Assembly: GCA_011772205.1 (NCBI GenBank)
Contig: WVZY01000069.1
Coordinates: 1-63,079, forward strand
DNA: 63,079 nt
Source of the DNA: Candidatus Latescibacterota bacterium
Lineage (GTDB): Bacteria > Krumholzibacteriota > Krumholzibacteriia > WVZY01
Direction of reading: 5' to 3'
A model generated the notes under the pieces. The model worked only from the letters and a program-made list of their open reading frames with translations. It was not told the origin of the DNA and did no database searches. Positions 1 through 63,079 of the stretch are shown here, one piece after another. Every line of letters starts with the position of its first letter. Positions within the stretch are counted from its first letter, which is position 1. A program made the translations under genes and the position numbers.

Positions 1-60
1 ACCTTACTCAACCGGAACTTTCACCCGGCCAGAAGCGCCGAGCTTCGCTTGGCGCGCTAA
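1..60 (-). mobile_element. Possible group II intron 5' domain fragment at window edge
   Basis: On the minus strand this edge contains a short stem closed by CCGG/CCGG around GTGAAAGTT. That resembles the GGGTGAAAGTCCC hairpin common in domain I of bacterial group II introns. The right edge of the window is clearly a group II intron 3' end in the same orientation, so this contig may be bounded by two intron copies. The intron 5' boundary (GUGYG) is not clear and no reverse transcriptase is visible, so this is only a suggestion. Confidence 0.3.
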
Positions 61-162
61 CGCCTAGGCGCTCTGCTGCGGCGCTTTCCGTCGCTCCCAA
101 TGCCTCTGGTTAACTCGTTCACTCGATTCATCTCTCACACTCACGCGCCGCTGTAGTAGCGC

Positions 163-537
163 CTAGTCAGATGGCGAGTCATCCTTGTCCAACGCGTATT
201 CGTCCGCTCCGCCGAAATGGAGCGAAATGTACGGCTCGTCCCCCACAACCCAAGCGTCATGACCGGGGCCGATCGAGAACACATCACCGGCACACATTTC
301 AAACTCTTGGCCATCATCCATCCGGACCACCATCCTGCCTGAGACCACCATGCCCACGTGAGCGACCTGGCAACTCGCTGAACCCGTCGCGGTTCCCACG
401 TGGACCGACCATTTCCATCCGGGAGCGTATGTTGCCCGGCCGATCGTCATGTCGCCCACACGAATCAACTCAAATCGTCCAAGATCAAACTGACGAACCT
501 CATCAGGAGATTCAAATCTCTTCAAGATGGTATGCAT
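163..537 (-). CDS. Cupin-domain protein
   Basis: This 124-residue protein is a single small cupin barrel. The conserved glycine and acid pattern is visible (VVSGRMVVRMDDGQEF, then AGDVFSIGPGHDAWV), with His at the metal-site position in the second motif. There is no signal peptide, so it should be cytoplasmic. The ATG follows a GAGGTG ribosome binding site at 6 nt. The first cupin motif is degenerate (few His), so metal binding is uncertain. Substrate is unknown. It stands alone, with a long intergenic stretch upstream. Confidence 0.8.
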   Translation of the reverse strand: MHTILKRFESPDEVRQFDLGRFELIRVGDMTIGRATYAPGWKWSVHVGTATGSASCQVAHVGMVVSGRMVVRMDDGQEFEMCAGDVFSIGPGHDAWVVGDEPYISLHFGGADEYALDKDDSPSD

Positions 538-1078
538 TCACTTCACCTCTTTGATTCCACCTACTATCTAACTACTCTTATGCTGCGCTCCCTTTGTCTC
601 ATCTATGAGTCGTCTTATATTTCCGAAGACGGTTACGGTCGGATACCGTTTTTTCGAAACGCGTTAACCAAACCCCGAATCGATACTCAGAATCTGAGAC
701 TCTCAGAGCAAGCTTGATCTATTCGGGACTCAAAACCGGCCGCCGTCCGCCACCTTTTTCGGAATAGAGAATATTGCTGATTCGAGAAGTCTGCAAGTCT
801 TTTGTAAACTTGCGTATATACAGAGCCCGCCCTCAAAAGACTGCGGGATTTGTGTTAACCGAAGGAGCCCCAGTTCCTTTCCCGAATAAACCGGCCCCCG
901 GTCTTGACGTCTTGCGAACATTGCCCGTTAACTTTCCGAGAACTCGATTGTACGCTAAAAACATTCCTTGTCGGGATAAACATCCTGTGTCGACTTCGGT
1001 CGGAATAGCGTGGCGTCAATCGTTGACTTCCCACCTCCGCGCGTTGACTTCCCACCACCGTTTGGTTCGTGTTTCAGC
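538..1078. other. Gene-poor stretch with a dispersed repeat copy
   Basis: No convincing gene is seen. Positions about 658-710 (GCGTTAACCAA ... CAGAATCTGAGA) match segments lying upstream of both kinase copies (about 29310-29350 and 58622-58670). The rest shows no recognisable feature. Confidence 0.45.
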
Positions 1079-3034
1079 CTAAAGCCCGGATGAGCACTGG
1101 ATATTCGCCAAATGAAAACCCGACTCCCCACCCGCGATGCAAACATAGCCACCTGAAACAGCCACGCCCAGGGTAATGCTCGGCGCATCCACCGATCCTA
1201 TAATCCGCGGCGACGATGGAGTTGCGATGTCGATCACGTGAACACCCGTTCCCCAGACTGCGACGTAAGCATAATTGCCCGAAATGGATACGTCCCATGC
1301 GTCGCCCGGGGTCGCCACCGATCCCACGATCTGCGGCGAAGCAGGTGTGGTAATATCGATTATTTGAAGACCCGAGCCCCCATCCGCGACGTAGGCATAA
1401 TCGCCCGAAACGGCCACGCCATAGGCTGAGTGCGGGGTATCCTCTGCCCCCACGATCTGCGGTGAGGTAGGTGAGGCGATGTCGATCACTTGAAGACCCG
1501 AACCGAAATCTGCGACGTAGGCATAATCACCCGAAACGGCCACGCCATAGGCCAAGCTCGGAGTATCCACTGATCCCACGATCTGCGGTGATGTGGGTGA
1601 TGTGATGTCGATCACTTGAAGACCCGAGCTCCTGTCTGCGACAAAGGCATAATTGCCCGAAACGATCACGTCCATGGCCGTACCCGGGGTGTCCCACGAT
1701 CCAATGATCTGCGGCGAGGTGGGTGACGTAATGTCGATCACTTGAAGACCCGAACCCCCATCCGCGACGTAGGCATGATTACCCGAAACCGCAACACCGG
1801 ATACTACGTCCGGGGTGTCCTCGGACCCCACGATCTGCGGTGAGGTGGGAGTGGTGAGGTCGATCACATGAAGACCCAAATCGGCACCCGCGACGTAGGC
1901 ATAGTTGCCCGAAACGACCATGTCCACAGCCCATCCCGGCGTATTCACCGATCCGACGATAGGCGCTGAGGTGGGCATCGTGACATCGATCACTTGAAAA
2001 CCGTAATAGTTATCTGCTACGTAGGCATAGTTGCCCGAAACGATCACATCCATGGCTCTACCAGGGGTGTCCTGTGATCCTACGATCTGCAGTGGGGCGA
2101 ATGTGGTGACGTCGATCACTTGAATACCCGATTCATTATCTGCGACGTAGGCATAATTACCCGAAACGGCCACGCTCATGGCCTCGTCTGCAGTGTTCAC
2201 CGATTCGACGAACCGCGGCGAGGAAGGCATTGTGACGTCGATCACTTGAAGACCCGAACGGAAATCTGCGACGTAGGCATAACCACCCGAAACGGCCACG
2301 CCATAGGCCGAGCCCGGAGTGTCCCACGATCCAATGATCTTCGGCGAGGTTGGTGAGGTGATGTCGATCACTTGAAGACCAGAATAACAATCTGCAACGT
2401 AGGCATAATTGCCCGAAACCGCCACACCGTAGGCAAAGTCCGGAGTGTTCGCCGATCCCGCGATCTGCGGTGAAGCGGGCGTCGTGACATCGATCACTTG
2501 AAGACCAGAATAACAATCTGCAACGTAGGCATAATCACCTGAGACGCATACGTCCACGGCCGCGTCCGGGGTATTGTACGATCCCACGATCTGCGGCGAG
2601 GCGGGCGTGGTGATATCGATCACTTGAAGACCAGAATTACAATCTGCAACGTAGGCATAATTGCCCGAAACGAACACGTCTGCGGCCGAGTTCGGGGTGT
2701 TCCACGATCCCATGATCCGCGGTGAGGCCGGCGTGGTGATGTCGATCACCTGGAGACCCGAAAGCGCATCTGCAACGTAGGCATAATTGCCCGAAACAGC
2801 CACGCCAAAGGCTCCTTCCGGAGTTTCCACCATCCCAACGTAATGCAGAAAATTTGCGTAGTTGATGCAAGTTAGTCCCCCATTACCTCCATTGCCCAGC
2901 CCCGTCGGTCCCGGCTCGTCGCTGCACGAAACCACGAGGAACAATAGCATGGCGGATCCCAGGATGCATGGGACTACTCCCGTGCACCTCGCTCGCATTA
3001 CCCGACAGATTTTTATGCGTGTCCTAATCTTCAT
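1079..3034 (-). CDS. LVIVD-repeat beta-propeller lipoprotein
   Basis: The 651-residue protein starts at an ATG 5 nt after GGGAGG. It has a basic N-terminus, a hydrophobic stretch and a lipobox (LVVSC, Cys about 37), so it is probably an outer-membrane or periplasmic lipoprotein. From residue about 71 to the end it is built from fourteen 42-residue LVIVD repeats of the form TP-x-A-x-GVAVSGNYAYVAD-x-x-SGLQVIDITTP-x-SPQIVGS. Thirteen are complete and the last is degenerate. Each repeat should form one propeller blade, so fourteen would fit two seven-bladed propellers (inference). No catalytic motif is visible; a binding or scaffold role is likely. It lies 36 bp downstream of the small gene at 3071-3370 on the same strand. 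Confidence 0.9.
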   Translation of the reverse strand: MKIRTRIKICRVMRARCTGVVPCILGSAMLLFLVVSCSDEPGPTGLGNGGNGGLTCINYANFLHYVGMVETPEGAFGVAVSGNYAYVADALSGLQVIDITTPASPRIMGSWNTPNSAADVFVSGNYAYVADCNSGLQVIDITTPASPQIVGSYNTPDAAVDVCVSGDYAYVADCYSGLQVIDVTTPASPQIAGSANTPDFAYGVAVSGNYAYVADCYSGLQVIDITSPTSPKIIGSWDTPGSAYGVAVSGGYAYVADFRSGLQVIDVTMPSSPRFVESVNTADEAMSVAVSGNYAYVADNESGIQVIDVTTFAPLQIVGSQDTPGRAMDVIVSGNYAYVADNYYGFQVIDVTMPTSAPIVGSVNTPGWAVDMVVSGNYAYVAGADLGLHVIDLTTPTSPQIVGSEDTPDVVSGVAVSGNHAYVADGGSGLQVIDITSPTSPQIIGSWDTPGTAMDVIVSGNYAFVADRSSGLQVIDITSPTSPQIVGSVDTPSLAYGVAVSGDYAYVADFGSGLQVIDIASPTSPQIVGAEDTPHSAYGVAVSGDYAYVADGGSGLQIIDITTPASPQIVGSVATPGDAWDVSISGNYAYVAVWGTGVHVIDIATPSSPRIIGSVDAPSITLGVAVSGGYVCIAGGESGFHLANIQCSSGL

Positions 3035-3070
3035 GATACCTCCCCATTAGAAAAAGCTTTGGGTACGAAA

Positions 3071-3370
3071 CTATTCAAACCTGCCTCGCTGGTGGCCGCT
3101 CACGTAAAGGCGAGTTCGCGGTCCACTATAGCCTTGGACCGCGTTCCGTAAGCCCGCTCGCTCATCACGATCGAGACGGGTGAGGTCCAGATCCCGGCCT
3201 GAATTGTTGGTGAGTGTGACAGCGAACGTGAGCGGTTCGCGTTGGACGTAGACATGCTGATCGGTTTTAAGCCTCAGGACGAGTGCCTCGCTCGCATACG
3301 CCGCTTCGTGTATGGGAGAAAAAACGCAACAGCTCGCGAGTAGGCAGGTGAACCGACGCGCAAGCAGCAT
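3071..3370 (-). CDS. Short secreted protein, BsuPI-like N-terminal part
   Basis: This 99-residue protein has a signal peptide (about residues 1-26, ending near AYAS). A stretch like the start of BsuPI-type Ig-fold domains follows (LVLRLKTDQHVYVQREP, then FAVTLTNNSGRDLDL). An excellent GGGGGAG ribosome binding site lies 5 nt before the ATG. The fold is too short to be complete and the tail (YVSGHQRGRFE) looks random, so the gene is probably truncated at its 3' end. It may be cotranscribed with the LVIVD lipoprotein. Confidence 0.5.
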   Translation of the reverse strand: MLLARRFTCLLASCCVFSPIHEAAYASEALVLRLKTDQHVYVQREPLTFAVTLTNNSGRDLDLTRLDRDERAGLRNAVQGYSGPRTRLYVSGHQRGRFE

Positions 3371-3741
3371 GCTACTCCCCCTTTTGGGAAGCCATTGCTA
3401 TGGGGAAGAACAACGCTGGTGGGGATACACCTTGTGGAGGATGCGTCTTCAAAATAATAATCGGGGGATTCTCGCACAACCGCTAACTGGCGCCAGCCTC
3501 ACAGTTCGTTGGGGTGCCGACCGCAGGCGCCAGAAGCCATTGAGCCGGAGCAAATTATATCCATTGGAAATGATCCGAGGATTACGCAAAAACCAATTTG
3601 AAATGTGATACAACCACACGGGGCAGGTCAACGTCAGGAACTTAGATGCCTCGTTTCCCGATCGGCGTTTTAGCCCTACAAAGTGAAGCGCATCGCTGGT
3701 GATCCGGCAGGCGGGCGGTGCGTTCGTGACTCCTTAAGCAC
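3371..3741. other. Intergenic, no gene seen
   Basis: The stretch holds the upstream region of the minus-strand gene at 3370 and the end of the DinB gene. I see no coding sequence, RNA gene or clear terminator. Confidence 0.4.
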
Positions 3742-4251
3742 TTAATCGCTGCCGAGTTTGCTCTTCGTTTTTTTGACCCAGCGCGGAGCCGAATCGATTG
3801 TCTGCCGGAGAATGAGGTTCAGCTGTGCGGCATGGTGCTGGACATGGCGCATGTTGTACAGAAGTAACTCCGCCACGCTCACATCAACCCATTCGAACCC
3901 ACAGCGTTGACGAGCTTTCTCATCCGTCAGAGCGTCAATCGTCGCTCTGCACTTCTTGCGGCCATGCTCGAGATAGGATTGAAGTTCATCTTTCGTATAC
4001 ACTCGCTCGGGAAGCAGCCCTGCTGGATCCATCTCGTCAAGTGTGTAAGGTGCGGGCGGTGCAAATCCCTCGACCGAGTCGGATAGGTAAAGATCGAGCC
4101 AGAAGAGCGTGTGATAGGCGGAATACCAGAACTCCGGTCGCTGCGAGCGGTCGTTCCACAGCTCGTCGGGACAGGCGAGCAGGGCATTTTCGAGCATGTC
4201 GATAGCGGCCCCGAATTGCTGCCAAAGGCTCGTTCTCCAGGTAGCGTCCAC
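3742..4251 (-). CDS. DinB-family protein
   Basis: The 169-residue protein has the four-helix DinB/YfiT pattern. An N-terminal helix reads LWQQFGAAIDMLENAL, a His lies in YHTLFWLDLYL (about residue 47), and MRHVQHHAAQLN (about 134-145) supplies the other metal ligands. Members are metal-binding helical-bundle proteins, some of them thiol-dependent transferases; the substrate here is unknown. It begins at GTG with a G-rich stretch upstream. A decayed copy of its last ~44 codons lies at 17283-17415, so this locus has been partly duplicated. Confidence 0.85.
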   Translation of the reverse strand: MDATWRTSLWQQFGAAIDMLENALLACPDELWNDRSQRPEFWYSAYHTLFWLDLYLSDSVEGFAPPAPYTLDEMDPAGLLPERVYTKDELQSYLEHGRKKCRATIDALTDEKARQRCGFEWVDVSVAELLLYNMRHVQHHAAQLNLILRQTIDSAPRWVKKTKSKLGSD

Positions 4252-4581
4252 TTAAATACCCCCGTCGAGTGTCGCTCCGCTGCATTGCGGCAACGAAGAC
4301 AAGAAGCCGCCTAACTCTCGGCCTCAGTTGCAAAGACATTAGCGCGTAAGCCAGGCAAGTGACAAGCGGCTTCGTCGGCTGAAAGCTCGCGACATACCGC
4401 ATCGCGTCGATAATTCGTGCGCAGAAATATGTCGGGTTCCCGACAGTAATCCTCTTCGGAGTGTTCTGAGTCTTTTGGAGGTTTATCGTTAGCCTTTGAG
4501 AAACCTGCTAGATAAAAGAATGGCAATACACAAGGAGTATTTGGAAGGCACAAGTCGAAACGCCATCGTTCCTGCCGGGAC
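4252..4581. other. Intergenic stretch duplicated near 17.4 kb
   Basis: Positions about 4308-4390 match 17418-17500 closely. A short repeat (AAGAATGGCAATAC ... TTTGGAAGGCAC) at about 4514-4553 recurs near 55845 and 59198. No gene is seen. Confidence 0.45.
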
Positions 4582-7029
4582 TCAGCGGATCAGTACCATT
4601 TTCCGTGCAAGTCTCTGCTTACCCGCCTGCAGCTGATAATAGTAAATGCCCGAACTCACCGGCTGTCCGGCCGAGTTTTTGGCGTCCCATTTGATCGTTT
4701 GAAGCCCGCGGGAATTTATTCCATCAACCAGGGTGATAACGTGGCGGCCCGTGATATCATATACTTTTAATGTCACCTTCTGTGCTTCGGGTAGCGAGAA
4801 TCGAATCGATGTCACCGGATTGAACGGGTTCGGGTAGTTCTGGAACAACTCGAGTGTTGCCGGGGGTAGCTCCACGGCCGCCACGTTCGAACGAACCTCC
4901 GAACCGTCGCCGCGAACCACTCCCAGGACGAATTCATATTCAAATCCGGGCTTCACTGTCCAGTCGGTGAAGGTATGTATCTCCTTAAGAATCAACTGTT
5001 GATTCAAACGAATATATTCACCCGGCCCACCAGCCCGCCGGTAGACATGAAATCCCCTAATCCGATTATCAGCACCACCTATTGACCATTCCAGACGAAC
5101 GGCATTATCCAGGAGAACCGCCGTCAGCGCTGCATAAAAAGCCGGCAGGGTCTCGTCTCGCTTGGCCAGTATGTTCCATTCTCCCCCGACGATTGTCACG
5201 TTGTTCCGGTTAATGGTAAAAACGTCAGCAAGCCCTGCAGTCGGACTAATCTCGGGCGTCCAATTGACTCCGCCGTCAATGGTCTTAAGAATTGTACCGG
5301 CCCCGCCGACGACAAAACCAACGGAAGGACTGGAGAACGATACACCATACAGACTCTCGGTAGTTCCGCTCACCTGAGGGGTCCATGTAGCGCCGCCGTT
5401 TGATGTGTGGAGAATCGTGCCGCCATTGCCGACAGCTGTGCCATGATCGGCATCAATGAAGTGTACTGCACGCAGGGATGATCCAGTGCCGCTGACCAGT
5501 TGCACCCAGGTGTCCCCACCATCATTGCTTCGCAATATTGTGCCGCCGCCCCCAACCGCATAAACCGTCGAGTCGTCCGGCATTGATACTCCGTTTAGAG
5601 TCTGGGTAGTGATTCTATCTTTCTGGCTCACAGTGCCGTTCCGGATTGTGACGATCCACCCTTTCTCACCAACCGCCACTCCTCCAGCTGAATCGCCGAA
5701 GGAGACACTGTTCAAATAGTCAACGTACATAGGGCTTGGAGGGAAACCAATTGATGACCACCAAATGGGACCCCAGTCCGCGCCGCCGTTATCCGAACGC
5801 AGCACAGCGGCGCCCATATCCATTAGATAGTGCCCCCGTCCAACGGCGTAAATGGTTGCTTGATCAGCATAAGTAACATCGTACAACAGGAAGTAAGACA
5901 CTCCGCTATCAATCCAGGTATCTCCTCCATCGGATGTTCTCAGGAAATACGAACTATTACTGGAATATGGTGTAGCCAAAACAATGCAATCATATATTCC
6001 CCAAAGATCAATCGCCTGCATATTTGCTTCCTTGGATGGGCCGAAAATTTTTGGCCAGCTGTAGCCACCGTCCGAGGTTTTGTGGATAATTCCCATCTCA
6101 CCCACCGCAAGGCCATGCATGCCATGCATCGCAAGGCTGACCATATCATTTGGCTGTGAACTGGTAGCCCAGCTCGATCCCCCATTTGATGTTAGAAGAA
6201 AATAGGTGAAGTCCGATACAGTGTCGCTATAATTACCGATGATATAAATTATTGAACCGAAGATTTGGACATCTCGGAGAGCAACGGAATTGCCGGGCCA
6301 AGAAGGGGGAGGCATATCCATCCAGGTGGCGCCGCCGTTATTTGTTTCGAGGATAGTTTGCCCTCTCCCGACCGCCACCCCGTAATTCACACTGGTAAAG
6401 TGAACGGCGTATAATAAATTAGTAGTGCTGCTGGCCTGGGCACCCCAACTAGCCCCGCCGTTTGTGGTTCTGAGAATGGTTCCGAACTCACCCACCACCG
6501 TGCCTGTGTCCGGATGCACAAAACTAACACCCAACAAAGCAGCCCCCGTGCCACTCGATTGAGGTATCCAGGTAACACCCCCGTCGGTGGTAGCCAGGAT
6601 GGTGCCATGTCGGCCTACTGCATAACCGGTGTTTACATCCGTGAAGTGCACATCAAAAAGGTCTTCGGAGGTGCCGCTGGTTTGAACAGACCAGGAAGTC
6701 CCACCATCGGTTGTGCGGAGAATCGTCCCGTTGCAGCCCACGGCCGTGCCTGTTAATTCGCCAATCATACTGATCGCCATTAGGCTATGGGTGAGGTCTC
6801 CAGCGTTGGCTATCACCAACCAGGTCGTCCCGCTGTCGGTGGTCCGCATTACTGTAGAAGAGTTTCCGACCGCCAGGGCGGTGCTACTGTTGACGAACTG
6901 CACATCGCACATCCCATTGCCCTGTGGTAACGGGTACTGCCACTTCCAGTCACTTGACGCGGCTGCTGATTGGAGGGTGAGGGATAAGAGCAGAAGACAA
7001 AAAGAAAGACCCACACGACATCGCTTCAT
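4582..7029 (-). CDS. Secreted YCF48/BNR-repeat propeller with FlgD-like C-terminal sorting domain
   Basis: This 815-residue exported protein has a signal peptide (about 1-25, ending AAASS). Many Asp-box/YCF48 repeats follow (AVGNGGTILHTSNGGATW, GTILRTTDGGTSW and similar) across residues about 30-630, predicting one or two beta-propellers. An Ig-like segment comes next (about 635-715). The last 90 residues form a FlgD-like domain with FQNYPNPFNP, VYDITGRHV and the terminal RKMVLIR, of the type used by type IX-like secretion. It has YCF48-like repeats but is not a photosystem factor; in these lineages such proteins are surface or secreted proteins of unknown ligand. Upstream is a G-rich ribosome binding site (GGGGGGAATC). 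Confidence 0.88.
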   Translation of the reverse strand: MKRCRVGLSFCLLLLSLTLQSAAASSDWKWQYPLPQGNGMCDVQFVNSSTALAVGNSSTVMRTTDSGTTWLVIANAGDLTHSLMAISMIGELTGTAVGCNGTILRTTDGGTSWSVQTSGTSEDLFDVHFTDVNTGYAVGRHGTILATTDGGVTWIPQSSGTGAALLGVSFVHPDTGTVVGEFGTILRTTNGGASWGAQASSTTNLLYAVHFTSVNYGVAVGRGQTILETNNGGATWMDMPPPSWPGNSVALRDVQIFGSIIYIIGNYSDTVSDFTYFLLTSNGGSSWATSSQPNDMVSLAMHGMHGLAVGEMGIIHKTSDGGYSWPKIFGPSKEANMQAIDLWGIYDCIVLATPYSSNSSYFLRTSDGGDTWIDSGVSYFLLYDVTYADQATIYAVGRGHYLMDMGAAVLRSDNGGADWGPIWWSSIGFPPSPMYVDYLNSVSFGDSAGGVAVGEKGWIVTIRNGTVSQKDRITTQTLNGVSMPDDSTVYAVGGGGTILRSNDGGDTWVQLVSGTGSSLRAVHFIDADHGTAVGNGGTILHTSNGGATWTPQVSGTTESLYGVSFSSPSVGFVVGGAGTILKTIDGGVNWTPEISPTAGLADVFTINRNNVTIVGGEWNILAKRDETLPAFYAALTAVLLDNAVRLEWSIGGADNRIRGFHVYRRAGGPGEYIRLNQQLILKEIHTFTDWTVKPGFEYEFVLGVVRGDGSEVRSNVAAVELPPATLELFQNYPNPFNPVTSIRFSLPEAQKVTLKVYDITGRHVITLVDGINSRGLQTIKWDAKNSAGQPVSSGIYYYQLQAGKQRLARKMVLIR

Positions 7030-7242
7030 GATTCCCCCCGAGGGCCGGAGGTGTGAGTTGCCTCCGATAATTCCCTAACCAGAGTGTGATAATTATACCA
7101 TAGTTATTTTCATTTCCTCAAGCTTGTTGTCGCATTTGCTGCGTCAAAAAAAGCTCCTATACAATAAGGTACGGAAGATGATATGCACGCCTCCCTCGAG
7201 ATCGTCCAAGTCGGCATCAAATATTCCTTTATTCCAAGCAGC

Positions 7243-8160
7243 TCAATAGATTAGTGAAATTCTGGCCTTATCATCATCCGTAATCCCGCCTGATGTCGCA
7301 ATCTCCACCACCGGTTCTCCCGTCACAGCAATCCGTAAGCCGACATGTGTAGCACTGCTATCGAGAGCGGCATTGATGACATCCACTATTGGAAGTGCCA
7401 GCAATATCCCAGCATCAATTGCCAAATCGTCAAACGCGATCGTGAGGGATCCGTTGTTCCAGTCCGATATTTCACCGACACCGTTGCCGACGAATCCCCA
7501 TGATTCGACGCGAGCGATACCGGATTGCACGGTAGTCGCAGAAAAAGTGATGATGGCAAAGGCATCAATAACTTCGTCCTGCACAATCTGATCCAATGGA
7601 AACTCAATGACGGCCCGGTCCACCTGCAGGCCATTCACCCCTGCCTGGAGTAACCGCCCCGGGGGGCCGCCCCCAACCAACTCGTCGGGATTCCCGTCCC
7701 CATTGTTATCGCGAATCGTAAATTCGATATCCGGATAGAGTAGAAGCGGCGTGGTGCCAGTCGAAAATGGCCATGCATAGGGTACATTCATCCGCTGGCC
7801 GTTTACATCCCTTACACCGGCATCGATGCGAGCTGTAAACACTGAATGTCCAGCCAGCCGTACGAGGGGAGTGAGTGTCGCCGTTGAATTACCGTCGAAC
7901 GAGACGATAGCGCTCACTAGACCTCGCGGTCCCTGGAGGGTAAATGAACCAGCAGAGATGCTGGCAGGATCCATTATTTTGTCGAAGATGACAGTTAAAA
8001 ACGTATCGGTCGGCACATCGACAGCTCCTTCAACTGGGTAGGTTCCGATGACTCTTGGGTAAGATCCAGGCTCCGGACATACACTGTCATCCTCCGAACA
8101 ATTTGCAACAAGCAGCATAAGCATCAACACACCAGTGATTCCAAGAGTTCTCGCAATCAT
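7243..8160 (-). CDS. Ig-like (Big_5) lipoprotein
   Basis: About 305 residues with an N-terminal hydrophobic segment and lipobox (LVANC, Cys about 21). Residues about 35-135 form an SbsA/Big_5 Ig-like domain, recognisable by PRVIGTYPVEGAVDVPTDT and VIFDKIMDPASI. A mostly beta region follows, with a Ca-loop-like sequence (DNNGDGNPDE), suggesting a carbohydrate-binding-type sandwich. It is probably a cell-surface lipoprotein. I chose the ATG; a GTG one codon upstream is equally possible, with AAGGTG nearby. Neighbours on the same strand are also exported proteins. Confidence 0.75.
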   Translation of the reverse strand: MIARTLGITGVLMLMLLVANCSEDDSVCPEPGSYPRVIGTYPVEGAVDVPTDTFLTVIFDKIMDPASISAGSFTLQGPRGLVSAIVSFDGNSTATLTPLVRLAGHSVFTARIDAGVRDVNGQRMNVPYAWPFSTGTTPLLLYPDIEFTIRDNNGDGNPDELVGGGPPGRLLQAGVNGLQVDRAVIEFPLDQIVQDEVIDAFAIITFSATTVQSGIARVESWGFVGNGVGEISDWNNGSLTIAFDDLAIDAGILLALPIVDVINAALDSSATHVGLRIAVTGEPVVEIATSGGITDDDKARISLIY

Positions 8161-8215
8161 CACGTCAGCATCACCTTCTTTCCCTTCTGGATATAGTCTC
8201 TGTTACTTAAGGAGT

Positions 8216-9415
8216 TTAATAACTCCGTCCGCTCCCGAGCACCATCTCCACTGCCTGCTCAACGAACTTGTCACGCTTGCCGTGGGTTATCATCTGATTC
8301 AAACTCATGCAAACGCTTATATCCTTCTCAGGGCAATAGAATGCGTCACAGTCGTAAGCCCCTCCGTGGCCGTAAAAGGTGAGCCCGCAGATGATCCGTT
8401 TCATGATCCCCAGGCCATAATCGTATTCTTCTCCTCCGTAACCTCTATCAGCCGCTGCCAACATCAATGCCAACGTCGATGCCTCTTCGAACAACTCCCC
8501 GCGGAGCAGCGCTCTGAAGAACGTATTTAATTCCTCACACGTAGAGACGATTCCCCCACCGCCCCAGTCGAAGGAGGTATTGACGCAGCGGTTGATGTCG
8601 ACCCTTTGGAAAAAGGCGTGCGAAAAGGGGTTGCTTCCTCTGGGGTCTTCGTAGAACTCCAGATAGCTGTTTTTCATTCCTAGTCGGTCGAAAATCCGCG
8701 TCTTGTACTGTGCCTGCAGGGTGGATCCGGTCACCTTCTCAATAATCATGGCCAGCAGCACGTAGTTGGGATCGGCGTATTGCCAACCCCCCCCGGGCGG
8801 AAAGGCGGCCTTTTCGTTGGTTCGATAAGCGAAATACTTTTGCAGGATCTTTTCTGGACTGTACTGAATGTCCGGTTGCTCGAGGACATCGGGGATGAAT
8901 CTGGGGTCTTCCATATAGTCGGTGATCCCGCTGGTGTGGCCGAGCAGCTGCTCGATCGTGATGCCGCGCCCATAAGAAATCCCGGCGTGGATGTGCAGGC
9001 TGTCGAGGTCGACCTGCGATGCGTCGAGATACTCCTCCAGCGTACCATCGAGTTCGAGGCGCCCTTTTTCCATCAATTGGAGTATCACCGTCGCTGTAAA
9101 TGTCTTGGCGATACTGGCGATCTTGAACTTGTGGTCCGGCGTCATCGCTTCACTCTTGCCGTCCGCCAAGCCGGCCGCGCCTTTCCACTTGAATCCGGGA
9201 CCTTCCACGAGCAGGACGGCGTTGTGGATGGGATCGTCGCCCACGGTGTCGATTTGACTTTCGACCAAGGCTTGGAGCTCCGCGGCCAAGTCCCGGGCTG
9301 TTCCAGGTGTGCTGGACGCCGAGGCCCTCGTGCACATCCGGTCTTGCGGTGCAAAAGCGAGGGCCGCTCCGAGCACAAGACCGGCAGAGACCAACCAGGC
9401 GATGTATCGCGCCAT
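8216..9415 (-). CDS. Beta-lactamase-family serine hydrolase
   Basis: The 399-residue protein has a signal peptide and a class C/esterase-type serine hydrolase domain (Pfam Beta-lactamase). The catalytic SxxK is SIAK (about residues 101-104). A Tyr motif follows in QYADPNYVL, and the third motif is HGG in FYGHGGAYD. These enzymes include D-Ala-D-Ala peptidases and esterases; the substrate cannot be read from sequence. The ATG at 9415 follows AAAGGAGC and begins the signal peptide directly. It is one of four such hydrolases in this window. Confidence 0.88.
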   Translation of the reverse strand: MARYIAWLVSAGLVLGAALAFAPQDRMCTRASASSTPGTARDLAAELQALVESQIDTVGDDPIHNAVLLVEGPGFKWKGAAGLADGKSEAMTPDHKFKIASIAKTFTATVILQLMEKGRLELDGTLEEYLDASQVDLDSLHIHAGISYGRGITIEQLLGHTSGITDYMEDPRFIPDVLEQPDIQYSPEKILQKYFAYRTNEKAAFPPGGGWQYADPNYVLLAMIIEKVTGSTLQAQYKTRIFDRLGMKNSYLEFYEDPRGSNPFSHAFFQRVDINRCVNTSFDWGGGGIVSTCEELNTFFRALLRGELFEEASTLALMLAAADRGYGGEEYDYGLGIMKRIICGLTFYGHGGAYDCDAFYCPEKDISVCMSLNQMITHGKRDKFVEQAVEMVLGSGRSY

Positions 9416-9486
9416 ATTTGCTCCTTTGGTGGGGTGTGGTCCGATATCGATAACACAAGACCACACATCTGTTAGGTGGCCATATG

Positions 9487-10125
9487 CTATATTCCCAAAT
9501 TCTCGTCTACTATTACTACTGTTATAACCGGCTTGTACTTGTTGTTGTCGTATTGTCTCTCGATAATGACCGTCTTATTACAGATCCTCCATGGCGATGT
9601 GCAATCACTGCATATCCCCGTTTCGCCGCATGGCGGCATCGGATCAAATCCTGGGTGGCGTTTGACATTCAACGGCGCGGCATAATTCCTGATCCTCTCC
9701 AACGCTGCTTCAAGATCACTCACAATCTTGTTAATCCCTATCACTATGATGACTTTGCTTGGACCAAAGAGCATGGCTGCAACACGGTTTCCATGTCCGT
9801 CCACATTTACGATTTTGCCGTCCAACGTCAACGCATTCGTGCCGGTTACAAACACGTCTGAAGTCAAAGCCCGCTTCTTACGCTTGACGTTTTCTTCGAC
9901 GCTGATTCCGGGACTCCACGGATTCAGAAACGTGTAGCTGCCTTCCTCCAGTGCATCTACGACTCCTATTTGCCGTAAGGTAAGCGAGTCCCCGAATCCA
10001 ACGACGCTGCCTTCGGGTATCAAGGACATGACTTCCTCGAGGGCCTCCCTCCTGTTTCTCACAAACACGGCCGGTATGTTGTTTTCGCCCAACCTCTCAA
10101 TCAAATTCTGGATATCCGGTTCCAT
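9487..10125 (-). CDS. LUD-domain protein (LutC/YkgG-like)
   Basis: This 212-residue cytoplasmic protein has the LUD fold: an N-terminal helix, GSVVGFGDSLTLRQIG (about 39-54), ALTSDVFVTGTNALTLDG and NVDGHGNRVAAMLFGP, then a C-terminal cysteine cluster CGETGICSDCTSPWRIC. Many stand-alone LUD proteins of this type have unknown function, and the Cys cluster may bind metal. No LutA or LutB partner is adjacent, so a role in lactate oxidation is not supported by context. The ATG follows AGGAGAGG. Confidence 0.85.
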   Translation of the reverse strand: MEPDIQNLIERLGENNIPAVFVRNRREALEEVMSLIPEGSVVGFGDSLTLRQIGVVDALEEGSYTFLNPWSPGISVEENVKRKKRALTSDVFVTGTNALTLDGKIVNVDGHGNRVAAMLFGPSKVIIVIGINKIVSDLEAALERIRNYAAPLNVKRHPGFDPMPPCGETGICSDCTSPWRICNKTVIIERQYDNNKYKPVITVVIVDENLGI

Positions 10126-10284
10126 TGTTGTTGATCCTCTCCTTGAGCCTGGAATGCAACTAACTCGGTGATCGGCGTGGTTACAATACTGTGCCTTCGC
10201 GGCAGGGGCGCTAGCGGCTCGATGCCCCCTGCAGAGATCCCTTGATATTAATTATCTTAGTCCAGAGAAGCTCATTTATCATAC

Positions 10285-10444
10285 CATGACGCGCTGTTAA
10301 AGCGGGAGGTCTTCTATACGCTCGTCGAAGCACAAATGCTCATCGAGCGGTCGCGCTGCGTGTACATCTTGGACACAGCCACTCAGCTCGCCGGGCTATC
10401 GGCCGCCGGCACTAATGGCGATCGAGAAGGCGACTGCAGCTTGA
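10285..10444 (+). pseudogene. IS3-family transposase C-terminal remnant
   Basis: Reading from about 10288, one frame gives LKREVFYTLVEAQMLIERSR, typical of the end of the IS3-family OrfB. A frame change near 10350-10380 leads to SSPGYRPPALMAIEKATAA and a stop at 10444, the usual transposase ending. Everything upstream is missing, so this is a short frameshifted relic. Confidence 0.65.
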
Positions 10445-10520
10445 AGGAGAAATTGAATCATGCATAGTATGAGAATAAGACTCGGTACCATTCGTGGGGG
10501 AGGTCACGCCGGACTGGAGC

Positions 10521-12257
10521 TCAGAATCCTCCCGGTCCCAACGTGCGTCTCAGGAATACTCCCTCTCCGACAGCCGGTAAGTCCGCAACGCGAAGTTCGG
10601 CTTCCTGCCAAACCAGGAAATAGAGCATAGGGTCGGAGACGTCGCGGTCGAAGTGAAAAGCAACTCGTATGGGACCGCGATCGTTCGCTGCCAGGATCTC
10701 GGCCCGCAGCAGGCCTCGGTCGATGACGGTGCCTGGTGCAAGCTGATTTTCTGGGTCCCGGTAGAGCTCCTCGAATACGCTGCGCAGCATCACCCCGCCC
10801 TCTGCTACTTCCAACTCTAATGTGCGTGGTCCTGTACGCCTTAGCCAGTGATCATGGGGAGCAATGGAAAGTGGCCGCCAACTTCTCGGGGCCGGGCCCT
10901 CGAGGTGGTCGATCATCAGGGGCAGGTACAAACTGACGACATGGTCGGGCGCAAAGATGAGGATGGTTTCTTTGCCTCCGGCGTCTGCCACAGCCGGTGA
11001 GGCGGCGAGCTCTAATGATTGCCGGCTGCTTTTGATCAGAAGCGTCTGGATGCCAATGGTGAGGATCGGCGCGAGCACTAGATGAACGATGGCAAGGAAG
11101 CCACCCACACCGATGAGCAGCCAACGCCGACGAGTTCGCCACGACCGATAGGCCTGCCCGAGCACCGTGGCGAGGGCAGCGGTGAGCCCGATTCCCGGTA
11201 TGAGCAACATCCTGTCCGAGGGAAACACGGCCGCGACCGGTATCAGCGAGAGCGCGCTGCCAATCAGCAACCAGCGCAGCCCCCGCCGGATGGACTCATC
11301 CAACTGAAGCCAGCACGAGCGGAGCATGCCCAGGAGACCAAGGATTGCTACGCAGCCTACGACAACCTGCGAGGAGCGGAGCGATGGGGCGGCGAACCAG
11401 AAATCGGCGCTGAAGCCCGCGATCCCACTGGCAAGGAGCGTAGGAATCCCCGTCACGACTGCCCCTAAGAAACCTGCGGGATCTTCTAAGGGATCGCGAT
11501 ATACGCCGGAACCCGAGCTATCGTAACCGAGGAGCAGGTAAACCACTGCGTAGGCAGCTCCCAAGATAACCATGGGCGCCAGGCGCACCAGACGTGAGCG
11601 GATGCCGGTCGCGGGCATGCTTAAGAACGCGTACGCGATGAAATAGGCGAGCACCGCGAGTCCCAGCTCGCTCCCGGCCATCCCGATCACGATGCCCAAC
11701 GGGGCCAGGAAGCGTCCGGCACGCCAGCCGTCTTCACACCAGCGAATCCATGTCCACAACCCGAACAGCATTGGAGCGACCGCCACGAGAGCATTGCGGT
11801 TGGCGATCCAGGCAACCGGCATCACGTGGATTTCATCGACCGCAAAGAGCAAGAACGCAAGTGTGCCGATCACACCCGGTAGCGCACGTCTGAAAATGAG
11901 TCCGCATGCGAGCAATGTGGCCGCCCACCAGGCAAGCGAGTGCAAATGGTAACCGAATGCGGTTTTCCCATGGAACGAGTGGTCGGCTCGGATCAGGAGA
12001 TCGGATAGCGGCCTGAATGTTTCGCCTCTCACACGCTCATCAATCCACCATGGATAGCCCCCTTGCCGGGCGATGACCCGAGTGGCCTCCTCGTCATTGA
12101 TGAAAAAAGTGAACAGGCTGCGGTCGGTGTTGTGCTCGGGGAACCGACCTTCGATCGCCCCCAGGTAGTAGAAATCATCGAGCATGAAATCGGCCCACAG
12201 CGAGGGGATGAACAGCAACAGGCCTACTATGAAGATGATTATGTGATGTTTCGGCAC
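10521..12257 (-). CDS. Multi-pass membrane protein, GT-C glycosyltransferase-like
   Basis: The 578-residue protein has about ten membrane segments. The first (about 5-20) is followed by an acidic loop (DFMLDDFYYL), a position where GT-C enzymes carry catalytic Asp residues. A long loop (about 45-95) holds FRPLSDLLIRAD. The last ~170 residues form a soluble domain. The layout suits a lipid-linked-sugar transferase or related envelope protein, but no family could be assigned with certainty. It starts at GTG after AAGGAG and lies 22 bp from the serine hydrolase-TPR gene on the same strand, so the two are probably cotranscribed. Confidence 0.7.
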   Translation of the reverse strand: MPKHHIIIFIVGLLLFIPSLWADFMLDDFYYLGAIEGRFPEHNTDRSLFTFFINDEEATRVIARQGGYPWWIDERVRGETFRPLSDLLIRADHSFHGKTAFGYHLHSLAWWAATLLACGLIFRRALPGVIGTLAFLLFAVDEIHVMPVAWIANRNALVAVAPMLFGLWTWIRWCEDGWRAGRFLAPLGIVIGMAGSELGLAVLAYFIAYAFLSMPATGIRSRLVRLAPMVILGAAYAVVYLLLGYDSSGSGVYRDPLEDPAGFLGAVVTGIPTLLASGIAGFSADFWFAAPSLRSSQVVVGCVAILGLLGMLRSCWLQLDESIRRGLRWLLIGSALSLIPVAAVFPSDRMLLIPGIGLTAALATVLGQAYRSWRTRRRWLLIGVGGFLAIVHLVLAPILTIGIQTLLIKSSRQSLELAASPAVADAGGKETILIFAPDHVVSLYLPLMIDHLEGPAPRSWRPLSIAPHDHWLRRTGPRTLELEVAEGGVMLRSVFEELYRDPENQLAPGTVIDRGLLRAEILAANDRGPIRVAFHFDRDVSDPMLYFLVWQEAELRVADLPAVGEGVFLRRTLGPGGF

Positions 12258-12279
12258 CTCTGATCTGGCTCCTTAAAGA

Positions 12280-13845
12280 TCACTGTTCCAGTTTCTCGAG
12301 CTGCTTCGGAATGCTTTCCCTGAGCCGTTGGTACCGCTCGTTTTCCTCGGGATACTGGTCGAGTGTCGCGAGCGCTTTTCGGTAGAACTCGACGGCTTTC
12401 TCCTTGTTCCCGCTCGTCATATACGCCTCCGCGAGGCTGTCGTAGACGTTCGCCGACGTCGGGTGGAACTCCACATTGAGCTGGAATACAGCGATGGCGA
12501 TTTCGTACTCCTGCGCCTGGAGCATATAGTACCCGACCCAGTTCAGGTTCCCCTCCGAGACATCGGGATCATCCGGAGAATCCTTTTTCAGCTTCCGGAA
12601 TGCGTCGAGCGCATCGTCGATAGACTCGTACTCCCGACCCATGTAATCTTTCCATTGATACTCGAACGCGATACTCTGCAACAATTCCACCATCAGCGCG
12701 CCTCCGTTGTCGGAGTTCGTCATGACGGCGGCGCCCTTTCCTCCATCAGTGCTCGCCACGAGACGGCACCTGAATCCCACATTGCCGCCGGAGTGCGAGA
12801 AGTAGACGGTGCCGTTTTGCCGCTGCACGGACATGCCGAGGCCCATGGGGCTTGGGGATTGAGGGGTCACCATGAGGCCGGCCGCTTCGGCCGTGAGTAT
12901 TTTGTTCGATTCACCTCGCAGCGACCTTTGTATCTCGATCGCGAAACGTGCGAGATCCGCCGGCGTCGTCCAGAGGCCGCAGCAGGTCGAGCCCGTGTCG
13001 AGGAACCAGTGCCCCCGCATCGGCGAGCCGTCACGGAGATGCCCTGAGGATGTTTTCGCGAGCAGCGCCTCCGGGAGCGGCTTTTGGAATGAGGAGTGAT
13101 TCATGTCGAGCGGCTCGAACACCAGTTCTTGCGCCAGCTCATGGAGCGGCTTGCCTGTTACGTCCTCGATGAGGAGCTGGAGCACAGTGTACCCACCGCC
13201 GGAATACCGGAACGTCGATCCCGGCACGACATCGACGCGGATGGGATCGTTATTGGACGGTTTCTTTCCATCCAGTACCTCGAGTATGTTCGGCACCGGC
13301 TCCCCCTCGGCGTAGCCGCGGAATCCCGATACGGTGAGGCCGGCGGTATGCGAGAGAATGCGGCGAATGGTGACCTTCTCATCGCGGGTGAACTCGTTTT
13401 CCGGCACCTTCCAGGAGCGGAGCTTTTCGTTGACATCACCGTCGAGATCGAGCACGCCCTTTTCGACAAAATGAAGGGCTATCATGGCGGCGATCGGCTT
13501 GCTGATCGACGCGGCCTGGAAGAGAGTTTCATCGGTCACCGGTGCCTTGGATGCGGCATCCGTGACTCCGTAGCTCTTCACCCATTCGATCTCGTAGTTG
13601 TCGAATACGGTGACGGCAAGCCCCGGCACGTTGAGTTGCTCCATTCGATCGCGGATATTCCAGACGGGACCGTCCTTGATCCGTATCGATGGGCCGAGGC
13701 CGTTCTCAATTCTCTCGATGCGCGAGGCGAGGCGCTCGTCGTCGCGCGCCTCCGTTGTGTTGGAGCCTCGTGCGCTACGGCCGGCCGCCGTGACGGCTCC
13801 GACCACGACGGCGAGAATGGTGACGAGAACGATCGTTCGTTTCAT
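12280..13845 (-). CDS. Serine hydrolase (beta-lactamase family) with C-terminal TPR
   Basis: About 521 residues: signal peptide, then a beta-lactamase-type domain with SISK (about 113-116), a YSGGGY Tyr motif and HSGG in YFSHSGGNVGF. A TPR tail follows (about 420-521; AIAVFQLNVEFHPTSANVYD, then SLAEAYMTSGNKEKAVEFYR). The tail is nearly the same module as in the protein at 14315-15844. The ATG at 13845 follows AGGAGGT and starts the signal peptide; a longer frame upstream lacks such a site. Probably periplasmic; substrate unknown. Confidence 0.88.
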   Translation of the reverse strand: MKRTIVLVTILAVVVGAVTAAGRSARGSNTTEARDDERLASRIERIENGLGPSIRIKDGPVWNIRDRMEQLNVPGLAVTVFDNYEIEWVKSYGVTDAASKAPVTDETLFQAASISKPIAAMIALHFVEKGVLDLDGDVNEKLRSWKVPENEFTRDEKVTIRRILSHTAGLTVSGFRGYAEGEPVPNILEVLDGKKPSNNDPIRVDVVPGSTFRYSGGGYTVLQLLIEDVTGKPLHELAQELVFEPLDMNHSSFQKPLPEALLAKTSSGHLRDGSPMRGHWFLDTGSTCCGLWTTPADLARFAIEIQRSLRGESNKILTAEAAGLMVTPQSPSPMGLGMSVQRQNGTVYFSHSGGNVGFRCRLVASTDGGKGAAVMTNSDNGGALMVELLQSIAFEYQWKDYMGREYESIDDALDAFRKLKKDSPDDPDVSEGNLNWVGYYMLQAQEYEIAIAVFQLNVEFHPTSANVYDSLAEAYMTSGNKEKAVEFYRKALATLDQYPEENERYQRLRESIPKQLEKLEQ

Positions 13846-14314
13846 GCGAGACCTCCTGATGGACGCTTGGCCGAGGATGATCGCTTCCGGCGCGCCTGTG
13901 GCGAAATTGCGCACGCAAGGAAAGGCCCTCCACCTGAATCCTTGCGTACATATCCTTACAACAGTTTCGCTTTGCCGGAGAGAGCTCAAGACATGAATGG
14001 AATGTGATCAATTCCGTATTCAAGAAACCCCGACCACTGTAGCAACCTTCGCACTTATATTTCGTAACTTTATATTATATTCAAATTCAATAAATTCAAT
14101 GGTAGACTTTTGCACACCATGCGTACTAACGAAGAAGCAGATTCAGAGAGGAGCAATCAGCTACTGTTAGAGAACATGGTTTATAAAAATTGGACAGCGC
14201 ATTGATTTTCAAGTTAGACTTTTACTCTTTGCCTTTTCGAACAGGGCAGATAATAGTGGATAAAAAATCATTGAGTTATGAAAACCGTATGAATTTAGAT
14301 TAGTTCAGGAGGTC
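13846..14314. other. Divergent intergenic region
   Basis: This separates two oppositely directed hydrolase-TPR genes. Positions about 14050-14105 and 14240-14300 are AT-rich and likely hold the promoters, but I cannot fix -35 and -10 boxes with confidence. Confidence 0.35.
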
Positions 14315-15844
14315 ATGATGACAAAGTACAAGATCAATTGTCTCATCGTATTCATATCGATCCTGTTCTTGCATTCCGGACAGAAGCCGTGTTTCGCACA
14401 AAAGGACGGTGACGACATCGTCATAGGTAAATACAGTATTATTCATTCTAGTATTCTGGACGAAGATAGGCTTCTCTATATCCACCTCCCCCGGGATTAC
14501 GAGGATACGCAGTTGAGTTATCCTGTTTTGTACCTTTTGTATGTGGACATATATAACTATTTCGCCGATGCTACCATTACCACTGAGAAGCTCGGCGGAA
14601 CCGGTGAGATTCCGCCCGTGATTATCATTGGTGTGGCCAACACAAACAGGTACAGGGATCTTCTGCCTGCAAAAATCCGCGGCCGCAACGAAGGCGGAGG
14701 AGCTGACAATTTTTTGCGGTTTTTCGAGGAAGAGTTGATTCCCCATATCGACAAATTTTACCGGACAAAGAATTTCCGGATGCTGGTTGGCCCCCAGGCA
14801 GGAGCCGTTTTCAGTCTGTATGCGCTCATCACCAAACCCGAGCTCTTCAATGCCGTCTTATCGGAAAATCCCTTCATGAATCCCGAAAATGCAGATTTTC
14901 TGTATCCGAGGGCCGAACAGTTTTTCAAGAACAAGGAATCATTGAAGAATTTTCTGTACATAAAATGTGAAAGGAATGAGCGACCCCAAAATCTGGAATT
15001 TGCGGAAAAGTTATCCAAGCTTCTTGAATCCGAAAAGCCTGAGGGTTTCCGTTTTAAAGCGGAATTCAAAGAACCATCCGGCTATTTCATACCCCCTATC
15101 CCCTTTGGCGAAGGACTGAGAATGCTGTTTGCCGAGCATAAACTGCCGGAAAACTTCCATACAAACAGCGTGAAAGACGTTATCAGTTATTATGAAGCGC
15201 TGTCCGAGGAATACGCCTTCGAAGTCGATGCCCCGTCGCATATGCTGACATTTGAAGGCGATAAGTTGAGCCAGCAGGGAAAAACAAAAGAAGCCATCGA
15301 GCTCTTTGAGTTCCAGCTGAGCCTGTACCCTAAATCATTAAATGCGCTCATGCGACTTGGCGAGATCTATAGAAGGATGGGCGAGCTCCAGAAAGCAAGG
15401 CAATACTACAAGACATTTCTGACTATTCGGGATACTGATGTGGCTATGATCCATAATAGGCTGAACATGGTGGAAAGAATGATCAGCAGCTCAGCGGCAT
15501 GCCGCATTGAACAGGAGATCAGGAAGAACGGTATCCAGGCCGGATTGAGAAAATACCAAATGATGCGATCCGATCCCAACAACGAGCTCTATTTTGATGA
15601 GAGCGAGTTCAATGCCATGGGATACAGGCTGATGGGAGCTGGAAAAACAGATGATGCCATAGAGATTTTCAAGCTGAACGTGAAACTATACCCCGAGTCA
15701 GCAAACGTGTATGATAGCCTCGCTGAAGCGTATATGAACAGCGGAGACACCGAAAACGCGATCATAAATTATCGGAAATCCCTCGAGCTCAATCCGGACA
15801 ACAACAATGCCAAAGAGATGCTGAAAAAGCTCAAGAAGAAATAA
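14315..15844 (+). CDS. Esterase-fold protein with TPR tail, catalytic residues apparently lost
   Basis: The 509-residue exported protein has a signal peptide (about 1-29). A putative esterase (Esterase D/IroE-like) alpha/beta-hydrolase domain follows (about 35-270), with RLLYIHLPRDYEDTQLSYP and FFEEELIPHIDKFYRT in the expected places. At the nucleophile elbow the usual GHSxGG reads GPQAGA, with Gln161 in the Ser position. The region normally supplying the catalytic His (HxSVPL) reads SGYFIPP. It is therefore probably a non-enzymatic binding protein. Residues 310-509 are TPRs. AGGAGG lies just before two in-frame ATGs; the second is equally likely. Confidence 0.85.
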   Translation: MMTKYKINCLIVFISILFLHSGQKPCFAQKDGDDIVIGKYSIIHSSILDEDRLLYIHLPRDYEDTQLSYPVLYLLYVDIYNYFADATITTEKLGGTGEIPPVIIIGVANTNRYRDLLPAKIRGRNEGGGADNFLRFFEEELIPHIDKFYRTKNFRMLVGPQAGAVFSLYALITKPELFNAVLSENPFMNPENADFLYPRAEQFFKNKESLKNFLYIKCERNERPQNLEFAEKLSKLLESEKPEGFRFKAEFKEPSGYFIPPIPFGEGLRMLFAEHKLPENFHTNSVKDVISYYEALSEEYAFEVDAPSHMLTFEGDKLSQQGKTKEAIELFEFQLSLYPKSLNALMRLGEIYRRMGELQKARQYYKTFLTIRDTDVAMIHNRLNMVERMISSSAACRIEQEIRKNGIQAGLRKYQMMRSDPNNELYFDESEFNAMGYRLMGAGKTDDAIEIFKLNVKLYPESANVYDSLAEAYMNSGDTENAIINYRKSLELNPDNNNAKEMLKKLKKK

Positions 15845-16153
15845 TTCTGGGTTATCAGTTTTGGAATGGCCTATGATTCCCGCCTCCTTCTTGACCAAAT
15901 GCACATGTACTGCCACGCGCTTTCCAACAGCACTGTGATGAAGTGCGGTTGAGAGTGGGACTCGACCTCACGAAGAAATCGTTGAGTCTGATTATAATAC
16001 TTGACCAGGAGATCCGTTTCGACTATCATTTTATTAGAAGGGATCCCATTTCTCACATTTAATACTTCACTCAATGATTAGCCTGCCAGCCGATCGAGGA
16101 AAGGGTTGATTTAGCGACCCGACCGCGGGGAAACGTGTCGAGGTGATCCAGCG
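15845..16153. other. Intergenic, no gene seen
   Basis: A minus-strand frame (15871-16074) begins with a VapC-like MIVETDLL but is too short and lacks the other PIN acids. Nothing else is recognised. Confidence 0.35.
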
Positions 16154-17158
16154 TTGAAGTACAATGTGTTGCTGCTTATCGCTTTGGTTGCTTTAGCCGG
16201 TTGTAGCTCTGATCCGGTGAAACCGAATCGTATAGATCAAGAGGATCCTATCGAAGAGGGCCTTATCGTTGATTTCCAGCTTACCGACGAAATCGGAAAT
16301 CCGACCACCGAGTTTCTCTTTGGTGAGGACATCTTCTTCAAGATCACCGTTGTCAACCAAACGGGAGAGGATCAACCCTGGAAGGGCGGGTATTACCAAG
16401 TGCCTATCGGATTTTGTGTAGTCGCTACTGAAACTGAGCCTAAAATCAATATGGGATCAACGTTCGACGGTAGCCAAATCACCTGCGAACCGGACTCGGG
16501 CATCTTTGAACAGGGTGACACCCTAGCTCATAATGCCTCGTGGTTTGAATATCCAGGACACATCGTTTTGCCGGCCGGTGAATATACGGCTTGTGTGGGT
16601 TTCAGCTTCCGGTTCGAGAACATCAATCTCGAAGTGAAACCCATCACCTTCACTATTATGCCATCCGATCCAAAGGACGAGCATATTTTCAGCATGTTCC
16701 GTATGCCGGCCATGGGATTCCTCCCTCCGGAGGGACGATTTTTATGGGCTCATGTTATCAGATCCGAATGTCTCGGTGCTGATCGGTACGTCCTTGTCGG
16801 CAACCGAGTAATCGAGTTGGGATTCGGAGTCCCTGGCTGCCCTCCGGAACGGCCCTGCCCGATAACGGTTCCTATCACGCCTCTGATCCTCGACGAATCT
16901 CAACAGCTCACTCTGCAGCAATTGATAGCCGAGTTTCCAACCGCGGATCCGGAAATAAACCATGCTTGCGATCCGAGCTACATTACTTTATACCTTCTCG
17001 GAAGTTTGATCCGACGCGTTGGCCCGTGCGTCTTTGGACCTCTTGAATACCGTGAGCACATGTACGATCTCGAAAACTTCATCGAATCCTTGATCCCGGA
17101 TGAGCCCGCCGGGCAAGGACTCGCAACGTTTCCATCGGCAACATTTCGGGCCCGCTAG
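16154..17158 (+). CDS. Lipoprotein with BsuPI-like Ig domain
   Basis: The 334-residue protein starts at TTG, chosen because GAGGTGAT lies just upstream and the frame then opens with a lipoprotein signal (LVALAGC, Cys 17). Residues about 35-165 resemble a BsuPI-type proteinase-inhibitor Ig fold (FQLTDEIGNPTTEFLFGE, ITVVNQTGEDQPW). The rest (about 170-334) is Cys- and Pro-containing and unrecognised. It is likely surface or periplasmic. The BsuPI similarity is a fold-level guess and does not prove inhibition. Confidence 0.7.
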   Translation: MKYNVLLLIALVALAGCSSDPVKPNRIDQEDPIEEGLIVDFQLTDEIGNPTTEFLFGEDIFFKITVVNQTGEDQPWKGGYYQVPIGFCVVATETEPKINMGSTFDGSQITCEPDSGIFEQGDTLAHNASWFEYPGHIVLPAGEYTACVGFSFRFENINLEVKPITFTIMPSDPKDEHIFSMFRMPAMGFLPPEGRFLWAHVIRSECLGADRYVLVGNRVIELGFGVPGCPPERPCPITVPITPLILDESQQLTLQQLIAEFPTADPEINHACDPSYITLYLLGSLIRRVGPCVFGPLEYREHMYDLENFIESLIPDEPAGQGLATFPSATFRAR

Positions 17159-17282
17159 ATATCTTCCCGAATGGGTTGCTTTGCGAACTTTTCTTATCAC
17201 ATCCAAATAGATTTAATAAAACAGACGAATTGGCTCCCCGGCGGATTATGAGGCACCGGCTCCTCGAACGCTCAATCGTCAC

Positions 17283-17500
17283 GGCGCTCGCTCTTCGCTT
17301 TTCTGACCCAGCGTGGAGCCGAATCGATTGTCTTCCGGAGAATGAGGTTCAGCTGTGCGACCTGGTGCTGGACATGGCGCATGTTTTACAGAAGTAACTC
17401 CGCCACGCTGACACCCCGCCTAACTCTCGGCTTCAGTTTTAAAGACATCAGCGCTTGAGCCAGGCATGTGACAAGCGGCCTTGTCGGCAGAAAGCTCCCG
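17283..17500 (-). pseudogene. DinB gene fragment from partial duplication
   Basis: 17283-17415 reads as the last ~44 codons of a DinB protein on the minus strand and matches 3750-3890 closely. It is joined directly to about 85 bp (17418-17500) matching 4308-4390, the flank beyond the other end of the intact gene. About 415 bp have therefore been deleted between the two blocks. This is a dead duplicate. Confidence 0.75.
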
Positions 17501-17565
17501 AGAGAACATCAAACCACCGTGAAAAACAGCCCCTCGACCTCGTAAGTAACGTCGTGAATCGCCTC

Positions 17566-19272
17566 TCAGCGCTCGCCGTTGAATTCTTCCTCACGGTGTT
17601 CACGGATGCCATCCATCTGCGCCGCTATCGTGTCCGACCGTACTTTGCACCGTTCGAGTATCCGGTGTGTCACTTCCACCGCCGCTTCAAGTTCGGCTGC
17701 AACTACCTCCGTGGCACCGGCGCGAATTACTCGCTCGATTTCGGCGGCGTAGAATACACGTGCGAATATGGGCAGCTCGGGCGCGAGACGCTTCGCTGCA
17801 CGAATCGCTCGAATGGTTGCATCGACATCGTTGATCACCAGTACCAGCTCACGGGCGTGTGCGGCGCCGAGTGATTCGAGTACCTCGGAGCTCGTCACGT
17901 CACCAAAATAGGCCGGTTCGGCACGCTCGAGCGCACCCCGAACATTCTCCGGATTGATGTCCACAATTATATAGGGAATTCCGCAATCCTCGAGCGAGCG
18001 AGCAAGCTCCCGCCCGTTAAGCCCATAACCGGCAATGATAACATGGCCCTGCATCGGACTGGCGTCCCGTGGCCGGTCGGCAGGAGTGCGTACTCCCAGC
18101 CGGCGTGTCAACACGGGGCTCCTGCCCATCCCCGCAGTTACGCTTGGACTAACCGTGATGATAAGCGGTGTGATCAGCATCGACACCACGATTGCCACGG
18201 CCAGGTTGTCCGTAAACGGTTGGGGAAGCGTCATCGCTCCCCGTCCAGCTGACAGAAGTACGAACGAAAACTCACCGACCTGTGCGAGTGCAAGACCGGC
18301 GAGCATGCTGACCCGAAGGGGCAGCTTCAACGCCAGACTGGCAAACGTGGCGAGCATCGCTTTACCGGACACGATCACGGCCAACAGGCCAAAGATTGGG
18401 AGCGCCTGCCCTGCAATCGAGCGCGGATCGAGCAGCATTCCAACCGAAACAAAAAACAGGCTGGCAAACATCTCACGAAACGGGATCAGATCCGAGAGTG
18501 CCTGGTGCCGGTACTCGCTGTCGGCAACCACGAGCCCAGCGAGAAATGCGCCGAGCGCAAGCGATACCCCTGCCGCGGAAACCAGCCAAGCCGTCCCGAT
18601 ACATATGAGGAACATCGAGAGAACGAAGACATCGCGCTGGCGGGTGTGTGCCACGAATGCGAGGAGACGCGGCGCAAGAAACCGCGCACCGATGAGGACC
18701 GCGACGAGAACCGCAGCGGACTTGAGAACGGCTATCGCCAAAGCGCCCGGCGGTGCGGCACCCGCAACCAGCGGCACCATCAGTATCATCGGGACGACGC
18801 AAAGATCCTGAAAAATGAGAATCCCCAGGGTGAGCCGGCCATGGGGCGCATCGATGTCCCCTCGCGTACGCAGCGCGCTCAACACCACAGCCGTGCTCGA
18901 TATCGCGATGACACAGCCGAAAAAGACAGCGGTGGAAAAGTAGAAACCTGATGCCCGCAAAATCGCGCCGACGACCGCGATGGTCGAAAAGACCTGCAGC
19001 GCCCCGCCGGCCAGGATCAAGCGCCACAATCGCCGCATTCGCTCGAGGGAGAGTTCGAGGCCGATCCCGAAGAGCAGCAGCGCGACCCCTACCTCGGCCA
19101 GTACCTCTACCTCGTGCACGTCGTCAACGATTCCAAGAACGTTCGGCCCGACAATAACACCGGCAATGATGAATCCCGCGATAGAGGGGACACCGACACG
19201 CCGCAGCGCAACGACCATGGCAACCGCGAGGGTGAATATCACCACGAGATCTTCGAGCAGCTCGTTTTCCAC
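17566..19272 (-). CDS. Kef-type CPA2 cation/proton antiporter with TrkA-N domain
   Basis: The 568-residue protein has a 12-13-segment sodium/hydrogen exchanger domain (about 1-385). It carries the CPA2 signatures GFIIAGVIVGPNVLG, GLELS, FQDLCVVP and LALAQVGEFSFVL. A cytosolic TrkA-N/RCK domain (about 410-530) has the dinucleotide motif GYGLNGRELA and an acidic residue at the end of the second strand (IIVDINP). It should exchange K+ or Na+ for H+ with nucleotide-dependent gating. The start is GTG with only a weak ribosome binding site. No KefF/KefG-type partner is adjacent. Confidence 0.92.
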   Translation of the reverse strand: MENELLEDLVVIFTLAVAMVVALRRVGVPSIAGFIIAGVIVGPNVLGIVDDVHEVEVLAEVGVALLLFGIGLELSLERMRRLWRLILAGGALQVFSTIAVVGAILRASGFYFSTAVFFGCVIAISSTAVVLSALRTRGDIDAPHGRLTLGILIFQDLCVVPMILMVPLVAGAAPPGALAIAVLKSAAVLVAVLIGARFLAPRLLAFVAHTRQRDVFVLSMFLICIGTAWLVSAAGVSLALGAFLAGLVVADSEYRHQALSDLIPFREMFASLFFVSVGMLLDPRSIAGQALPIFGLLAVIVSGKAMLATFASLALKLPLRVSMLAGLALAQVGEFSFVLLSAGRGAMTLPQPFTDNLAVAIVVSMLITPLIITVSPSVTAGMGRSPVLTRRLGVRTPADRPRDASPMQGHVIIAGYGLNGRELARSLEDCGIPYIIVDINPENVRGALERAEPAYFGDVTSSEVLESLGAAHARELVLVINDVDATIRAIRAAKRLAPELPIFARVFYAAEIERVIRAGATEVVAAELEAAVEVTHRILERCKVRSDTIAAQMDGIREHREEEFNGER

Positions 19273-19537
19273 ATGGCGAGTCTAGCTAACGAACCTCAGC
19301 CGGTAAACGATTTTCCTTTGCGAGTACACACATCCGGAGGTGACTCGCCGGTACCCAATGCGTCGCCGGATTGCGAGGAGCGGTCCAATCCGTTGCAACA
19401 TTATACTATCTATGCAAGTATTCTATATGTAGTGAGGCGGACAGCGCCAATAACATAGCGATCGCCGGGGTCCTTAAACTCGATGGGAGCGATCCGGATC
19501 CAGTAACGGGATCTATCGCTACGGCAGGAAAATCAAA

Positions 19538-19816
19538 TTGAAACGTCTTTCGTTCTGTACATTTTTCACGTTCCTTGTGCTCTTGCTTACCTACTCCGCT
19601 GCCGCGCAACAGCGGTCCGGAGATCAACAAGAGAAGCAAGGGATTGGTGAGGTCTTGTCGGAGTTGATTGAAAAAGATGGCATCGAGGCAGCCATCACAC
19701 AGTACAATCTGCTGAAACAAACCGCTCCATCCAGATATGATTTCGGTGAATCCCAGCTGCTCGATCTGGGGAAGAAACTCTTTTCCAGCGGCAAGACTTT
19801 CTCAGTTCTTAATTGA
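19538..19816 (+). CDS. Truncated TPR-linker protein with signal peptide
   Basis: The 92-residue product has a signal peptide (about 1-24, ending AAAQ). Residues 30-86 match the linker and first TPR found at the C-terminus of the hydrolase-TPR proteins here (IGEVLSELIEKDGIEAAITQ, then LDLGKKLFSSGKT). The frame then ends abruptly (FSVLN), exactly where related proteins continue into TPR helices. Both the catalytic head and the TPR end are missing, so it looks like a deletion relic. It may still be expressed and exported. Confidence 0.5.
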   Translation: MKRLSFCTFFTFLVLLLTYSAAAQQRSGDQQEKQGIGEVLSELIEKDGIEAAITQYNLLKQTAPSRYDFGESQLLDLGKKLFSSGKTFSVLN

Positions 19817-20213
19817 TTTACAAGAGATGTGGAATCCCCGAGCCGCACACAATAATTTATAGAAGCTATGAATCATCCAAAAAGCAAGTGGCCATATCAA
19901 TTGATTTAGCCCTTGCCGTATGCTCGAGCCGGTGCAATAATCAACGGGTATGCCGTGTTCTGGGAGTCAATCCCATGGAGCCGGAGGGACCGCGTCATCC
20001 CGGGCTAGATCGAACGAATGCATATTCATCGATTCCCATCGAAAGCGGCTCACTCTGCCGGTTTCTGCTTCCCTAAGGAGAAAAAACGGTGAAACGCCGT
20101 AAGGGTGCCAAAAAACGCTGCTGGTCGAGGTATTCGGATGACCAGTTGAAGCTGTCCTCCCACGAGGCGACACGGTGAACGATTATTCCGTAGCTGATGA
20201 TGGAGAAACAGCG
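19817..20213. other. Intergenic with a possible 29-codon basic ORF
   Basis: A GTG at 20089 with AAGGAG 9 nt upstream opens a 29-codon frame rich in Lys and Arg (MKRRKGAKKRCWSRYSDD), stopping at 20178. It resembles the start of some transposase OrfA proteins, but the match is weak. Confidence 0.3.
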
Positions 20214-21806
20214 ATGACACAAAGACTACTTGTAGTTGCTTCGGTGCTCGCTTTGCTCTTGGTCGCCAGTGTCATGCCGGCCGAATCAGGAGTGAAGATG
20301 ACCCAGGTCCAACCAGAGCTTGCTAAAAAACTGCAAACCGTCTTGGACCAAGCCCTCGAAACGAGTGGTACAATGGGAGCCTCAGCGGCCGTGATCATGC
20401 CCGATGGGCGAATCTGGACCGGTGTGAGCGGAATGTCAGACCCTGATACACCTGTCACGGCGGACATGTTGTTTGACATGGGCAGCACCGGCAAGAACCT
20501 GTTCGCAGCGCTGGTTCTTGATCTTGCCGAGGAGGGGCTGCTTTCGCTGGATGATCCGATCAACAAATATCTGCCGCCCTATCCCAATGTCAACGGCGCG
20601 ATCACGATTCGCCAGCTCCTCAATCATACCAGTGGACTCTATATGTGGGTCGAACATCCTCGCTCGCCGTTCCGCAAGCCCTACAACGAAATCGACTTCG
20701 AGAAGTGGTGGACGGCCGATGAGATCTTCTCGACGCTTGGTGGAGAACCATATTTCTCACCGGGTGAAGGGTGGCGCTACACACAAGCAGGATACTACCT
20801 GGGCAGGTTGATCGTCGAACAAGTTACAGGATCGACGGTGCCTGCGGAAGTGCAGAAGCGCCTGCTGGATCCGTTGGACATCCACGGCATGCTTCTGGAT
20901 CTGAAGGAACCGGTCTCCGCTAACTATCGGATCGCCCATAATTGGGTTGATACGAACGGAGACGGAGTCCCGGAAGATGTTTCAGCGAGGTCCAGAAACT
21001 GGATCAACTCGTTATCCGGAATTTTATATTATGCGACGATGGAGGACTTGGCCAAATGGCTGCACGGGTTACACCAGGGTAAGGTCTTGAGCCAGGCCTC
21101 GCTCGACGAAATGCTCGATTTCTATTCCCCGATACCTGACGAAGGTCTTGCCGGCTATGGATTGGGAACAGAGCACGTCGTCTTTGGAGACGTAGAGATG
21201 TGGGGACACAAAGGTTCAATTCCCGGATATCGAGCCGGAGTGTACTATTTGCCCCAGTTCAAGGCAACCTTGGCACTGGCGATTAACAGCGACAGCGATG
21301 AAAAAGGATTCGCGATGTTCACTCCTCTGCTGGAGGTTGTGTTTACTCATACAGCCACAGAGTCTGGATGTACGCCAACCAATGCCGGCGGGACCGTCCC
21401 ACCTGCGATAGCGATATGCTCGGTGACCTTTGTTGTGAACGGAGTCGAGCAGGTTGTGCGCGGCGGGGATACGCTGCCGTTATCGGCGGGCGACGAGGTC
21501 CGGTTCAAAGAAGCGGAGATCTATGTGGGCACCTTCTCGGGTAACGGTGGCGAGGCGTGCGTCGACCTTGCACCGTGGGATCAGAACGGTCAGGAGATTG
21601 AATCCGGTCGACTGGGCACGCACAATTTGGCAGTGTCACCGGGCTTGGCAACAATTACCGGCCCAGATAGAACGCAGATCGTCGGGGAGAACTGGCGGCG
21701 GATTGTAGCGGTGTTGAACCACTGGCCTCCGGGCAGAACAAAGGATTCCGATTGCGCCGGCGGACGTTGCGAACGCGACGACCGCATTGTCATTGAACTG
21801 AGATGA
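20214..21806 (+). CDS. Beta-lactamase-family serine hydrolase with C-terminal beta domain
   Basis: About 530 residues: signal peptide, serine hydrolase domain with STGK (about 91-94), the Tyr motif as YTQAGYYLG and HKG in EMWGHKGSIPGY. The family contains D-alanyl-D-alanine carboxypeptidases and esterases. A C-terminal segment (about 395-530) is beta-rich with paired cysteines and is not recognised. I prefer ATG 20214 (GGAG 8 nt upstream, signal peptide begins at once); a GTG at 20175 gives 13 more residues. Probably periplasmic. Confidence 0.87.
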   Translation: MTQRLLVVASVLALLLVASVMPAESGVKMTQVQPELAKKLQTVLDQALETSGTMGASAAVIMPDGRIWTGVSGMSDPDTPVTADMLFDMGSTGKNLFAALVLDLAEEGLLSLDDPINKYLPPYPNVNGAITIRQLLNHTSGLYMWVEHPRSPFRKPYNEIDFEKWWTADEIFSTLGGEPYFSPGEGWRYTQAGYYLGRLIVEQVTGSTVPAEVQKRLLDPLDIHGMLLDLKEPVSANYRIAHNWVDTNGDGVPEDVSARSRNWINSLSGILYYATMEDLAKWLHGLHQGKVLSQASLDEMLDFYSPIPDEGLAGYGLGTEHVVFGDVEMWGHKGSIPGYRAGVYYLPQFKATLALAINSDSDEKGFAMFTPLLEVVFTHTATESGCTPTNAGGTVPPAIAICSVTFVVNGVEQVVRGGDTLPLSAGDEVRFKEAEIYVGTFSGNGGEACVDLAPWDQNGQEIESGRLGTHNLAVSPGLATITGPDRTQIVGENWRRIVAVLNHWPPGRTKDSDCAGGRCERDDRIVIELR

Positions 21807-22222
21807 CGAGACTTCCCGCTCTTCCTTAAATCGATCGTTTGTGAAGCACACCGAGATCGGCCATCCGACAGCCGAACGCACTTAAAGCTGCTCACTTATT
21901 CCACCTGACAGCTGTAAACCACTCACCGAAGGAATTCTTGATATGGTGCAGACTGGCTCCCAAGTCGTAATCTTTTTAGCAATATTCCGATTTTTAGGAG
22001 AGTTTCGAGAGAATCGAGCCTTTAAGAAGAAACTGCTGAGTGCAAGAACAACAATCCCGATGAAATATTCGGCCGATGCAAGGGACTGGCCCCACCGGGG
22101 GCGTATCATCCAGTCAGTACTGGACTTTCGTCACTTTTTTTGAGATACTATAGCTTCGCATTACCCGGAATCCGAGTGGTTCTCTCATATATCAAGGCAA
22201 GTACACAGGCGATAGACGCAAA
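21807..22222. other. Intergenic, no gene seen
   Basis: The stretch precedes the RND efflux operon and must hold its promoter. I see no clear operator, terminator or linked regulator gene. Confidence 0.35.
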
Positions 22223-23515
22223 ATGATAAGAATGAAACCAAGATATTCCGCGTTCACTGCATACCTCGTTGGGGCCGGACTCGCCCTGTTTGCTGGTTCC
22301 TGTGGGTCTGGGGGCTCTATCGATAATCAAGCTGATCAACCCATCCCCGGAGTGGAAGCCGTACAGGCGCGCTATGGCACCTTGCCATTGACTCAACGAT
22401 TGAGTGGGGTCGTCAGGGCGACGAATCAAGTCGCGATCTACCCCGAAATCAGCGCGGTAATAACTGAGGTGCTGGTCAGAAACGGCGATGCCGTACAGAA
22501 GGGACAACCGATGGTCCGCCTTCGCGACAAGGAGTTCCGTGACCGATTGAAGCAGGCGACCGCCAGTTATCAGATAGCTGTAGCACAAGCCAGGCAGGCG
22601 GAAGCACGTTTGAAGGAAGCTCAATCGGAGCTGAAGCGGATTCAGAGACTGGCGGAGCAAGAAATGGTCAGCACGTCTCAGTTGGAAACCGCCGAGACGC
22701 GCGCCGCATTGGCGGAAGCCGACGTGGACCTGGCTAGAGCCCGCGTAGAGCAGGCCCAGGCCAACATGGCTGAGCAGGAGGAAAATCTATCCCAGACGAT
22801 CGTCCGCGCTCCCGTCGCGGGAAGCGTGGGAGATCGGAACGCGGAAGTCGGAATGCTCGTGGACAATAATACTCAACTGTTCACGTTAGGACAACTGGAC
22901 AACATGTACGTGCAGGTGGTCATCACGGACAAAATGCTCACTTTTATCGAGGAGGGACAGCCAGCGGAGGTTTTTTCAACGAGTTTCTCGTCCGGCCCGA
23001 TCTCCGCCACCCTGGCACGGATCTCGCCGTTCCTGCATCCGGTTACTCACAGTACGGATGGAGAGATCGACGTGGCGAACCCAGAGGGACTCTTGAAGCC
23101 CGGAATGTTCGTCACCGTAGATATCTTCTACGGGGAGAGCGAAGAGGCAACTCTCGTACCGCTGAGCTCTCTGTATGAGCATCCGGCAACCGGTGTCACC
23201 GGCGTCTATGTCACCGAGGCCTCTCTGGATCGAGAGCCGGTCGCCGCACTCAATGATGAACCATCGATATCCTTCTCGCGGCCTGTAACGTTCAAATTCG
23301 TTCCGGTACGCATAATCGCTAAGGGCCGCATGGAAGCAGGGATTCTGGGCGTGGAACCCGGCATGTGGGTTGTCACACTGGGGCAAAACCTTCTCGGTGG
23401 CGAGGCGGCTGACGCTCGCGTTCGTCCCGTTGATTGGGGTTGGGTGGAGAAACTGCAGAAGCTGCAGAGGGAGGACCTGATGCAGGACGTGATAGAACGG
23501 AAATCATCCTTGTAA
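22223..23515 (+). CDS. RND efflux periplasmic adaptor (membrane fusion protein)
   Basis: The 430-residue protein has a lipoprotein-like signal (LFAGSCGSGG). The adaptor order follows: a barrel-sandwich half (YPEISAVITEVLVRNGDAVQ), a long alpha-hairpin (about residues 105-190) rich in Gln, Ala and Glu, the second lipoyl half (IVRAPVAGSVG) and beta-barrel and membrane-proximal domains. It should link the inner-membrane RND pump to an outer-membrane channel. The pump gene follows 7 bp downstream. No TolC-like gene is in the window. Confidence 0.92.
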   Translation: MIRMKPRYSAFTAYLVGAGLALFAGSCGSGGSIDNQADQPIPGVEAVQARYGTLPLTQRLSGVVRATNQVAIYPEISAVITEVLVRNGDAVQKGQPMVRLRDKEFRDRLKQATASYQIAVAQARQAEARLKEAQSELKRIQRLAEQEMVSTSQLETAETRAALAEADVDLARARVEQAQANMAEQEENLSQTIVRAPVAGSVGDRNAEVGMLVDNNTQLFTLGQLDNMYVQVVITDKMLTFIEEGQPAEVFSTSFSSGPISATLARISPFLHPVTHSTDGEIDVANPEGLLKPGMFVTVDIFYGESEEATLVPLSSLYEHPATGVTGVYVTEASLDREPVAALNDEPSISFSRPVTFKFVPVRIIAKGRMEAGILGVEPGMWVVTLGQNLLGGEAADARVRPVDWGWVEKLQKLQREDLMQDVIERKSSL

Positions 23516-23522
23516 GAGAATA

Positions 23523-26500
23523 ATGAAAATCACAGAAATCGCAGTCAAACGCCCCATCGCCACGACCATGGTGTTCCTCATTATTATTGTTCTCGGCGTG
23601 ATGGGGTTTCGGTTTCTCCCGGTGGACTTGCTCCCTCAGATCGAATACCCACGGCTGACCATCCGTACGAATTATCCCAACGTGGGACCAGAGGAGATCG
23701 AGAAGATCATTACCGACCGCGTCGAGAACGCGGTTGCCGGTGTGCCGAATGTTGAAGAAATCCGTTCCAACTCCCAAGAAGGTCGAAGCCGCGTCACTCT
23801 GGAATTCTCGCAAGGCACCAACATCGACGAAGCCGCCAACGACGTGAGAGCAGCCTTGGACAGGATTCGTGACGACTTTCCGCCGGAAGTGGAATCGCCC
23901 AGGCTTTGGAAATTCGATCCGGATGTTTTTCCCGTCGTCATTCTAGGTGCCAGATCGCCTCGTGGCATGGAGGAACTTACCCGGATTCTGGAACGGGAGA
24001 TTTCCCAACGCTTCGAGCAGATCCCAGGAGCCGGCTCCGTCGATATCTGGGGAGGCGTTTACCGGCAGATCCAGGTGCGGCTGAAACGCGATCGTCTAGC
24101 CTCGAGCCAGCTTTCGGCGACCGACGTCCAGCAGGCGCTGCTGCGTGAGAATGTCACGCTTCCCGGGGGGGACATGCGGGAAGGACTCAGCGACATGTAC
24201 GTCCGAACCCGCGGCGAATACGAGTCGATCGATCAGATCGCGGGTACGATCATCACTGTAATCGACGGCAAGCCTATTCGCATTCGGGATGTCGCCGAGG
24301 TGGTGGATGGGTACGAAGACATCAACCGCCTGGTGCAGGTCGACGGACTTCCTATGGTTCGCCTCGGAATCCGCAAACAATCCGGCGCGAACACAGTTGC
24401 GGTGGCGCAGAAGGCCCGCGAGGTCATGGAACAGATCAATCAAGAGCGGGATGACCTGGATCTGATGATGGTGATCGACCAGAGTGATTTTATCAAGAAC
24501 TCCATCAATAATGTGCAGAAATCCGCTCTCTGGGGCGGGCTGCTGGCTGTGTTCGTGCTTTATCTGTTCCTGCGCAACGGATCGACGACGTTCATTATCG
24601 CCCTGTCGATTCCCATCTCCATCATTGCCACTTTCGGCTTGCTCTATTTCAACAACCTTACGTTGAACCAAATGAGCTTCGGAGGATTGGCGTTGGGGAT
24701 CGGCCTAATCGTCGACAACGCCATTGTCGTCCTGGAGAACATCGTTCGCCTGCGGGAGGAGGGGCGAGATCTGACAGAGAGCGCCTTGACCGGAACCAGG
24801 CAGGTTACCGGTGCCATTATCGCCTCCACGTTAACGACGACGGTGATCTTTCTGCCCGTGGTGTTCATGCAGACGATCTCCGGTATGCTATTCAAAGAGC
24901 TGGCGCTCGTCGTCGTGTTTGCATTGTCATGCTCGCTACTCGTTGCTCTCACCCTTGTCCCCATGCTCGGCAGTCGTTATCTGACCATCAAGGCAGGCAA
25001 GAACGGCAAGAAACGCTTATCTTCGCGCGCCGGGGCGTGGTTCCTGGCGCTGGAAAACGTCTATTCGCGGTGGTTGGAAAGAGCCCTGCGGCATCGGATG
25101 ATTGTCATTATCGCAACGGCTGTCTTACTGTTGACTAACCTCTATCTCTGGACGTTGCTACCCGTTGAACTCGCTCCCCAGACGGACGCCGATGAGATCG
25201 ACGTGGATCTCGAAATGGCCCAGGGAACGAACATCGCCGTCGTGAACGAGTACCTCTATGAGCTGGAACGGATTGTGCGCGATTCCACACCAATGGACCA
25301 GGTCCGGCACATGACCATTGAAATCCGGCCCGGCGATGCGGAAGTGGAATTAGCTCTACATGGTGCGGACAAACGGACAATGGATAGTTATGTGATCGCC
25401 GATCAGATCCGCCGCAGCGTTGCCGGACGAATACCGGGTGCGGAAATTCGTGTGCAGGCGCAGTCCGGTCTATGGATGCTGCGCAGGTTGTTCGGATCCG
25501 GTGGTGGAGAGGCCGTTCAGCTGGAATTGCGCGGATACGACCTCGAGTTGGCCGATCAACTGGCACAGAAGATCAAGCAAATCATGGAGCGCGTGCCTGC
25601 AATCGAAGATGTCCGCATTAGCCGCAGAGAAGGACGCCCCGAACAGAACTTGATCGTCGACCGAGAGAAGATCGCAGACCTCGGACTGTCGGTCAGCCAG
25701 ATCGCCCGGGTGATTCAGACGAACGTGGGCGGCAGCCAGGCCGGCGTATTCCGGGAAGGTGGTGAAGAGTTTCCCATCGTCGTTCGTTTGCAACCGGATG
25801 ACCGATTGAGCACATTGGACCTCGGCAACGTCGCAGTGCGAGCCGGTACCGGCCAGATCATACCGGTTTCCGCCGTGGTACGCACTGAACGCCGGCGCGG
25901 CCCAACTGCCATCGACCGCGTCGACGGCCAGCGCGTGACGTACATATCCGCCAACCTCCAAAGTGGAGCCGCTTTGGGTGACGTGATTCAGGAACTCCAA
26001 GGAGAACTGCGAGACCTCGCGCTGCTACGGGATTTTTCCCTCTTGTTCAGCGGGGAGTATCTAGAGCAGCAGAAAGCTCGGAGGGACTTCATCCTCTCCA
26101 TCATCATGGCCGTGATATTGATTTACATGGTGATGGCAGCCCAGTTCGAGCGTTTTATCGATCCGCTTATCGTGATGGTTTCCGTCCCACTAGCGATCAT
26201 CGGGGTCGTGCCGACACTGTTGATTACGGGAACTTCCTTGAATGTGCAGAGCTTGATGGGAATTATCATGCTTCTTGGCATCGTGGTGAACAATGCCATT
26301 GTACTCGTGGATTATATCAACCTGATGCGCCGGGAGCAGAACTTGAGTATCTTTGAGGCCGTCCTGCAATCCGGTCGGCGGCGCTTGCGTCCGATTCTGA
26401 TGACCACGTGTACGACAATATTTGGAATGTTACCGCTCGCATTCGGCACCGGCGCCGGAGGAGAAATACAGGCCGCGCTCGCCCGAGCCGTGATCGGAGG

Positions 26501-26633
26501 TTTGACCGTTTCCACCCTGATTACACTCGTTCTGATTCCGGCAGTCTACACCGGTGTTTACGATCTTCTAGGAAAGCTCAGCATGTACAAAGTGATCGCA
26601 CGCTCCCGTGGCGACAGCACAGCGCGCGCATAG
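23523..26633 (+). CDS. RND-family efflux transporter permease
   Basis: The 1036-residue protein has the full HAE1/AcrB-like plan: TM1 (about 12-30), a large periplasmic porter and docking domain, TM2-6, a second periplasmic domain and TM8-12. The relay region of TM4 reads GLIVDNAIVVLEN, keeping the first Asp but with Asn in the second position. TM10 reads GIVVNNAIVLVDY, without the Lys seen in E. coli AcrB. Substitutions of this kind occur in many RND subfamilies, so drug specificity cannot be inferred. It is cotranscribed with the adaptor. Confidence 0.93.
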   Translation: MKITEIAVKRPIATTMVFLIIIVLGVMGFRFLPVDLLPQIEYPRLTIRTNYPNVGPEEIEKIITDRVENAVAGVPNVEEIRSNSQEGRSRVTLEFSQGTNIDEAANDVRAALDRIRDDFPPEVESPRLWKFDPDVFPVVILGARSPRGMEELTRILEREISQRFEQIPGAGSVDIWGGVYRQIQVRLKRDRLASSQLSATDVQQALLRENVTLPGGDMREGLSDMYVRTRGEYESIDQIAGTIITVIDGKPIRIRDVAEVVDGYEDINRLVQVDGLPMVRLGIRKQSGANTVAVAQKAREVMEQINQERDDLDLMMVIDQSDFIKNSINNVQKSALWGGLLAVFVLYLFLRNGSTTFIIALSIPISIIATFGLLYFNNLTLNQMSFGGLALGIGLIVDNAIVVLENIVRLREEGRDLTESALTGTRQVTGAIIASTLTTTVIFLPVVFMQTISGMLFKELALVVVFALSCSLLVALTLVPMLGSRYLTIKAGKNGKKRLSSRAGAWFLALENVYSRWLERALRHRMIVIIATAVLLLTNLYLWTLLPVELAPQTDADEIDVDLEMAQGTNIAVVNEYLYELERIVRDSTPMDQVRHMTIEIRPGDAEVELALHGADKRTMDSYVIADQIRRSVAGRIPGAEIRVQAQSGLWMLRRLFGSGGGEAVQLELRGYDLELADQLAQKIKQIMERVPAIEDVRISRREGRPEQNLIVDREKIADLGLSVSQIARVIQTNVGGSQAGVFREGGEEFPIVVRLQPDDRLSTLDLGNVAVRAGTGQIIPVSAVVRTERRRGPTAIDRVDGQRVTYISANLQSGAALGDVIQELQGELRDLALLRDFSLLFSGEYLEQQKARRDFILSIIMAVILIYMVMAAQFERFIDPLIVMVSVPLAIIGVVPTLLITGTSLNVQSLMGIIMLLGIVVNNAIVLVDYINLMRREQNLSIFEAVLQSGRRRLRPILMTTCTTIFGMLPLAFGTGAGGEIQAALARAVIGGLTVSTLITLVLIPAVYTGVYDLLGKLSMYKVIARSRGDSTARA

Positions 26634-26905
26634 TCTCACAAAACTTCATCAGATAGAATCCGGCTCCCCGGAACATACGGTATCACGAACTCTGTAGATA
26701 TTCCTCAATAGGACAGGACCACGGCCAGCAGGGCCAAGAACACTAGCGCCTGATCCACATGACTCAGGCGCGCTCGGTACGGCGGCTGTGATGCCGCGAT
26801 TGCAGTGATTCTCGCAGTCTGTTTAGAAGTTTTCGGATGGTGGGTTATAGTCTGACCGGTCAGAACCAAGAGCACCTCAAAGTGCCACAGAAACGAGCAG
26901 TGAAT

Positions 26906-29134
26906 CTACCGGAGTCCGGCCTTTTCCAACAATGCATCGATCTCCGGATCCCTCAACCGGATCTGCGGGGGCAATATGTTATCCGTGACGATGAACAGGT
27001 CGCGTTCCTCCATCGCGCGCTCCACGTAAGCCAACACGGCCGACTTCTCGCCCCGCGCCATGGAAAGCCACGCGAAATACAACGGCGCCACATACTCTTG
27101 CTTCGAGCGCTCGGCGAGACGCTTCGCAAATCTATCTGCCTCGGAATTCTTCCCCATCAAGTAGTAGGTCACGCCAAGAATGGCCAGTGTGATCGAAGCC
27201 CCGCCTGAGAGATCGACCGCCTTCTCGAGCGCAGCGGCAGCCTCCTTTTCCCGTGACGCGTGGAGATGGGCGAACCCAAGAAACAGGTGCAACTGCCAAT
27301 GGTCCTGCTCCATATCAAGTGCTTTGAGAATCGTATCGATGGCCTCCTCGATCGCTCCCGGACCCATAAGAGTGGAGGCCACCCAGGCAGCGAGAAGGCC
27401 GTCGAGTGGTTCGAGCCTCAAAGCGAGTCTTGCCTCGGCAATCGTCTCTTCATTTCTTCCTTGGCAAGAAAGAAACAGCGCGTGGCGCATGCGATTAAAA
27501 GCTGCGGTGGGATCGAGTTCCAAAGCCCGGCGAAACTCGCGTTCCGCCCCGCGGAAATCCCAGTCGTAGCTCCATAGGACGACCGCCAGCGCGGCGTGGA
27601 CTATACCGAGTTTGTCATCGAGCTCGATCGCCCTTTCGGCGGCCGCCCGGGACTTGGGCATCACTTCATTTGGAGGACAGCCACCCCACCACGCCAGACT
27701 CTGGTAGTAGTCCGACAGCCACGCGTGGGGAAGAGCGAACGAGGGATCGAGCTCTATGGATTTTTGAAGCAGCTCGAAACTCTTCGCCCACCCTTCGGGC
27801 GTGAGACTGTGTAAGTAGTAACGTCCCTCGAGGAGAGCCGTGTAGGCATCCAGGTTCTCGGTTCCGCACGACACCAGTGTCTGATCCTTCGGACCAACAA
27901 GTTTGACTTTTAATTGATCGACGATCGCGCGGGCGATCTCGTCCTGGATGTCGAAAATGTCTTGCATCTCGCGATCGAAGCGTTTCGACCAGAGGTGGTA
28001 ACCGTCCGCGATATTAATGAGCTGGGCGGTGATTCGCAGACGGTTCCCCGCTCTGCGGACGCTTCCCTCGAGCACGGTGCCGACGTTGAGTTTCTCTCCG
28101 ACCTCGCGTAAGTCGACACCTTCTCCACGGAAGCGAAACGTCGATGTCCTCGCCGCCACACGCAAACCTTCTATTTGGACAAGTGCGTTGATGAGTTCCT
28201 CGGTGAGACCGTCCCCGAAGTATTGGTTCTCTGGATCCGGACTCATGTTCGCGAATGGAAGAACAGCGATCGAAGGGGGCAGCTTCGCGTCGTCGGAGTC
28301 CGCACCGGCAGCTTTGATTTCGGGTCGTCGCATCAGCGATTCCAGGGCGGGAATCAACTCGGCCAATGTCTGATACCGTTCGTTTGGGTTCTTGGAAAGC
28401 GTTTTGTCGATGAGGCGTTCCACGTCGGCGGGCACGTCGTGACGCAAACTCCGAACCGGCTTCGGCGCTTCGTTCATGATCGAGTACATCATCGCCTGTT
28501 CGTAGTCACCCCGGAACGGCGTCTCACCGGTGATCATTTCGTACAGCACGACGCCCAGGGCCCAGATATCCGATCGCTGATCGACATCCTCGCCTTTGAG
28601 CTGCTCCGGCGACATGTAGATCACAGTCCCCGGCGCCGTCCCCGTCCTCGTCAGCTTTGTCCGGCCGCTGAGCTTGGCGAGTCCGAAGTCGACGATCTTC
28701 GCCAAACCTTCGCTCGTTATGAAAATGTTTCCCGGTTTGATATCTCTGTGGACGATCCCTTTCTCGTGAGCTTTGGAGAGGCCTGATGCCACTTGCGTCG
28801 CAACCGACACTGCTTCCTCAAGCTTCATCGGGCCCCGCTCGATCTTCGCCTGGAGTGTCTCCCCTTCGTAGCAGGGCATCACGATGAACATCCGGCCTTC
28901 GGGCGTTTCATTGATCTCATGAATCGAACAGATATTCGGGTGTTCGAGAGAAGAAGCCGCTTGGGCCTCCTGGACGAACCGTTTTCTCGCTGTTGCGTCG
29001 CTGATCGAGGGAGGAAGGAACTTGAGGGCGACAAGCCGTTTGAGCTTCGTGTCCTCGGCTTTGTAGACCACACCCATCCCACCCTCGCCGAGTTTTTCGA
29101 GGATCTTGTAGTGGGATATGGTCTGGCCGATCAT
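26906..29134 (-). CDS. Serine/threonine protein kinase with TolB-like and TPR domains
   Basis: About 742 residues. The Hanks-type kinase domain (about 9-270) has the Gly loop [13 protein letters not shown], Lys38 in [14 protein letters not shown] (129-136), DFGLAK (149-154) and [14 protein letters not shown] TolB-N/FlgO-like domain follows (about 310-450; [20 protein letters not shown]). The rest is TPR. No membrane segment is seen, so it is probably cytosolic. I chose the ATG preceded by GGAGGGTAAA, which gives the [11 protein letters not shown] start usual for this family. A truncated copy with the same leader lies at 58104-58442. Confidence 0.92.
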
Positions 29135-29791
29135 TTTACCCTCCAGCAAGATAGCCGAGTGCTGGGCAAGACGAATGATGCGTTTCTCGGGGGTGATCCC
29201 ATTATAGCCGAGTGCCACATAGCTGTACAGGATCAACTCCTTGAGCACGCAACAGATCTGGATGTCTCAGGATTCCGTCGACGGTTATTAGTGAGCTGAT
29301 TGAGGGTGGTTTACGTTAACTAGACCATGAAACGGCGCTAAAAATCCGAGAACTTGAGAGCGATTTGGCCATCTCCTTGCCCTCATCCTCCACGTGGGAA
29401 GTCCACTCAGTCAACGGCATTGGTGCCCTCAAAAAATTATTGTTAATTAATCAAGCCTCTAGTTCATTCGAAGAGATCGGAGATGTAAAACCCATGAAAT
29501 CGGATCCGTTGTTCTCTCGCTGGAGATTCCGAGGAGGATTACAAACGGAACTGGCTCCCTGGTGGTAATCCTCGTCGGAAGTTTCTCAATTCTCCGGAGT
29601 AGACATTTCAGCAAACACACTTTCGTGCAACGCCTGCACGAATTTTCGTATTCCCGGAATCCTGGGAAAATCAGTTATCCGAGCTGTGCCTGCAAGCACA
29701 ACAGCTGCCGGCGAAGATTGTCTGAACCCATATCAAAATAGCCCCCATACTGGCCAACCGATAAAAATCTGGGAATTTTTTCCTATTTTCC
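29135..29791. other. Intergenic region duplicated upstream of the second kinase copy
   Basis: About 29300-29580 is recognisably similar to 58620-58880, including TTTGGCCA, GAAGTCC, AAGCCTCT and GGCTCCC blocks in the same order. It appears to have travelled with the kinase gene. No gene is seen inside it. Confidence 0.5.
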
Positions 29792-29831
29792 TTGACACGA
29801 CGGATGAAAACTAGTAATTTTTTCCTAGTTT
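29792..29831 (+). promoter_or_regulatory. Promoter and palindromic operator for the BlaI-BlaR1 pair
   Basis: TTGACA at 29792-29797 and TAATTT at 29815-29820 are separated by 17 bp, a good sigma70-type spacing. An inverted repeat AAACTAG-N10-CTAGTTT (29808-29831) covers the -10 box, and the block AATTTTTTCCTA occurs at both 29774 and 29816. A BlaI-type dimer bound here would block RNA polymerase, suggesting autoregulation. Boxes are seen directly; binding is inferred. Confidence 0.6.
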
Positions 29832-29911
29832 AATGCCGGTGTCGAAACGCTCGATTCACGACTCGTACCGGGGAGTTTGAATAATACATAAAACCAAGAA
29901 TGAGGCGTTGC

Positions 29912-30304
29912 ATGTCCAAGAAGAAACAACTGCAGCGACTTAGCAAGCGGGAGCGCCAGATTATGGACGTCATTTACACGCTCGGCGAGGCGACTGCTGC
30001 GGATGTGTTCAAACACCTACCCGAGAAAGTGAGCGACGCCTCAGTCCGCAAGCTCATCCGGATTGTTGAACAGAAGGGATACCTCACCCACCGGCGCGCG
30101 GGACATAGCTACATTTACGCCCCGACGATACCGAAGGAAATAGCGAGCCGCCAGGCTATCAAGCATTTGCTCAAAACTTTTTTCCAGGATTCGACCCCGA
30201 AGGCGGTCTCGGCCCTGCTCGACGTAAGCGGCTCGGAACTCTCCCAGGAAGATATCTCGGAGCTCTTAGAGCTCATTCGCAAGGCCGAAGAGGAAGGAAG
30301 ATAA
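29912..30304 (+). CDS. BlaI/MecI/CopY-family transcriptional repressor
   Basis: This 130-residue winged-helix protein has the family pattern: LSKRERQIMDVIYTLGEATA, a recognition region with VSDASVRKLIRIVEQKGYL, then the HRRAGHSYIYAPTIPKE wing and a helical dimerisation tail (about 80-130). In known systems such repressors bind as dimers and are cleaved after BlaR1 signalling. The start was chosen for the GAGG 8 nt upstream. It is followed 2 bp later by the BlaR1-like gene. Confidence 0.9.
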   Translation: MSKKKQLQRLSKRERQIMDVIYTLGEATAADVFKHLPEKVSDASVRKLIRIVEQKGYLTHRRAGHSYIYAPTIPKEIASRQAIKHLLKTFFQDSTPKAVSALLDVSGSELSQEDISELLELIRKAEEEGR

Positions 30305-30306
30305 TC

Positions 30307-31785
30307 ATGGAATACGTGATCACATCACACGTCGCGGCCATTGCCATAAGCAGCGTGGTCATCAGCGGTGCAGCGGTAGCAGCATGCGCCGTGCTCCGGC
30401 GCACGTCGGCATCCTTTCGCCACCTTGTCCTGGTCGGTATGTTCGTGAGCCTCCTCACCCTACCGGTCATGTCGTTCCTCATGCCGACGTGGAAACTGCC
30501 GGTCACGCCGGCCGTGGAGTTTTTCCGGACTGAGATGCCGCCGCCTGCCGGGCTGGAGCATCGCGGATTCCGGAGGGTGATTCCCGGAGGCGCTGCGGAG
30601 CAAGCTGCAGCTCTGTCGACGACCGTAACAGACAAAACGCCTTCCGCAACATCGGTCGCCTGGATCCTCGCCGCACGGCGCCTGCTGTTGATTGCCCCGG
30701 CAATCTGGGGAATCGGCGCCCTTATCGTGCTCATCCTCCAAGTGGTACGGTGGGCCGGCGCCGGTTTCATAGCCGAAATGGCGACGACAATCGAGAACAG
30801 AGATCTGCTCTCGATCGCGGAGAGGGTCCGCTGGGAAATGGGGATCAAGCGCCGCGTTGGATTGCTCCGCAGCGACATGGCCGCCGTCTCGATGGTCTGG
30901 GGGATCAGGCATCCCTGCATCATCCTGCCTTCTTGCGCGGAGTCATGGTCCGCCAACAAGCTTGAGGCGGTACTCCGGCACGAACTCGCGCATGTGAAGC
31001 GCAGCGATAACCTGCTGCAGATCGTTGCGGTCGCCACCTATGGACTCTACTGGTTCAATCCCTTCGTCTGGGCCGCCACGAGGCGGTTCAATTTCGAGCG
31101 TGAGGTGGCCTGCGACAATATCGCACTGAACACGGGCTCCGCCGCGAGCGCTTACGCGAAGCATCTCATGGATATATCGATGAGCCTCAGAGGTCCCAAG
31201 AGCAGACGCATCATTCCGGCAGTCATGGCCCATTCATCCGACGTCAAGAAGCGTCTCGTGAGTGTGCTAAACCCAGGGGTCAACCGCAGGTCTGCCGGCA
31301 TCCCGGCGGTGGCCATCTGCATCAGCCTCATGCTGCTTTTCAGCTTGCCCTTCTCCGCGCTGCGGCTCGGGCCGCGCAGGGTTCTGGCGTCCGGTACCGT
31401 CGCGGTCGATGCTGCGATCAGAATGGAGGGCTGGTCTTTCCGTGGCTCCATGAATGGGACCTGGCCGCGCGTGGTCATCGTGCACGGCTTGTTGCGCAAT
31501 AAGGACGCCTACATCGAAATCGAGGGTCGCAACCTGATCCTCGATCCTGAAACCGAAAGGGGTTTTCGGTTCAACAAGGACAAGGGGTATATGCGGCTTA
31601 CACGCTACGCCGAGGAGGCAAAGATCGAATACGAGTGCCGGCGCGAGAAGAAGGGGCGCAAGCTCGTCACTACGTACCATTACTACCTGGACGGCGAGCA
31701 GGTTGAGCCGGACGAGAAGGCTGAACGGGAGCTGAAGAGAATTCTCGAATCGGCGTATCACTGGCTCACAGATGGGAATAGTTAA
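30307..31785 (+). CDS. BlaR1/MecR1-like M56 metallopeptidase, no penicillin-binding sensor
   Basis: The 492-residue membrane protein has about four segments (about 8-30, 38-58, 118-145, 305-325). A cytosolic gluzincin loop carries HELAH (225-229), with the downstream Glu in EREVACDN. The C-terminal ~160 residues are exported and beta/charged, and contain no SxxK penicillin-binding domain as in staphylococcal BlaR1, so the inducing signal is probably not a simple beta-lactam. It should cleave or inactivate the adjacent BlaI-type repressor. Its end slightly precedes the S41 peptidase gene. Confidence 0.88.
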   Translation: MEYVITSHVAAIAISSVVISGAAVAACAVLRRTSASFRHLVLVGMFVSLLTLPVMSFLMPTWKLPVTPAVEFFRTEMPPPAGLEHRGFRRVIPGGAAEQAAALSTTVTDKTPSATSVAWILAARRLLLIAPAIWGIGALIVLILQVVRWAGAGFIAEMATTIENRDLLSIAERVRWEMGIKRRVGLLRSDMAAVSMVWGIRHPCIILPSCAESWSANKLEAVLRHELAHVKRSDNLLQIVAVATYGLYWFNPFVWAATRRFNFEREVACDNIALNTGSAASAYAKHLMDISMSLRGPKSRRIIPAVMAHSSDVKKRLVSVLNPGVNRRSAGIPAVAICISLMLLFSLPFSALRLGPRRVLASGTVAVDAAIRMEGWSFRGSMNGTWPRVVIVHGLLRNKDAYIEIEGRNLILDPETERGFRFNKDKGYMRLTRYAEEAKIEYECRREKKGRKLVTTYHYYLDGEQVEPDEKAERELKRILESAYHWLTDGNS

Positions 31786-31987
31786 ATATCTGTTCGTTTG
31801 CCAATCACTTTTCCAAATCCATGCTTATACCAACGCTGCGCTCTCTTCTTCACCCGCAAGCTATCGCCACAGAGCCTGGAAAGCCCGCAACCCCTTACAT
31901 TATTCCCCCGTATATATTTTCGGAGGCGTCACAAACCTCGACCCTACATCGCTCATTTTCAATCCCATCATCAGGAGGCTCGAAGCC

Positions 31988-33400
31988 ATGTTATCGAAGG
32001 GCTCAATTCCCATTCAGGCAGCTTCCACACCGACCGTACCGGTTAGCAAGACTTTTGCCTGCGCCGCCTTTACGGTTGTGTTCATACTGCTGTCGCTCGT
32101 ACCCGCCACACAGGCCCAGTTTGCCAGACCAGGAGAGTTGCCCCGTATCGATGCGGCCACACGGGCGGCCATCGTCGACAGCGTCACCGCCGCCATTGAT
32201 TCCATTTACGTCCTCGAGGGGCCGGCCAAGCGCATCGTCGCGGGCTTGAAGAAGAACCTCGCCGATGGCGACTACGACGATCTGACCGACCCGGCAGAGT
32301 TGGCGGAAAGGCTCTACCGCGACGCCCAGGCCATCAACCACGACGGCCACTTCCGGATCGCAGCCATGCCGCCCCTCGATCCAGCCGTCGCCGAGGCGCA
32401 ACAGGACGAAGACCCGGCCGATGTCGAGCGCCGTCGCCAGCTTCGCCGCGCGCGGAATTACGGCTTCAAGAAGGTCGAGATCCTCCCGGGGGGTATCGGC
32501 TATCTTCGGTTCGATGAGTTCGCCCACGGCGACGAAGCCTTCGCGGCCGCAGCGGCGGCAATGAATTTCCTGGCCAACAGCAACGCCTTGATCCTCGACC
32601 TCCGGTACAACGGTGGTGGTTCGGCTTCTATGATCCGCTTCATCTGCGGCTACCTGTTCGAGGAGAACGCACACCTAATCAACTGGGATATCCGCGCTAA
32701 GAAAAAAACCGTTCAGTCTTACAGCGCCGACTATGTTCCCGGCAGGCGCATCACCGAGCAGCCGGTTTACATTCTCACCAGCGATCGCACCTTCTCCGCT
32801 GCCGAAGAGTTTACATTCGACCTCAGGAATCTGGAGCGCGCCACCGTCGTCGGCGACACAACCGGCGGTGGCGGGCACACGGTCGCGTCACGCATTTTCG
32901 ACTTCGACGGCTTCCGTGTGGGCATGCGCCTTCCCTATGGCCGGGCCTACAATCCCAAGAACAACGAGGGATGGGAAGGCGTGGGCGTTATACCCCACAT
33001 CGCCGTCCCGGCGGAGCAAGCGCTCATTACCGCACAGGCCGACGCCCTGCGTAAGCTCATCGAGACCGAGGAGGACGAGCAGATCATCGCCGGGTATCAG
33101 TGGGGTTTAACGGATCTGGAAAGCCGCCTCAATCCCATCGAATTGACGAAGCAACAGATGAAGCAGTACGTCGGGAACTACGGCCCTCGCCGCATCTTCA
33201 TCGAGGACGGCGCTCTCTACTACCAGCGGGAGGATCGGCCCCGCTACAAGATGGAACCTATGGGGGAGGATCTCTTTCGCGTCGGCGATTTGGACTACTT
33301 CCGCCTCACCTTCGAACGAAACAAATCGGGGAAGGTCGTCAAGATCATCGGCCTGTACGATAACGGCCGCACGGACGAGCACGAACGGGACAAAGGCTGA
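31988..33400 (+). CDS. S41-family (IRBP/tail-protease-like) peptidase
   Basis: About 470 residues. Signal-like N-terminus (FTVVFILLSLVPATQAQ), a helical pro-region (about 50-130), then the S41 core: GIGYLRFDEF, ALILDLRYNGGGSA and the catalytic SDRTFSAAEEF with Ser in TFSAAE. The C-terminal part (about 375-470) resembles the beta domain attached to many such enzymes. It belongs to the non-PDZ IRBP-like branch and is probably periplasmic. The ATG at 31988 follows AGGAGG; a longer upstream frame has no such site. It may be part of the BlaI-BlaR1 unit. Confidence 0.85.
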   Translation: MLSKGSIPIQAASTPTVPVSKTFACAAFTVVFILLSLVPATQAQFARPGELPRIDAATRAAIVDSVTAAIDSIYVLEGPAKRIVAGLKKNLADGDYDDLTDPAELAERLYRDAQAINHDGHFRIAAMPPLDPAVAEAQQDEDPADVERRRQLRRARNYGFKKVEILPGGIGYLRFDEFAHGDEAFAAAAAAMNFLANSNALILDLRYNGGGSASMIRFICGYLFEENAHLINWDIRAKKKTVQSYSADYVPGRRITEQPVYILTSDRTFSAAEEFTFDLRNLERATVVGDTTGGGGHTVASRIFDFDGFRVGMRLPYGRAYNPKNNEGWEGVGVIPHIAVPAEQALITAQADALRKLIETEEDEQIIAGYQWGLTDLESRLNPIELTKQQMKQYVGNYGPRRIFIEDGALYYQREDRPRYKMEPMGEDLFRVGDLDYFRLTFERNKSGKVVKIIGLYDNGRTDEHERDKG

Positions 33401-33616
33401 CGTTTCATCAGTCATAAACAATCTCGGTTTTTTGATTCTGTGCCGGAGGCTAAGTTCAATAATAGCAACGCGAATGGAACAAATGGAAAGGACAGCGGGT
33501 TTGCCGCCCGATTCCCTTTGCACACCCATGATACTGGCGTTACCTTTATTATAGACCCCACTGAGTTGAGCCGCAGAACTCGTCCAACCTAGAGGTTCAA
33601 GCTCCGGGAGAGAATT

Positions 33617-34105
33617 ATGAAAACGTCCTTCCATCGCGTGTATCCCCGCATAATATTCATAGGTTTGCTAATCCTGATGACCGTCATTCCTTTCGGTTCC
33701 AATGCGCTACAGGTCAAACAATCTTCCAATGGATGGGTAATTGTCCTGGCCCTGGGCGAGGAAGCGAAGGTCGGGCCGTTGCTGCTCGGCTTTGAGAGCA
33801 TTTTGGGAGATTCAAGATGCCCGATAGACGCCCTGTGTCTATGGGAAGGTGATGGTGCGATTCTCGTGAAGGCCTCGAAGTGGAAAGCCGAACCGGTGTG
33901 GCATCCACTGCATACCCATCCATCGTTCGGCAGCGAGTTCGAGTACGAGGGCTACAAAATCGCCCTAACTAGACTCGACCCGCAACCGGTGGTGGATCAT
34001 CCTATCCCCCCAGACGAGTACCGGGCGACGTTGCGCATCACCGAGACAAGCATTTTGCCGACAGGGCCTTCGACGTGGGGCAGGATCAAGGATCTCTATA
34101 GATAA
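33617..34105 (+). CDS. Secreted protein ending in the TWGRIK-type tail
   Basis: The 162-residue exported protein has a signal peptide (about 1-30). A compact beta domain follows with a conserved paired-cysteine block (DSRCPIDALCLWEGDG), a pattern I know from small uncharacterised exported proteins. The last residues are GPSTWGRIKDLYR and the stop. Two other exported proteins here end in nearly the same way (50042-51175 and 53089-53927), suggesting a shared C-terminal signal. The ATG follows GGGAGAG. Function unknown. Confidence 0.75.
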   Translation: MKTSFHRVYPRIIFIGLLILMTVIPFGSNALQVKQSSNGWVIVLALGEEAKVGPLLLGFESILGDSRCPIDALCLWEGDGAILVKASKWKAEPVWHPLHTHPSFGSEFEYEGYKIALTRLDPQPVVDHPIPPDEYRATLRITETSILPTGPSTWGRIKDLYR

Positions 34106-34530
34106 ACTCCTTGGATATCAAACCGGCCAATCTAACCCAATCAAGAAGAAACCGTTGAGTCGTTGGTTGGTGCTCTTCTTAACCTGAACCTGGCCCAAGG
34201 TTACCAAGCCCGCGAGCTCTTCGGGCTTGACGGGGCCAGGGTTGCGCTGGGGCGCTGGCCTGTATCAAATGCGGTAACCAAAACTGCAGGTCATGCTCAA
34301 AATCCAAGATACTTAGACCATTCTAGACCCGTTCCTAACTCAGAAACACCCCCGTTCGTCACTCTCTTCAAGACAGAGAACACCGCCACCTTGTTCGAAG
34401 ACTCAGGGCTTCAAAGCTAGGGGGTGATGATTCTGCTGACAACCTGCTGGGCTTCGATGAGTTTCTTCCTGGTGCCGGAGTTCAGGGCACAGGTATTATT
34501 AGCACCCATTTTCTCTTCCGGAGCTATATT
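34106..34530. other. Intergenic, no gene recognised
   Basis: An 85-codon plus-strand frame (34163-34420) lacks a ribosome binding site and family resemblance. The region separates convergent genes; no strong terminator hairpin with a T run was found. Confidence 0.35.
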
Positions 34531-36465
34531 CTAATCCCCGATGTAGCCGAGGGACTTGAGGCGTTTGTATTCCTCGTCACTAAGAATGGCCGGCATACCG
34601 GGAGCTTTGTTCTTGTGCAGTTCGCTGAGGTGGGACTCGAAAACAAGCATCAACTCCATCAGCACCGGCGGCTCATGTTCGAAGAGGTTCGTCCGCTCGT
34701 CGGGATCTGCGGCCAGGTTGTATAGTTCATAAGTGCCGTCGTCGAAGTTCATGATTAGCTTCCAATTTTCTTTTATGTAAGCGAGCTTCCGCTTGTCTAC
34801 CCCTTTCGCGTAGCTTCCCTCGCTGAATATGTGAGCCAGCGGTTCTTCTCCGGCCGCTATCCGGATCAAGTTGAGACCGGGCAAGCCATCCGCGTCGAGC
34901 CCGACGGCTTCGAGCAGCGTCCGACCAAGGGTGCGGATCTCGACCGGATCCTGAACCCTTCTCCCACACAGCTCAGGTCGCGAGGGATCGTATATAAAGA
35001 GCGGGACACGCACCAGCTCTTGATAGACATTTTTGCCATGCCCGAACCCGCCTCGTTCTCCGAACTCCTCCCCGTGATCGGCTGTGACGGCAATGACCGT
35101 TTCGTCAGTCAAGCCCGTTTCCTCCAGCGCGCGGAACAACCGGCCGATGTGCTTGTCGGTGTAAGAGATCTCACCGTCGTAAACGTCCCGGACGAATTTA
35201 AGATCCGCGTCGTTGAGTGACTTTGTATGCTTGAGGATTGACAGCTTGACATCCAAGGGAAGTGAACCATTGTAGCCAGCGCCGTAATCAAACTCCTCAT
35301 GTCTCAGATAGGTGTCGTGCGGGTCGAAGTAGTGAATCCAGAGGAAGAAGCTATCGTCTCGGTGCTCTCTCACGTAGCGAATTGCCGCGTCCGTGATCTC
35401 TGCGGAACACGTGCCGGCCGCGCCCCTTATGTTCTCCTGGTTGAAGACGGTGAAGCCCTGAGAAAAACCGTAGGTACTATTAACGTACGTGGCAGAGACG
35501 ACCCCTATCGTCGTGTATAAAGAGTTCCGGAAGCGCTCGGCGAGCGTCGCCACCCGATCTTTCATGCGCCGGCCATAGCTCACGGCCCCGTGCTCATAGG
35601 GATAGAGCGAAGTGTGGACCGTCGCCATGCTCGGCAAGGTCCAAGGCGCCTGGGATATAGCCATCTCGAACACGACGCCCTTCTCCGCAAGCGTATCGAG
35701 ATTCGGCGATGTAATCCGGTTGTGACCGTAGCAAGCAAGGTGATCGGCTCGAAGCGCATCGATGGAGATCATGATAACATTGGGCCCCGCCGGAACATGC
35801 GTCCGGACCCAGAACAATGCGAACAGGTTGAGTAGTACGATCAGGCCAATGCATGCGATCTGGAGTCCTCGGACGATCGATCGATTGACGATCCGGAGCA
35901 TAGCGCTCACCAACTTACGCTGTAGCCCTGTGCTGACCAGGAGATAGGCCGAGAAGAACAGCGCCACTCCCGCTACGGCTGTTAGCATGCCGCGCACGAA
36001 CGTCAACCGATGCTTCCACCACGGAACCATACCCGATGTGCGGAGGAACTCGGCGATGTAAGGGAAGAACTCGCTTTTGAAAGCAAACATGAGAATGAGG
36101 AATCCAACGAGCAGAACGGCGCTTAACAACAGGTTTTCTGTCTGGCTCCTGCGCCACACCTTTGCCTCAGGATTATGCCGCTCGTTGCGCGCGCGCACCG
36201 TGCGAACGATCCCGACACCGGCAAGGCTCACGGCAGCAATCGCGACGAAGATCAAGAGGCAGTAATTCACGCAACGTTGGAAGTTGAGAAGTACCAGTGT
36301 ATACATGCCGTGGCCGAAGTAGTCATTTGCAAGAATCTGACGCGCTGCGAGAAGGAGTGCCAGTATTTGGAATAATACCAGTTCGATGGCGAGAAGGGCA
36401 CATATAGATTCTTTTCCCTCTCGCCCATGGAGGGACATTCGTGATAACATCCTCACGAGCTTCAC
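34531..36465 (-). CDS. Membrane-anchored sulfatase / alkaline-phosphatase-superfamily enzyme
   Basis: The 644-residue protein has five membrane segments (within about residues 20-220) followed by a periplasmic sulfatase domain (about 228-644). Metal-site motifs include MISIDALRADHLACYG, HYFDPHDTY and TADHGEEFGERGGFGHG. The nucleophile region reads APWTLPSMATVHTSLYP, lacking the Cys/Ser-x-Pro-x-Arg of true sulfatases, so a Thr nucleophile as in LtaS/phosphoethanolamine transferases is possible. The tail RLKSLGYIGD is typical of this group. It probably modifies envelope lipids or glycans. The start is uncertain (GTG; ATGs 5 and 9 codons later). Confidence 0.85.
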   Translation of the reverse strand: MKLVRMLSRMSLHGREGKESICALLAIELVLFQILALLLAARQILANDYFGHGMYTLVLLNFQRCVNYCLLIFVAIAAVSLAGVGIVRTVRARNERHNPEAKVWRRSQTENLLLSAVLLVGFLILMFAFKSEFFPYIAEFLRTSGMVPWWKHRLTFVRGMLTAVAGVALFFSAYLLVSTGLQRKLVSAMLRIVNRSIVRGLQIACIGLIVLLNLFALFWVRTHVPAGPNVIMISIDALRADHLACYGHNRITSPNLDTLAEKGVVFEMAISQAPWTLPSMATVHTSLYPYEHGAVSYGRRMKDRVATLAERFRNSLYTTIGVVSATYVNSTYGFSQGFTVFNQENIRGAAGTCSAEITDAAIRYVREHRDDSFFLWIHYFDPHDTYLRHEEFDYGAGYNGSLPLDVKLSILKHTKSLNDADLKFVRDVYDGEISYTDKHIGRLFRALEETGLTDETVIAVTADHGEEFGERGGFGHGKNVYQELVRVPLFIYDPSRPELCGRRVQDPVEIRTLGRTLLEAVGLDADGLPGLNLIRIAAGEEPLAHIFSEGSYAKGVDKRKLAYIKENWKLIMNFDDGTYELYNLAADPDERTNLFEHEPPVLMELMLVFESHLSELHKNKAPGMPAILSDEEYKRLKSLGYIGD

Positions 36466-37024
36466 CCGCAGAAATAACGCCGCACCCGGCTACACTAGCA
36501 ATCACTGAATATAAAAGGTGCTAGCAAGTTGCAATTATACTCTCGCTTCCGTTTATTCCATCCGCCCTGCCATCTTTGACCATTCGAAGATTCTTATATT
36601 CTTATTCTTGCCTTCTAACAAGAAGAATACATTTTTCACTGGGCATCCGCCTCCCCACCACGATCTTTCTCGTCAGCACACCGCCACCGGCTTTAGGGCA
36701 ACCAACGAGCAGGATTGAAGACAGATGGAAGCGCGTGAGAACGCTACTACGAGTAAAATTTGAGTCGTTGCATCGGCACATGAAATCAGACGAACTCCCC
36801 TGATTCAGTGACTCTGTATTGAACCTGGATGGCATGAAGCTTTCGTAAGCTCCTAAATCATTTTATTCTATCATTAACTGAATCGTATTTCAATAATATT
36901 CGACCTCTCCTCTTTGTCGAAATCGAAGAAATCTGCTGGCCGCAATAACAGAAACTCGGACAAAGTACTTGTGAGCCACAGGAGTCTTTGTAAGCAACAC
37001 TTCCTGAACCGCCGAGAAATTTTC
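36466..37024. other. Intergenic with short repeat copies
   Basis: About 36560-36615 matches 57872-57930 (GCCATCTTTGA ... GAAGATTCTT). About 36917-36995 resembles the repeat at 58900-58980. Both belong to the dispersed IS-associated repeats of this window. No gene is seen. Confidence 0.45.
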
Positions 37025-38266
37025 TCAATTCTTTTTTAGTTCCTCCAGAAGCACCTTCGCTGCGTCGAAGTCCGGATTCAATTCCAGGGATTTTTCGCAG
37101 TGTTGCATCGCGAGCTTCTTGTCGCCGAGCTGTTTGTTGGCGTCGGCCAATTCGTAGTGGATGTAGTAGTTGTACTTTCCCTCAGGATACTCTTCAAGGC
37201 TGGCCTCGAGGAAGAGAATAGCGTCCTTAAGATAGTTTTTCTTATAGAGCTTATCTCCGATGCCGAGCAGTATGAATTCGCGGAACGAATACTCATCCGC
37301 GTGATCGCGCTTGAGCTCGCGAAAGAGCGCCACGGCCGCTGCAGCGCCTCGTTTTTTCCACTCGTGGTAAATTGGCACGTGCGGAGTAGGGCGGTCATCC
37401 TTGCCGTCCCGCATCCCTTCGACCAAATATTCCATCCATTCGTCTGCGCTGACGTAGCTGCCCGCATATGACTCCCATTCGGCTAGTATTTTTTCCTCCT
37501 GAAGAGTGGCGAGGTCCTTCCCTTCGGCCAATCCTTTACGAACGACCTCGATCGTCTGGACCAGCATGTCGTGATAGGCGCGCAGGTCATCCCACGTGCC
37601 CGTATCGTTGTGGCCCGATACGATTACGACGTCCTTTGGCAGCATCTCGATGGCTTTAGCCACGAGCGGTGCAAGCATCAACACGTCGCCGTCACTGTCC
37701 ACTGACGGGAAGTTGAATCCGTTCACCAGAGAACTTATGTGGACTACCTTTGATTTGGTGAAGTGGACGATGATCTCGTTGTCGTCGTGACCACCGCCCA
37801 TCGGGATGATTTCGATCGACTCGCCGTTGAATTCGAGAGTGTACTTATCGGACACAGTTATGTCCGGGTAGGTCGCGGGCGGGTACTCGTTGAAGATGTA
37901 GCTGCCGCTCTTGAGTTTCGACGGGAAAAGCTCGTGGGCGATGACGATGGGCTCAACGCCAAAGATGGCATTGCCGCCTATGTGTTCGACGTGCCGGTGA
38001 GTATTGATGATGTACTTGGGAGTCCCTTTGCCGTAACTATCGACCAGCTTTTTCAGCTCCTCGGCCTCGGCTTCGGTTTGTGTGTCCACGAGCAATAGGC
38101 CGTCATCTCCAAAGAATACGAGTGTATTGGTCGTGTACTCGCCCTGGTCGGTGGAGAGCATGTGTAAGTTGTCGGTGAGCTTGGTCACTTTGAAGAGCGA
38201 ATCGGCGGTTGCGGACAGCGGGGCAACAATAGACATAATCAGTATCAAAGCAAGCACCTGTAGCAT
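37025..38266 (-). CDS. Metallo-beta-lactamase-fold hydrolase with TPR tail
   Basis: About 413 residues: signal peptide (about 1-21), MBL domain (about 25-240) and TPRs (about 310-413). The metal motif reads HRHVEH (90-95), with Glu in place of the usual Asp of HxHxDH. Further ligands are the His in GGGHDDNEI and in VSGHND. It is probably a periplasmic hydrolase of unknown substrate; the Glu may change metal content. The ATG at 38266 follows AGGAGG, and an upstream extension of the frame lacks such a site. It shares its TPR arrangement with the hydrolase-TPR proteins near 12-16 kb. Confidence 0.87.
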   Translation of the reverse strand: MLQVLALILIMSIVAPLSATADSLFKVTKLTDNLHMLSTDQGEYTTNTLVFFGDDGLLLVDTQTEAEAEELKKLVDSYGKGTPKYIINTHRHVEHIGGNAIFGVEPIVIAHELFPSKLKSGSYIFNEYPPATYPDITVSDKYTLEFNGESIEIIPMGGGHDDNEIIVHFTKSKVVHISSLVNGFNFPSVDSDGDVLMLAPLVAKAIEMLPKDVVIVSGHNDTGTWDDLRAYHDMLVQTIEVVRKGLAEGKDLATLQEEKILAEWESYAGSYVSADEWMEYLVEGMRDGKDDRPTPHVPIYHEWKKRGAAAAVALFRELKRDHADEYSFREFILLGIGDKLYKKNYLKDAILFLEASLEEYPEGKYNYYIHYELADANKQLGDKKLAMQHCEKSLELNPDFDAAKVLLEELKKN

Positions 38267-38840
38267 GGAAACCTCCTGAAAGAACGTGGAAATAAAAACA
38301 GCGCTTATTAGTAAAAATAAAGATATGACAGCAACAAGGCAACCTGTCGCTTTTAAGAAATCCCGTTGAGTTCGGTTGTTCTCCATAGGCGGAATGCGTC
38401 TTGGCATCCCAACCCATAGAAGGGTTGCAAACGAAGATGCTCCCCGGGTTGGTGTCTCGGAGCATTCTATTGTGCGATCCGCTTCGGTTGCAATGGGACC
38501 GACGAACGTAAAGATGCTTTATTGCGGGCCCGCTTGCTCCTGCCAATGCCCTCCACAACTTGCTATATCAATATGACTTAACACATCGAATGCATCTTGC
38601 GGACGATGGCGTAGTGTATCGCTTGTAACAATCGCGCCGGCAGGGACGTTTTATATTCAAATGGTATTACATTAGCCCATTTCCGGCCCGCCGCAGCTGC
38701 CAGCGACACTCATCAAGCCGCTGCAGCCGACAAGCTCCCTACATTCCGCCAGTTTTCTTTGCCGGAAAGGCAATGCACAGATTGATGCTAATCTCGCGAC
38801 CGAAGAGAAGTAGGAACGCGGGCCAGCTTGGAGGTGCCCC
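38267..38840. other. Divergent intergenic region
   Basis: It separates the MBL-TPR gene from the serine hydrolase gene and must hold both promoters. I cannot assign boxes, and no RNA gene or repeat was recognised. Confidence 0.35.
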
Positions 38841-40577
38841 ATGAAATTCACGCTCGTGGTACTATTCCTCCTCCTTGCCGGAGCGCAGGGCAGTTTTGGA
38901 GCCGATCTGCAAAGCCGGGAGGAAGTGACTGAACTCACCGATGCTGTAGACAAGTTGTTTAGGGAGTGGGATGTGCCCGGCTCCCCGGGTGGCGCTGTCA
39001 TATTGACCGATGGCGGCGAAATAATACTCAAGCGCTGCTACGGGCTCGCCGACATCGAGCACGGTATTCCGATCACGCCTGAGACATGTTTCGAGCTGGC
39101 CTCGGTTTCCAAGCCCTTTACCGCCTTCGGTGTGCTTCTCCTGGAGCAGGCGGGCAAACTGACCCTCAACGACGATATCCGCAAGTATCTCCCTGAGCTG
39201 AAGGACTATGGTTCGCCGATTACCATCGCGGATCTCCTTCACCACACGAGCGGTCTCTCCGACTGGGTTCGCGTGCGTCCCTACGCAGGGCAATACGGAA
39301 GAAGCGGGTTCGGGATAGAGGAGCTCTTGAACCTTGTGGCGCGCCAGCGGGTTCTGGAATTCGAGCCCGGCTCGAAGTGGTCATACAGCAACACGAATTA
39401 CGCGCTGTTGGCCGAGATCATTGCCCGTGTTACGGGAAGATCCTTCGGTGAGTGGATGCAAGATAATGTCTTCGAGCCGCTGGCCATGCACGACACATCG
39501 TTCCCGGCAAACGGCAAGCGCATACTCCCAAACCGGGCAAACGCTTATCACCGCAGTTCCGCCGGTGAGCCCGTCCGAAGCCTCGTGGAGGCATTCGAGA
39601 TTCCGGGATCTGCTCACGCTTTCTCGACTATCGACGATATGGCAAAGTGGATCGACAATCTTCGGACGGGCCGGGTGGTTGGTCTCGACATCGTGGAGAA
39701 AATGCGGAAGAAAACCACGCTAACGACTGGAGAGCAATCGTTTTATGGCGCAGGGCTGGGGATCGGATCGTACCGCGGTATCCGAACGGCCGGGCACTCC
39801 GGTCAGACTGGGGCGTTCAAGACCGAGTTGGTATACTGCCCTGACATCGAAGTCGGTATCGCCGTGGTTGGAAACGCCGGGTGGTTGCAGGCGGATGATA
39901 TTTCACGCCGCATTCTCGATCTCTATTTGGGAGACGAACTGGAGCAGCTTCCCGAGGCTGCGGCGGTTGGAGCCGAGGAACCGGATGAAGCTTCGTCTTA
40001 TGATATGGACCCCGCAGAGTATGAACGTTTTCTCGGAGGCTACCGGCTCGATGCGGATCCATCCGTTCTCTTCGCCGTTGCGCGCGAAGGGAAATGGCTC
40101 GTGGGGGCAATCGTCGGGAAAGGCTTGGACTTTTTCCGGCCGTTAGCAGAGTCGGAGTTCGAAAACCGGCACCAAAACTGCCGACTGACTTTTTTCGGCG
40201 GGGAAGACAAGGAACGTGCAACGGAGCGTGTGCTGGTCATCCTCCGTGGCAAGGAGATGTGGGCGACCCGCGTACAACTTCCTGACGACCCCCGTTGGCT
40301 CGACGAATGCGTGGGATTTTACTACAGCGATGAGATCGAAGCGGCATACGAGATCGTCAGGGAATCCGATGGCCTTGCCGTCCACCTACCCAACTCGAAG
40401 AGCCGTCCGATTCACCCAATAGAGGCCGATCTACTTGCGGGAGGCATAGGGATACTAACATTCCTTCGCAGCGATAAGGGTGACGTCGTCGGGTTCGACT
40501 TCGGGGAACCGGAAGACCTGGGCGCGCGATTGATCCGCTTTGCACGGTACGAGCGGTCCAACTTGCCAAAATCCTAA
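38841..40577 (+). CDS. Beta-lactamase-family serine hydrolase with C-terminal lipocalin-like region
   Basis: The 578-residue exported protein has a signal peptide (about 1-20). Its catalytic domain (about 30-370) carries SVSK (88-91), YSNTNY and HSGQTG, a complete set for a class C/esterase-type enzyme. The second half (about 395-575) looks like one or two beta-barrel regions often attached to these hydrolases (FLGGYRLDADPSVLFAV, GFYYSDEIEAAYEI). GGAGGT precedes the ATG. Substrate unknown; probably a peptidase or esterase in the periplasm. Confidence 0.9.
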   Translation: MKFTLVVLFLLLAGAQGSFGADLQSREEVTELTDAVDKLFREWDVPGSPGGAVILTDGGEIILKRCYGLADIEHGIPITPETCFELASVSKPFTAFGVLLLEQAGKLTLNDDIRKYLPELKDYGSPITIADLLHHTSGLSDWVRVRPYAGQYGRSGFGIEELLNLVARQRVLEFEPGSKWSYSNTNYALLAEIIARVTGRSFGEWMQDNVFEPLAMHDTSFPANGKRILPNRANAYHRSSAGEPVRSLVEAFEIPGSAHAFSTIDDMAKWIDNLRTGRVVGLDIVEKMRKKTTLTTGEQSFYGAGLGIGSYRGIRTAGHSGQTGAFKTELVYCPDIEVGIAVVGNAGWLQADDISRRILDLYLGDELEQLPEAAAVGAEEPDEASSYDMDPAEYERFLGGYRLDADPSVLFAVAREGKWLVGAIVGKGLDFFRPLAESEFENRHQNCRLTFFGGEDKERATERVLVILRGKEMWATRVQLPDDPRWLDECVGFYYSDEIEAAYEIVRESDGLAVHLPNSKSRPIHPIEADLLAGGIGILTFLRSDKGDVVGFDFGEPEDLGARLIRFARYERSNLPKS

Positions 40578-40599
40578 CTACAAAAGTGGATCGCTCCTG

Positions 40600-40730
40600 A
40601 GGGGGCACGTCAGGTTCTAGTGCGAAAAAGACGCTTAAAAAATTGGAGAAGAAATAGATCAGTTGATCTCGTAAGGCAATAATGCTCAACCGACCGGCAA
40701 TCGCTTTTATGATAAAGTGTTGCATCAAAC
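40600..40730 (-). repeat. IS 3'-flank repeat, second copy at 62.6 kb
   Basis: On the minus strand TTTGATGCAACACTT, ATCAT and CGGTCGGTTGAG occur in the same order as at about 62600-62660, where they lie beyond the end of an IS transposase. This is therefore probably a solo IS end with no transposase attached. Confidence 0.5.
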
Positions 40731-40871
40731 GATCTCGACGGCACCAGGATCAAAAAAGGCGCCTGGCTGATCGCGGTCCGCAACGTCGGTAACAACTTGC
40801 GGGGCAAGACCGAGCGCGGCAAATTGACCGGATTCAGCATCCGTGGAGGCGCCTCGCGGGCGGGTATCTGA
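40731..40871 (+). pseudogene. Possible C-terminal fragment of an unknown gene
   Basis: Immediately after the IS-end repeat, one frame stays open for about 45 codons (DLDGTRIKKGAWLIAVRNVG and onwards) to a TGA at 40871, with codon use like real genes. There is no start or ribosome binding site. It may be the tail of a gene cut by the IS. Family not recognised. Confidence 0.3.
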
Positions 40872-41018
40872 CTGCCGTCAATCGCTGCTTTATTGCGTCG
40901 CGAAAATTGTTGTATTTTGGCCTGGGTCGCATAGTCTCTTATTCTTGGTAATGGAGGTTTCTTGGAACATAGGTGCGTTGGGGAAGGCAAGATCAAGGCA
41001 CTTTAACTGGTACCTAAT

Positions 41019-41942
41019 ATGAATGACTCGACCATCGTTGTGGCGGGAGCTACAGGTAATCTCGGCGGACGCATCGCGAGAGCTTTGCGCGAACGGGGAG
41101 CCAGCGTAAGAGCGCTTGTTCGCCACGGCACTGCGCTAGACAAGATTGAGCGACTGCAGAAGCTCGGCGTGGCGATTGCCAGGATCGACTTGAGCAACGC
41201 TTCCGAAGTGATACCGGCATGCTCGGGTGCGTCCTGTGTGGTGTCGGCGCTGCAGGGATTGCGGGACGTGATCGTGGAAAAGCAAACGGCTCTGCTCGAC
41301 GCTGCGATCAAGGCTGGCGTGCCGCGTTTTATTCCATCCGACTACTCGATCGATTTCACCAAGTTTCCACCCGGAGAGAATCGCAATCTCGATCTGCGCC
41401 GAGATTTCCACAAACGTCTGGATAAGACGTCGATTTCAGCGACCACGATCTTCAACGGTGCGTTTGCCGATATGCTGACCGGTCAGATGCCGCTCATTCT
41501 CTTCAAACTGAAGCGAGTTCTCTATTGGGGGGATGCGGACCAGCGCATGGACTTCACGACGATAGACGACACGGCCGCATTCACGGCGAGCGCAGCTCTC
41601 GATCCGTCCACCCCTCGCATTCTACGAATCGCTGGCGATCAACTCAGCGCCCGGGAACTGACGGCGGTCGTGAGTGAGGTGACCGGAAAGAAGTTCCGCC
41701 TATTCCGCGCCGGAGGTCTGGGAATGCTCGGCATGCTCATCAAGGTTGCGCGCGTGGTTGTTCCCGGAGAGAAGAAACTTTACCCGGCATGGCAGGGCAT
41801 GCAATACATGCGCAACATGTTCAACGGCCGGGCAAAGCTAGAGCCGCTCGACAACGATCGCTATCCCAGTATGCGTTGGACAACTGCGCGGGATGTGCTC
41901 TCAGCCAGTCAAGCCAGCATTACTGCGTCGAAACAACGCTGA
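41019..41942 (+). CDS. NmrA-like NAD(P)-binding protein
   Basis: The 307-residue protein begins with a Rossmann strand and loop (VVAGATGNLGGRIARAL, Gly motif at residues 9-15) followed by a basic NADP-type region (RALVRHG). FIPSDYSIDF and the later substrate-binding half match NmrA/isoflavone-reductase-like atypical SDRs. Members are reductases or redox-sensing regulators; the substrate here is unknown. There is no signal peptide, so it is cytosolic. The ribosome binding site is weak. It stands alone between IS remnants. Confidence 0.88.
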   Translation: MNDSTIVVAGATGNLGGRIARALRERGASVRALVRHGTALDKIERLQKLGVAIARIDLSNASEVIPACSGASCVVSALQGLRDVIVEKQTALLDAAIKAGVPRFIPSDYSIDFTKFPPGENRNLDLRRDFHKRLDKTSISATTIFNGAFADMLTGQMPLILFKLKRVLYWGDADQRMDFTTIDDTAAFTASAALDPSTPRILRIAGDQLSARELTAVVSEVTGKKFRLFRAGGLGMLGMLIKVARVVVPGEKKLYPAWQGMQYMRNMFNGRAKLEPLDNDRYPSMRWTTARDVLSASQASITASKQR

Positions 41943-41954
41943 TCTGACCTTTCC

Positions 41955-42220
41955 CTTTTGAAAACTCGATCGGCCTTGCCAAATTTGCACTCTCGCCTGC
42001 TCTATTATATCATAGAATGCATGATGCTCATCCTCTGGCACAAAAGGGGATTCCGATACTACTTGTTATGAAAACGCCACCCGCGATGGCTGTGAAGACC
42101 GAGTGTGCCCAAAGAAGCCCGCGAGCTTATTCGTAGTATGTCTCAAAATGATCCACTTTGGGGCGCTCCAAGAGTACACAGTGAACTACTGAAACTCGGC
42201 ATTGAAGTAAGGCTGTGCGG
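41955..42220 (+). pseudogene. Integrase-core (rve) transposase remnant, internally deleted
   Basis: The block opens with the IS leader repeat (GAAAACTC ... TTGCCAAATTTGCAC, ATTATATCATAGAATGCATG). It jumps to WHKRGFRYYLL and, after two in-frame stops, to KEARELIRSMSQNDPLWGAP then RVHSELLKLGIEV, the middle of an rve-type transposase. The HTH start and catalytic core are missing. Confidence 0.7.
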
Positions 42221-42242
42221 TTCATAGGCATCCTTTCCACTA

Positions 42243-42919
42243 TTGTCTTATAGTTTTCCCATGGAGAGAGAGATTAGAGCACGTCTGAGATGGGTGAAGC
42301 TCCTCTCGGAGACAGGAAACGCCACGCTGGTCTGTCGCAGGTGTGGAGTGTCTCGCCCCACGCTGAGAAAGTGGCTGAGGCGGTTTGAAGAGGAGGGGGT
42401 CGAGGGGCTCATCTTTCGGAGCCGTCGGCCCACCAACTCTCCGCCGACCAAGATTCAATCGGAGCACGAGAAGTGGATTCTGGAACCGCGCCAGGAGCGG
42501 AAGCTCGGTGCCCGTCGCATCCAGACCGACCGAGGCCGGGAGTTCTTTGCTATGAAGTCCAGAAGCGGCTAATGGCATGGGGAATCAAGTGTCGGCCGAT
42601 CAAGCCTGGATCTCCCCATCTCAATGGCAAGGTCGAGCGTTCACAGAAAACGGACTTGGAGGAGTTTACGCAACCGTTGATCTCGCGAGCAGGGATCTCG
42701 AGACTCGCCTCGACGAATGGCAACACTATTACAACTGGGAACGTCCGCATGGGGCTCTGAACGGAAAGTCTCCTATGGACAAGTACTTCGAACTTATCCA
42801 CGAGACGCCATTCTGGGACGAAATCGAGGAGCTGTATGATCCGACAAAAGAGAGGGTCCAAGAACTACCAGGTCGAGCTAGCCCTTCGAAGACTCATGAA
42901 GTTGAAAGGATCTGTGTGA
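42243..42919 (+). pseudogene. IS481-like transposase, multiply broken
   Basis: The N-terminal HTH is intact (LVCRRCGVSRPTLRKWLRRF). At about 42523 the sequence jumps from LGARRIQ to TDRGREFF, deleting the first catalytic part. Frame changes then occur near 42548 (into YEVQKRLMAWGIK and HLNGKVERSQKTDLEEF, with the DDE Glu), near 42667 (into DEWQHYYNWERPHGALNGKS) and near 42862 (into NYQVELALRRLMKLKGSV and a stop at 42919). It is inactive. Confidence 0.8.
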
Positions 42920-43329
42920 ATCACACAATCCAGACCGCCCCCCATGTAGATTTCATTCCATCCGTGCTGTCCAAACATGCCACCCTGCCTTGGAACACAC
43001 GGGATTCCTCATACGAGTCAATAGCCAGAACTTTCAGAGAAGTGATTGAAATGGTCTACTGAGAGTTGGAGCCCAATCCGGTTCCGGCTCGCAACCCTTC
43101 GGAATGTTCCCCGAGTCCCTCAACCACCCCTGGGCAGCGGAGCACAGCGTCGGGAAGCCATAGGCAAACTCCTTGAGATTCGGTTCGGATACCGGGCATT
43201 GCAACACCATAACATATTCATTGGAGGGGAGTTGCGAGCCTTGCGACGGTTGGATGAAATCGGTGGACTAGTACACCAACCCAGGAAACAGCTTTCAGAA
43301 CCTGAGACTTCAACGCTGACAGTATTGTG

Positions 43330-43430
43330 CGCAAGATGATTTTAAGCATGCGATCTACGATATAGTGGAGCAAACGCAGGCACAAATTTGGCAACGCGGA
43401 TGGAGTTTTCAGAAGACCCATCAAGACACT
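43330..43430 (-). repeat. IS leader remnant
   Basis: The minus strand carries GAAAACTCCATCCG, TTGCCAAATTTG, ATCGCATGC and a short frame MLKIILRTILSALKS, the first codons of the same rve-type transposase seen in other copies. It is cut off after about 20 codons. Confidence 0.65.
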
Positions 43431-43444
43431 CTATCGTCGATCTT

Positions 43445-44143
43445 TCACTCTCGACGTTGGGCCCACGGCAATCCCATCGCCATCAGCATCCAACCTGCTA
43501 TGTAGAGCGGCCACCAGAATCCACCGGGCATGTATCCCTCCAGGCTATCGATTCCCGCCTCCAGCATGACGCTGAGTGCAGGCTGAAGGAAACTCACCAG
43601 GCAGAACACCGCCCCGATCAGAATGCCAGCTGCGCGTACTTTGCCGAAACGAGGAGTCGACGGCGAGACCAGGGCGCGCGCACCCCACACCGAGTACAAC
43701 GCGGCGATCAGCGCCGCGCAGACCCACGGACCGAGCCAGACCCAGGGTATAAGGAACAACACGTCCCATTCCAGCCAGGACATCGGCCAACCGATCGTCG
43801 CCTTGAGCCAGACGTAATAAAAGATGTCCCAGAGCCCGAAAAGGTACACGAACACCGCGAGGCGACGGACGAAGGTCGTTTGCGCAATGAGTGCAACGCT
43901 CACCAGCATCACCATCGCCGCCGTCTCGCGCCCCAGCTCGATCACCAGCAACGACGGCGTCATCAGTCTCACGGGGAATACGTGGAGAATGTCCTGGGGA
44001 TAAAGGAGCTTCCGCAGATATACGACCAGCGCGGCCTCGAAGTACGCCATGGCCACCGCAAATACGGTGAGCGAAATAAACAAGCCCTTGTCCACCGCTC
44101 TGTCAGGGCGCTGTGTGATTCTTTCAGTTGTTTCCTGTACCAA
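43445..44143 (-). CDS. Hypothetical integral membrane protein
   Basis: The 232-residue protein has six or more likely membrane segments (about 20-42, 62-80, 82-105, 112-128, 148-170, 185-205) and a Trp-rich loop (WLKATIGWPMSWLEWD). Its family is not recognised. It begins at TTG with GGAGCG about 10 nt upstream. The coding sequence is intact and GC-rich although surrounded by IS debris. Both flanks are IS leader remnants, so it may have been carried in by transposition (inference). Confidence 0.65.
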   Translation of the reverse strand: MVQETTERITQRPDRAVDKGLFISLTVFAVAMAYFEAALVVYLRKLLYPQDILHVFPVRLMTPSLLVIELGRETAAMVMLVSVALIAQTTFVRRLAVFVYLFGLWDIFYYVWLKATIGWPMSWLEWDVLFLIPWVWLGPWVCAALIAALYSVWGARALVSPSTPRFGKVRAAGILIGAVFCLVSFLQPALSVMLEAGIDSLEGYMPGGFWWPLYIAGWMLMAMGLPWAQRRE

Positions 44144-44244
44144 TAGAAGTGAACGCTCCCTTTGCGATCATTCGCTCAGGATGATCGGGCGATCATGAGA
44201 TCGCCGGCGATATCAACCGAGATGCCGAAACCGGTGCCTGTCCA

Positions 44245-44395
44245 TTCTAAAAACTCCGTCCCTCTTGCCATCTTTTCATTTACGCCGATTCCATTATACC
44301 ACAGACTCCATGCTTTTTATCATTCTGCGCACGCTCTTCTCGGCACTGAGGATGCACCGTGCGTCGGCCTCCCGGGAGAAATCAGTCAAAGAATC
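44245..44395 (+). repeat. IS leader remnant
   Basis: Contains AAAACTCCGTCC, CTTGCCATCTTTT, ATTATACCACAG and the short frame MLFIILRTLFSALRMHRASA, the degenerate start of the rve-type transposase. No later part is present. Confidence 0.65.
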
Positions 44396-44572
44396 CAAAA
44401 TCGATGCGGCTTTAGGAAGGGAAGGTTCAAGTCCGATTCTGGTCCCCGGGCCCGCCAGTCGTGCGAACCCGCACAGTCCTATTTGATTTGCCGACATGGG
44501 ATTCGAAACCGGGTCAATTCCGGGATCTCCTGCGTCCGCTGCGCCGCCGATCCTCGGGGGAGGTGCTACGAA

Positions 44573-45785
44573 TGAAACGACTACGTTTCTGTCTCGTTAT
44601 TGTGTTGGCCGCGCTTTCCGTGTCCACAATTGCTGCCCACGCCGCAGAGTGGCTCGTCAAACCGGACGGATCCGGAGACGCGCCAACAATACAGGCCGCA
44701 ATTGACTCGGCGAGCAACGGAGATGTGATACTGCTCGCAAACGGTGTCTTCACGGGGGATGGGAATCGCAACATTTTTATCATCAGGAAAAACATCACGA
44801 TCGAATCCCAGAGCGCAGAGCCGGAGAGCTGTATAATCGACTGCGAGGGCAGCGGCGAGGACCAGCGGTACGGCTTCCAACTATAAAACTATCACGCACT
44901 TGGTGTGGTCATGGAGGGATTTACCGTCACGAACGGCTATTCGGAAGCTCATGGCGGAGCCATTAACTGGTCCGCGAGTGCTAGTCCTCTCACGCTGAAC
45001 AACTGCGTGTTTTCGGCGAACACGGGAGATAACGGAAGCGGCATAAACGTCGGAATGTCCGGCGGGGGAACGCTCGTACTTGCCGATTGCGACTTTGTCG
45101 GAAACTTTTCCACAGCCGTGCATCTGCTTGAGGTAGGTGAGGTGCAGATAACGAACTGCAATTTTATTGGAAACACAGGGGGGATTTGCATAAATGAAAC
45201 TACCAATATCACCATCTCACACTGCACGTTTGCGGATAACCACGCTTACTATGGAGGCGGGATACTCTTTGGAAATGACTCAGCGGGATTGGTCACAAAC
45301 TGCATTTTTATCGGAAACGTCGCGAACTGGGGGGAGGTATCGGTTGCGACGACTCTTCCCCCATCATTGAAAGTTGCACGTTCTATGCGAACCGAGCTGA
45401 AGACAGCGGAGGCGGTGTGCGGAGTTTAGCCTTATTCGGGGAGGCGGCCGTTACCATATCCAAAACCATAATCGCCTCGAGTACCAATGGCGGTGCAGTC
45501 GCCTGCGCGGGAACGGGAACCGCCACGCTTAACGTTTGTGATGTCTACGGGAATACGGGGGGTGACTGGGTCGACTGCATCAGTGGGCAGCTTGGCGTTG
45601 ACGGGAATATTTCTGAATCTCCGCTTTTCTGTGATACCGCAAGTGGCGATCTCACGCTCCACGAAGATTCTCCGTGTTTGCCCGAAAACAACGACAGCGG
45701 CGCAGAGGTCTCAACCGGTGTCTACTTTGTCCGTCTCGAGGCGCGTGGCCAGGTGGTGACGAGGAAGGTTGTGTTATTGCGCTGA
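44573..45785 (+). pseudogene. Secreted parallel beta-helix protein gene, broken
   Basis: The start is intact: ATG, signal peptide (ending AAHA) and WLVKPDGSGDAPTIQAAIDS, typical of right-handed beta-helix (pectate-lyase-like) exported proteins. Three lesions follow. An in-frame TAA (44884-44886) interrupts RYGFQL/NYHALGVVMEGF. A frame change in a G6 run (about 45329-45334) moves NWGE to GGGIGCDDSSPIIESCTF. Near 45690 the helix end (CLPENN) is joined directly to the last ~27 residues of a FlgD-like sorting domain (VSTGVYFVRLEARGQ, then KVVLLR). It is probably non-functional. Confidence 0.8.
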
Positions 45786-45994
45786 ATCCGTCCTCTGTGG
45801 CCATTGCACCGCATCGCCACCTCCAGTGTGCACCTCAACCGGCTCGGAGTGAGTGGGGAGGAGGTGACGCAGACACGTCAATCTTGAAGATGTTATTGTA
45901 TTCGTGTCGTCCCTGTAGTACCATCATCGCCAGAACCGCCCCATTTAACAGCCAACTTCCATCCAACGCCTCGCACTCATTGCTGTTGGGGTTG

Positions 45995-46340
45995 TTTCTT
46001 TTGAAAACTCCGCCCTCCTTGCCATCTTTGCGCTAACTCTTGCTCTATTATATTATGGAATGCATGACACTCATCCTCATACGCACATTCTTCTCTGCGC
46101 TGAGGTCGCACCATGCGTCCACCTTGGAAAACGTGGCCCTACGTCATCAACTTGATATCTTACAAGGAAATACGAAGAAGCCTCGCGCACGAATCGGGAC
46201 AGGTTCCTTTGGGTTATTCTCACCAGAATCTGGAGCGATTGGCGAGAACAGCTGAATCTCGTCAAATCCGAAACAGTTATCAGTCGGCACAGCCGTCCCT
46301 TCTTGATTGGATGTAGTTTTCAGGAGGAACACCGGAAGGT
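45995..46340 (+). pseudogene. Transposase N-terminal remnant, frameshifted
   Basis: After the shared IS leader, the frame MTLILIRTFFSALRSHHAST-LENVALRHQLDILQGN runs into a frameshift near 46195. The next frame gives FLWVILTRIWSDWREQLN then LVKSETVISRH, the usual rve-type transposase continuation, before homology stops at about 46316. This is the longest N-terminal copy in the window. Confidence 0.75.
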
Positions 46341-46482
46341 TTCTCGGTTTTTTGCAGGGTGTAAATATACCAGACCTCCATCGACACTTTGTGTTAAATT
46401 AATATTACCGCAAGGAGGTCATATGCTGGGGTAGACGGCGCAGTAATCGACGAACTTCGCAAACAAGCATTAGGAGGATAGA

Positions 46483-47547
46483 ATGCATCTATCACAAATC
46501 AAGAAGATTGCGGCCGCTGCAACGCTGCTCATGTGTACCGGCGTTGTCGTTTCCGCCGCCGAGTTGGAAGTGGTAGCGGAGTCCAAGCTGCAATGGACGG
46601 GGATCGCGGTCACCGACGATCACAAAATCTTCGTCAACTTTCCGCGCTGGTCCCCGGCGGTGACGATCTCGGTCGCGCGATTGGATTCCTTGGGCGCGGC
46701 TCAACCGTTCCCATCAGCTTCCTGGAACAGCTGGAAAATGGGCGAGCCGGTGCGCGAGGACGCCTTCGTCGCCGTACAGAGTGTTGTGCGCGATGCGCGC
46801 AACCGCATCTGGGTGCTCGATACAGGCAATCCTTACTTTATGGGAGTGGTTGCTGGCGGCGCGCGGCTATTCTGCTTCTCCTCGGATACCGGCAGAGAGC
46901 TGCAACGTTTTTCGTTCGGTCCCGATATCGCGCGCCAGGGTACCTATCTCAACGATGTACGTCTTGACCTGGAGCATGATCACGCCTACATCACCGACTC
47001 CGGCGAAGGGGGATTGATCGTCCTCGACTTGCATAACGGCATCACCCGCCGCCTTCTGGACGGCCACCCCGCAGTGCTGGCTGAAGATACGGATGTCACC
47101 ATCGGAGAACAACCGTGGAAAATAGCGGGACAGACGCCCCGCGTGCATTCGGACGGAATTGCCTACGTCCCGAAGCGCGACCACGTCTACTTCCAGGCGC
47201 TCACCGGCCGAACGCTTTACGCTATCGACGCCGCAATCCTGCGAGACACGGAAGCGTCGGCGGAAAAAGTCGCCGCAGCCGTAAAAGCCGTGCTGAAGCA
47301 CCGTCCCGTAGACGGCATTTTGGCCGGTCCCGACGGCGCTATATACCTGAGTAATCTGGAGCAGAGCGCCATCGACCGCTGGTCGCCGGGCGCCGAGGTC
47401 GAAAGGTTGGTTGGTGATGAACGGCTGGTCTGGCCCGACAGCTTCAGCCTGACCGCCGACGGCTGGCTCCATGTCGCGACCAGCCAGATCCATCTAGGAC
47501 CGCAGCCGGATACACCGTATTTGGTTTTACGGATCAAGGTGTACTAG
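46483..47547 (+). CDS. Major royal jelly/Yellow-family protein, secreted
   Basis: This 354-residue exported protein has a signal peptide (about 1-26). The six-bladed propeller pattern of the MRJP/Yellow family follows: WTGIAVTDDHKIFVNFPRW, VRDARNRIWVLDTGN, YLNDVRLDLEHDHAYITDSG and SDGIAYVPKRDHVYFQALTG. Bacterial members are uncharacterised; insect relatives include melanin-pathway proteins. AGGAGG precedes the ATG. It is GC-rich, intact and flanked by IS leader remnants on both sides, so horizontal acquisition is possible. Confidence 0.88.
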   Translation: MHLSQIKKIAAAATLLMCTGVVVSAAELEVVAESKLQWTGIAVTDDHKIFVNFPRWSPAVTISVARLDSLGAAQPFPSASWNSWKMGEPVREDAFVAVQSVVRDARNRIWVLDTGNPYFMGVVAGGARLFCFSSDTGRELQRFSFGPDIARQGTYLNDVRLDLEHDHAYITDSGEGGLIVLDLHNGITRRLLDGHPAVLAEDTDVTIGEQPWKIAGQTPRVHSDGIAYVPKRDHVYFQALTGRTLYAIDAAILRDTEASAEKVAAAVKAVLKHRPVDGILAGPDGAIYLSNLEQSAIDRWSPGAEVERLVGDERLVWPDSFSLTADGWLHVATSQIHLGPQPDTPYLVLRIKVY

Positions 47548-47555
47548 TCGCAGTT

Positions 47556-47710
47556 TTTGAAAACTCCTTCCACCTTGCCATGTTTGCAGTTACGTTCGTT
47601 ATATCATACATCGCATGCTTGCAATCATCTTACGCGCAATTTTGTCAGCCTCGAAGTCTCACCGTGCGTTGACCTTAGAAAACTTGGCGCTACGTCACAT
47701 GAAGTGAGCC
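47556..47710 (+). repeat. IS leader remnant
   Basis: TTTGAAAACTCCTTCC, CTTGCCATGTTTG, ATATCATACATCGCATGC and a short frame MLAIILRAILSASKSHRALT-LENLALRH, then loss of homology. Confidence 0.7.
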
Positions 47711-47874
47711 AAATCAAGATTCTATAATCTACAGTTGACAGTGAACCAGTTAGTTGAGACAATATTAAAGGCTCACGCAAGCGGTTCAGTTCGCGAGACG
47801 AGCGGATTCCAAGAATAAAAGAATGCCTGCCGGAACCCTCGGATGGCCCAGGCTATTCTCGAGGGGATTCTTTC

Positions 47875-49908
47875 ATGTTCAGTTGGTTGGAATCAAGAGC
47901 ACTCTGTGCCTTTTCCCACCTCTGTTTTCTTCTCTCCATATCGGCACTATCACTGATTCAGGTGGAGGCGGGAGCTACGATTCCACCTCGTCCGGGACAG
48001 TACGACTCCCAGTCGGGACTTTTGCGCTCCGGTTATCCCCCGCCGGTGTTTAACGATGAGTTCGGTAACGTGGTCCGGCCACTTCGGCAAATCTCAGGAG
48101 ATGGGCGTGCAGTTGCTCTTCTTGTTGATTTCCCCGATCGGCCAGCCAACAGATTGGCTCGGCCAGACTCCTTCTACAATGACCTTCTTTTCAGCCAAGG
48201 GACTCATCCCACAGGAAGTCTCCGTGACTTCTATCTCGAGCAATCTTACGGAGCTTACAACGTTACTGGCGAAGCACATGGCTGGCTCCGGACTTTTGAA
48301 GAATACTACACGACGTTTGATGATGGAAACTTCGGGGCATCGGGTGGAGCACGGGGCGTAGGCATCGCTGTCATCCTCTTGGCTGATCCAATCGTTGATT
48401 TTAGCACCTTCGATTCGGACGGTCCCGATGGCATCCCTAATTCCGGTGACGACGATGGCTACGTAGATGCGTGCATAGTTATTCACTCTCAGTTAAGTGG
48501 CTATGATACGCTAGACCCGTCGGATTTCTGGCCGGTTATTTCGACCATTGACCCTGACCTCGAAACCGATGACTCGGCGGCGGGAGGTGGTTTTATCCGG
48601 ATCGGCTGGTTCTCGATACAACCCGAAGTTGCCCTGGCCTACCCTCCCGTTGACACCCTGGACTCCTTTCTTGGCGTCATCGCCCACGAGTACGGCCACC
48701 TGATAGGACTCCCCGATCTGTACGATAAGAGCCATGTGACCTGGGGAATCGGGTATTGGGGATTAATGGGATACGGTTCCGGAGGGTGGCAAAGGACCGG
48801 TCCCTATCAGCTGTCCGCCTGGTCCAAGGTGCGAATCGGCTGGGTTACTCCGACGATAGTCACCGAGAACCTGTTGGACGTGACGATACCACCAGTTGAA
48901 ACCCAACCGGTCATTTACAAGGTTTGGCGGGACGGTGTGCCTGGGGACGAATACTTTCTTCTCGAAAACCGGCAACCTCTTTTGCACGACGAGATGCTTC
49001 CAGGCCATGGTCTTCTTATTTGGCACGTTGACGAGTCGGCCATTGGCTCAAGCACTTCCGATGGGATGAGTCCGGAGTTCGACTTCTGGATCGGTCTCGA
49101 GCAGGCGGACGGCCGCAACGATATGAACACGTGGTTTAACCGTCCGGACCGAAACGATTACTATCCCGAGCTTGGAGATGGAGGTGACCCCTTCCCAGGA
49201 GACTCCATAAACACCCGCTTTGATGATTATTCCATTCCTTCGAGCCGGGATAACAGCGGCTTGCCAACTGACGTGAGCATCGTTGATATCACATCGGTCG
49301 CCAGTGATATACGGCTCAGTATTATTATCGACTCTTCAATGGTGGCTGTTTATTTCACAGGCTTTCGCGGAATTACGGTGGATAACGGGATTGAACTTAT
49401 ATGGGCCGTTTACACAGACGAGTCAATTGATGGCTTCAAGCTTTATCGATGCGAGGAAAGTAGTAGTCGGGAGATATCGATTCCTGAGTACGGCTTGATA
49501 CCACCAGAGAGAAGGCGTTATGTAGACGAGAAGGTGCGGCCGGGGGAAACGTATTCTTACGTGCTTAGCGCCGTCAGGCCGGATGGATCAGAATTGAGGT
49601 CGCTTCCTGTAGAAATAACAACTGAAGCTCTTTCTCTCGCGTTGCACCAGAACTATCCAAATCCTTTCAACCCATCTACTACGATTTCATTCTCCTTACC
49701 CAGAGAAGCTCGGATCCGCTTGTCTATATTCAATATCGAAGGGAAGCTTCTCAGAACACTCATCGACGAGAAATTTCCCGCCGGATTCAGGCAAATTGAG
49801 TGGGATGGAAAAGATGAGCACGGAGATCCAGTCAGTTCAGGCATATATCTGTACCGGCTTGAAACAGAAAAGCGGGTACTGACAAAAAAGATGGTCTTGA
49901 TAAGGTGA
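47875..49908 (+). CDS. Secreted M6-family metalloprotease with FlgD-like sorting domain
   Basis: The 677-residue protein has a signal peptide and the immune-inhibitor-A (M6) plan: VALLVDFPDRPAN, then the zinc motif HEYGH (271-275) with GLPDLYD after it, and MGYGSGGW. A beta-rich region (about 500-590) leads to a C-terminal FlgD-like domain with HQNYPNPFNP, IFNIEGKLLRTLID and a terminal KKMVLIR, predicting type IX-like secretion or surface attachment. It should be an extracellular peptidase. The ATG follows GAGGGG. Confidence 0.9.
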   Translation: MFSWLESRALCAFSHLCFLLSISALSLIQVEAGATIPPRPGQYDSQSGLLRSGYPPPVFNDEFGNVVRPLRQISGDGRAVALLVDFPDRPANRLARPDSFYNDLLFSQGTHPTGSLRDFYLEQSYGAYNVTGEAHGWLRTFEEYYTTFDDGNFGASGGARGVGIAVILLADPIVDFSTFDSDGPDGIPNSGDDDGYVDACIVIHSQLSGYDTLDPSDFWPVISTIDPDLETDDSAAGGGFIRIGWFSIQPEVALAYPPVDTLDSFLGVIAHEYGHLIGLPDLYDKSHVTWGIGYWGLMGYGSGGWQRTGPYQLSAWSKVRIGWVTPTIVTENLLDVTIPPVETQPVIYKVWRDGVPGDEYFLLENRQPLLHDEMLPGHGLLIWHVDESAIGSSTSDGMSPEFDFWIGLEQADGRNDMNTWFNRPDRNDYYPELGDGGDPFPGDSINTRFDDYSIPSSRDNSGLPTDVSIVDITSVASDIRLSIIIDSSMVAVYFTGFRGITVDNGIELIWAVYTDESIDGFKLYRCEESSSREISIPEYGLIPPERRRYVDEKVRPGETYSYVLSAVRPDGSELRSLPVEITTEALSLALHQNYPNPFNPSTTISFSLPREARIRLSIFNIEGKLLRTLIDEKFPAGFRQIEWDGKDEHGDPVSSGIYLYRLETEKRVLTKKMVLIR

Positions 49909-50041
49909 GTCCCCAGCGAAAGTTTCTATTTATAGCCGATAAGAGGTTTAATGTCGTTCATAGGATGTATGTGGGATTGGATTTAATGTTACTTGGGCCA
50001 TAAACTTACGCTGCGCGATCTCATGCGGCTGGGAGGTTATC

Positions 50042-51175
50042 ATGAAAAAGTCATTGATATCGCTAATCATCGTCAATGTCCTAATGTTTTCCATAGACGT
50101 ATCTCCATCGTCAGCCACAACGTGGCACGTGCCCGGCGATGCATCCACGATTCAGGGGGGCATTAATATGGCATCCGGCGGCGATACCGTGCTCGTGGCC
50201 TGTGGAACCTACTACGAGCACGACATTAAAATGAAGTCCGGCGTCCGGCTTTTAAGCGAAACGAGACGGCCGGATTGCGTGACTATCAACGCTCAGCTAC
50301 AGGGTAGAGTGATTTATTGCCGCTTCATAGGCGCCGCGACCCGGATCGAGGGATTTACGATCACCGGCGGGCACGAGCCCTCGGCCTCTGGTGACGGGAA
50401 CGGCGGAGGCATATATTGTCTGGACAACTCGTCACCCTGGATCGTCAACTGCACAATCACGGACAATTTCGCCGGGGACGATGGTGGCGGTGTGTGCTGT
50501 AAAACCAATTCCTCACCCAGATTCATCGACTGTATCATCACCAACAACGAGGCCGGTAATGGCGGCTCCGGGATGAAGTTCGATAGCAACTCTTCCCCGA
50601 TGCTTACTGACTGTACGATCTCTGACAACATAGGCACTGGTATATGGACGAGCAGCTTTTCCTCGCCCGAACTCATCAACTGCACCTTTTCTGGCAATGC
50701 GTCAGGGATTGAACATACAGGTCCATCTTTTGGGACACCGGCAGATATTACGCTTACCGACTGCACCTTTTCCTCCACTGGTCAAGGAATGAGATTTTGG
50801 AACGTCACCGGCAATCTCACTAATTGTTCCTTCACAGGCAGTTCCAGTAGCTTCGGAGGTGGGATGAATCTCAATAGCGCCACCGTTACCTTGGTCAATT
50901 GCAATTTTTCCGACAACTCGGCCTATAACGGCGGTGGGATATACTTGAAAAACGGATCGTATTTGGCTGCCGATACTACAGTATTCGAGAACAATACAGC
51001 CTCAAATATGGGAGCGCATGGATTTATTGAGGTTGGGTGTGAAGCAGTGCTCACATGTTGCGTCCCCGATCTCACCGGGTTTACCGGCGATGGGATCATC
51101 ACTCTGATCTACGATGGGTGCATCACTCCGCTCGAGTCAACATCTTGGGGCAGACTGAAAGCTCTGTTTCGATAA
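50042..51175 (+). CDS. Secreted right-handed beta-helix protein with WGRLK tail
   Basis: The 377-residue protein has a signal peptide (about 1-28) and an opening shared with beta-helix proteins (TWHVPGDASTIQGGINMAS). About ten coils follow, marked by repeated DCTI/NCTF-x-x-N and SGNGGGI-like turns (about 90-330). It lacks a FlgD domain and ends in STSWGRLKALFR, matching the tails at 34105 and 53089. Surface location is likely; no catalytic residues can be assigned. GGGAGG precedes the ATG. Confidence 0.85.
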   Translation: MKKSLISLIIVNVLMFSIDVSPSSATTWHVPGDASTIQGGINMASGGDTVLVACGTYYEHDIKMKSGVRLLSETRRPDCVTINAQLQGRVIYCRFIGAATRIEGFTITGGHEPSASGDGNGGGIYCLDNSSPWIVNCTITDNFAGDDGGGVCCKTNSSPRFIDCIITNNEAGNGGSGMKFDSNSSPMLTDCTISDNIGTGIWTSSFSSPELINCTFSGNASGIEHTGPSFGTPADITLTDCTFSSTGQGMRFWNVTGNLTNCSFTGSSSSFGGGMNLNSATVTLVNCNFSDNSAYNGGGIYLKNGSYLAADTTVFENNTASNMGAHGFIEVGCEAVLTCCVPDLTGFTGDGIITLIYDGCITPLESTSWGRLKALFR

Positions 51176-51263
51176 AATCCTTCAGCTTCGAAAAGTGAGT
51201 GCGCCGTCGGCTTCAAGCACGGTGTTCTCAGTTCTGTGCTGAAGCACGCTGCAGATATGTCCT

Positions 51264-51372
51264 ACCTGCCGAGACAGTTCTTGGATTTTTTTAGCATTTC
51301 GCTCAAAGCCTCATAAGGGGTTTTTCCATCAAATGCTCCATGGGGTTGATCATAATTGCAGAAGCAAGGCAT
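51264..51372 (-). pseudogene. Integrase-core transposase C-terminal remnant
   Basis: The minus strand reads FCNYDQPHGAFDGKTPYEAL then SEMLKKSKN, the usual ending of IS481/rve-type transposases (YNYxRPHGALGGKTP). No other part remains. Confidence 0.65.
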
Positions 51373-51535
51373 ACTGATACACAACTAATCATGTGAGAAC
51401 ACTCGCGAGAGTTGCCGTTTGCACCGGAACACCCTGCTGCGCCAGATAAAGCAAAATCTGATGTCGACCGCTCCCTTTCCAATAATCCATATCATCTCGA
51501 GGATGATCGAGCACGCAACTTCCCAGCCACCGTCT

Positions 51536-52963
51536 TTACACACTCGGCTGTATGTTCTGGTTCAGTCTAAAAAAGTTGGTCGGGTCGTACTTGTTCTTCA
51601 GTGCAACCAAGCGATCGTAACTATCGCCATAGGCTACCTTCACGCGTTTCTCTTCTTCCTGCGTCATGAAGTTCACATATACTCCGCCGGTCGAATATGG
51701 GGTCATGACCTCGAACAACTCGCGGCACCACGCGGTGCAGCGATCGTCATCGGCCTCGTTTTCCCACCTCCCGTGCACGTTCATGATGAACTCGGCATCG
51801 CGGTGATGGTATGCCGTTGCGTCTTTGGGAATACGGTTAGTGGCCCCACCCATCTGTGCGATGAAGATCTCGCAATGCGGGCTGGGGAGCGTATCTACGA
51901 ATTGGATTGTGGTGTCGAGAGCTTCATCGCTCAGCTCAGCGAAATCGTGAGATTTCCAATAGTTGCGAAATCCAGGAGTGAGCAACGGATCGAAGGCGGA
52001 CTGGAAGTCAACGAACGTGTGCGGCCCAATGACGTCTGCGATCGGATTACCGTGTTCGCGCAAAGGTGCGAGAGCTTTCTCTCCCTCCGCCATATCGTCA
52101 CCCGCATACATCGCTGCGAGAACCACGACCTCCGTGCCATGAACTTCCTCAGGCAGGAATGGCAGTGGAGGGGCCTTCCTCAGGACCACCCAAACTGTAA
52201 GTTCATCCGGCGCCTGAGCACAAAAATCGCGGTAGTAGCGAAGCACGTCTCTTGCCGCTGCGATTGGGTGCACGATCAGCCCAGCCAACACCTCCGGTCC
52301 TACCGGGTGGAGTTCAAATTCGAAAGACGTAACGATCCCGAAATTCCCTCCCCCCCCACGAATTCCCCAGAATAGATCGGAATTTTCACTCTTACTGGCT
52401 TTAACCAGTTCGCCGGCCGCGGTTACAACGTCTGCAGACACGAGGTTATCGATCGTCAAGCCGTGCTTCCGGCTGAGCCAGCCGAATCCCCCGCCAAGGG
52501 TGAGCCCGGCCACTCCCGTCGTCGAATTGATACCAATAGGCGTGGCTAATCCAAACGCCTGTGTTTCGTTGTCGAGATCACCCAATGTCACCCCGGGTTC
52601 GACGCGCGCACGCTTGTTGTCGGCATCTATTCGCACCGACTTCATCTTCGAGAGATCGATCATTATTCCGCCGTCACAAACAGAATTACCAGCGATGTTG
52701 TGACCGATGCCGCGGACCGATACCAATAACTGATTCTCCCGGGCGAAATTCACAGCTCGTATGACATCCACTGCACCGGCGCACTCGACAATCATCCCTG
52801 GCTTACGATCCACCATTGCGTTCCAGATGGAGCGCGCTTCATCATAGCGGTCCGCATCCGGCGTCAGCAGCTCTCCACGGAGACTGGCTGCGAATTCATC
52901 GATTGCATCCCGTGCAAAAGTCTCAGTAGAGCCATCCATGCATTTTAAAGTCAACTCTCTCAT
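51536..52963 (-). CDS. Berberine-bridge-type FAD-linked oxidase
   Basis: The 475-residue protein has the FAD_binding_4 domain (about 50-210): VRGIGHNIAGNSVCDGG, with the His that can bind FAD covalently, and GLTLGGGFGWLSRKHG. The substrate domain and the C-terminal BBE segment follow (YGDSYDRLVALKNKYDPTNF). The usual CxxG of bicovalent enzymes is not seen, since the segment reads LTLGGGFGW, so one covalent link is likely. Members oxidise alcohols, sugars or alkaloid-like substrates with O2. No signal peptide. AGGAGGAG precedes the ATG. Confidence 0.92.
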   Translation of the reverse strand: MRELTLKCMDGSTETFARDAIDEFAASLRGELLTPDADRYDEARSIWNAMVDRKPGMIVECAGAVDVIRAVNFARENQLLVSVRGIGHNIAGNSVCDGGIMIDLSKMKSVRIDADNKRARVEPGVTLGDLDNETQAFGLATPIGINSTTGVAGLTLGGGFGWLSRKHGLTIDNLVSADVVTAAGELVKASKSENSDLFWGIRGGGGNFGIVTSFEFELHPVGPEVLAGLIVHPIAAARDVLRYYRDFCAQAPDELTVWVVLRKAPPLPFLPEEVHGTEVVVLAAMYAGDDMAEGEKALAPLREHGNPIADVIGPHTFVDFQSAFDPLLTPGFRNYWKSHDFAELSDEALDTTIQFVDTLPSPHCEIFIAQMGGATNRIPKDATAYHHRDAEFIMNVHGRWENEADDDRCTAWCRELFEVMTPYSTGGVYVNFMTQEEEKRVKVAYGDSYDRLVALKNKYDPTNFFRLNQNIQPSV

Positions 52964-53088
52964 GTCTCCTCCTTCAGCTTCAGTACCAGCTTCGATTCAA
53001 ATGAAATAACCTCCCTCTCGAAAGCTTCTTCCAAAAGTGTTTCAGTTGATGGTGGCATTGTGTAATGCGAAATCCATCTCCGAACAAT

Positions 53089-53927
53089 CTAGCGATAAAG
53101 AAATTTTATCCCGCCCCATGTTGATTCCGAAGTTGGGACCGTGGCTAGATCGATGGCTGTTGCTCCCAGTACCCACGTGAGATGGTCGGTGAGCGTCGAA
53201 ATGGATAGAGTGTTTGAGCCCCAACTCGACGTGCCAATCATTTGCAACACACTGGCGTTCAGTCCGAGATTTCCGGTCAACGGCCCTCCGATGTTGGACG
53301 AGTTGTAATTCACTGTCTCTCTCAATGATGCACCGTCGTCAGTCGCGAAGACTCAGACATTCGTGCTTCCCGCTGGCAGCGAGGTGAACGTCATCGACTC
53401 TGTCTCCGCTCCGTTTTCGCTAACCTGCTTCACGCCATCAATGATAGTCACGGTTCTCATTTGTTCGGTAGCCGCGTGCTGCCAAGCTACCACCAGCCCT
53501 ACACCTGCGACGCCACCGGCATTCCCATGCCGTCCACCACGGTGAATCCATACGAAATAACAACCGGAAGGATGTTCGCTGTGACATCCCATTGATAGGT
53601 GCTCAATGTGATCAAAAGAGCCTCGCTCGCATAAGGACTTGCGATGGGGAGCGGAGATCCGTTGAACGTGGCAGAAAGTCCGAGGGTGTTGTTTGTCTGT
53701 GTTGCGTAGAGATAGGATTTTTTGATCCTCCCTTGTGGCAGATTTGCCAGCGTTAGAGTCCCCATAGCCGGCATACCTAGCCCAGCGGCTCCGATAACTT
53801 CGGGGTGAAGATTCACCGGTGCTTGATAAACCTGCGTGAACCCGGCCATGCAGGCGTGTGCGGTAAACAGCACACTGAACGGTAAATTAGCAAGCACAAA
53901 GAGAACCAGCAGTTTTGTGACGGACAT
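53089..53927 (-). pseudogene. Secreted protein gene with WGGIK tail, broken by frameshift and stop
   Basis: The 5' part encodes a signal peptide and a beta domain (GRIKKSYLYATQTNNT, YQWDVTANILPVV) up to about 53505. The next part is in another frame (AGVGLVVAWQHAATEQMRTV), an arrangement known from exported proteins with a GASLVVVY-type strand. An in-frame TGA at 53353-53355 follows, after which the same frame continues to the end (SESTWGGIKFLYR). Restored, it would be about 278 residues with the WGxIK tail. TGA is a normal stop elsewhere here, so recoding is unlikely. Confidence 0.7.
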
Positions 53928-54356
53928 GATCGTTTCTCTTTACCTTCCAGATGTTCACCGCAAACAAGAAAGACATTGGACTCTTAATCCCGCTTATTAT
54001 ATTAACCTGCCCTTTAAATCTGCAAGTAATATCTCTAAAATTTACAATAAGTTAGTGATTTGATTCACAATCTGGGGTAATGCAGGTCGTTCGTGGGTAA
54101 CCGTACTTGTGCAAATCTATTCGAGAGTGGGGAGCACTTTTGGTGGAAACATAATCTGGCTCCCTAAATGTGCCAGTATTAGAACCCCAATACAGCGCCT
54201 GGAAGCGCTTTTGCTGAGGGCTGTTTACGTGCTCGAACGTTGGTCAGACCACCATGCGGTATATGATAGGCGGGACTTGAAGGTCGCCTGGCGTACCCAA
54301 GCTCCGACACCTTAAACTGGCTCCCCGGGAATAATGCCTCTTCCTAAACTAGTATG
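53928..54356. other. Intergenic, left flank of the IS110-type element
   Basis: Contains a short copy of the TGGCTCCCCG repeat (about 54317). The 53990-54060 part is AT-rich and upstream of the broken gene. No gene is seen. Confidence 0.4.
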
Positions 54357-54368
54357 GAAACGGCTGGA

Positions 54369-54583
54369 GTCAACTCCTTTTGTAGTCGAGAGGAGAGCGA
54401 TTACCGACGATCATCAGACTAGTATTCGCGGATTACACTAATGGTGATACCGCATCTTCACGTGTTCGTCCGGAGCTGCCTCTTTCTGTCTACGCGGGTT
54501 GGAACGGTTCGTTCATACCGCACAGTTTAGACGAGGATTCTCCTATCGTTGCTCTCCTCTCGACGAGAATCTACCAAAGCGCC
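54369..54583 (-). ncRNA. Candidate guide RNA (seekRNA/bridge RNA) region of the IS110-type element
   Basis: This 215-bp non-coding end holds a perfect 14-bp inverted repeat (GTCGAGAGGAGAGC at 54385-54398 with its complement at 54551-54564) that can fold into one long hairpin with internal loops. IS110/IS1111 elements are known to encode a structured guide RNA in such an end. The exact RNA ends, strand and guide loops were not determined. Confidence 0.5.
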
Positions 54584-55690
54584 TCAGGTCGTTGTGTGCT
54601 GAGACACTGCGTTTAATATCGCCCAGATAAATCCACAGAGTTCTCTAGCGACGGCGGTGATGGCCACCTGGCGATGTTTGCGTTGGTCCAGTCGCCAGAA
54701 CTTTTTATAAAGACGGTGCTGGGCTTTCATGGCGATCGCGACGACAGCCGGTGGTTGTCCCTGGCGACGTCGCCTCAAGATCAAATCAGCGCTATTTCGG
54801 TGACGGTTATTCCAGGCAGCTTCGACGAGTAACCGTCTAGCATGCGTATTCCCCGCTTTGGTGATAGGCCCTTTTCGTTCTCTCTCACCGGAGGACCGTT
54901 CGGAGGGCACGAGGCCGAAGTAAGCCATCACCGCTCTGGGCGTTCGGAAGCGCCGCACATCGTCGATTTCGCATAGAAGTGTCAGAGCGGTCAGAGTTCT
55001 GACGCCCCGCAAACAACAAAGCGCTTCGACTCTTTGTCGGCAGGTACTTGAACGAGCAAAGCATTCGAGTTCGGCATCAAGGGCTTCCCGCTGAGTCTCC
55101 AGATGCTCGAGGTGTTCGAGTTCAATGGCCAGGGCGGATTGGATCGGGCCCTTGAGCTCAAGCCGAAGCTTGGCGAGCCATTGCCGGTGTTTGATCGTCC
55201 AAGTGGATTTACTTTCGGTGAAAACGAAGCCGTGGGCACGGAGCATGCCGGAGATGCGATGTTTGGTTGCTTTGCAATAGCTTTGATACGTATAGCGCAA
55301 GCGCAGGAGTCGGCGCAGGGCTTCCACATCCTCCGTGGGAACGTGAACGGATGTGAGATGGCCACTTCGGTAGAGTTTTGCGAGCATGACCGCGTCCAGA
55401 CGATCGGTTTTACGGCGGTCGCCGGGTTTACGGGGAATGAGGGAAGGAGCAATGACCTCGCAGTGGAAACCGTAATTGGTGAGAACGCGTTGGATGACGA
55501 AGCCGGCACCGGAGGCTTCGTAACAGGCCCGCACGGGCGCTTTCTCAGAGAGACGACGGAATAAGCGACGTACCTTCATCAGATCGCTGGAGAGTTTAAT
55601 AACTTCCGGTTCTTCACGATTGCCTTCGAGAATGGCTGCGGTGATCGAATCCGCGTGTACGTCGAGACCAATCCAGGTATACTCTGACAT
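54584..55690 (-). CDS. IS110-family transposase (DEDD)
   Basis: The 368-residue protein has the N-terminal RuvC-like DEDD domain: GLDVHADS with the first Asp, ACYEASGAGF with the Glu, and KTDRLDAVMLAKLYRSGHL with the paired Asp. A coiled linker follows, then the C-terminal Transposase_20 domain (TALTLLCEIDDVRRF, AYFGLVPSERSSGERERKGP with the conserved Ser). All key residues are present and the frame is open, so it may be active. The ATG at 55690 follows GGAGGT; a 15-codon longer frame has no such site. Confidence 0.93.
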   Translation of the reverse strand: MSEYTWIGLDVHADSITAAILEGNREEPEVIKLSSDLMKVRRLFRRLSEKAPVRACYEASGAGFVIQRVLTNYGFHCEVIAPSLIPRKPGDRRKTDRLDAVMLAKLYRSGHLTSVHVPTEDVEALRRLLRLRYTYQSYCKATKHRISGMLRAHGFVFTESKSTWTIKHRQWLAKLRLELKGPIQSALAIELEHLEHLETQREALDAELECFARSSTCRQRVEALCCLRGVRTLTALTLLCEIDDVRRFRTPRAVMAYFGLVPSERSSGERERKGPITKAGNTHARRLLVEAAWNNRHRNSADLILRRRRQGQPPAVVAIAMKAQHRLYKKFWRLDQRKHRQVAITAVARELCGFIWAILNAVSQHTTT

Positions 55691-55796
55691 GGCTGGATAC
55701 CTCCGAAGAAAAAGTTGAGTGTTACGACCACTCATGTGGCTCTGGTCAGTATACTGACCAATCCACGATAAATGGAGGGTCCAGCCGTTTCTATGT

Positions 55797-55890
55797 AGTC
55801 TGTCTCAGTTTTTCGATTGATGAAATTTGTGTGCAAAAATCAACTAAGTACAAGAATAGCAATAGGGCCGGAGTTTTTAGGAGGCACAAC
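55797..55890 (+). repeat. Dispersed ~95-bp repeat, copy A
   Basis: Shares CTGTCTCAGTTTTTCGATTG and then a spaced AAGAATAGCAATA ... GTTTTTAGGAGGCAC block with 58886-58980. Partial copies occur near 4514, 36917 and 59198. Function unknown. Confidence 0.55.
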
Positions 55891-55992
55891 GGATATAATT
55901 CAAGGTTGTGGGGCGATTATAATGAGTCGTAGGGAATGCTCTGGATGGACTGTCTAAAATCTGTCAAGCCCGGATGAACAAGTATACGACTC

Positions 55993-56982
55993 TTAAAAAG
56001 ACGCTTTCTGACGGGGAGCTTTCATCAGGCGCAGCCAGCCGCCCAGCCCGTTGTGCTCGACGTAACGCTTGATCCTCCTGAATCCTTCACCGTACGCGGC
56101 ATCCGGATTGTTCTGCATGCTATCGATGATAAACTTGGCCTGATCGGTTCCTGTTTCTTGAAGAACAAGGTATGCTGAGAAATTACAGCTGCCCTCGGCC
56201 AGAACGTTGTCCCGGTCTTTCTCCTCCTGAAGAAACAGCCAGACATGGGTTAGTTCATGGGCGATGGTGCCGATCATCTCTGTCCTGGGCATGCCGTATA
56301 AGAGATACATCCTGGTGGCCCGGTGCGTGACATCTCCAGACATGGTCCTGGCGACTTCATAATCCACGAATCCACGGGCGTCTTGAGATGCGCCCGCAGC
56401 CAGCCGGCGCAGGGCGTCGTTGCCAACGAGGTTGACTTCAATCGACCTGGGATCGACCTTCAATCCGAAATCAGCCAGCCGCTCCGCAACTTCCATCAAT
56501 AGCAATTTTGCCTCGGCAGATTCAAAAACCGCGGTTGAAGTGCATATTCCGCAAAGATGCCGCCCATCTTGGAATACAATCGACTTTTCCACTAGTTTTC
56601 CCACGATAAACCGTCTGCAAAAACTGCATTGGACCTCCACTCCCTCGTGCTCGGGATGGTAGGCATTTCCCCAGAAGTTCGAGATATACTTGCCTTTGAT
56701 AATACCTCCGCAGACGTCACAACGGAGGGCGATATGATCTTCGAAACAGGAGGTGTGATAATTTTTCCCCTCATACCGGGTAAAGGAGTCGGGGATGGGT
56801 TTATTACAGTAGTCACAGGTGAAGCAATTTGAGTGATAGTACTGTCCTTCTATCTCGACAAAATCTCCGCTGAGTTTTTCCCCGCAGGCGGCGCAGGCCG
56901 AAGTATCCTGGGCCTGGACCGGCGGGACGGAAGGGTGAAGGAATAACAACAAACAAAGTACAGCTATGACAGGCCATCTCAT
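55993..56982 (-). CDS. Secreted LIM-domain DA1-like metallopeptidase
   Basis: The 329-residue protein has a signal peptide (about 1-24). It then has a perfect LIM domain: C30-x2-C33-x16-H50-x2-C53-x2-C56-x2-C59-x16-H76-x2-C79. A second LIM-like unit follows (C88, C91, H109 or H112, C119, C122, H142, C144, C147). The C-terminal domain has the gluzincin motif HELTH (242-246) with Glu263 in LAEGSCNF, preceded by LYGMPRTEMIGTIA. This order and these motifs match the plant DA1 peptidase, without its ubiquitin-binding motifs. It should be a periplasmic or surface zinc peptidase. AAGGAAG precedes the ATG. Confidence 0.88.
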   Translation of the reverse strand: MRWPVIAVLCLLLFLHPSVPPVQAQDTSACAACGEKLSGDFVEIEGQYYHSNCFTCDYCNKPIPDSFTRYEGKNYHTSCFEDHIALRCDVCGGIIKGKYISNFWGNAYHPEHEGVEVQCSFCRRFIVGKLVEKSIVFQDGRHLCGICTSTAVFESAEAKLLLMEVAERLADFGLKVDPRSIEVNLVGNDALRRLAAGASQDARGFVDYEVARTMSGDVTHRATRMYLLYGMPRTEMIGTIAHELTHVWLFLQEEKDRDNVLAEGSCNFSAYLVLQETGTDQAKFIIDSMQNNPDAAYGEGFRRIKRYVEHNGLGGWLRLMKAPRQKASF

Positions 56983-57109
56983 TTATAATACTTCCTTATC
57001 GGAGTTTCCTGCTCACTAAACTACTTCACGGCTGGTGGATAGAATCACAGCAATATCCAGGCCCGCCACTGTCGGAAAAAGATGGAATTGAGCCGATTGA
57101 GATCCTTGT

Positions 57110-57255
57110 GTCCTTTGAAAACTCCGTCCGCATTGCCAAATTTGCACTTACGCTCTCTCCATTATATCATGGATCGCATGCTTAAGATCATCTTACGCAC
57201 GATGTTCTCGGCGTTGAGGTCGCGTCGTGCGTTAGCCCTGGCGCTCACCTGTGGA
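57110..57255 (+). repeat. IS leader remnant
   Basis: GAAAACTCCGTCCG, TTGCCAAATTTGCAC, ATTATATCATGGATCGCATGC and the short frame MLKIILRTMFSALRSRRALA, then loss of homology. It is the best-preserved leader copy. Confidence 0.7.
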
Positions 57256-57377
57256 GCGCTCTAACGGGCCATCGTCTGCAGTCAGACCCCATCGTCACAC
57301 TCGAAAAAGTCCTTGCAGGAGGAGTCCAGATATGGCGTGTTAGGCGGCGTTTACCGCTCCCCGACGGTGCCAGGCTA

Positions 57378-57773
57378 CTACGCGCTCGCTGGGTTCGCAT
57401 TCCAGATCTCACGGGCAATCTTCCATGAGCCATCCCCTTGAAGCTGAAGGAGGTGTATGCCCTTACCAGCGCTCACAGTCGGCTCTCCACCAGCGCGTGG
57501 AGTCACACGCCACGCATAGGTGAAGGCGTGGTACGCCAGGTCAGCAGACTGCACCACCTCCGAGGAGACGTAACTCAGCCATTCCACTCGAAACGCGCCG
57601 ACAAATCCCTTGAGCCAAGTGCGCAGTTCAGCCCCAGTCTTGGGAAGGGTGTTGGGTGGCATGAAGATCGCGTCGTCGGTGAGAACCGCAAGATACATGT
57701 CCGAATCGCCGGACTCGACCGCTTCGCGCTCTTGAGCGATCACCGACAAAACGGCGTCTTCGGCAGTTGTCAT
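57378..57773 (-). CDS. SnoaL/DUF4440-like protein (NTF2 fold)
   Basis: The 131-residue protein has the NTF2-like order: a first helix (AEDAVLSVIAQEREAVESGD), DDAIFMPPNTLPKTG, a paired-strand region and a final WKIAREIWNANP strand, typical of the SgcJ/DUF4440 group. These cone-shaped domains bind small molecules or act as simple hydrolases or isomerases; no catalytic set can be named here. There is no signal peptide. The ATG at 57773 was preferred to a GTG seven codons upstream because GAGGTGGG sits at a suitable distance. Confidence 0.85.
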   Translation of the reverse strand: MTTAEDAVLSVIAQEREAVESGDSDMYLAVLTDDAIFMPPNTLPKTGAELRTWLKGFVGAFRVEWLSYVSSEVVQSADLAYHAFTYAWRVTPRAGGEPTVSAGKGIHLLQLQGDGSWKIAREIWNANPASA

Positions 57774-58103
57774 TCCGCCCACCTCATCTCCCACTCGTTC
57801 TCGACCCTTTTTAGATAGTTGCCGTCGCGGTAGGGACGCTAGGTACCCAATGGACCCCTGTCCCGTCCGAAAACTCCCTCAGCCTTGCCATCTTTGAACA
57901 TATGAAGATTCTTGTATTCTTATTCTTACGCCAGGCTGACTGCTTCTTCGAACGCATTGGAACTGAATTTCCATCACAGGATTAGTCTGCCTGGTTTTGT
58001 ATTTTCTTCTCTTCTGACAGTCCTGCCCTCATTCAATTCATAAAAATTCGACTAATAAACATCGACCTCAAAGATTAACTTGGCTTCTTTGGCTTCCCTT
58101 TTT
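57774..58103. other. Intergenic with IS leader fragment
   Basis: 57868-57935 carries GAAAACTCCCTCAG, CTTGCCATCTTTGA and GAAGATTCTTGTATTCTTATT, matching 36560-36615. No gene is seen. Confidence 0.45.
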
Positions 58104-58442
58104 CTATTGGATGTACTTTTTAGAATGCACACCCAACGGGCTTGATCTGATCTTGGCTTTGAGACTCTCTCCTTCGACACACTCCATCGCAATGAATGGT
58201 TGATTCTCATACTCGTCAATCTCGTAGACTATGCAGATATTCGGGTGATTCAAAGCAGCTGCGGCTTGGGCTTCGTGGATAAAACGAGCTTTGTCTTCTT
58301 CGGTACCGACAGCTTGAGGTGAGAGAAACTTGATGGCGACGGTGCGCTTGAGCTTGGTGTCCTCAGCTTTGTAAACCACACCCATTCCACCCTCGCCGAG
58401 CTTTTCGAGGATCTTGTAGTGGGATATGGTCTGTCCGATCAT
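58104..58442 (-). pseudogene. Truncated serine/threonine kinase gene copy
   Basis: The first ~104 codons match the start of the kinase at 26906-29134, including GGAGGGTAAA before the [23 protein letters not shown] and the Lys in VAIKFL. Homology ends after ESLKAKIRSS; a 12-residue random tail leads to a stop. The HRD and DFG motifs are absent, so the product cannot be a kinase. The upstream flank is also a copy. Confidence 0.85.
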
Positions 58443-58619
58443 TTTACCCTCCACCAAGATAGCAATGTGGTGGGCAAGGACTGGTGGTGCGGATCCCGGC
58501 AGTGGTCCCATTATAGCCGAGTGCCAACCGGCTGTACAGGATAAACTCGTTGAGCACTAGGCAGATGCGGTGGCTCCCGTATTCTGCAGACGGCTAATGG
58601 TGATCCCATTGGGGCTAGA

Positions 58620-58980
58620 TCGCGTTAACCAAGTGGGGAAAATTGTTTTCAGAATCTGAGATCTTGAGAGGCATTTGGCCAACCTCTTCGCCCTAATTCC
58701 AAACGGGGGAAGTCCGTTTGGTTGGCGGCCAGCGGATCTCCTCACATCTCGTAGACCAGACAAGCCTCTCGCACATTAGAAGATGTGGGAAATGTTGAAT
58801 CCTCGAAATCAGATCGGACGGTCTCAACGGGAGAATTCCGAGAAGGGTTTCGAACGATATTGGCTCCCCGATCGTAACCTTCTTACTAAACTGTCTCAGT
58901 TTTTCGATTGATTCACGGAGTTCGGAAGAATCTCCTGAGCGCAATAAAAATAGTGCGGACGGAATATTTGGAAGCCACGC
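58620..58980. repeat. Copy of the kinase upstream region plus dispersed repeat copy B
   Basis: 58620-58880 parallels 29300-29580. 58886-58980 is the second copy of the ~95-bp repeat at 55797. The two blocks abut. Confidence 0.5.
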
Positions 58981-59369
58981 CGAGAAGAAATACATGCCAC
59001 GGCCGAATCATGAAGCTTATACCTTCCGCCCTGAAGCGTAGCTCAGGAAATGAGCATTATCAGGTGCCGGGCATGGTCTGTCAAACGGTTGAGATCGGCC
59101 TTTTGTTACCAGATGTAACTAAAGGAAAGATCGCGAGTTGGACATCGGCTGAATATTTTTACCCTACGCGGCCGGATTTGGAGAAATCCGCCAAGTGTAA
59201 GAATAGTAATACGACAGAGTTTTTGGAAGGCACGGGAATCACCATCAACTTTGCAACACCGCGAATGGTATTACCCACCCGCTATGCACGTGTGCCGGTA
59301 TAACACCTTATGTAATTAGGAGATAAGGTATGGTTGAAAAGATGGCTCGGTTTATGCTGGGCTCGAGAC

Positions 59370-59472
59370 GAGGTGCGTAGAGCGGTGGGTGAGACAGCGA
59401 CGGCTCTGGGAGTTCCGGCATCATTATAACGAACAGCGACCTCACCAGGCGCTCGTTCCCGTTGAGGGATGA
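59370..59472 (+). pseudogene. Integrase-core transposase C-terminal remnant
   Basis: One frame gives RCVERWVRQRRLWEFRHHYN then EQRPHQALVPVEG and a stop at 59472, the usual end of IS481/rve-type transposases. The upstream part is absent. Confidence 0.6.
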
Positions 59473-59647
59473 AACCGAACCATGGCATGCTGCTCAAAAA
59501 TCCTTATTAAGAGGGCGACTTTCTGAGATATTTCGCTTATTTCTCATGAACTTCGGTTGTGGAATAGCCCTCCTGGTGGGTCGATTTGGCGGTGTATTTT
59601 CACCGGTTGCCACCACCTCGACATTGCAACACGCATTTCGGGTGTAC

Positions 59648-59865
59648 TCATCCCGGAGCAGACCTCACCAGTTTGGCGATCCGAAGCACGTTGTACGCAG
59701 TAGCGGCAAAGTTGGCTCGCTCTTCGGGAGAGAAGTAATCGAACATATGGTTTTTTGGATCTCGGTCTCCGCGCAACATGGTCCTTCTTGTGACAGGTTG
59801 CGTAATCTTAAATCGATCCAAAGACACTTGAAAAGGGATTTTTCAGCAGCCTTCTAGTGCGAAAC
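59648..59865 (-). pseudogene. IS1182/IS5-like transposase C-terminal remnant with IS end
   Basis: The minus strand reads MLRGDRDPKNHMFDYFSPEE then RANFAATAYNVLRIAKLVR and stops at 59648, like the last helices of IS1182/IS5-type transposases. The adjoining TTTTTCAGCAGCCTTCTAG (about 59835-59855) looks like an IS terminus, suggesting a deleted element. Confidence 0.5.
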
Positions 59866-59930
59866 AGGGGGCGAGCGAGGCCGAGTAAAACTAACAATCC
59901 ATAACACCAAGTAGAAGGGGGAGGAACGTT

Positions 59931-62579
59931 ATGGCTGGACTATTCAAAAACATTTTGGGGAACGGATCCAAAGTCGAAAACCTTTCAGCTGAACTTCAAA
60001 CAATCCTGTCCGAGATACAGAATGAAAGACAGGCCTTCGAGGCCTCCATCGAGCGTGCGGAACAATCCGTCGGTCGTTTTCAGCAACTCGCTCAGCCGAT
60101 CACAGATGCCCAGAAAACCGTGCGTGAGCTTGAGGAGCAGATCACTACTCTACAAAAGCTAGTTCCAGAGATTAGATGGGCTAAAGACGAGGTGGAAGCA
60201 ATCTCCAAAGCCCACCAGGGGATGCAAGAACAGATCAGTGCCGCCGCAAGTGATGCCAATCGTGTTAAGTCTCAGCTGGAGAAAATGGCGGGAAACCTGA
60301 ATTCGGCGCTTCACCTCAAAGAGGATCTAGGTGAATTCTTGGCTCTGGAGAGTCCTTTCAAGGCGTTGCGCGCCGATGCCGACGATCTCAAGGGGCAGCT
60401 CCATCATATCGGCGAGAGCTTTGGTGGAATGCGGAAACAGCATGAGGAATTAGTCCTTGATCAGAATCAAGCCGTATCTCGCCTTGAGGCGGCTACCTCG
60501 AGCTTTCAAGACGCCTGCAACCGTATCGAAGGTATGGAAAAACAGGTAGAAGAACTCCAACAGCTGATGGAGGAAGTCGGGCAGGTGAAGATGGCGACAC
60601 GAGACAACGAGCGTCAACTCAATACCCTGAAGGCCCTTGGTGGCTATGTCGCCCAGAAGATTTCTGCTATTGAGCAACAACGCGAGACGGTGGATCGCGC
60701 TGCGAGCCAGGCCCAACAAGTCATGGACATGATGAAACAAATCGAACAAGCAACCAAAGAACAGCAGGAGAACATCAACCGTCTCAGTGAACATAAATCT
60801 AGCATCGATGAGTTGAAGGCGCTTCATTCAGAAGTATTGGAGTGGTCTGACCAGATTGCTTCACAACAGCAGGAGATCGCAAGAGAGGATAAGGTAACAC
60901 GTAGTACTCTTGAGGCGATGCGCAACGAGATGAAGAAAACGATCAGCTACTTCAAGTCGGAAAAGCAGGGAGTGGACTCTGTGAGCCAGCGAATAGTCGA
61001 TCTTCGCAGTTCGCTGAATGATTTTGACGAGCGATTCAACTCGGTGGATGAGTCGACCAAAATCATTAACCACATTCACTCGAAAGCCGAGGGCCTTTCA
61101 CTGCAGGTAGCTGCCGTCGCCGAAGATATCGCTCAAGTCGAAACCCAAACCGAAAAGCTGCAAAGCGTTGGAAAAGAAGTGGAGCGACTCGATCACGTTA
61201 CTCGGGAAGTAAAACAACGAATGGGAAAGATAGAAGAGGCGCAGCCTGCCATCGAATCAGCGCTGAAAGACTTCGGGAAGTTGAATCAAAGCCACGAGGC
61301 ACTAAAGGACGCTCTCGAGCGCATACAAATAACGCGGGACGAGATGAAACGTATTCGGGAAGAAAATGTCGATATCGAAGTGTGGTTGAAGAACGTCCAG
61401 GAGTTGGTTGACGATGTGCGTGGCAAGGTCAAAAATGTCAATGAGACAAAGGGGACTGTCGAATTGGTGCAGAAGGAGCTGGAGCGCGTAACGGCGTCCA
61501 TTGCGACGATCGAATCACGGCGTGATTTTGTGGAGGAGATACACAATCGGCTTTCCGACGTGGCATCCCTGGGAACCCACCTGGAGGAACGCAGCAATGG
61601 ATTACTCTCCCGCATGGATATCGCCGACGGCCGGTTTGTAGCGCTTTCAAAACACGCCGAAGAAGCCGAAAGGATCGAGAAGATGGTAACCACTATTGTC
61701 ACAACGGTTGAGGACGCTGAACAGCGCGTTGCGGATATCGACAGCACGATAGAATCTCTTGAGGAGCGCTCAATTGATCTCACGAGGCTTTCGGATCAAA
61801 CGAGACAACTCGGCGTGGAGTTGGAGCAGCGACAGGGCGCGCTCGAAAAAGCCGCCACGCAGCTGGAGCAAGCGTCCAAGCTCCGGCAGGAATCTGCAGG
61901 CGTGCTGCAAAGTCTCCGGGAACAGACAAATAAACTCAACTCCTCACTAGCCTCAACGGAGAAGCGGGCTAAACGGGTAACCAAGATGTCCGAACAACTC
62001 GCCGAACGTTCGAATAACCTGCGCCTCGCAGAAAAACGAATGTCTCAATTTGAGGCGCAAGTGGCGAAATGGGAGATGGCAGAACTTCAGCTGAGGGACA
62101 CAATGGAGAAAGTAACGGCTCGCCAGGCGACAATCGAAGCGCTACAAGCCGATATCAAACACATGTTCAAGGTGGCCGAGCGTACGGTCGAGGACATTCG
62201 AGCCATCGAGTCTGCTCACCAACAGGTCGCCGAGGGTCGGGCTGTACTCGATGCCGTCCTTGAGCAAATGAAGTCGGTTGATTCGACCATCGGCGTTCTC
62301 AAGGATAGGAAGCAGCAGATCGAGCAGGCTGAGAAACGGCTTTCTCGAGCCGAAGCCATGTTGCGCGATATCCACTCTACCTTTGAGGCGCTGCACGCCC
62401 AGAAAGCGTTCGCGGATCAACTCATGGAAACTGCGGGATTGCTTACGTTCCAGTCAAAGCAAGCGGAAGCGCTCATCGAAACGCTGCGAAAGGAACGCCA
62501 AGTTACGGATCAAGTCTTGACCGCCGTCGATACCATGCGACAGCATAAGGGTTCCGGCACCCCGGTTGGCACCAGCTAA
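59931..62579 (+). CDS. Long cytoplasmic coiled-coil protein
   Basis: The 882-residue protein has a short non-coiled start (MAGLFKNILGNGSKVENLSA) and then almost continuous heptad-patterned helix to residue about 865, rich in Glu, Gln, Lys and Ala and almost without Pro, Cys or aromatics. The tail GSGTPVGTS is flexible. No signal peptide, membrane segment, ATPase or receptor domain is seen, so it is neither SMC nor a chemoreceptor. A filament or scaffold role is possible (inference). A very strong GGGGGAGG site lies before the ATG. Family not recognised. Confidence 0.88.
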   Translation: MAGLFKNILGNGSKVENLSAELQTILSEIQNERQAFEASIERAEQSVGRFQQLAQPITDAQKTVRELEEQITTLQKLVPEIRWAKDEVEAISKAHQGMQEQISAAASDANRVKSQLEKMAGNLNSALHLKEDLGEFLALESPFKALRADADDLKGQLHHIGESFGGMRKQHEELVLDQNQAVSRLEAATSSFQDACNRIEGMEKQVEELQQLMEEVGQVKMATRDNERQLNTLKALGGYVAQKISAIEQQRETVDRAASQAQQVMDMMKQIEQATKEQQENINRLSEHKSSIDELKALHSEVLEWSDQIASQQQEIAREDKVTRSTLEAMRNEMKKTISYFKSEKQGVDSVSQRIVDLRSSLNDFDERFNSVDESTKIINHIHSKAEGLSLQVAAVAEDIAQVETQTEKLQSVGKEVERLDHVTREVKQRMGKIEEAQPAIESALKDFGKLNQSHEALKDALERIQITRDEMKRIREENVDIEVWLKNVQELVDDVRGKVKNVNETKGTVELVQKELERVTASIATIESRRDFVEEIHNRLSDVASLGTHLEERSNGLLSRMDIADGRFVALSKHAEEAERIEKMVTTIVTTVEDAEQRVADIDSTIESLEERSIDLTRLSDQTRQLGVELEQRQGALEKAATQLEQASKLRQESAGVLQSLREQTNKLNSSLASTEKRAKRVTKMSEQLAERSNNLRLAEKRMSQFEAQVAKWEMAELQLRDTMEKVTARQATIEALQADIKHMFKVAERTVEDIRAIESAHQQVAEGRAVLDAVLEQMKSVDSTIGVLKDRKQQIEQAEKRLSRAEAMLRDIHSTFEALHAQKAFADQLMETAGLLTFQSKQAEALIETLRKERQVTDQVLTAVDTMRQHKGSGTPVGTS

Positions 62580-62599
62580 GATCGCTGCCGTGATGTGAA

Positions 62600-62665
62600 G
62601 AAACTCAACTGACCGCCGAACTCTTTGATGATCAAGTGTTGCATCAAATATGGTGGCCGAATTAC
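62600..62665 (-). repeat. IS 3'-flank repeat, partner of the copy at 40.7 kb
   Basis: Minus-strand TTTGATGCAACACTTGATCA, then CGGCGGTCAGTTGAG, lies about 120 bp beyond the transposase stop and recurs at 40680-40730. Confidence 0.5.
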
Positions 62666-62781
62666 AAACGAGAATGCTGTGGTAGTGAGAATCACCTGAC
62701 GACCGGCTCGTCCGGTGATATGCATGGTGTTCAGGCGGTCCTTGCTTACCACTTGCAGAAGGAACACCTGAGCTTCTGTCT

Positions 62782-63021
62782 TCATGCAGCCTCGCGATAG
62801 TAGTATCGAAGCATGCTTCCGAGCCGTTCCCGACAGAGAACGTTGCCATCACACAGGCCGACCTCTTCCCCGGGTGCAGATCAATCGATATGCGAACCCC
62901 TGGTGATTTCGTTCCGTGTGAAAATGCTCCAGGAACGTGTTAATCGCCCTTCGTAGCGACTTTTCACCAAAGAAGATCATTCTGTCGAGGCACTCTTCCT
63001 TTAACGACCGGTGGAAGCGTT
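62782..63021 (-). pseudogene. Integrase-core transposase C-terminal part, frameshifted and intron-interrupted
   Basis: The minus strand reads RFHRSLKEECLDRMIFFGEK then SLRRAINTFLEHFHTERNHQ in one frame. It continues, after a probable one-base insertion near 62879, as APGEEVG ... RERLGSMLRYYYREAA with a TGA ending at 62782. This is the characteristic rve-type IS ending. The upstream half is cut by the group II intron, whose 3' end lies exactly before the codons for Glu-Arg-Phe. Confidence 0.8.
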
Positions 63022-63079
63022 GTCGAGTAGAGCTGGGGATTGCTCCCCAGCCCCCTCACGGAACCGGACATGCGGGACT
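63022..63079 (-). mobile_element. Group II intron 3' end (domains V partial and VI)
   Basis: On the minus strand, AGTCCCGCATGTCCGGTTCC (63079-63060) is the 3' half of a domain V hairpin. Then comes a domain VI stem (GGGGCTGGGGAGCAATCCCC) and the ending CTCTACTCGAC, with an AY terminus at about 63022. The intron body and any reverse transcriptase lie outside the window. Confidence 0.8.

Follow-up and report, generated by a model that had tools for sequence, protein, structure and literature searches.

Why do exported proteins with different bodies end in the same short, basic peptide, and what in the cell envelope would read it? Three genes of the window (the whole 63,079-nucleotide stretch of DNA analysed here) raise this question. 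The first (33617..34105, + strand) encodes an exported protein of 162 aa, for which the open reading frame, homologues and a structural model indicate a signal peptide, a small beta domain and the tail; the tail LPTGPSTWGRIKDLYR and stop codon occupy 34055..34105 (+). The second (50042..51175, +) encodes an exported right-handed beta-helix protein of 377 aa (PF13229, E=3.5e-21) with the tail TPLESTSWGRLKALFR and stop at 51125..51175 (+). The third exported protein (53089..53927, -) is encoded by a broken gene, whose tail VPTSESTWGGIKFLYR and stop lie at 53089..53139 (-). A DNA pattern of W-G-x-[hydrophobic]-K-x-[hydrophobic]-[YF]-R-stop matched exactly these three tails in the window, at 34076-34105 (+), 51146-51175 (+) and 53089-53118 (-), with the stop codon adjoining in each case and a chance expectation of 0.00 from shuffled sequence. 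The first-pass annotation had placed the three tails directly before the stop, had called the third gene broken and had assigned signal peptides to all three proteins, and each of these claims was borne out. The 33617 and 50042 genes are intact and each starts with a signal peptide. In the third gene an open reading frame at 53927-53499 opens with a signal peptide and meets a stop at 53499, and the tail part (53352-53089) lies in a different frame with an extra TGA just upstream. The bodies had been described as unrelated, which stands for the first two proteins: in the 33617 body, a small all-beta domain according to homologues and the model, two Cys are conserved and a C-x-W-E-G motif is present, and a fold search with this body gave no convincing match; the 50042 body is a beta-helix. 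The third gene is too broken for its body to be classified. A transposase-like gene (54584-55735, IS110-like by sequence) adjoins this broken gene, with whose decay it may be connected. Frameshifts or stops also break tail genes elsewhere in the source genome (L001, L009, L010, L045, L050 and L053), which is more than a functional set would lead one to expect; assembly errors are possible.

Frequency and sequence of the tail

A search of the source genome (4.13 Mb) with the tail plus stop gave 13 exact matches, with none in the reversed control. Dropping the stop from the pattern raised this number to 15, and the two additional matches end one residue later (in LYRY and IYRQ), so that 15 of 15 genome matches are C-terminal. 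When two mismatches were allowed, 35 matches were obtained versus 5 in the control, corresponding to about 30 copies with variants, and the variant ends included LYK, LYQ, LYNK and LYKK. Across the phylum the tail was detected in 77 of 80 genomes (0-34 copies each, approximately 670 matches, control 0). The zero controls, together with synonymous positions that vary freely between the matches, rule out chance or a nucleotide-level repeat. Among distinct occurrences of [ST]WGx[ILV]Kx[LMI][YF]R in the fetched sequence, 139 of 141 lie within two residues of the stop and the other two within ten, a count that is partly biased as most loci were fetched by a stop-containing pattern. These results confirm the preferential C-terminal position that had been proposed for the tail.

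The aligned tails define a signal of about 16 residues, [VIT]-[PAGS]-[TV]-E-x-[ST]-[ST]-W-G-x-[IV]-K-[SA]-[LMI]-[YF]-R, located 0-2 residues from the stop. All 54 aligned proteins have the W, the G and the K, although the search pattern itself selects for these three. Conservation beyond the searched pattern comprises V/I/T at -7, P/A/G/S at -6 and T/V at -5 relative to the Trp; at two further positions outside the pattern, cluster representatives have Glu at -4 (31/51, 61%) and S/T at -1 (43/51). Conservation starts only about 8 residues before the Trp, and the final residue is variable (R, K, Q, NK, KK or KQ). The Ser/Thr run that the first-pass annotation reported before the Trp is therefore real, while the conserved part begins earlier than described (about -7) and the last residue is not always Arg.

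The last nine residues carry a charge of about +2 and the preceding eight about -1.2. Within the final 45 residues, only 1 of 113 tail proteins has a predicted membrane-like segment. Both AlphaFold models place a short helix on the tail with low confidence and no beta domain there, and the tail is probably a short amphipathic helix at a free C-terminus. Pfam searches of 54 proteins returned no model for the tail and no TIGR04183/PF18962 or FlgD-like C-terminal match, and an NCBIfam search of five tail proteins at E<=1 matched no curated CTERM or C-terminal sorting model. Text searches of the literature, with most subscription papers outside their scope, gave no report of the motif. Similar C-terminal ends probably occur in other uncultured phyla. 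The tail is a sequence without a curated name that is present on dozens of unrelated exported proteins in the source genome and its relatives.

Proteins carrying the tail and exchange with other signals

Among complete tail open reading frames of at least 150 aa, 113 of 117 have a signal-peptide-like start according to a simple in-house rule (not SignalP), compared with 53 of 184 neighbouring open reading frames (p=2e-35). The tail is consequently not spread equally over non-exported proteins. After removal of the signal peptide and tail, the bodies fall into 51 clusters (single-linkage, E<1e-3), which rules out a tail limited to a single body family and agrees with the diversity of folds claimed for it at first pass. 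Pfam domains on the tail proteins include beta-helix, CBM96, ice-binding, lamin-tail, thioester, Big_1 and GEVED domains, and NCBIfam adds a DNRLRE domain.

The commonest tail-bearing paralogue family in the source genome (L002-L006, L011, L047, L051 and L052, on contigs C50, C51, C53, C72, C25, C64 and C6) has a predicted cohesin-like fold (2jh2, E=4.1e-5, TM 0.71 by target). Beside tail genes there is also a small, tail-less exported protein with dockerin-like repeats (L091:1893-2619, also L023, L032, L036, L042, L116 and, on contig C51 of the source genome, L176:17681-18143). The cohesin-like fold and the neighbouring dockerin-like protein hint at a surface cohesin-dockerin-like pair. Within the neighbourhoods of about 20 kb around tail genes, this dockerin-like protein was the sole recurrent non-tail neighbour of interest; no recurrent enzyme, shuttle or PorV-family gene was found there.

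The other tail class of the source genome is the FlgD-like tail, the type-A tail of the type IX secretion system (T9SS). Two comparators lie in the window: an M6 metalloprotease (47875..49908, +) that ends in the type-A tail GIYLYRLETEKRVLTKKMVLIR (TIGR04183, E=8.8e-9), and a frameshifted beta-helix gene (44905..45785, +) with the type-A-like tail GVYFVRLEARGQVVTRKVVLLR and the same body class as the 50042 protein. The short-tail and type-A-tail beta-helix genes are 5 kb apart. Analysis of beta-helix proteins throughout the source genome identified some with the short tail (L136, L133 and L150) and others with the FlgD-like/type-A tail (L144, L147, L148, L151 and L154), and none with both.

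A similar exchange is seen with lipid anchors. All four 33617 homologues with the tail (33617, L165, L166 and L175) have a plain signal peptide and all five readable homologues without it (L167-L170 and L172) have a lipobox (Fisher p=0.008, three further homologues not having been read); L167, one of the tail-less homologues, stops in the alignment where the tail of the others starts. Among tail proteins in general, a lipobox-like start was observed in 3 of 113, one of them convincing (L117), versus 34 of 186 other exported-like open reading frames (p=4e-5). Exchange with both type-A tails and lipoboxes suggests that the tail either does the job of a lipid anchor or T9SS C-terminal domain (CTD), or needs a route that excludes lipidation. 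The first-pass view that the tail is distinct from the FlgD/type-A tails is upheld: its sequence differs, and it substitutes for type-A tails or for an N-terminal lipid anchor.

Candidate machinery and readings of the tail

The first-pass annotation had also proposed a separate C-terminal sorting or anchoring signal, perhaps read by a dedicated processing enzyme. The first half is supported by the dozens of bodies and the C-terminal position, and we regard a role of the tail in sorting to the envelope or surface, by whatever means, as very probable; the evidence for it is much stronger than for the choice of machine. The second half, with any cleavage of the tail, stays hypothetical: no tail-specific enzyme was found. 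Exosortase was detected in 29 of 78 genomes of the phylum and in none of the scanned genomes of family f8, the bearer of about 500 tails, a distribution that rules it out as the tail reader. What does track the tail is the general type IX system. The SprA translocon is encoded in 78 of 78 genomes versus 0 of 14 control genomes, and the PorV family (about 10 copies each) and the C25 peptidase are likewise present in 78 of 78; in many genomes the C25 gene adjoins a PorV gene, as in a porU-porV pair (e.g. G000 C8:176639-179898). Because SprA, PorV and C25 are universal in the phylum, their co-occurrence with the tail there cannot discriminate. The expansion of the PorV family phylum-wide, at about 10 per genome, would suit several shuttle specificities. 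Family f4 (G003-G006), where tails are fewest (0-2) and C25 peptidases most numerous, has a SprA that fits the model of this protein better and over longer stretches than do the SprA proteins elsewhere in the phylum.

Sampling of other phyla extends this comparison. Of 307 genomes, 277 lack the tail, 18 have one and three have two, and nine, from six families, have 12-56; most of the tail proteins read from these phyla have signal peptides. In the sampled DNA of the tail-rich genomes, SprA was found in G144 (E=1.5e-192), the PorV family scored above the NCBIfam cut-off in G144, G213, G147 and G288, and several have C25-like genes and type-A tails. In the tail-rich genomes sampled to any depth, therefore, the tail came with T9SS parts. 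In G129, 0.6 kb separates a lone tail gene from a PorV-like gene, and the body of the tail protein weakly resembles (E approximately 0.001) a domain of type-A-tailed proteins. Single-tail genomes often share a near-identical end, WGSIKA(M/L/I)FR (L235:6333-6767 in G129; G271, G293, G152, G373, G086, G234 and G080); these proteins may be one orthologous small exported protein, which could be the ancestral tail protein. Most bacteria with a T9SS are Bacteroidota. Most T9SS bacteria appear to do without the tail, and the presence of a T9SS does not in general entail it.

The reading that we consider to have an even chance of being correct is that the tail is a minimal C-terminal sorting signal for the PorV-family/SprA type IX route. 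Sec and an ordinary signal peptide would carry the tail proteins across the inner membrane. The tail, linear and transferable, would then act as the signal: its roughly 16 residues comprise an acidic lead (E at -4), then an S/T cap and finally W-G-x-I-K-x-L-Y-R, and would take the place of the known CTDs of 40-100 or more residues. One of the roughly 10 PorV-family barrels per genome may be the shuttle that reads it at the SprA translocon; passage through the outer membrane by the type IX route would be followed by retention on the cell surface, possibly with cleavage. This type IX reading is favoured by the co-occurrence of SprA, PorV and C25, by the exchange with type-A tails and by the T9SS parts in tail-rich genomes of other phyla. 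It is weakened because the tail lacks the beta-fold and motifs B, D and E, and because no PorV-family gene recurs as its neighbour.

Tentatively, the tail may instead address a separate receptor or transpeptidase outside the type IX system and serve in outer-membrane retention, for example through binding or cutting at S/T-W-G. It is wholly unlike T9SS CTDs in length and motifs (PMC10202324), abundant type-A tails already serve the T9SS in the same genomes, and its near-strict distance from the C-terminus fits a dedicated receptor. However, no candidate enzyme tracks the tail, exosortase being absent from the tail-richest family, no enzyme or shuttle recurs among the neighbours, and all T9SS-independent candidates are unnamed. 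An unlikely reading is that a short amphipathic basic helix, read by no protein, binds peripherally to the outer membrane or lipids; the low-confidence helix in both models and the charge of about +2 over the last nine residues would suit it, yet the invariant W, G and K and the fixed C-terminal spacing are far stricter than amphipathicity requires, and membrane binding does not demand a C-terminal placement. Still less probable is a C-terminal tag that marks proteins for proteolysis or quality control in the envelope: the tail is short, C-terminal and borne by small exported proteins, and several tail genes are broken in the source genome, but many protein lineages, large structural folds among them, have kept it, and it exchanges with signals for surface display. 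Least credible is a CTERM signal of the exosortase, rhombosortase or myxosortase type. In its favour, many unrelated exported proteins have one C-terminal motif in common, and that motif ends in basic residues; but 112 of 113 tail proteins have no transmembrane segment, NCBIfam CTERM models match 0 of 5, and exosortase is confined to the 29 genomes mentioned above, none in f8; the absent membrane segment rules out such a tripartite signal and, for rhombosortase and myxosortase, is the only ground.

Returning to the type IX reading and its separate-receptor alternative together, we lean slightly towards a new class of signal for outer-membrane export or surface anchoring: a linear peptide at the C-terminus, about 16 residues long and without a folded domain or membrane segment, that would be read by specialised PorV-family shuttles or by a wholly new receptor, phylum-wide and in at least six families of other phyla. 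If true, this would explain how numerous exported proteins lacking a lipid anchor, a membrane anchor and a type-A CTD are sorted, and one short regular expression would predict a large part of the cell-surface proteins of several bacterial phyla about which little is known. A testable question also arises: is a linear peptide, in place of a folded CTD, acceptable to a type IX translocon with an expanded set of PorV-family barrels?

Comparison with known C-terminal signals

Among known short signals, the PEP-CTERM/exosortase, GlyGly-CTERM/rhombosortase and MYXO-CTERM/myxosortase systems (PMC3237569, PMC11980579) resemble the tail in having a short signal with a basic end on dozens of exported proteins per genome. 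Unlike the tail, these signals are tripartite, with a motif, a transmembrane helix and a basic cluster; the tail proteins lack the helix (segment in 1/113) and exosortase does not co-occur with them.

Known T9SS signals are considerably longer. Type A CTDs comprise about 70-80 residues folded as a beta-sandwich, type B about 100 or more and type C about 100 (PMC11969387, PMC12618676, PMC10202324). Type B and type C CTDs and alternative shuttles (PMC12618676, PMC10202324) demonstrate that one translocon can serve more than one kind of C-terminal signal and of shuttle: type B cargo is served by other carriers (PMC10994853), and alternative shuttles reading different signals are known (PMC12618676). 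These type B and C signals are of about 100 residues or more, compared with about 16 for the tail, and type B cargo is often encoded beside a PorP/SprF shuttle, whereas no shuttle recurs beside tail genes.

A close comparison is also with type A CTDs (TIGR04183/PF18962), which bind PorV and the SprA pore and contain one almost invariant Lys near the C-terminus (PMC10994853). Minimal CTDs are also known; the short type A CTDs of Prevotella intermedia comprise 40-55 residues in three strands (PMC11969387). For Hbp35 the absolute requirement is the last 22 residues only (discussed in PMC11969387), which makes a very short signal conceivable. Like type A and the P. intermedia short CTDs, the tail is C-terminal, and the Sec-exported bodies that bear it are many and unrelated, in genomes that encode SprA, PorV and C25. 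Its bearers have the unlipidated Sec signal peptides of type A cargo (113/117, with 3/113 lipobox-like), and their genomes encode SprA and the PorV family (78/78 in the phylum, with parts in the other sampled tail-rich lineages). As in the type A CTD, a Lys close to the end of the tail is conserved and the final residue is basic, and the two signals exchange on beta-helix bodies. The type A CTD is a folded beta domain of 40-80 or more residues with motifs B, D (GxY) and E; neither the span of conservation nor the models reveal such a domain or motifs in the tail, which in about 16 residues has an invariant W-G instead.
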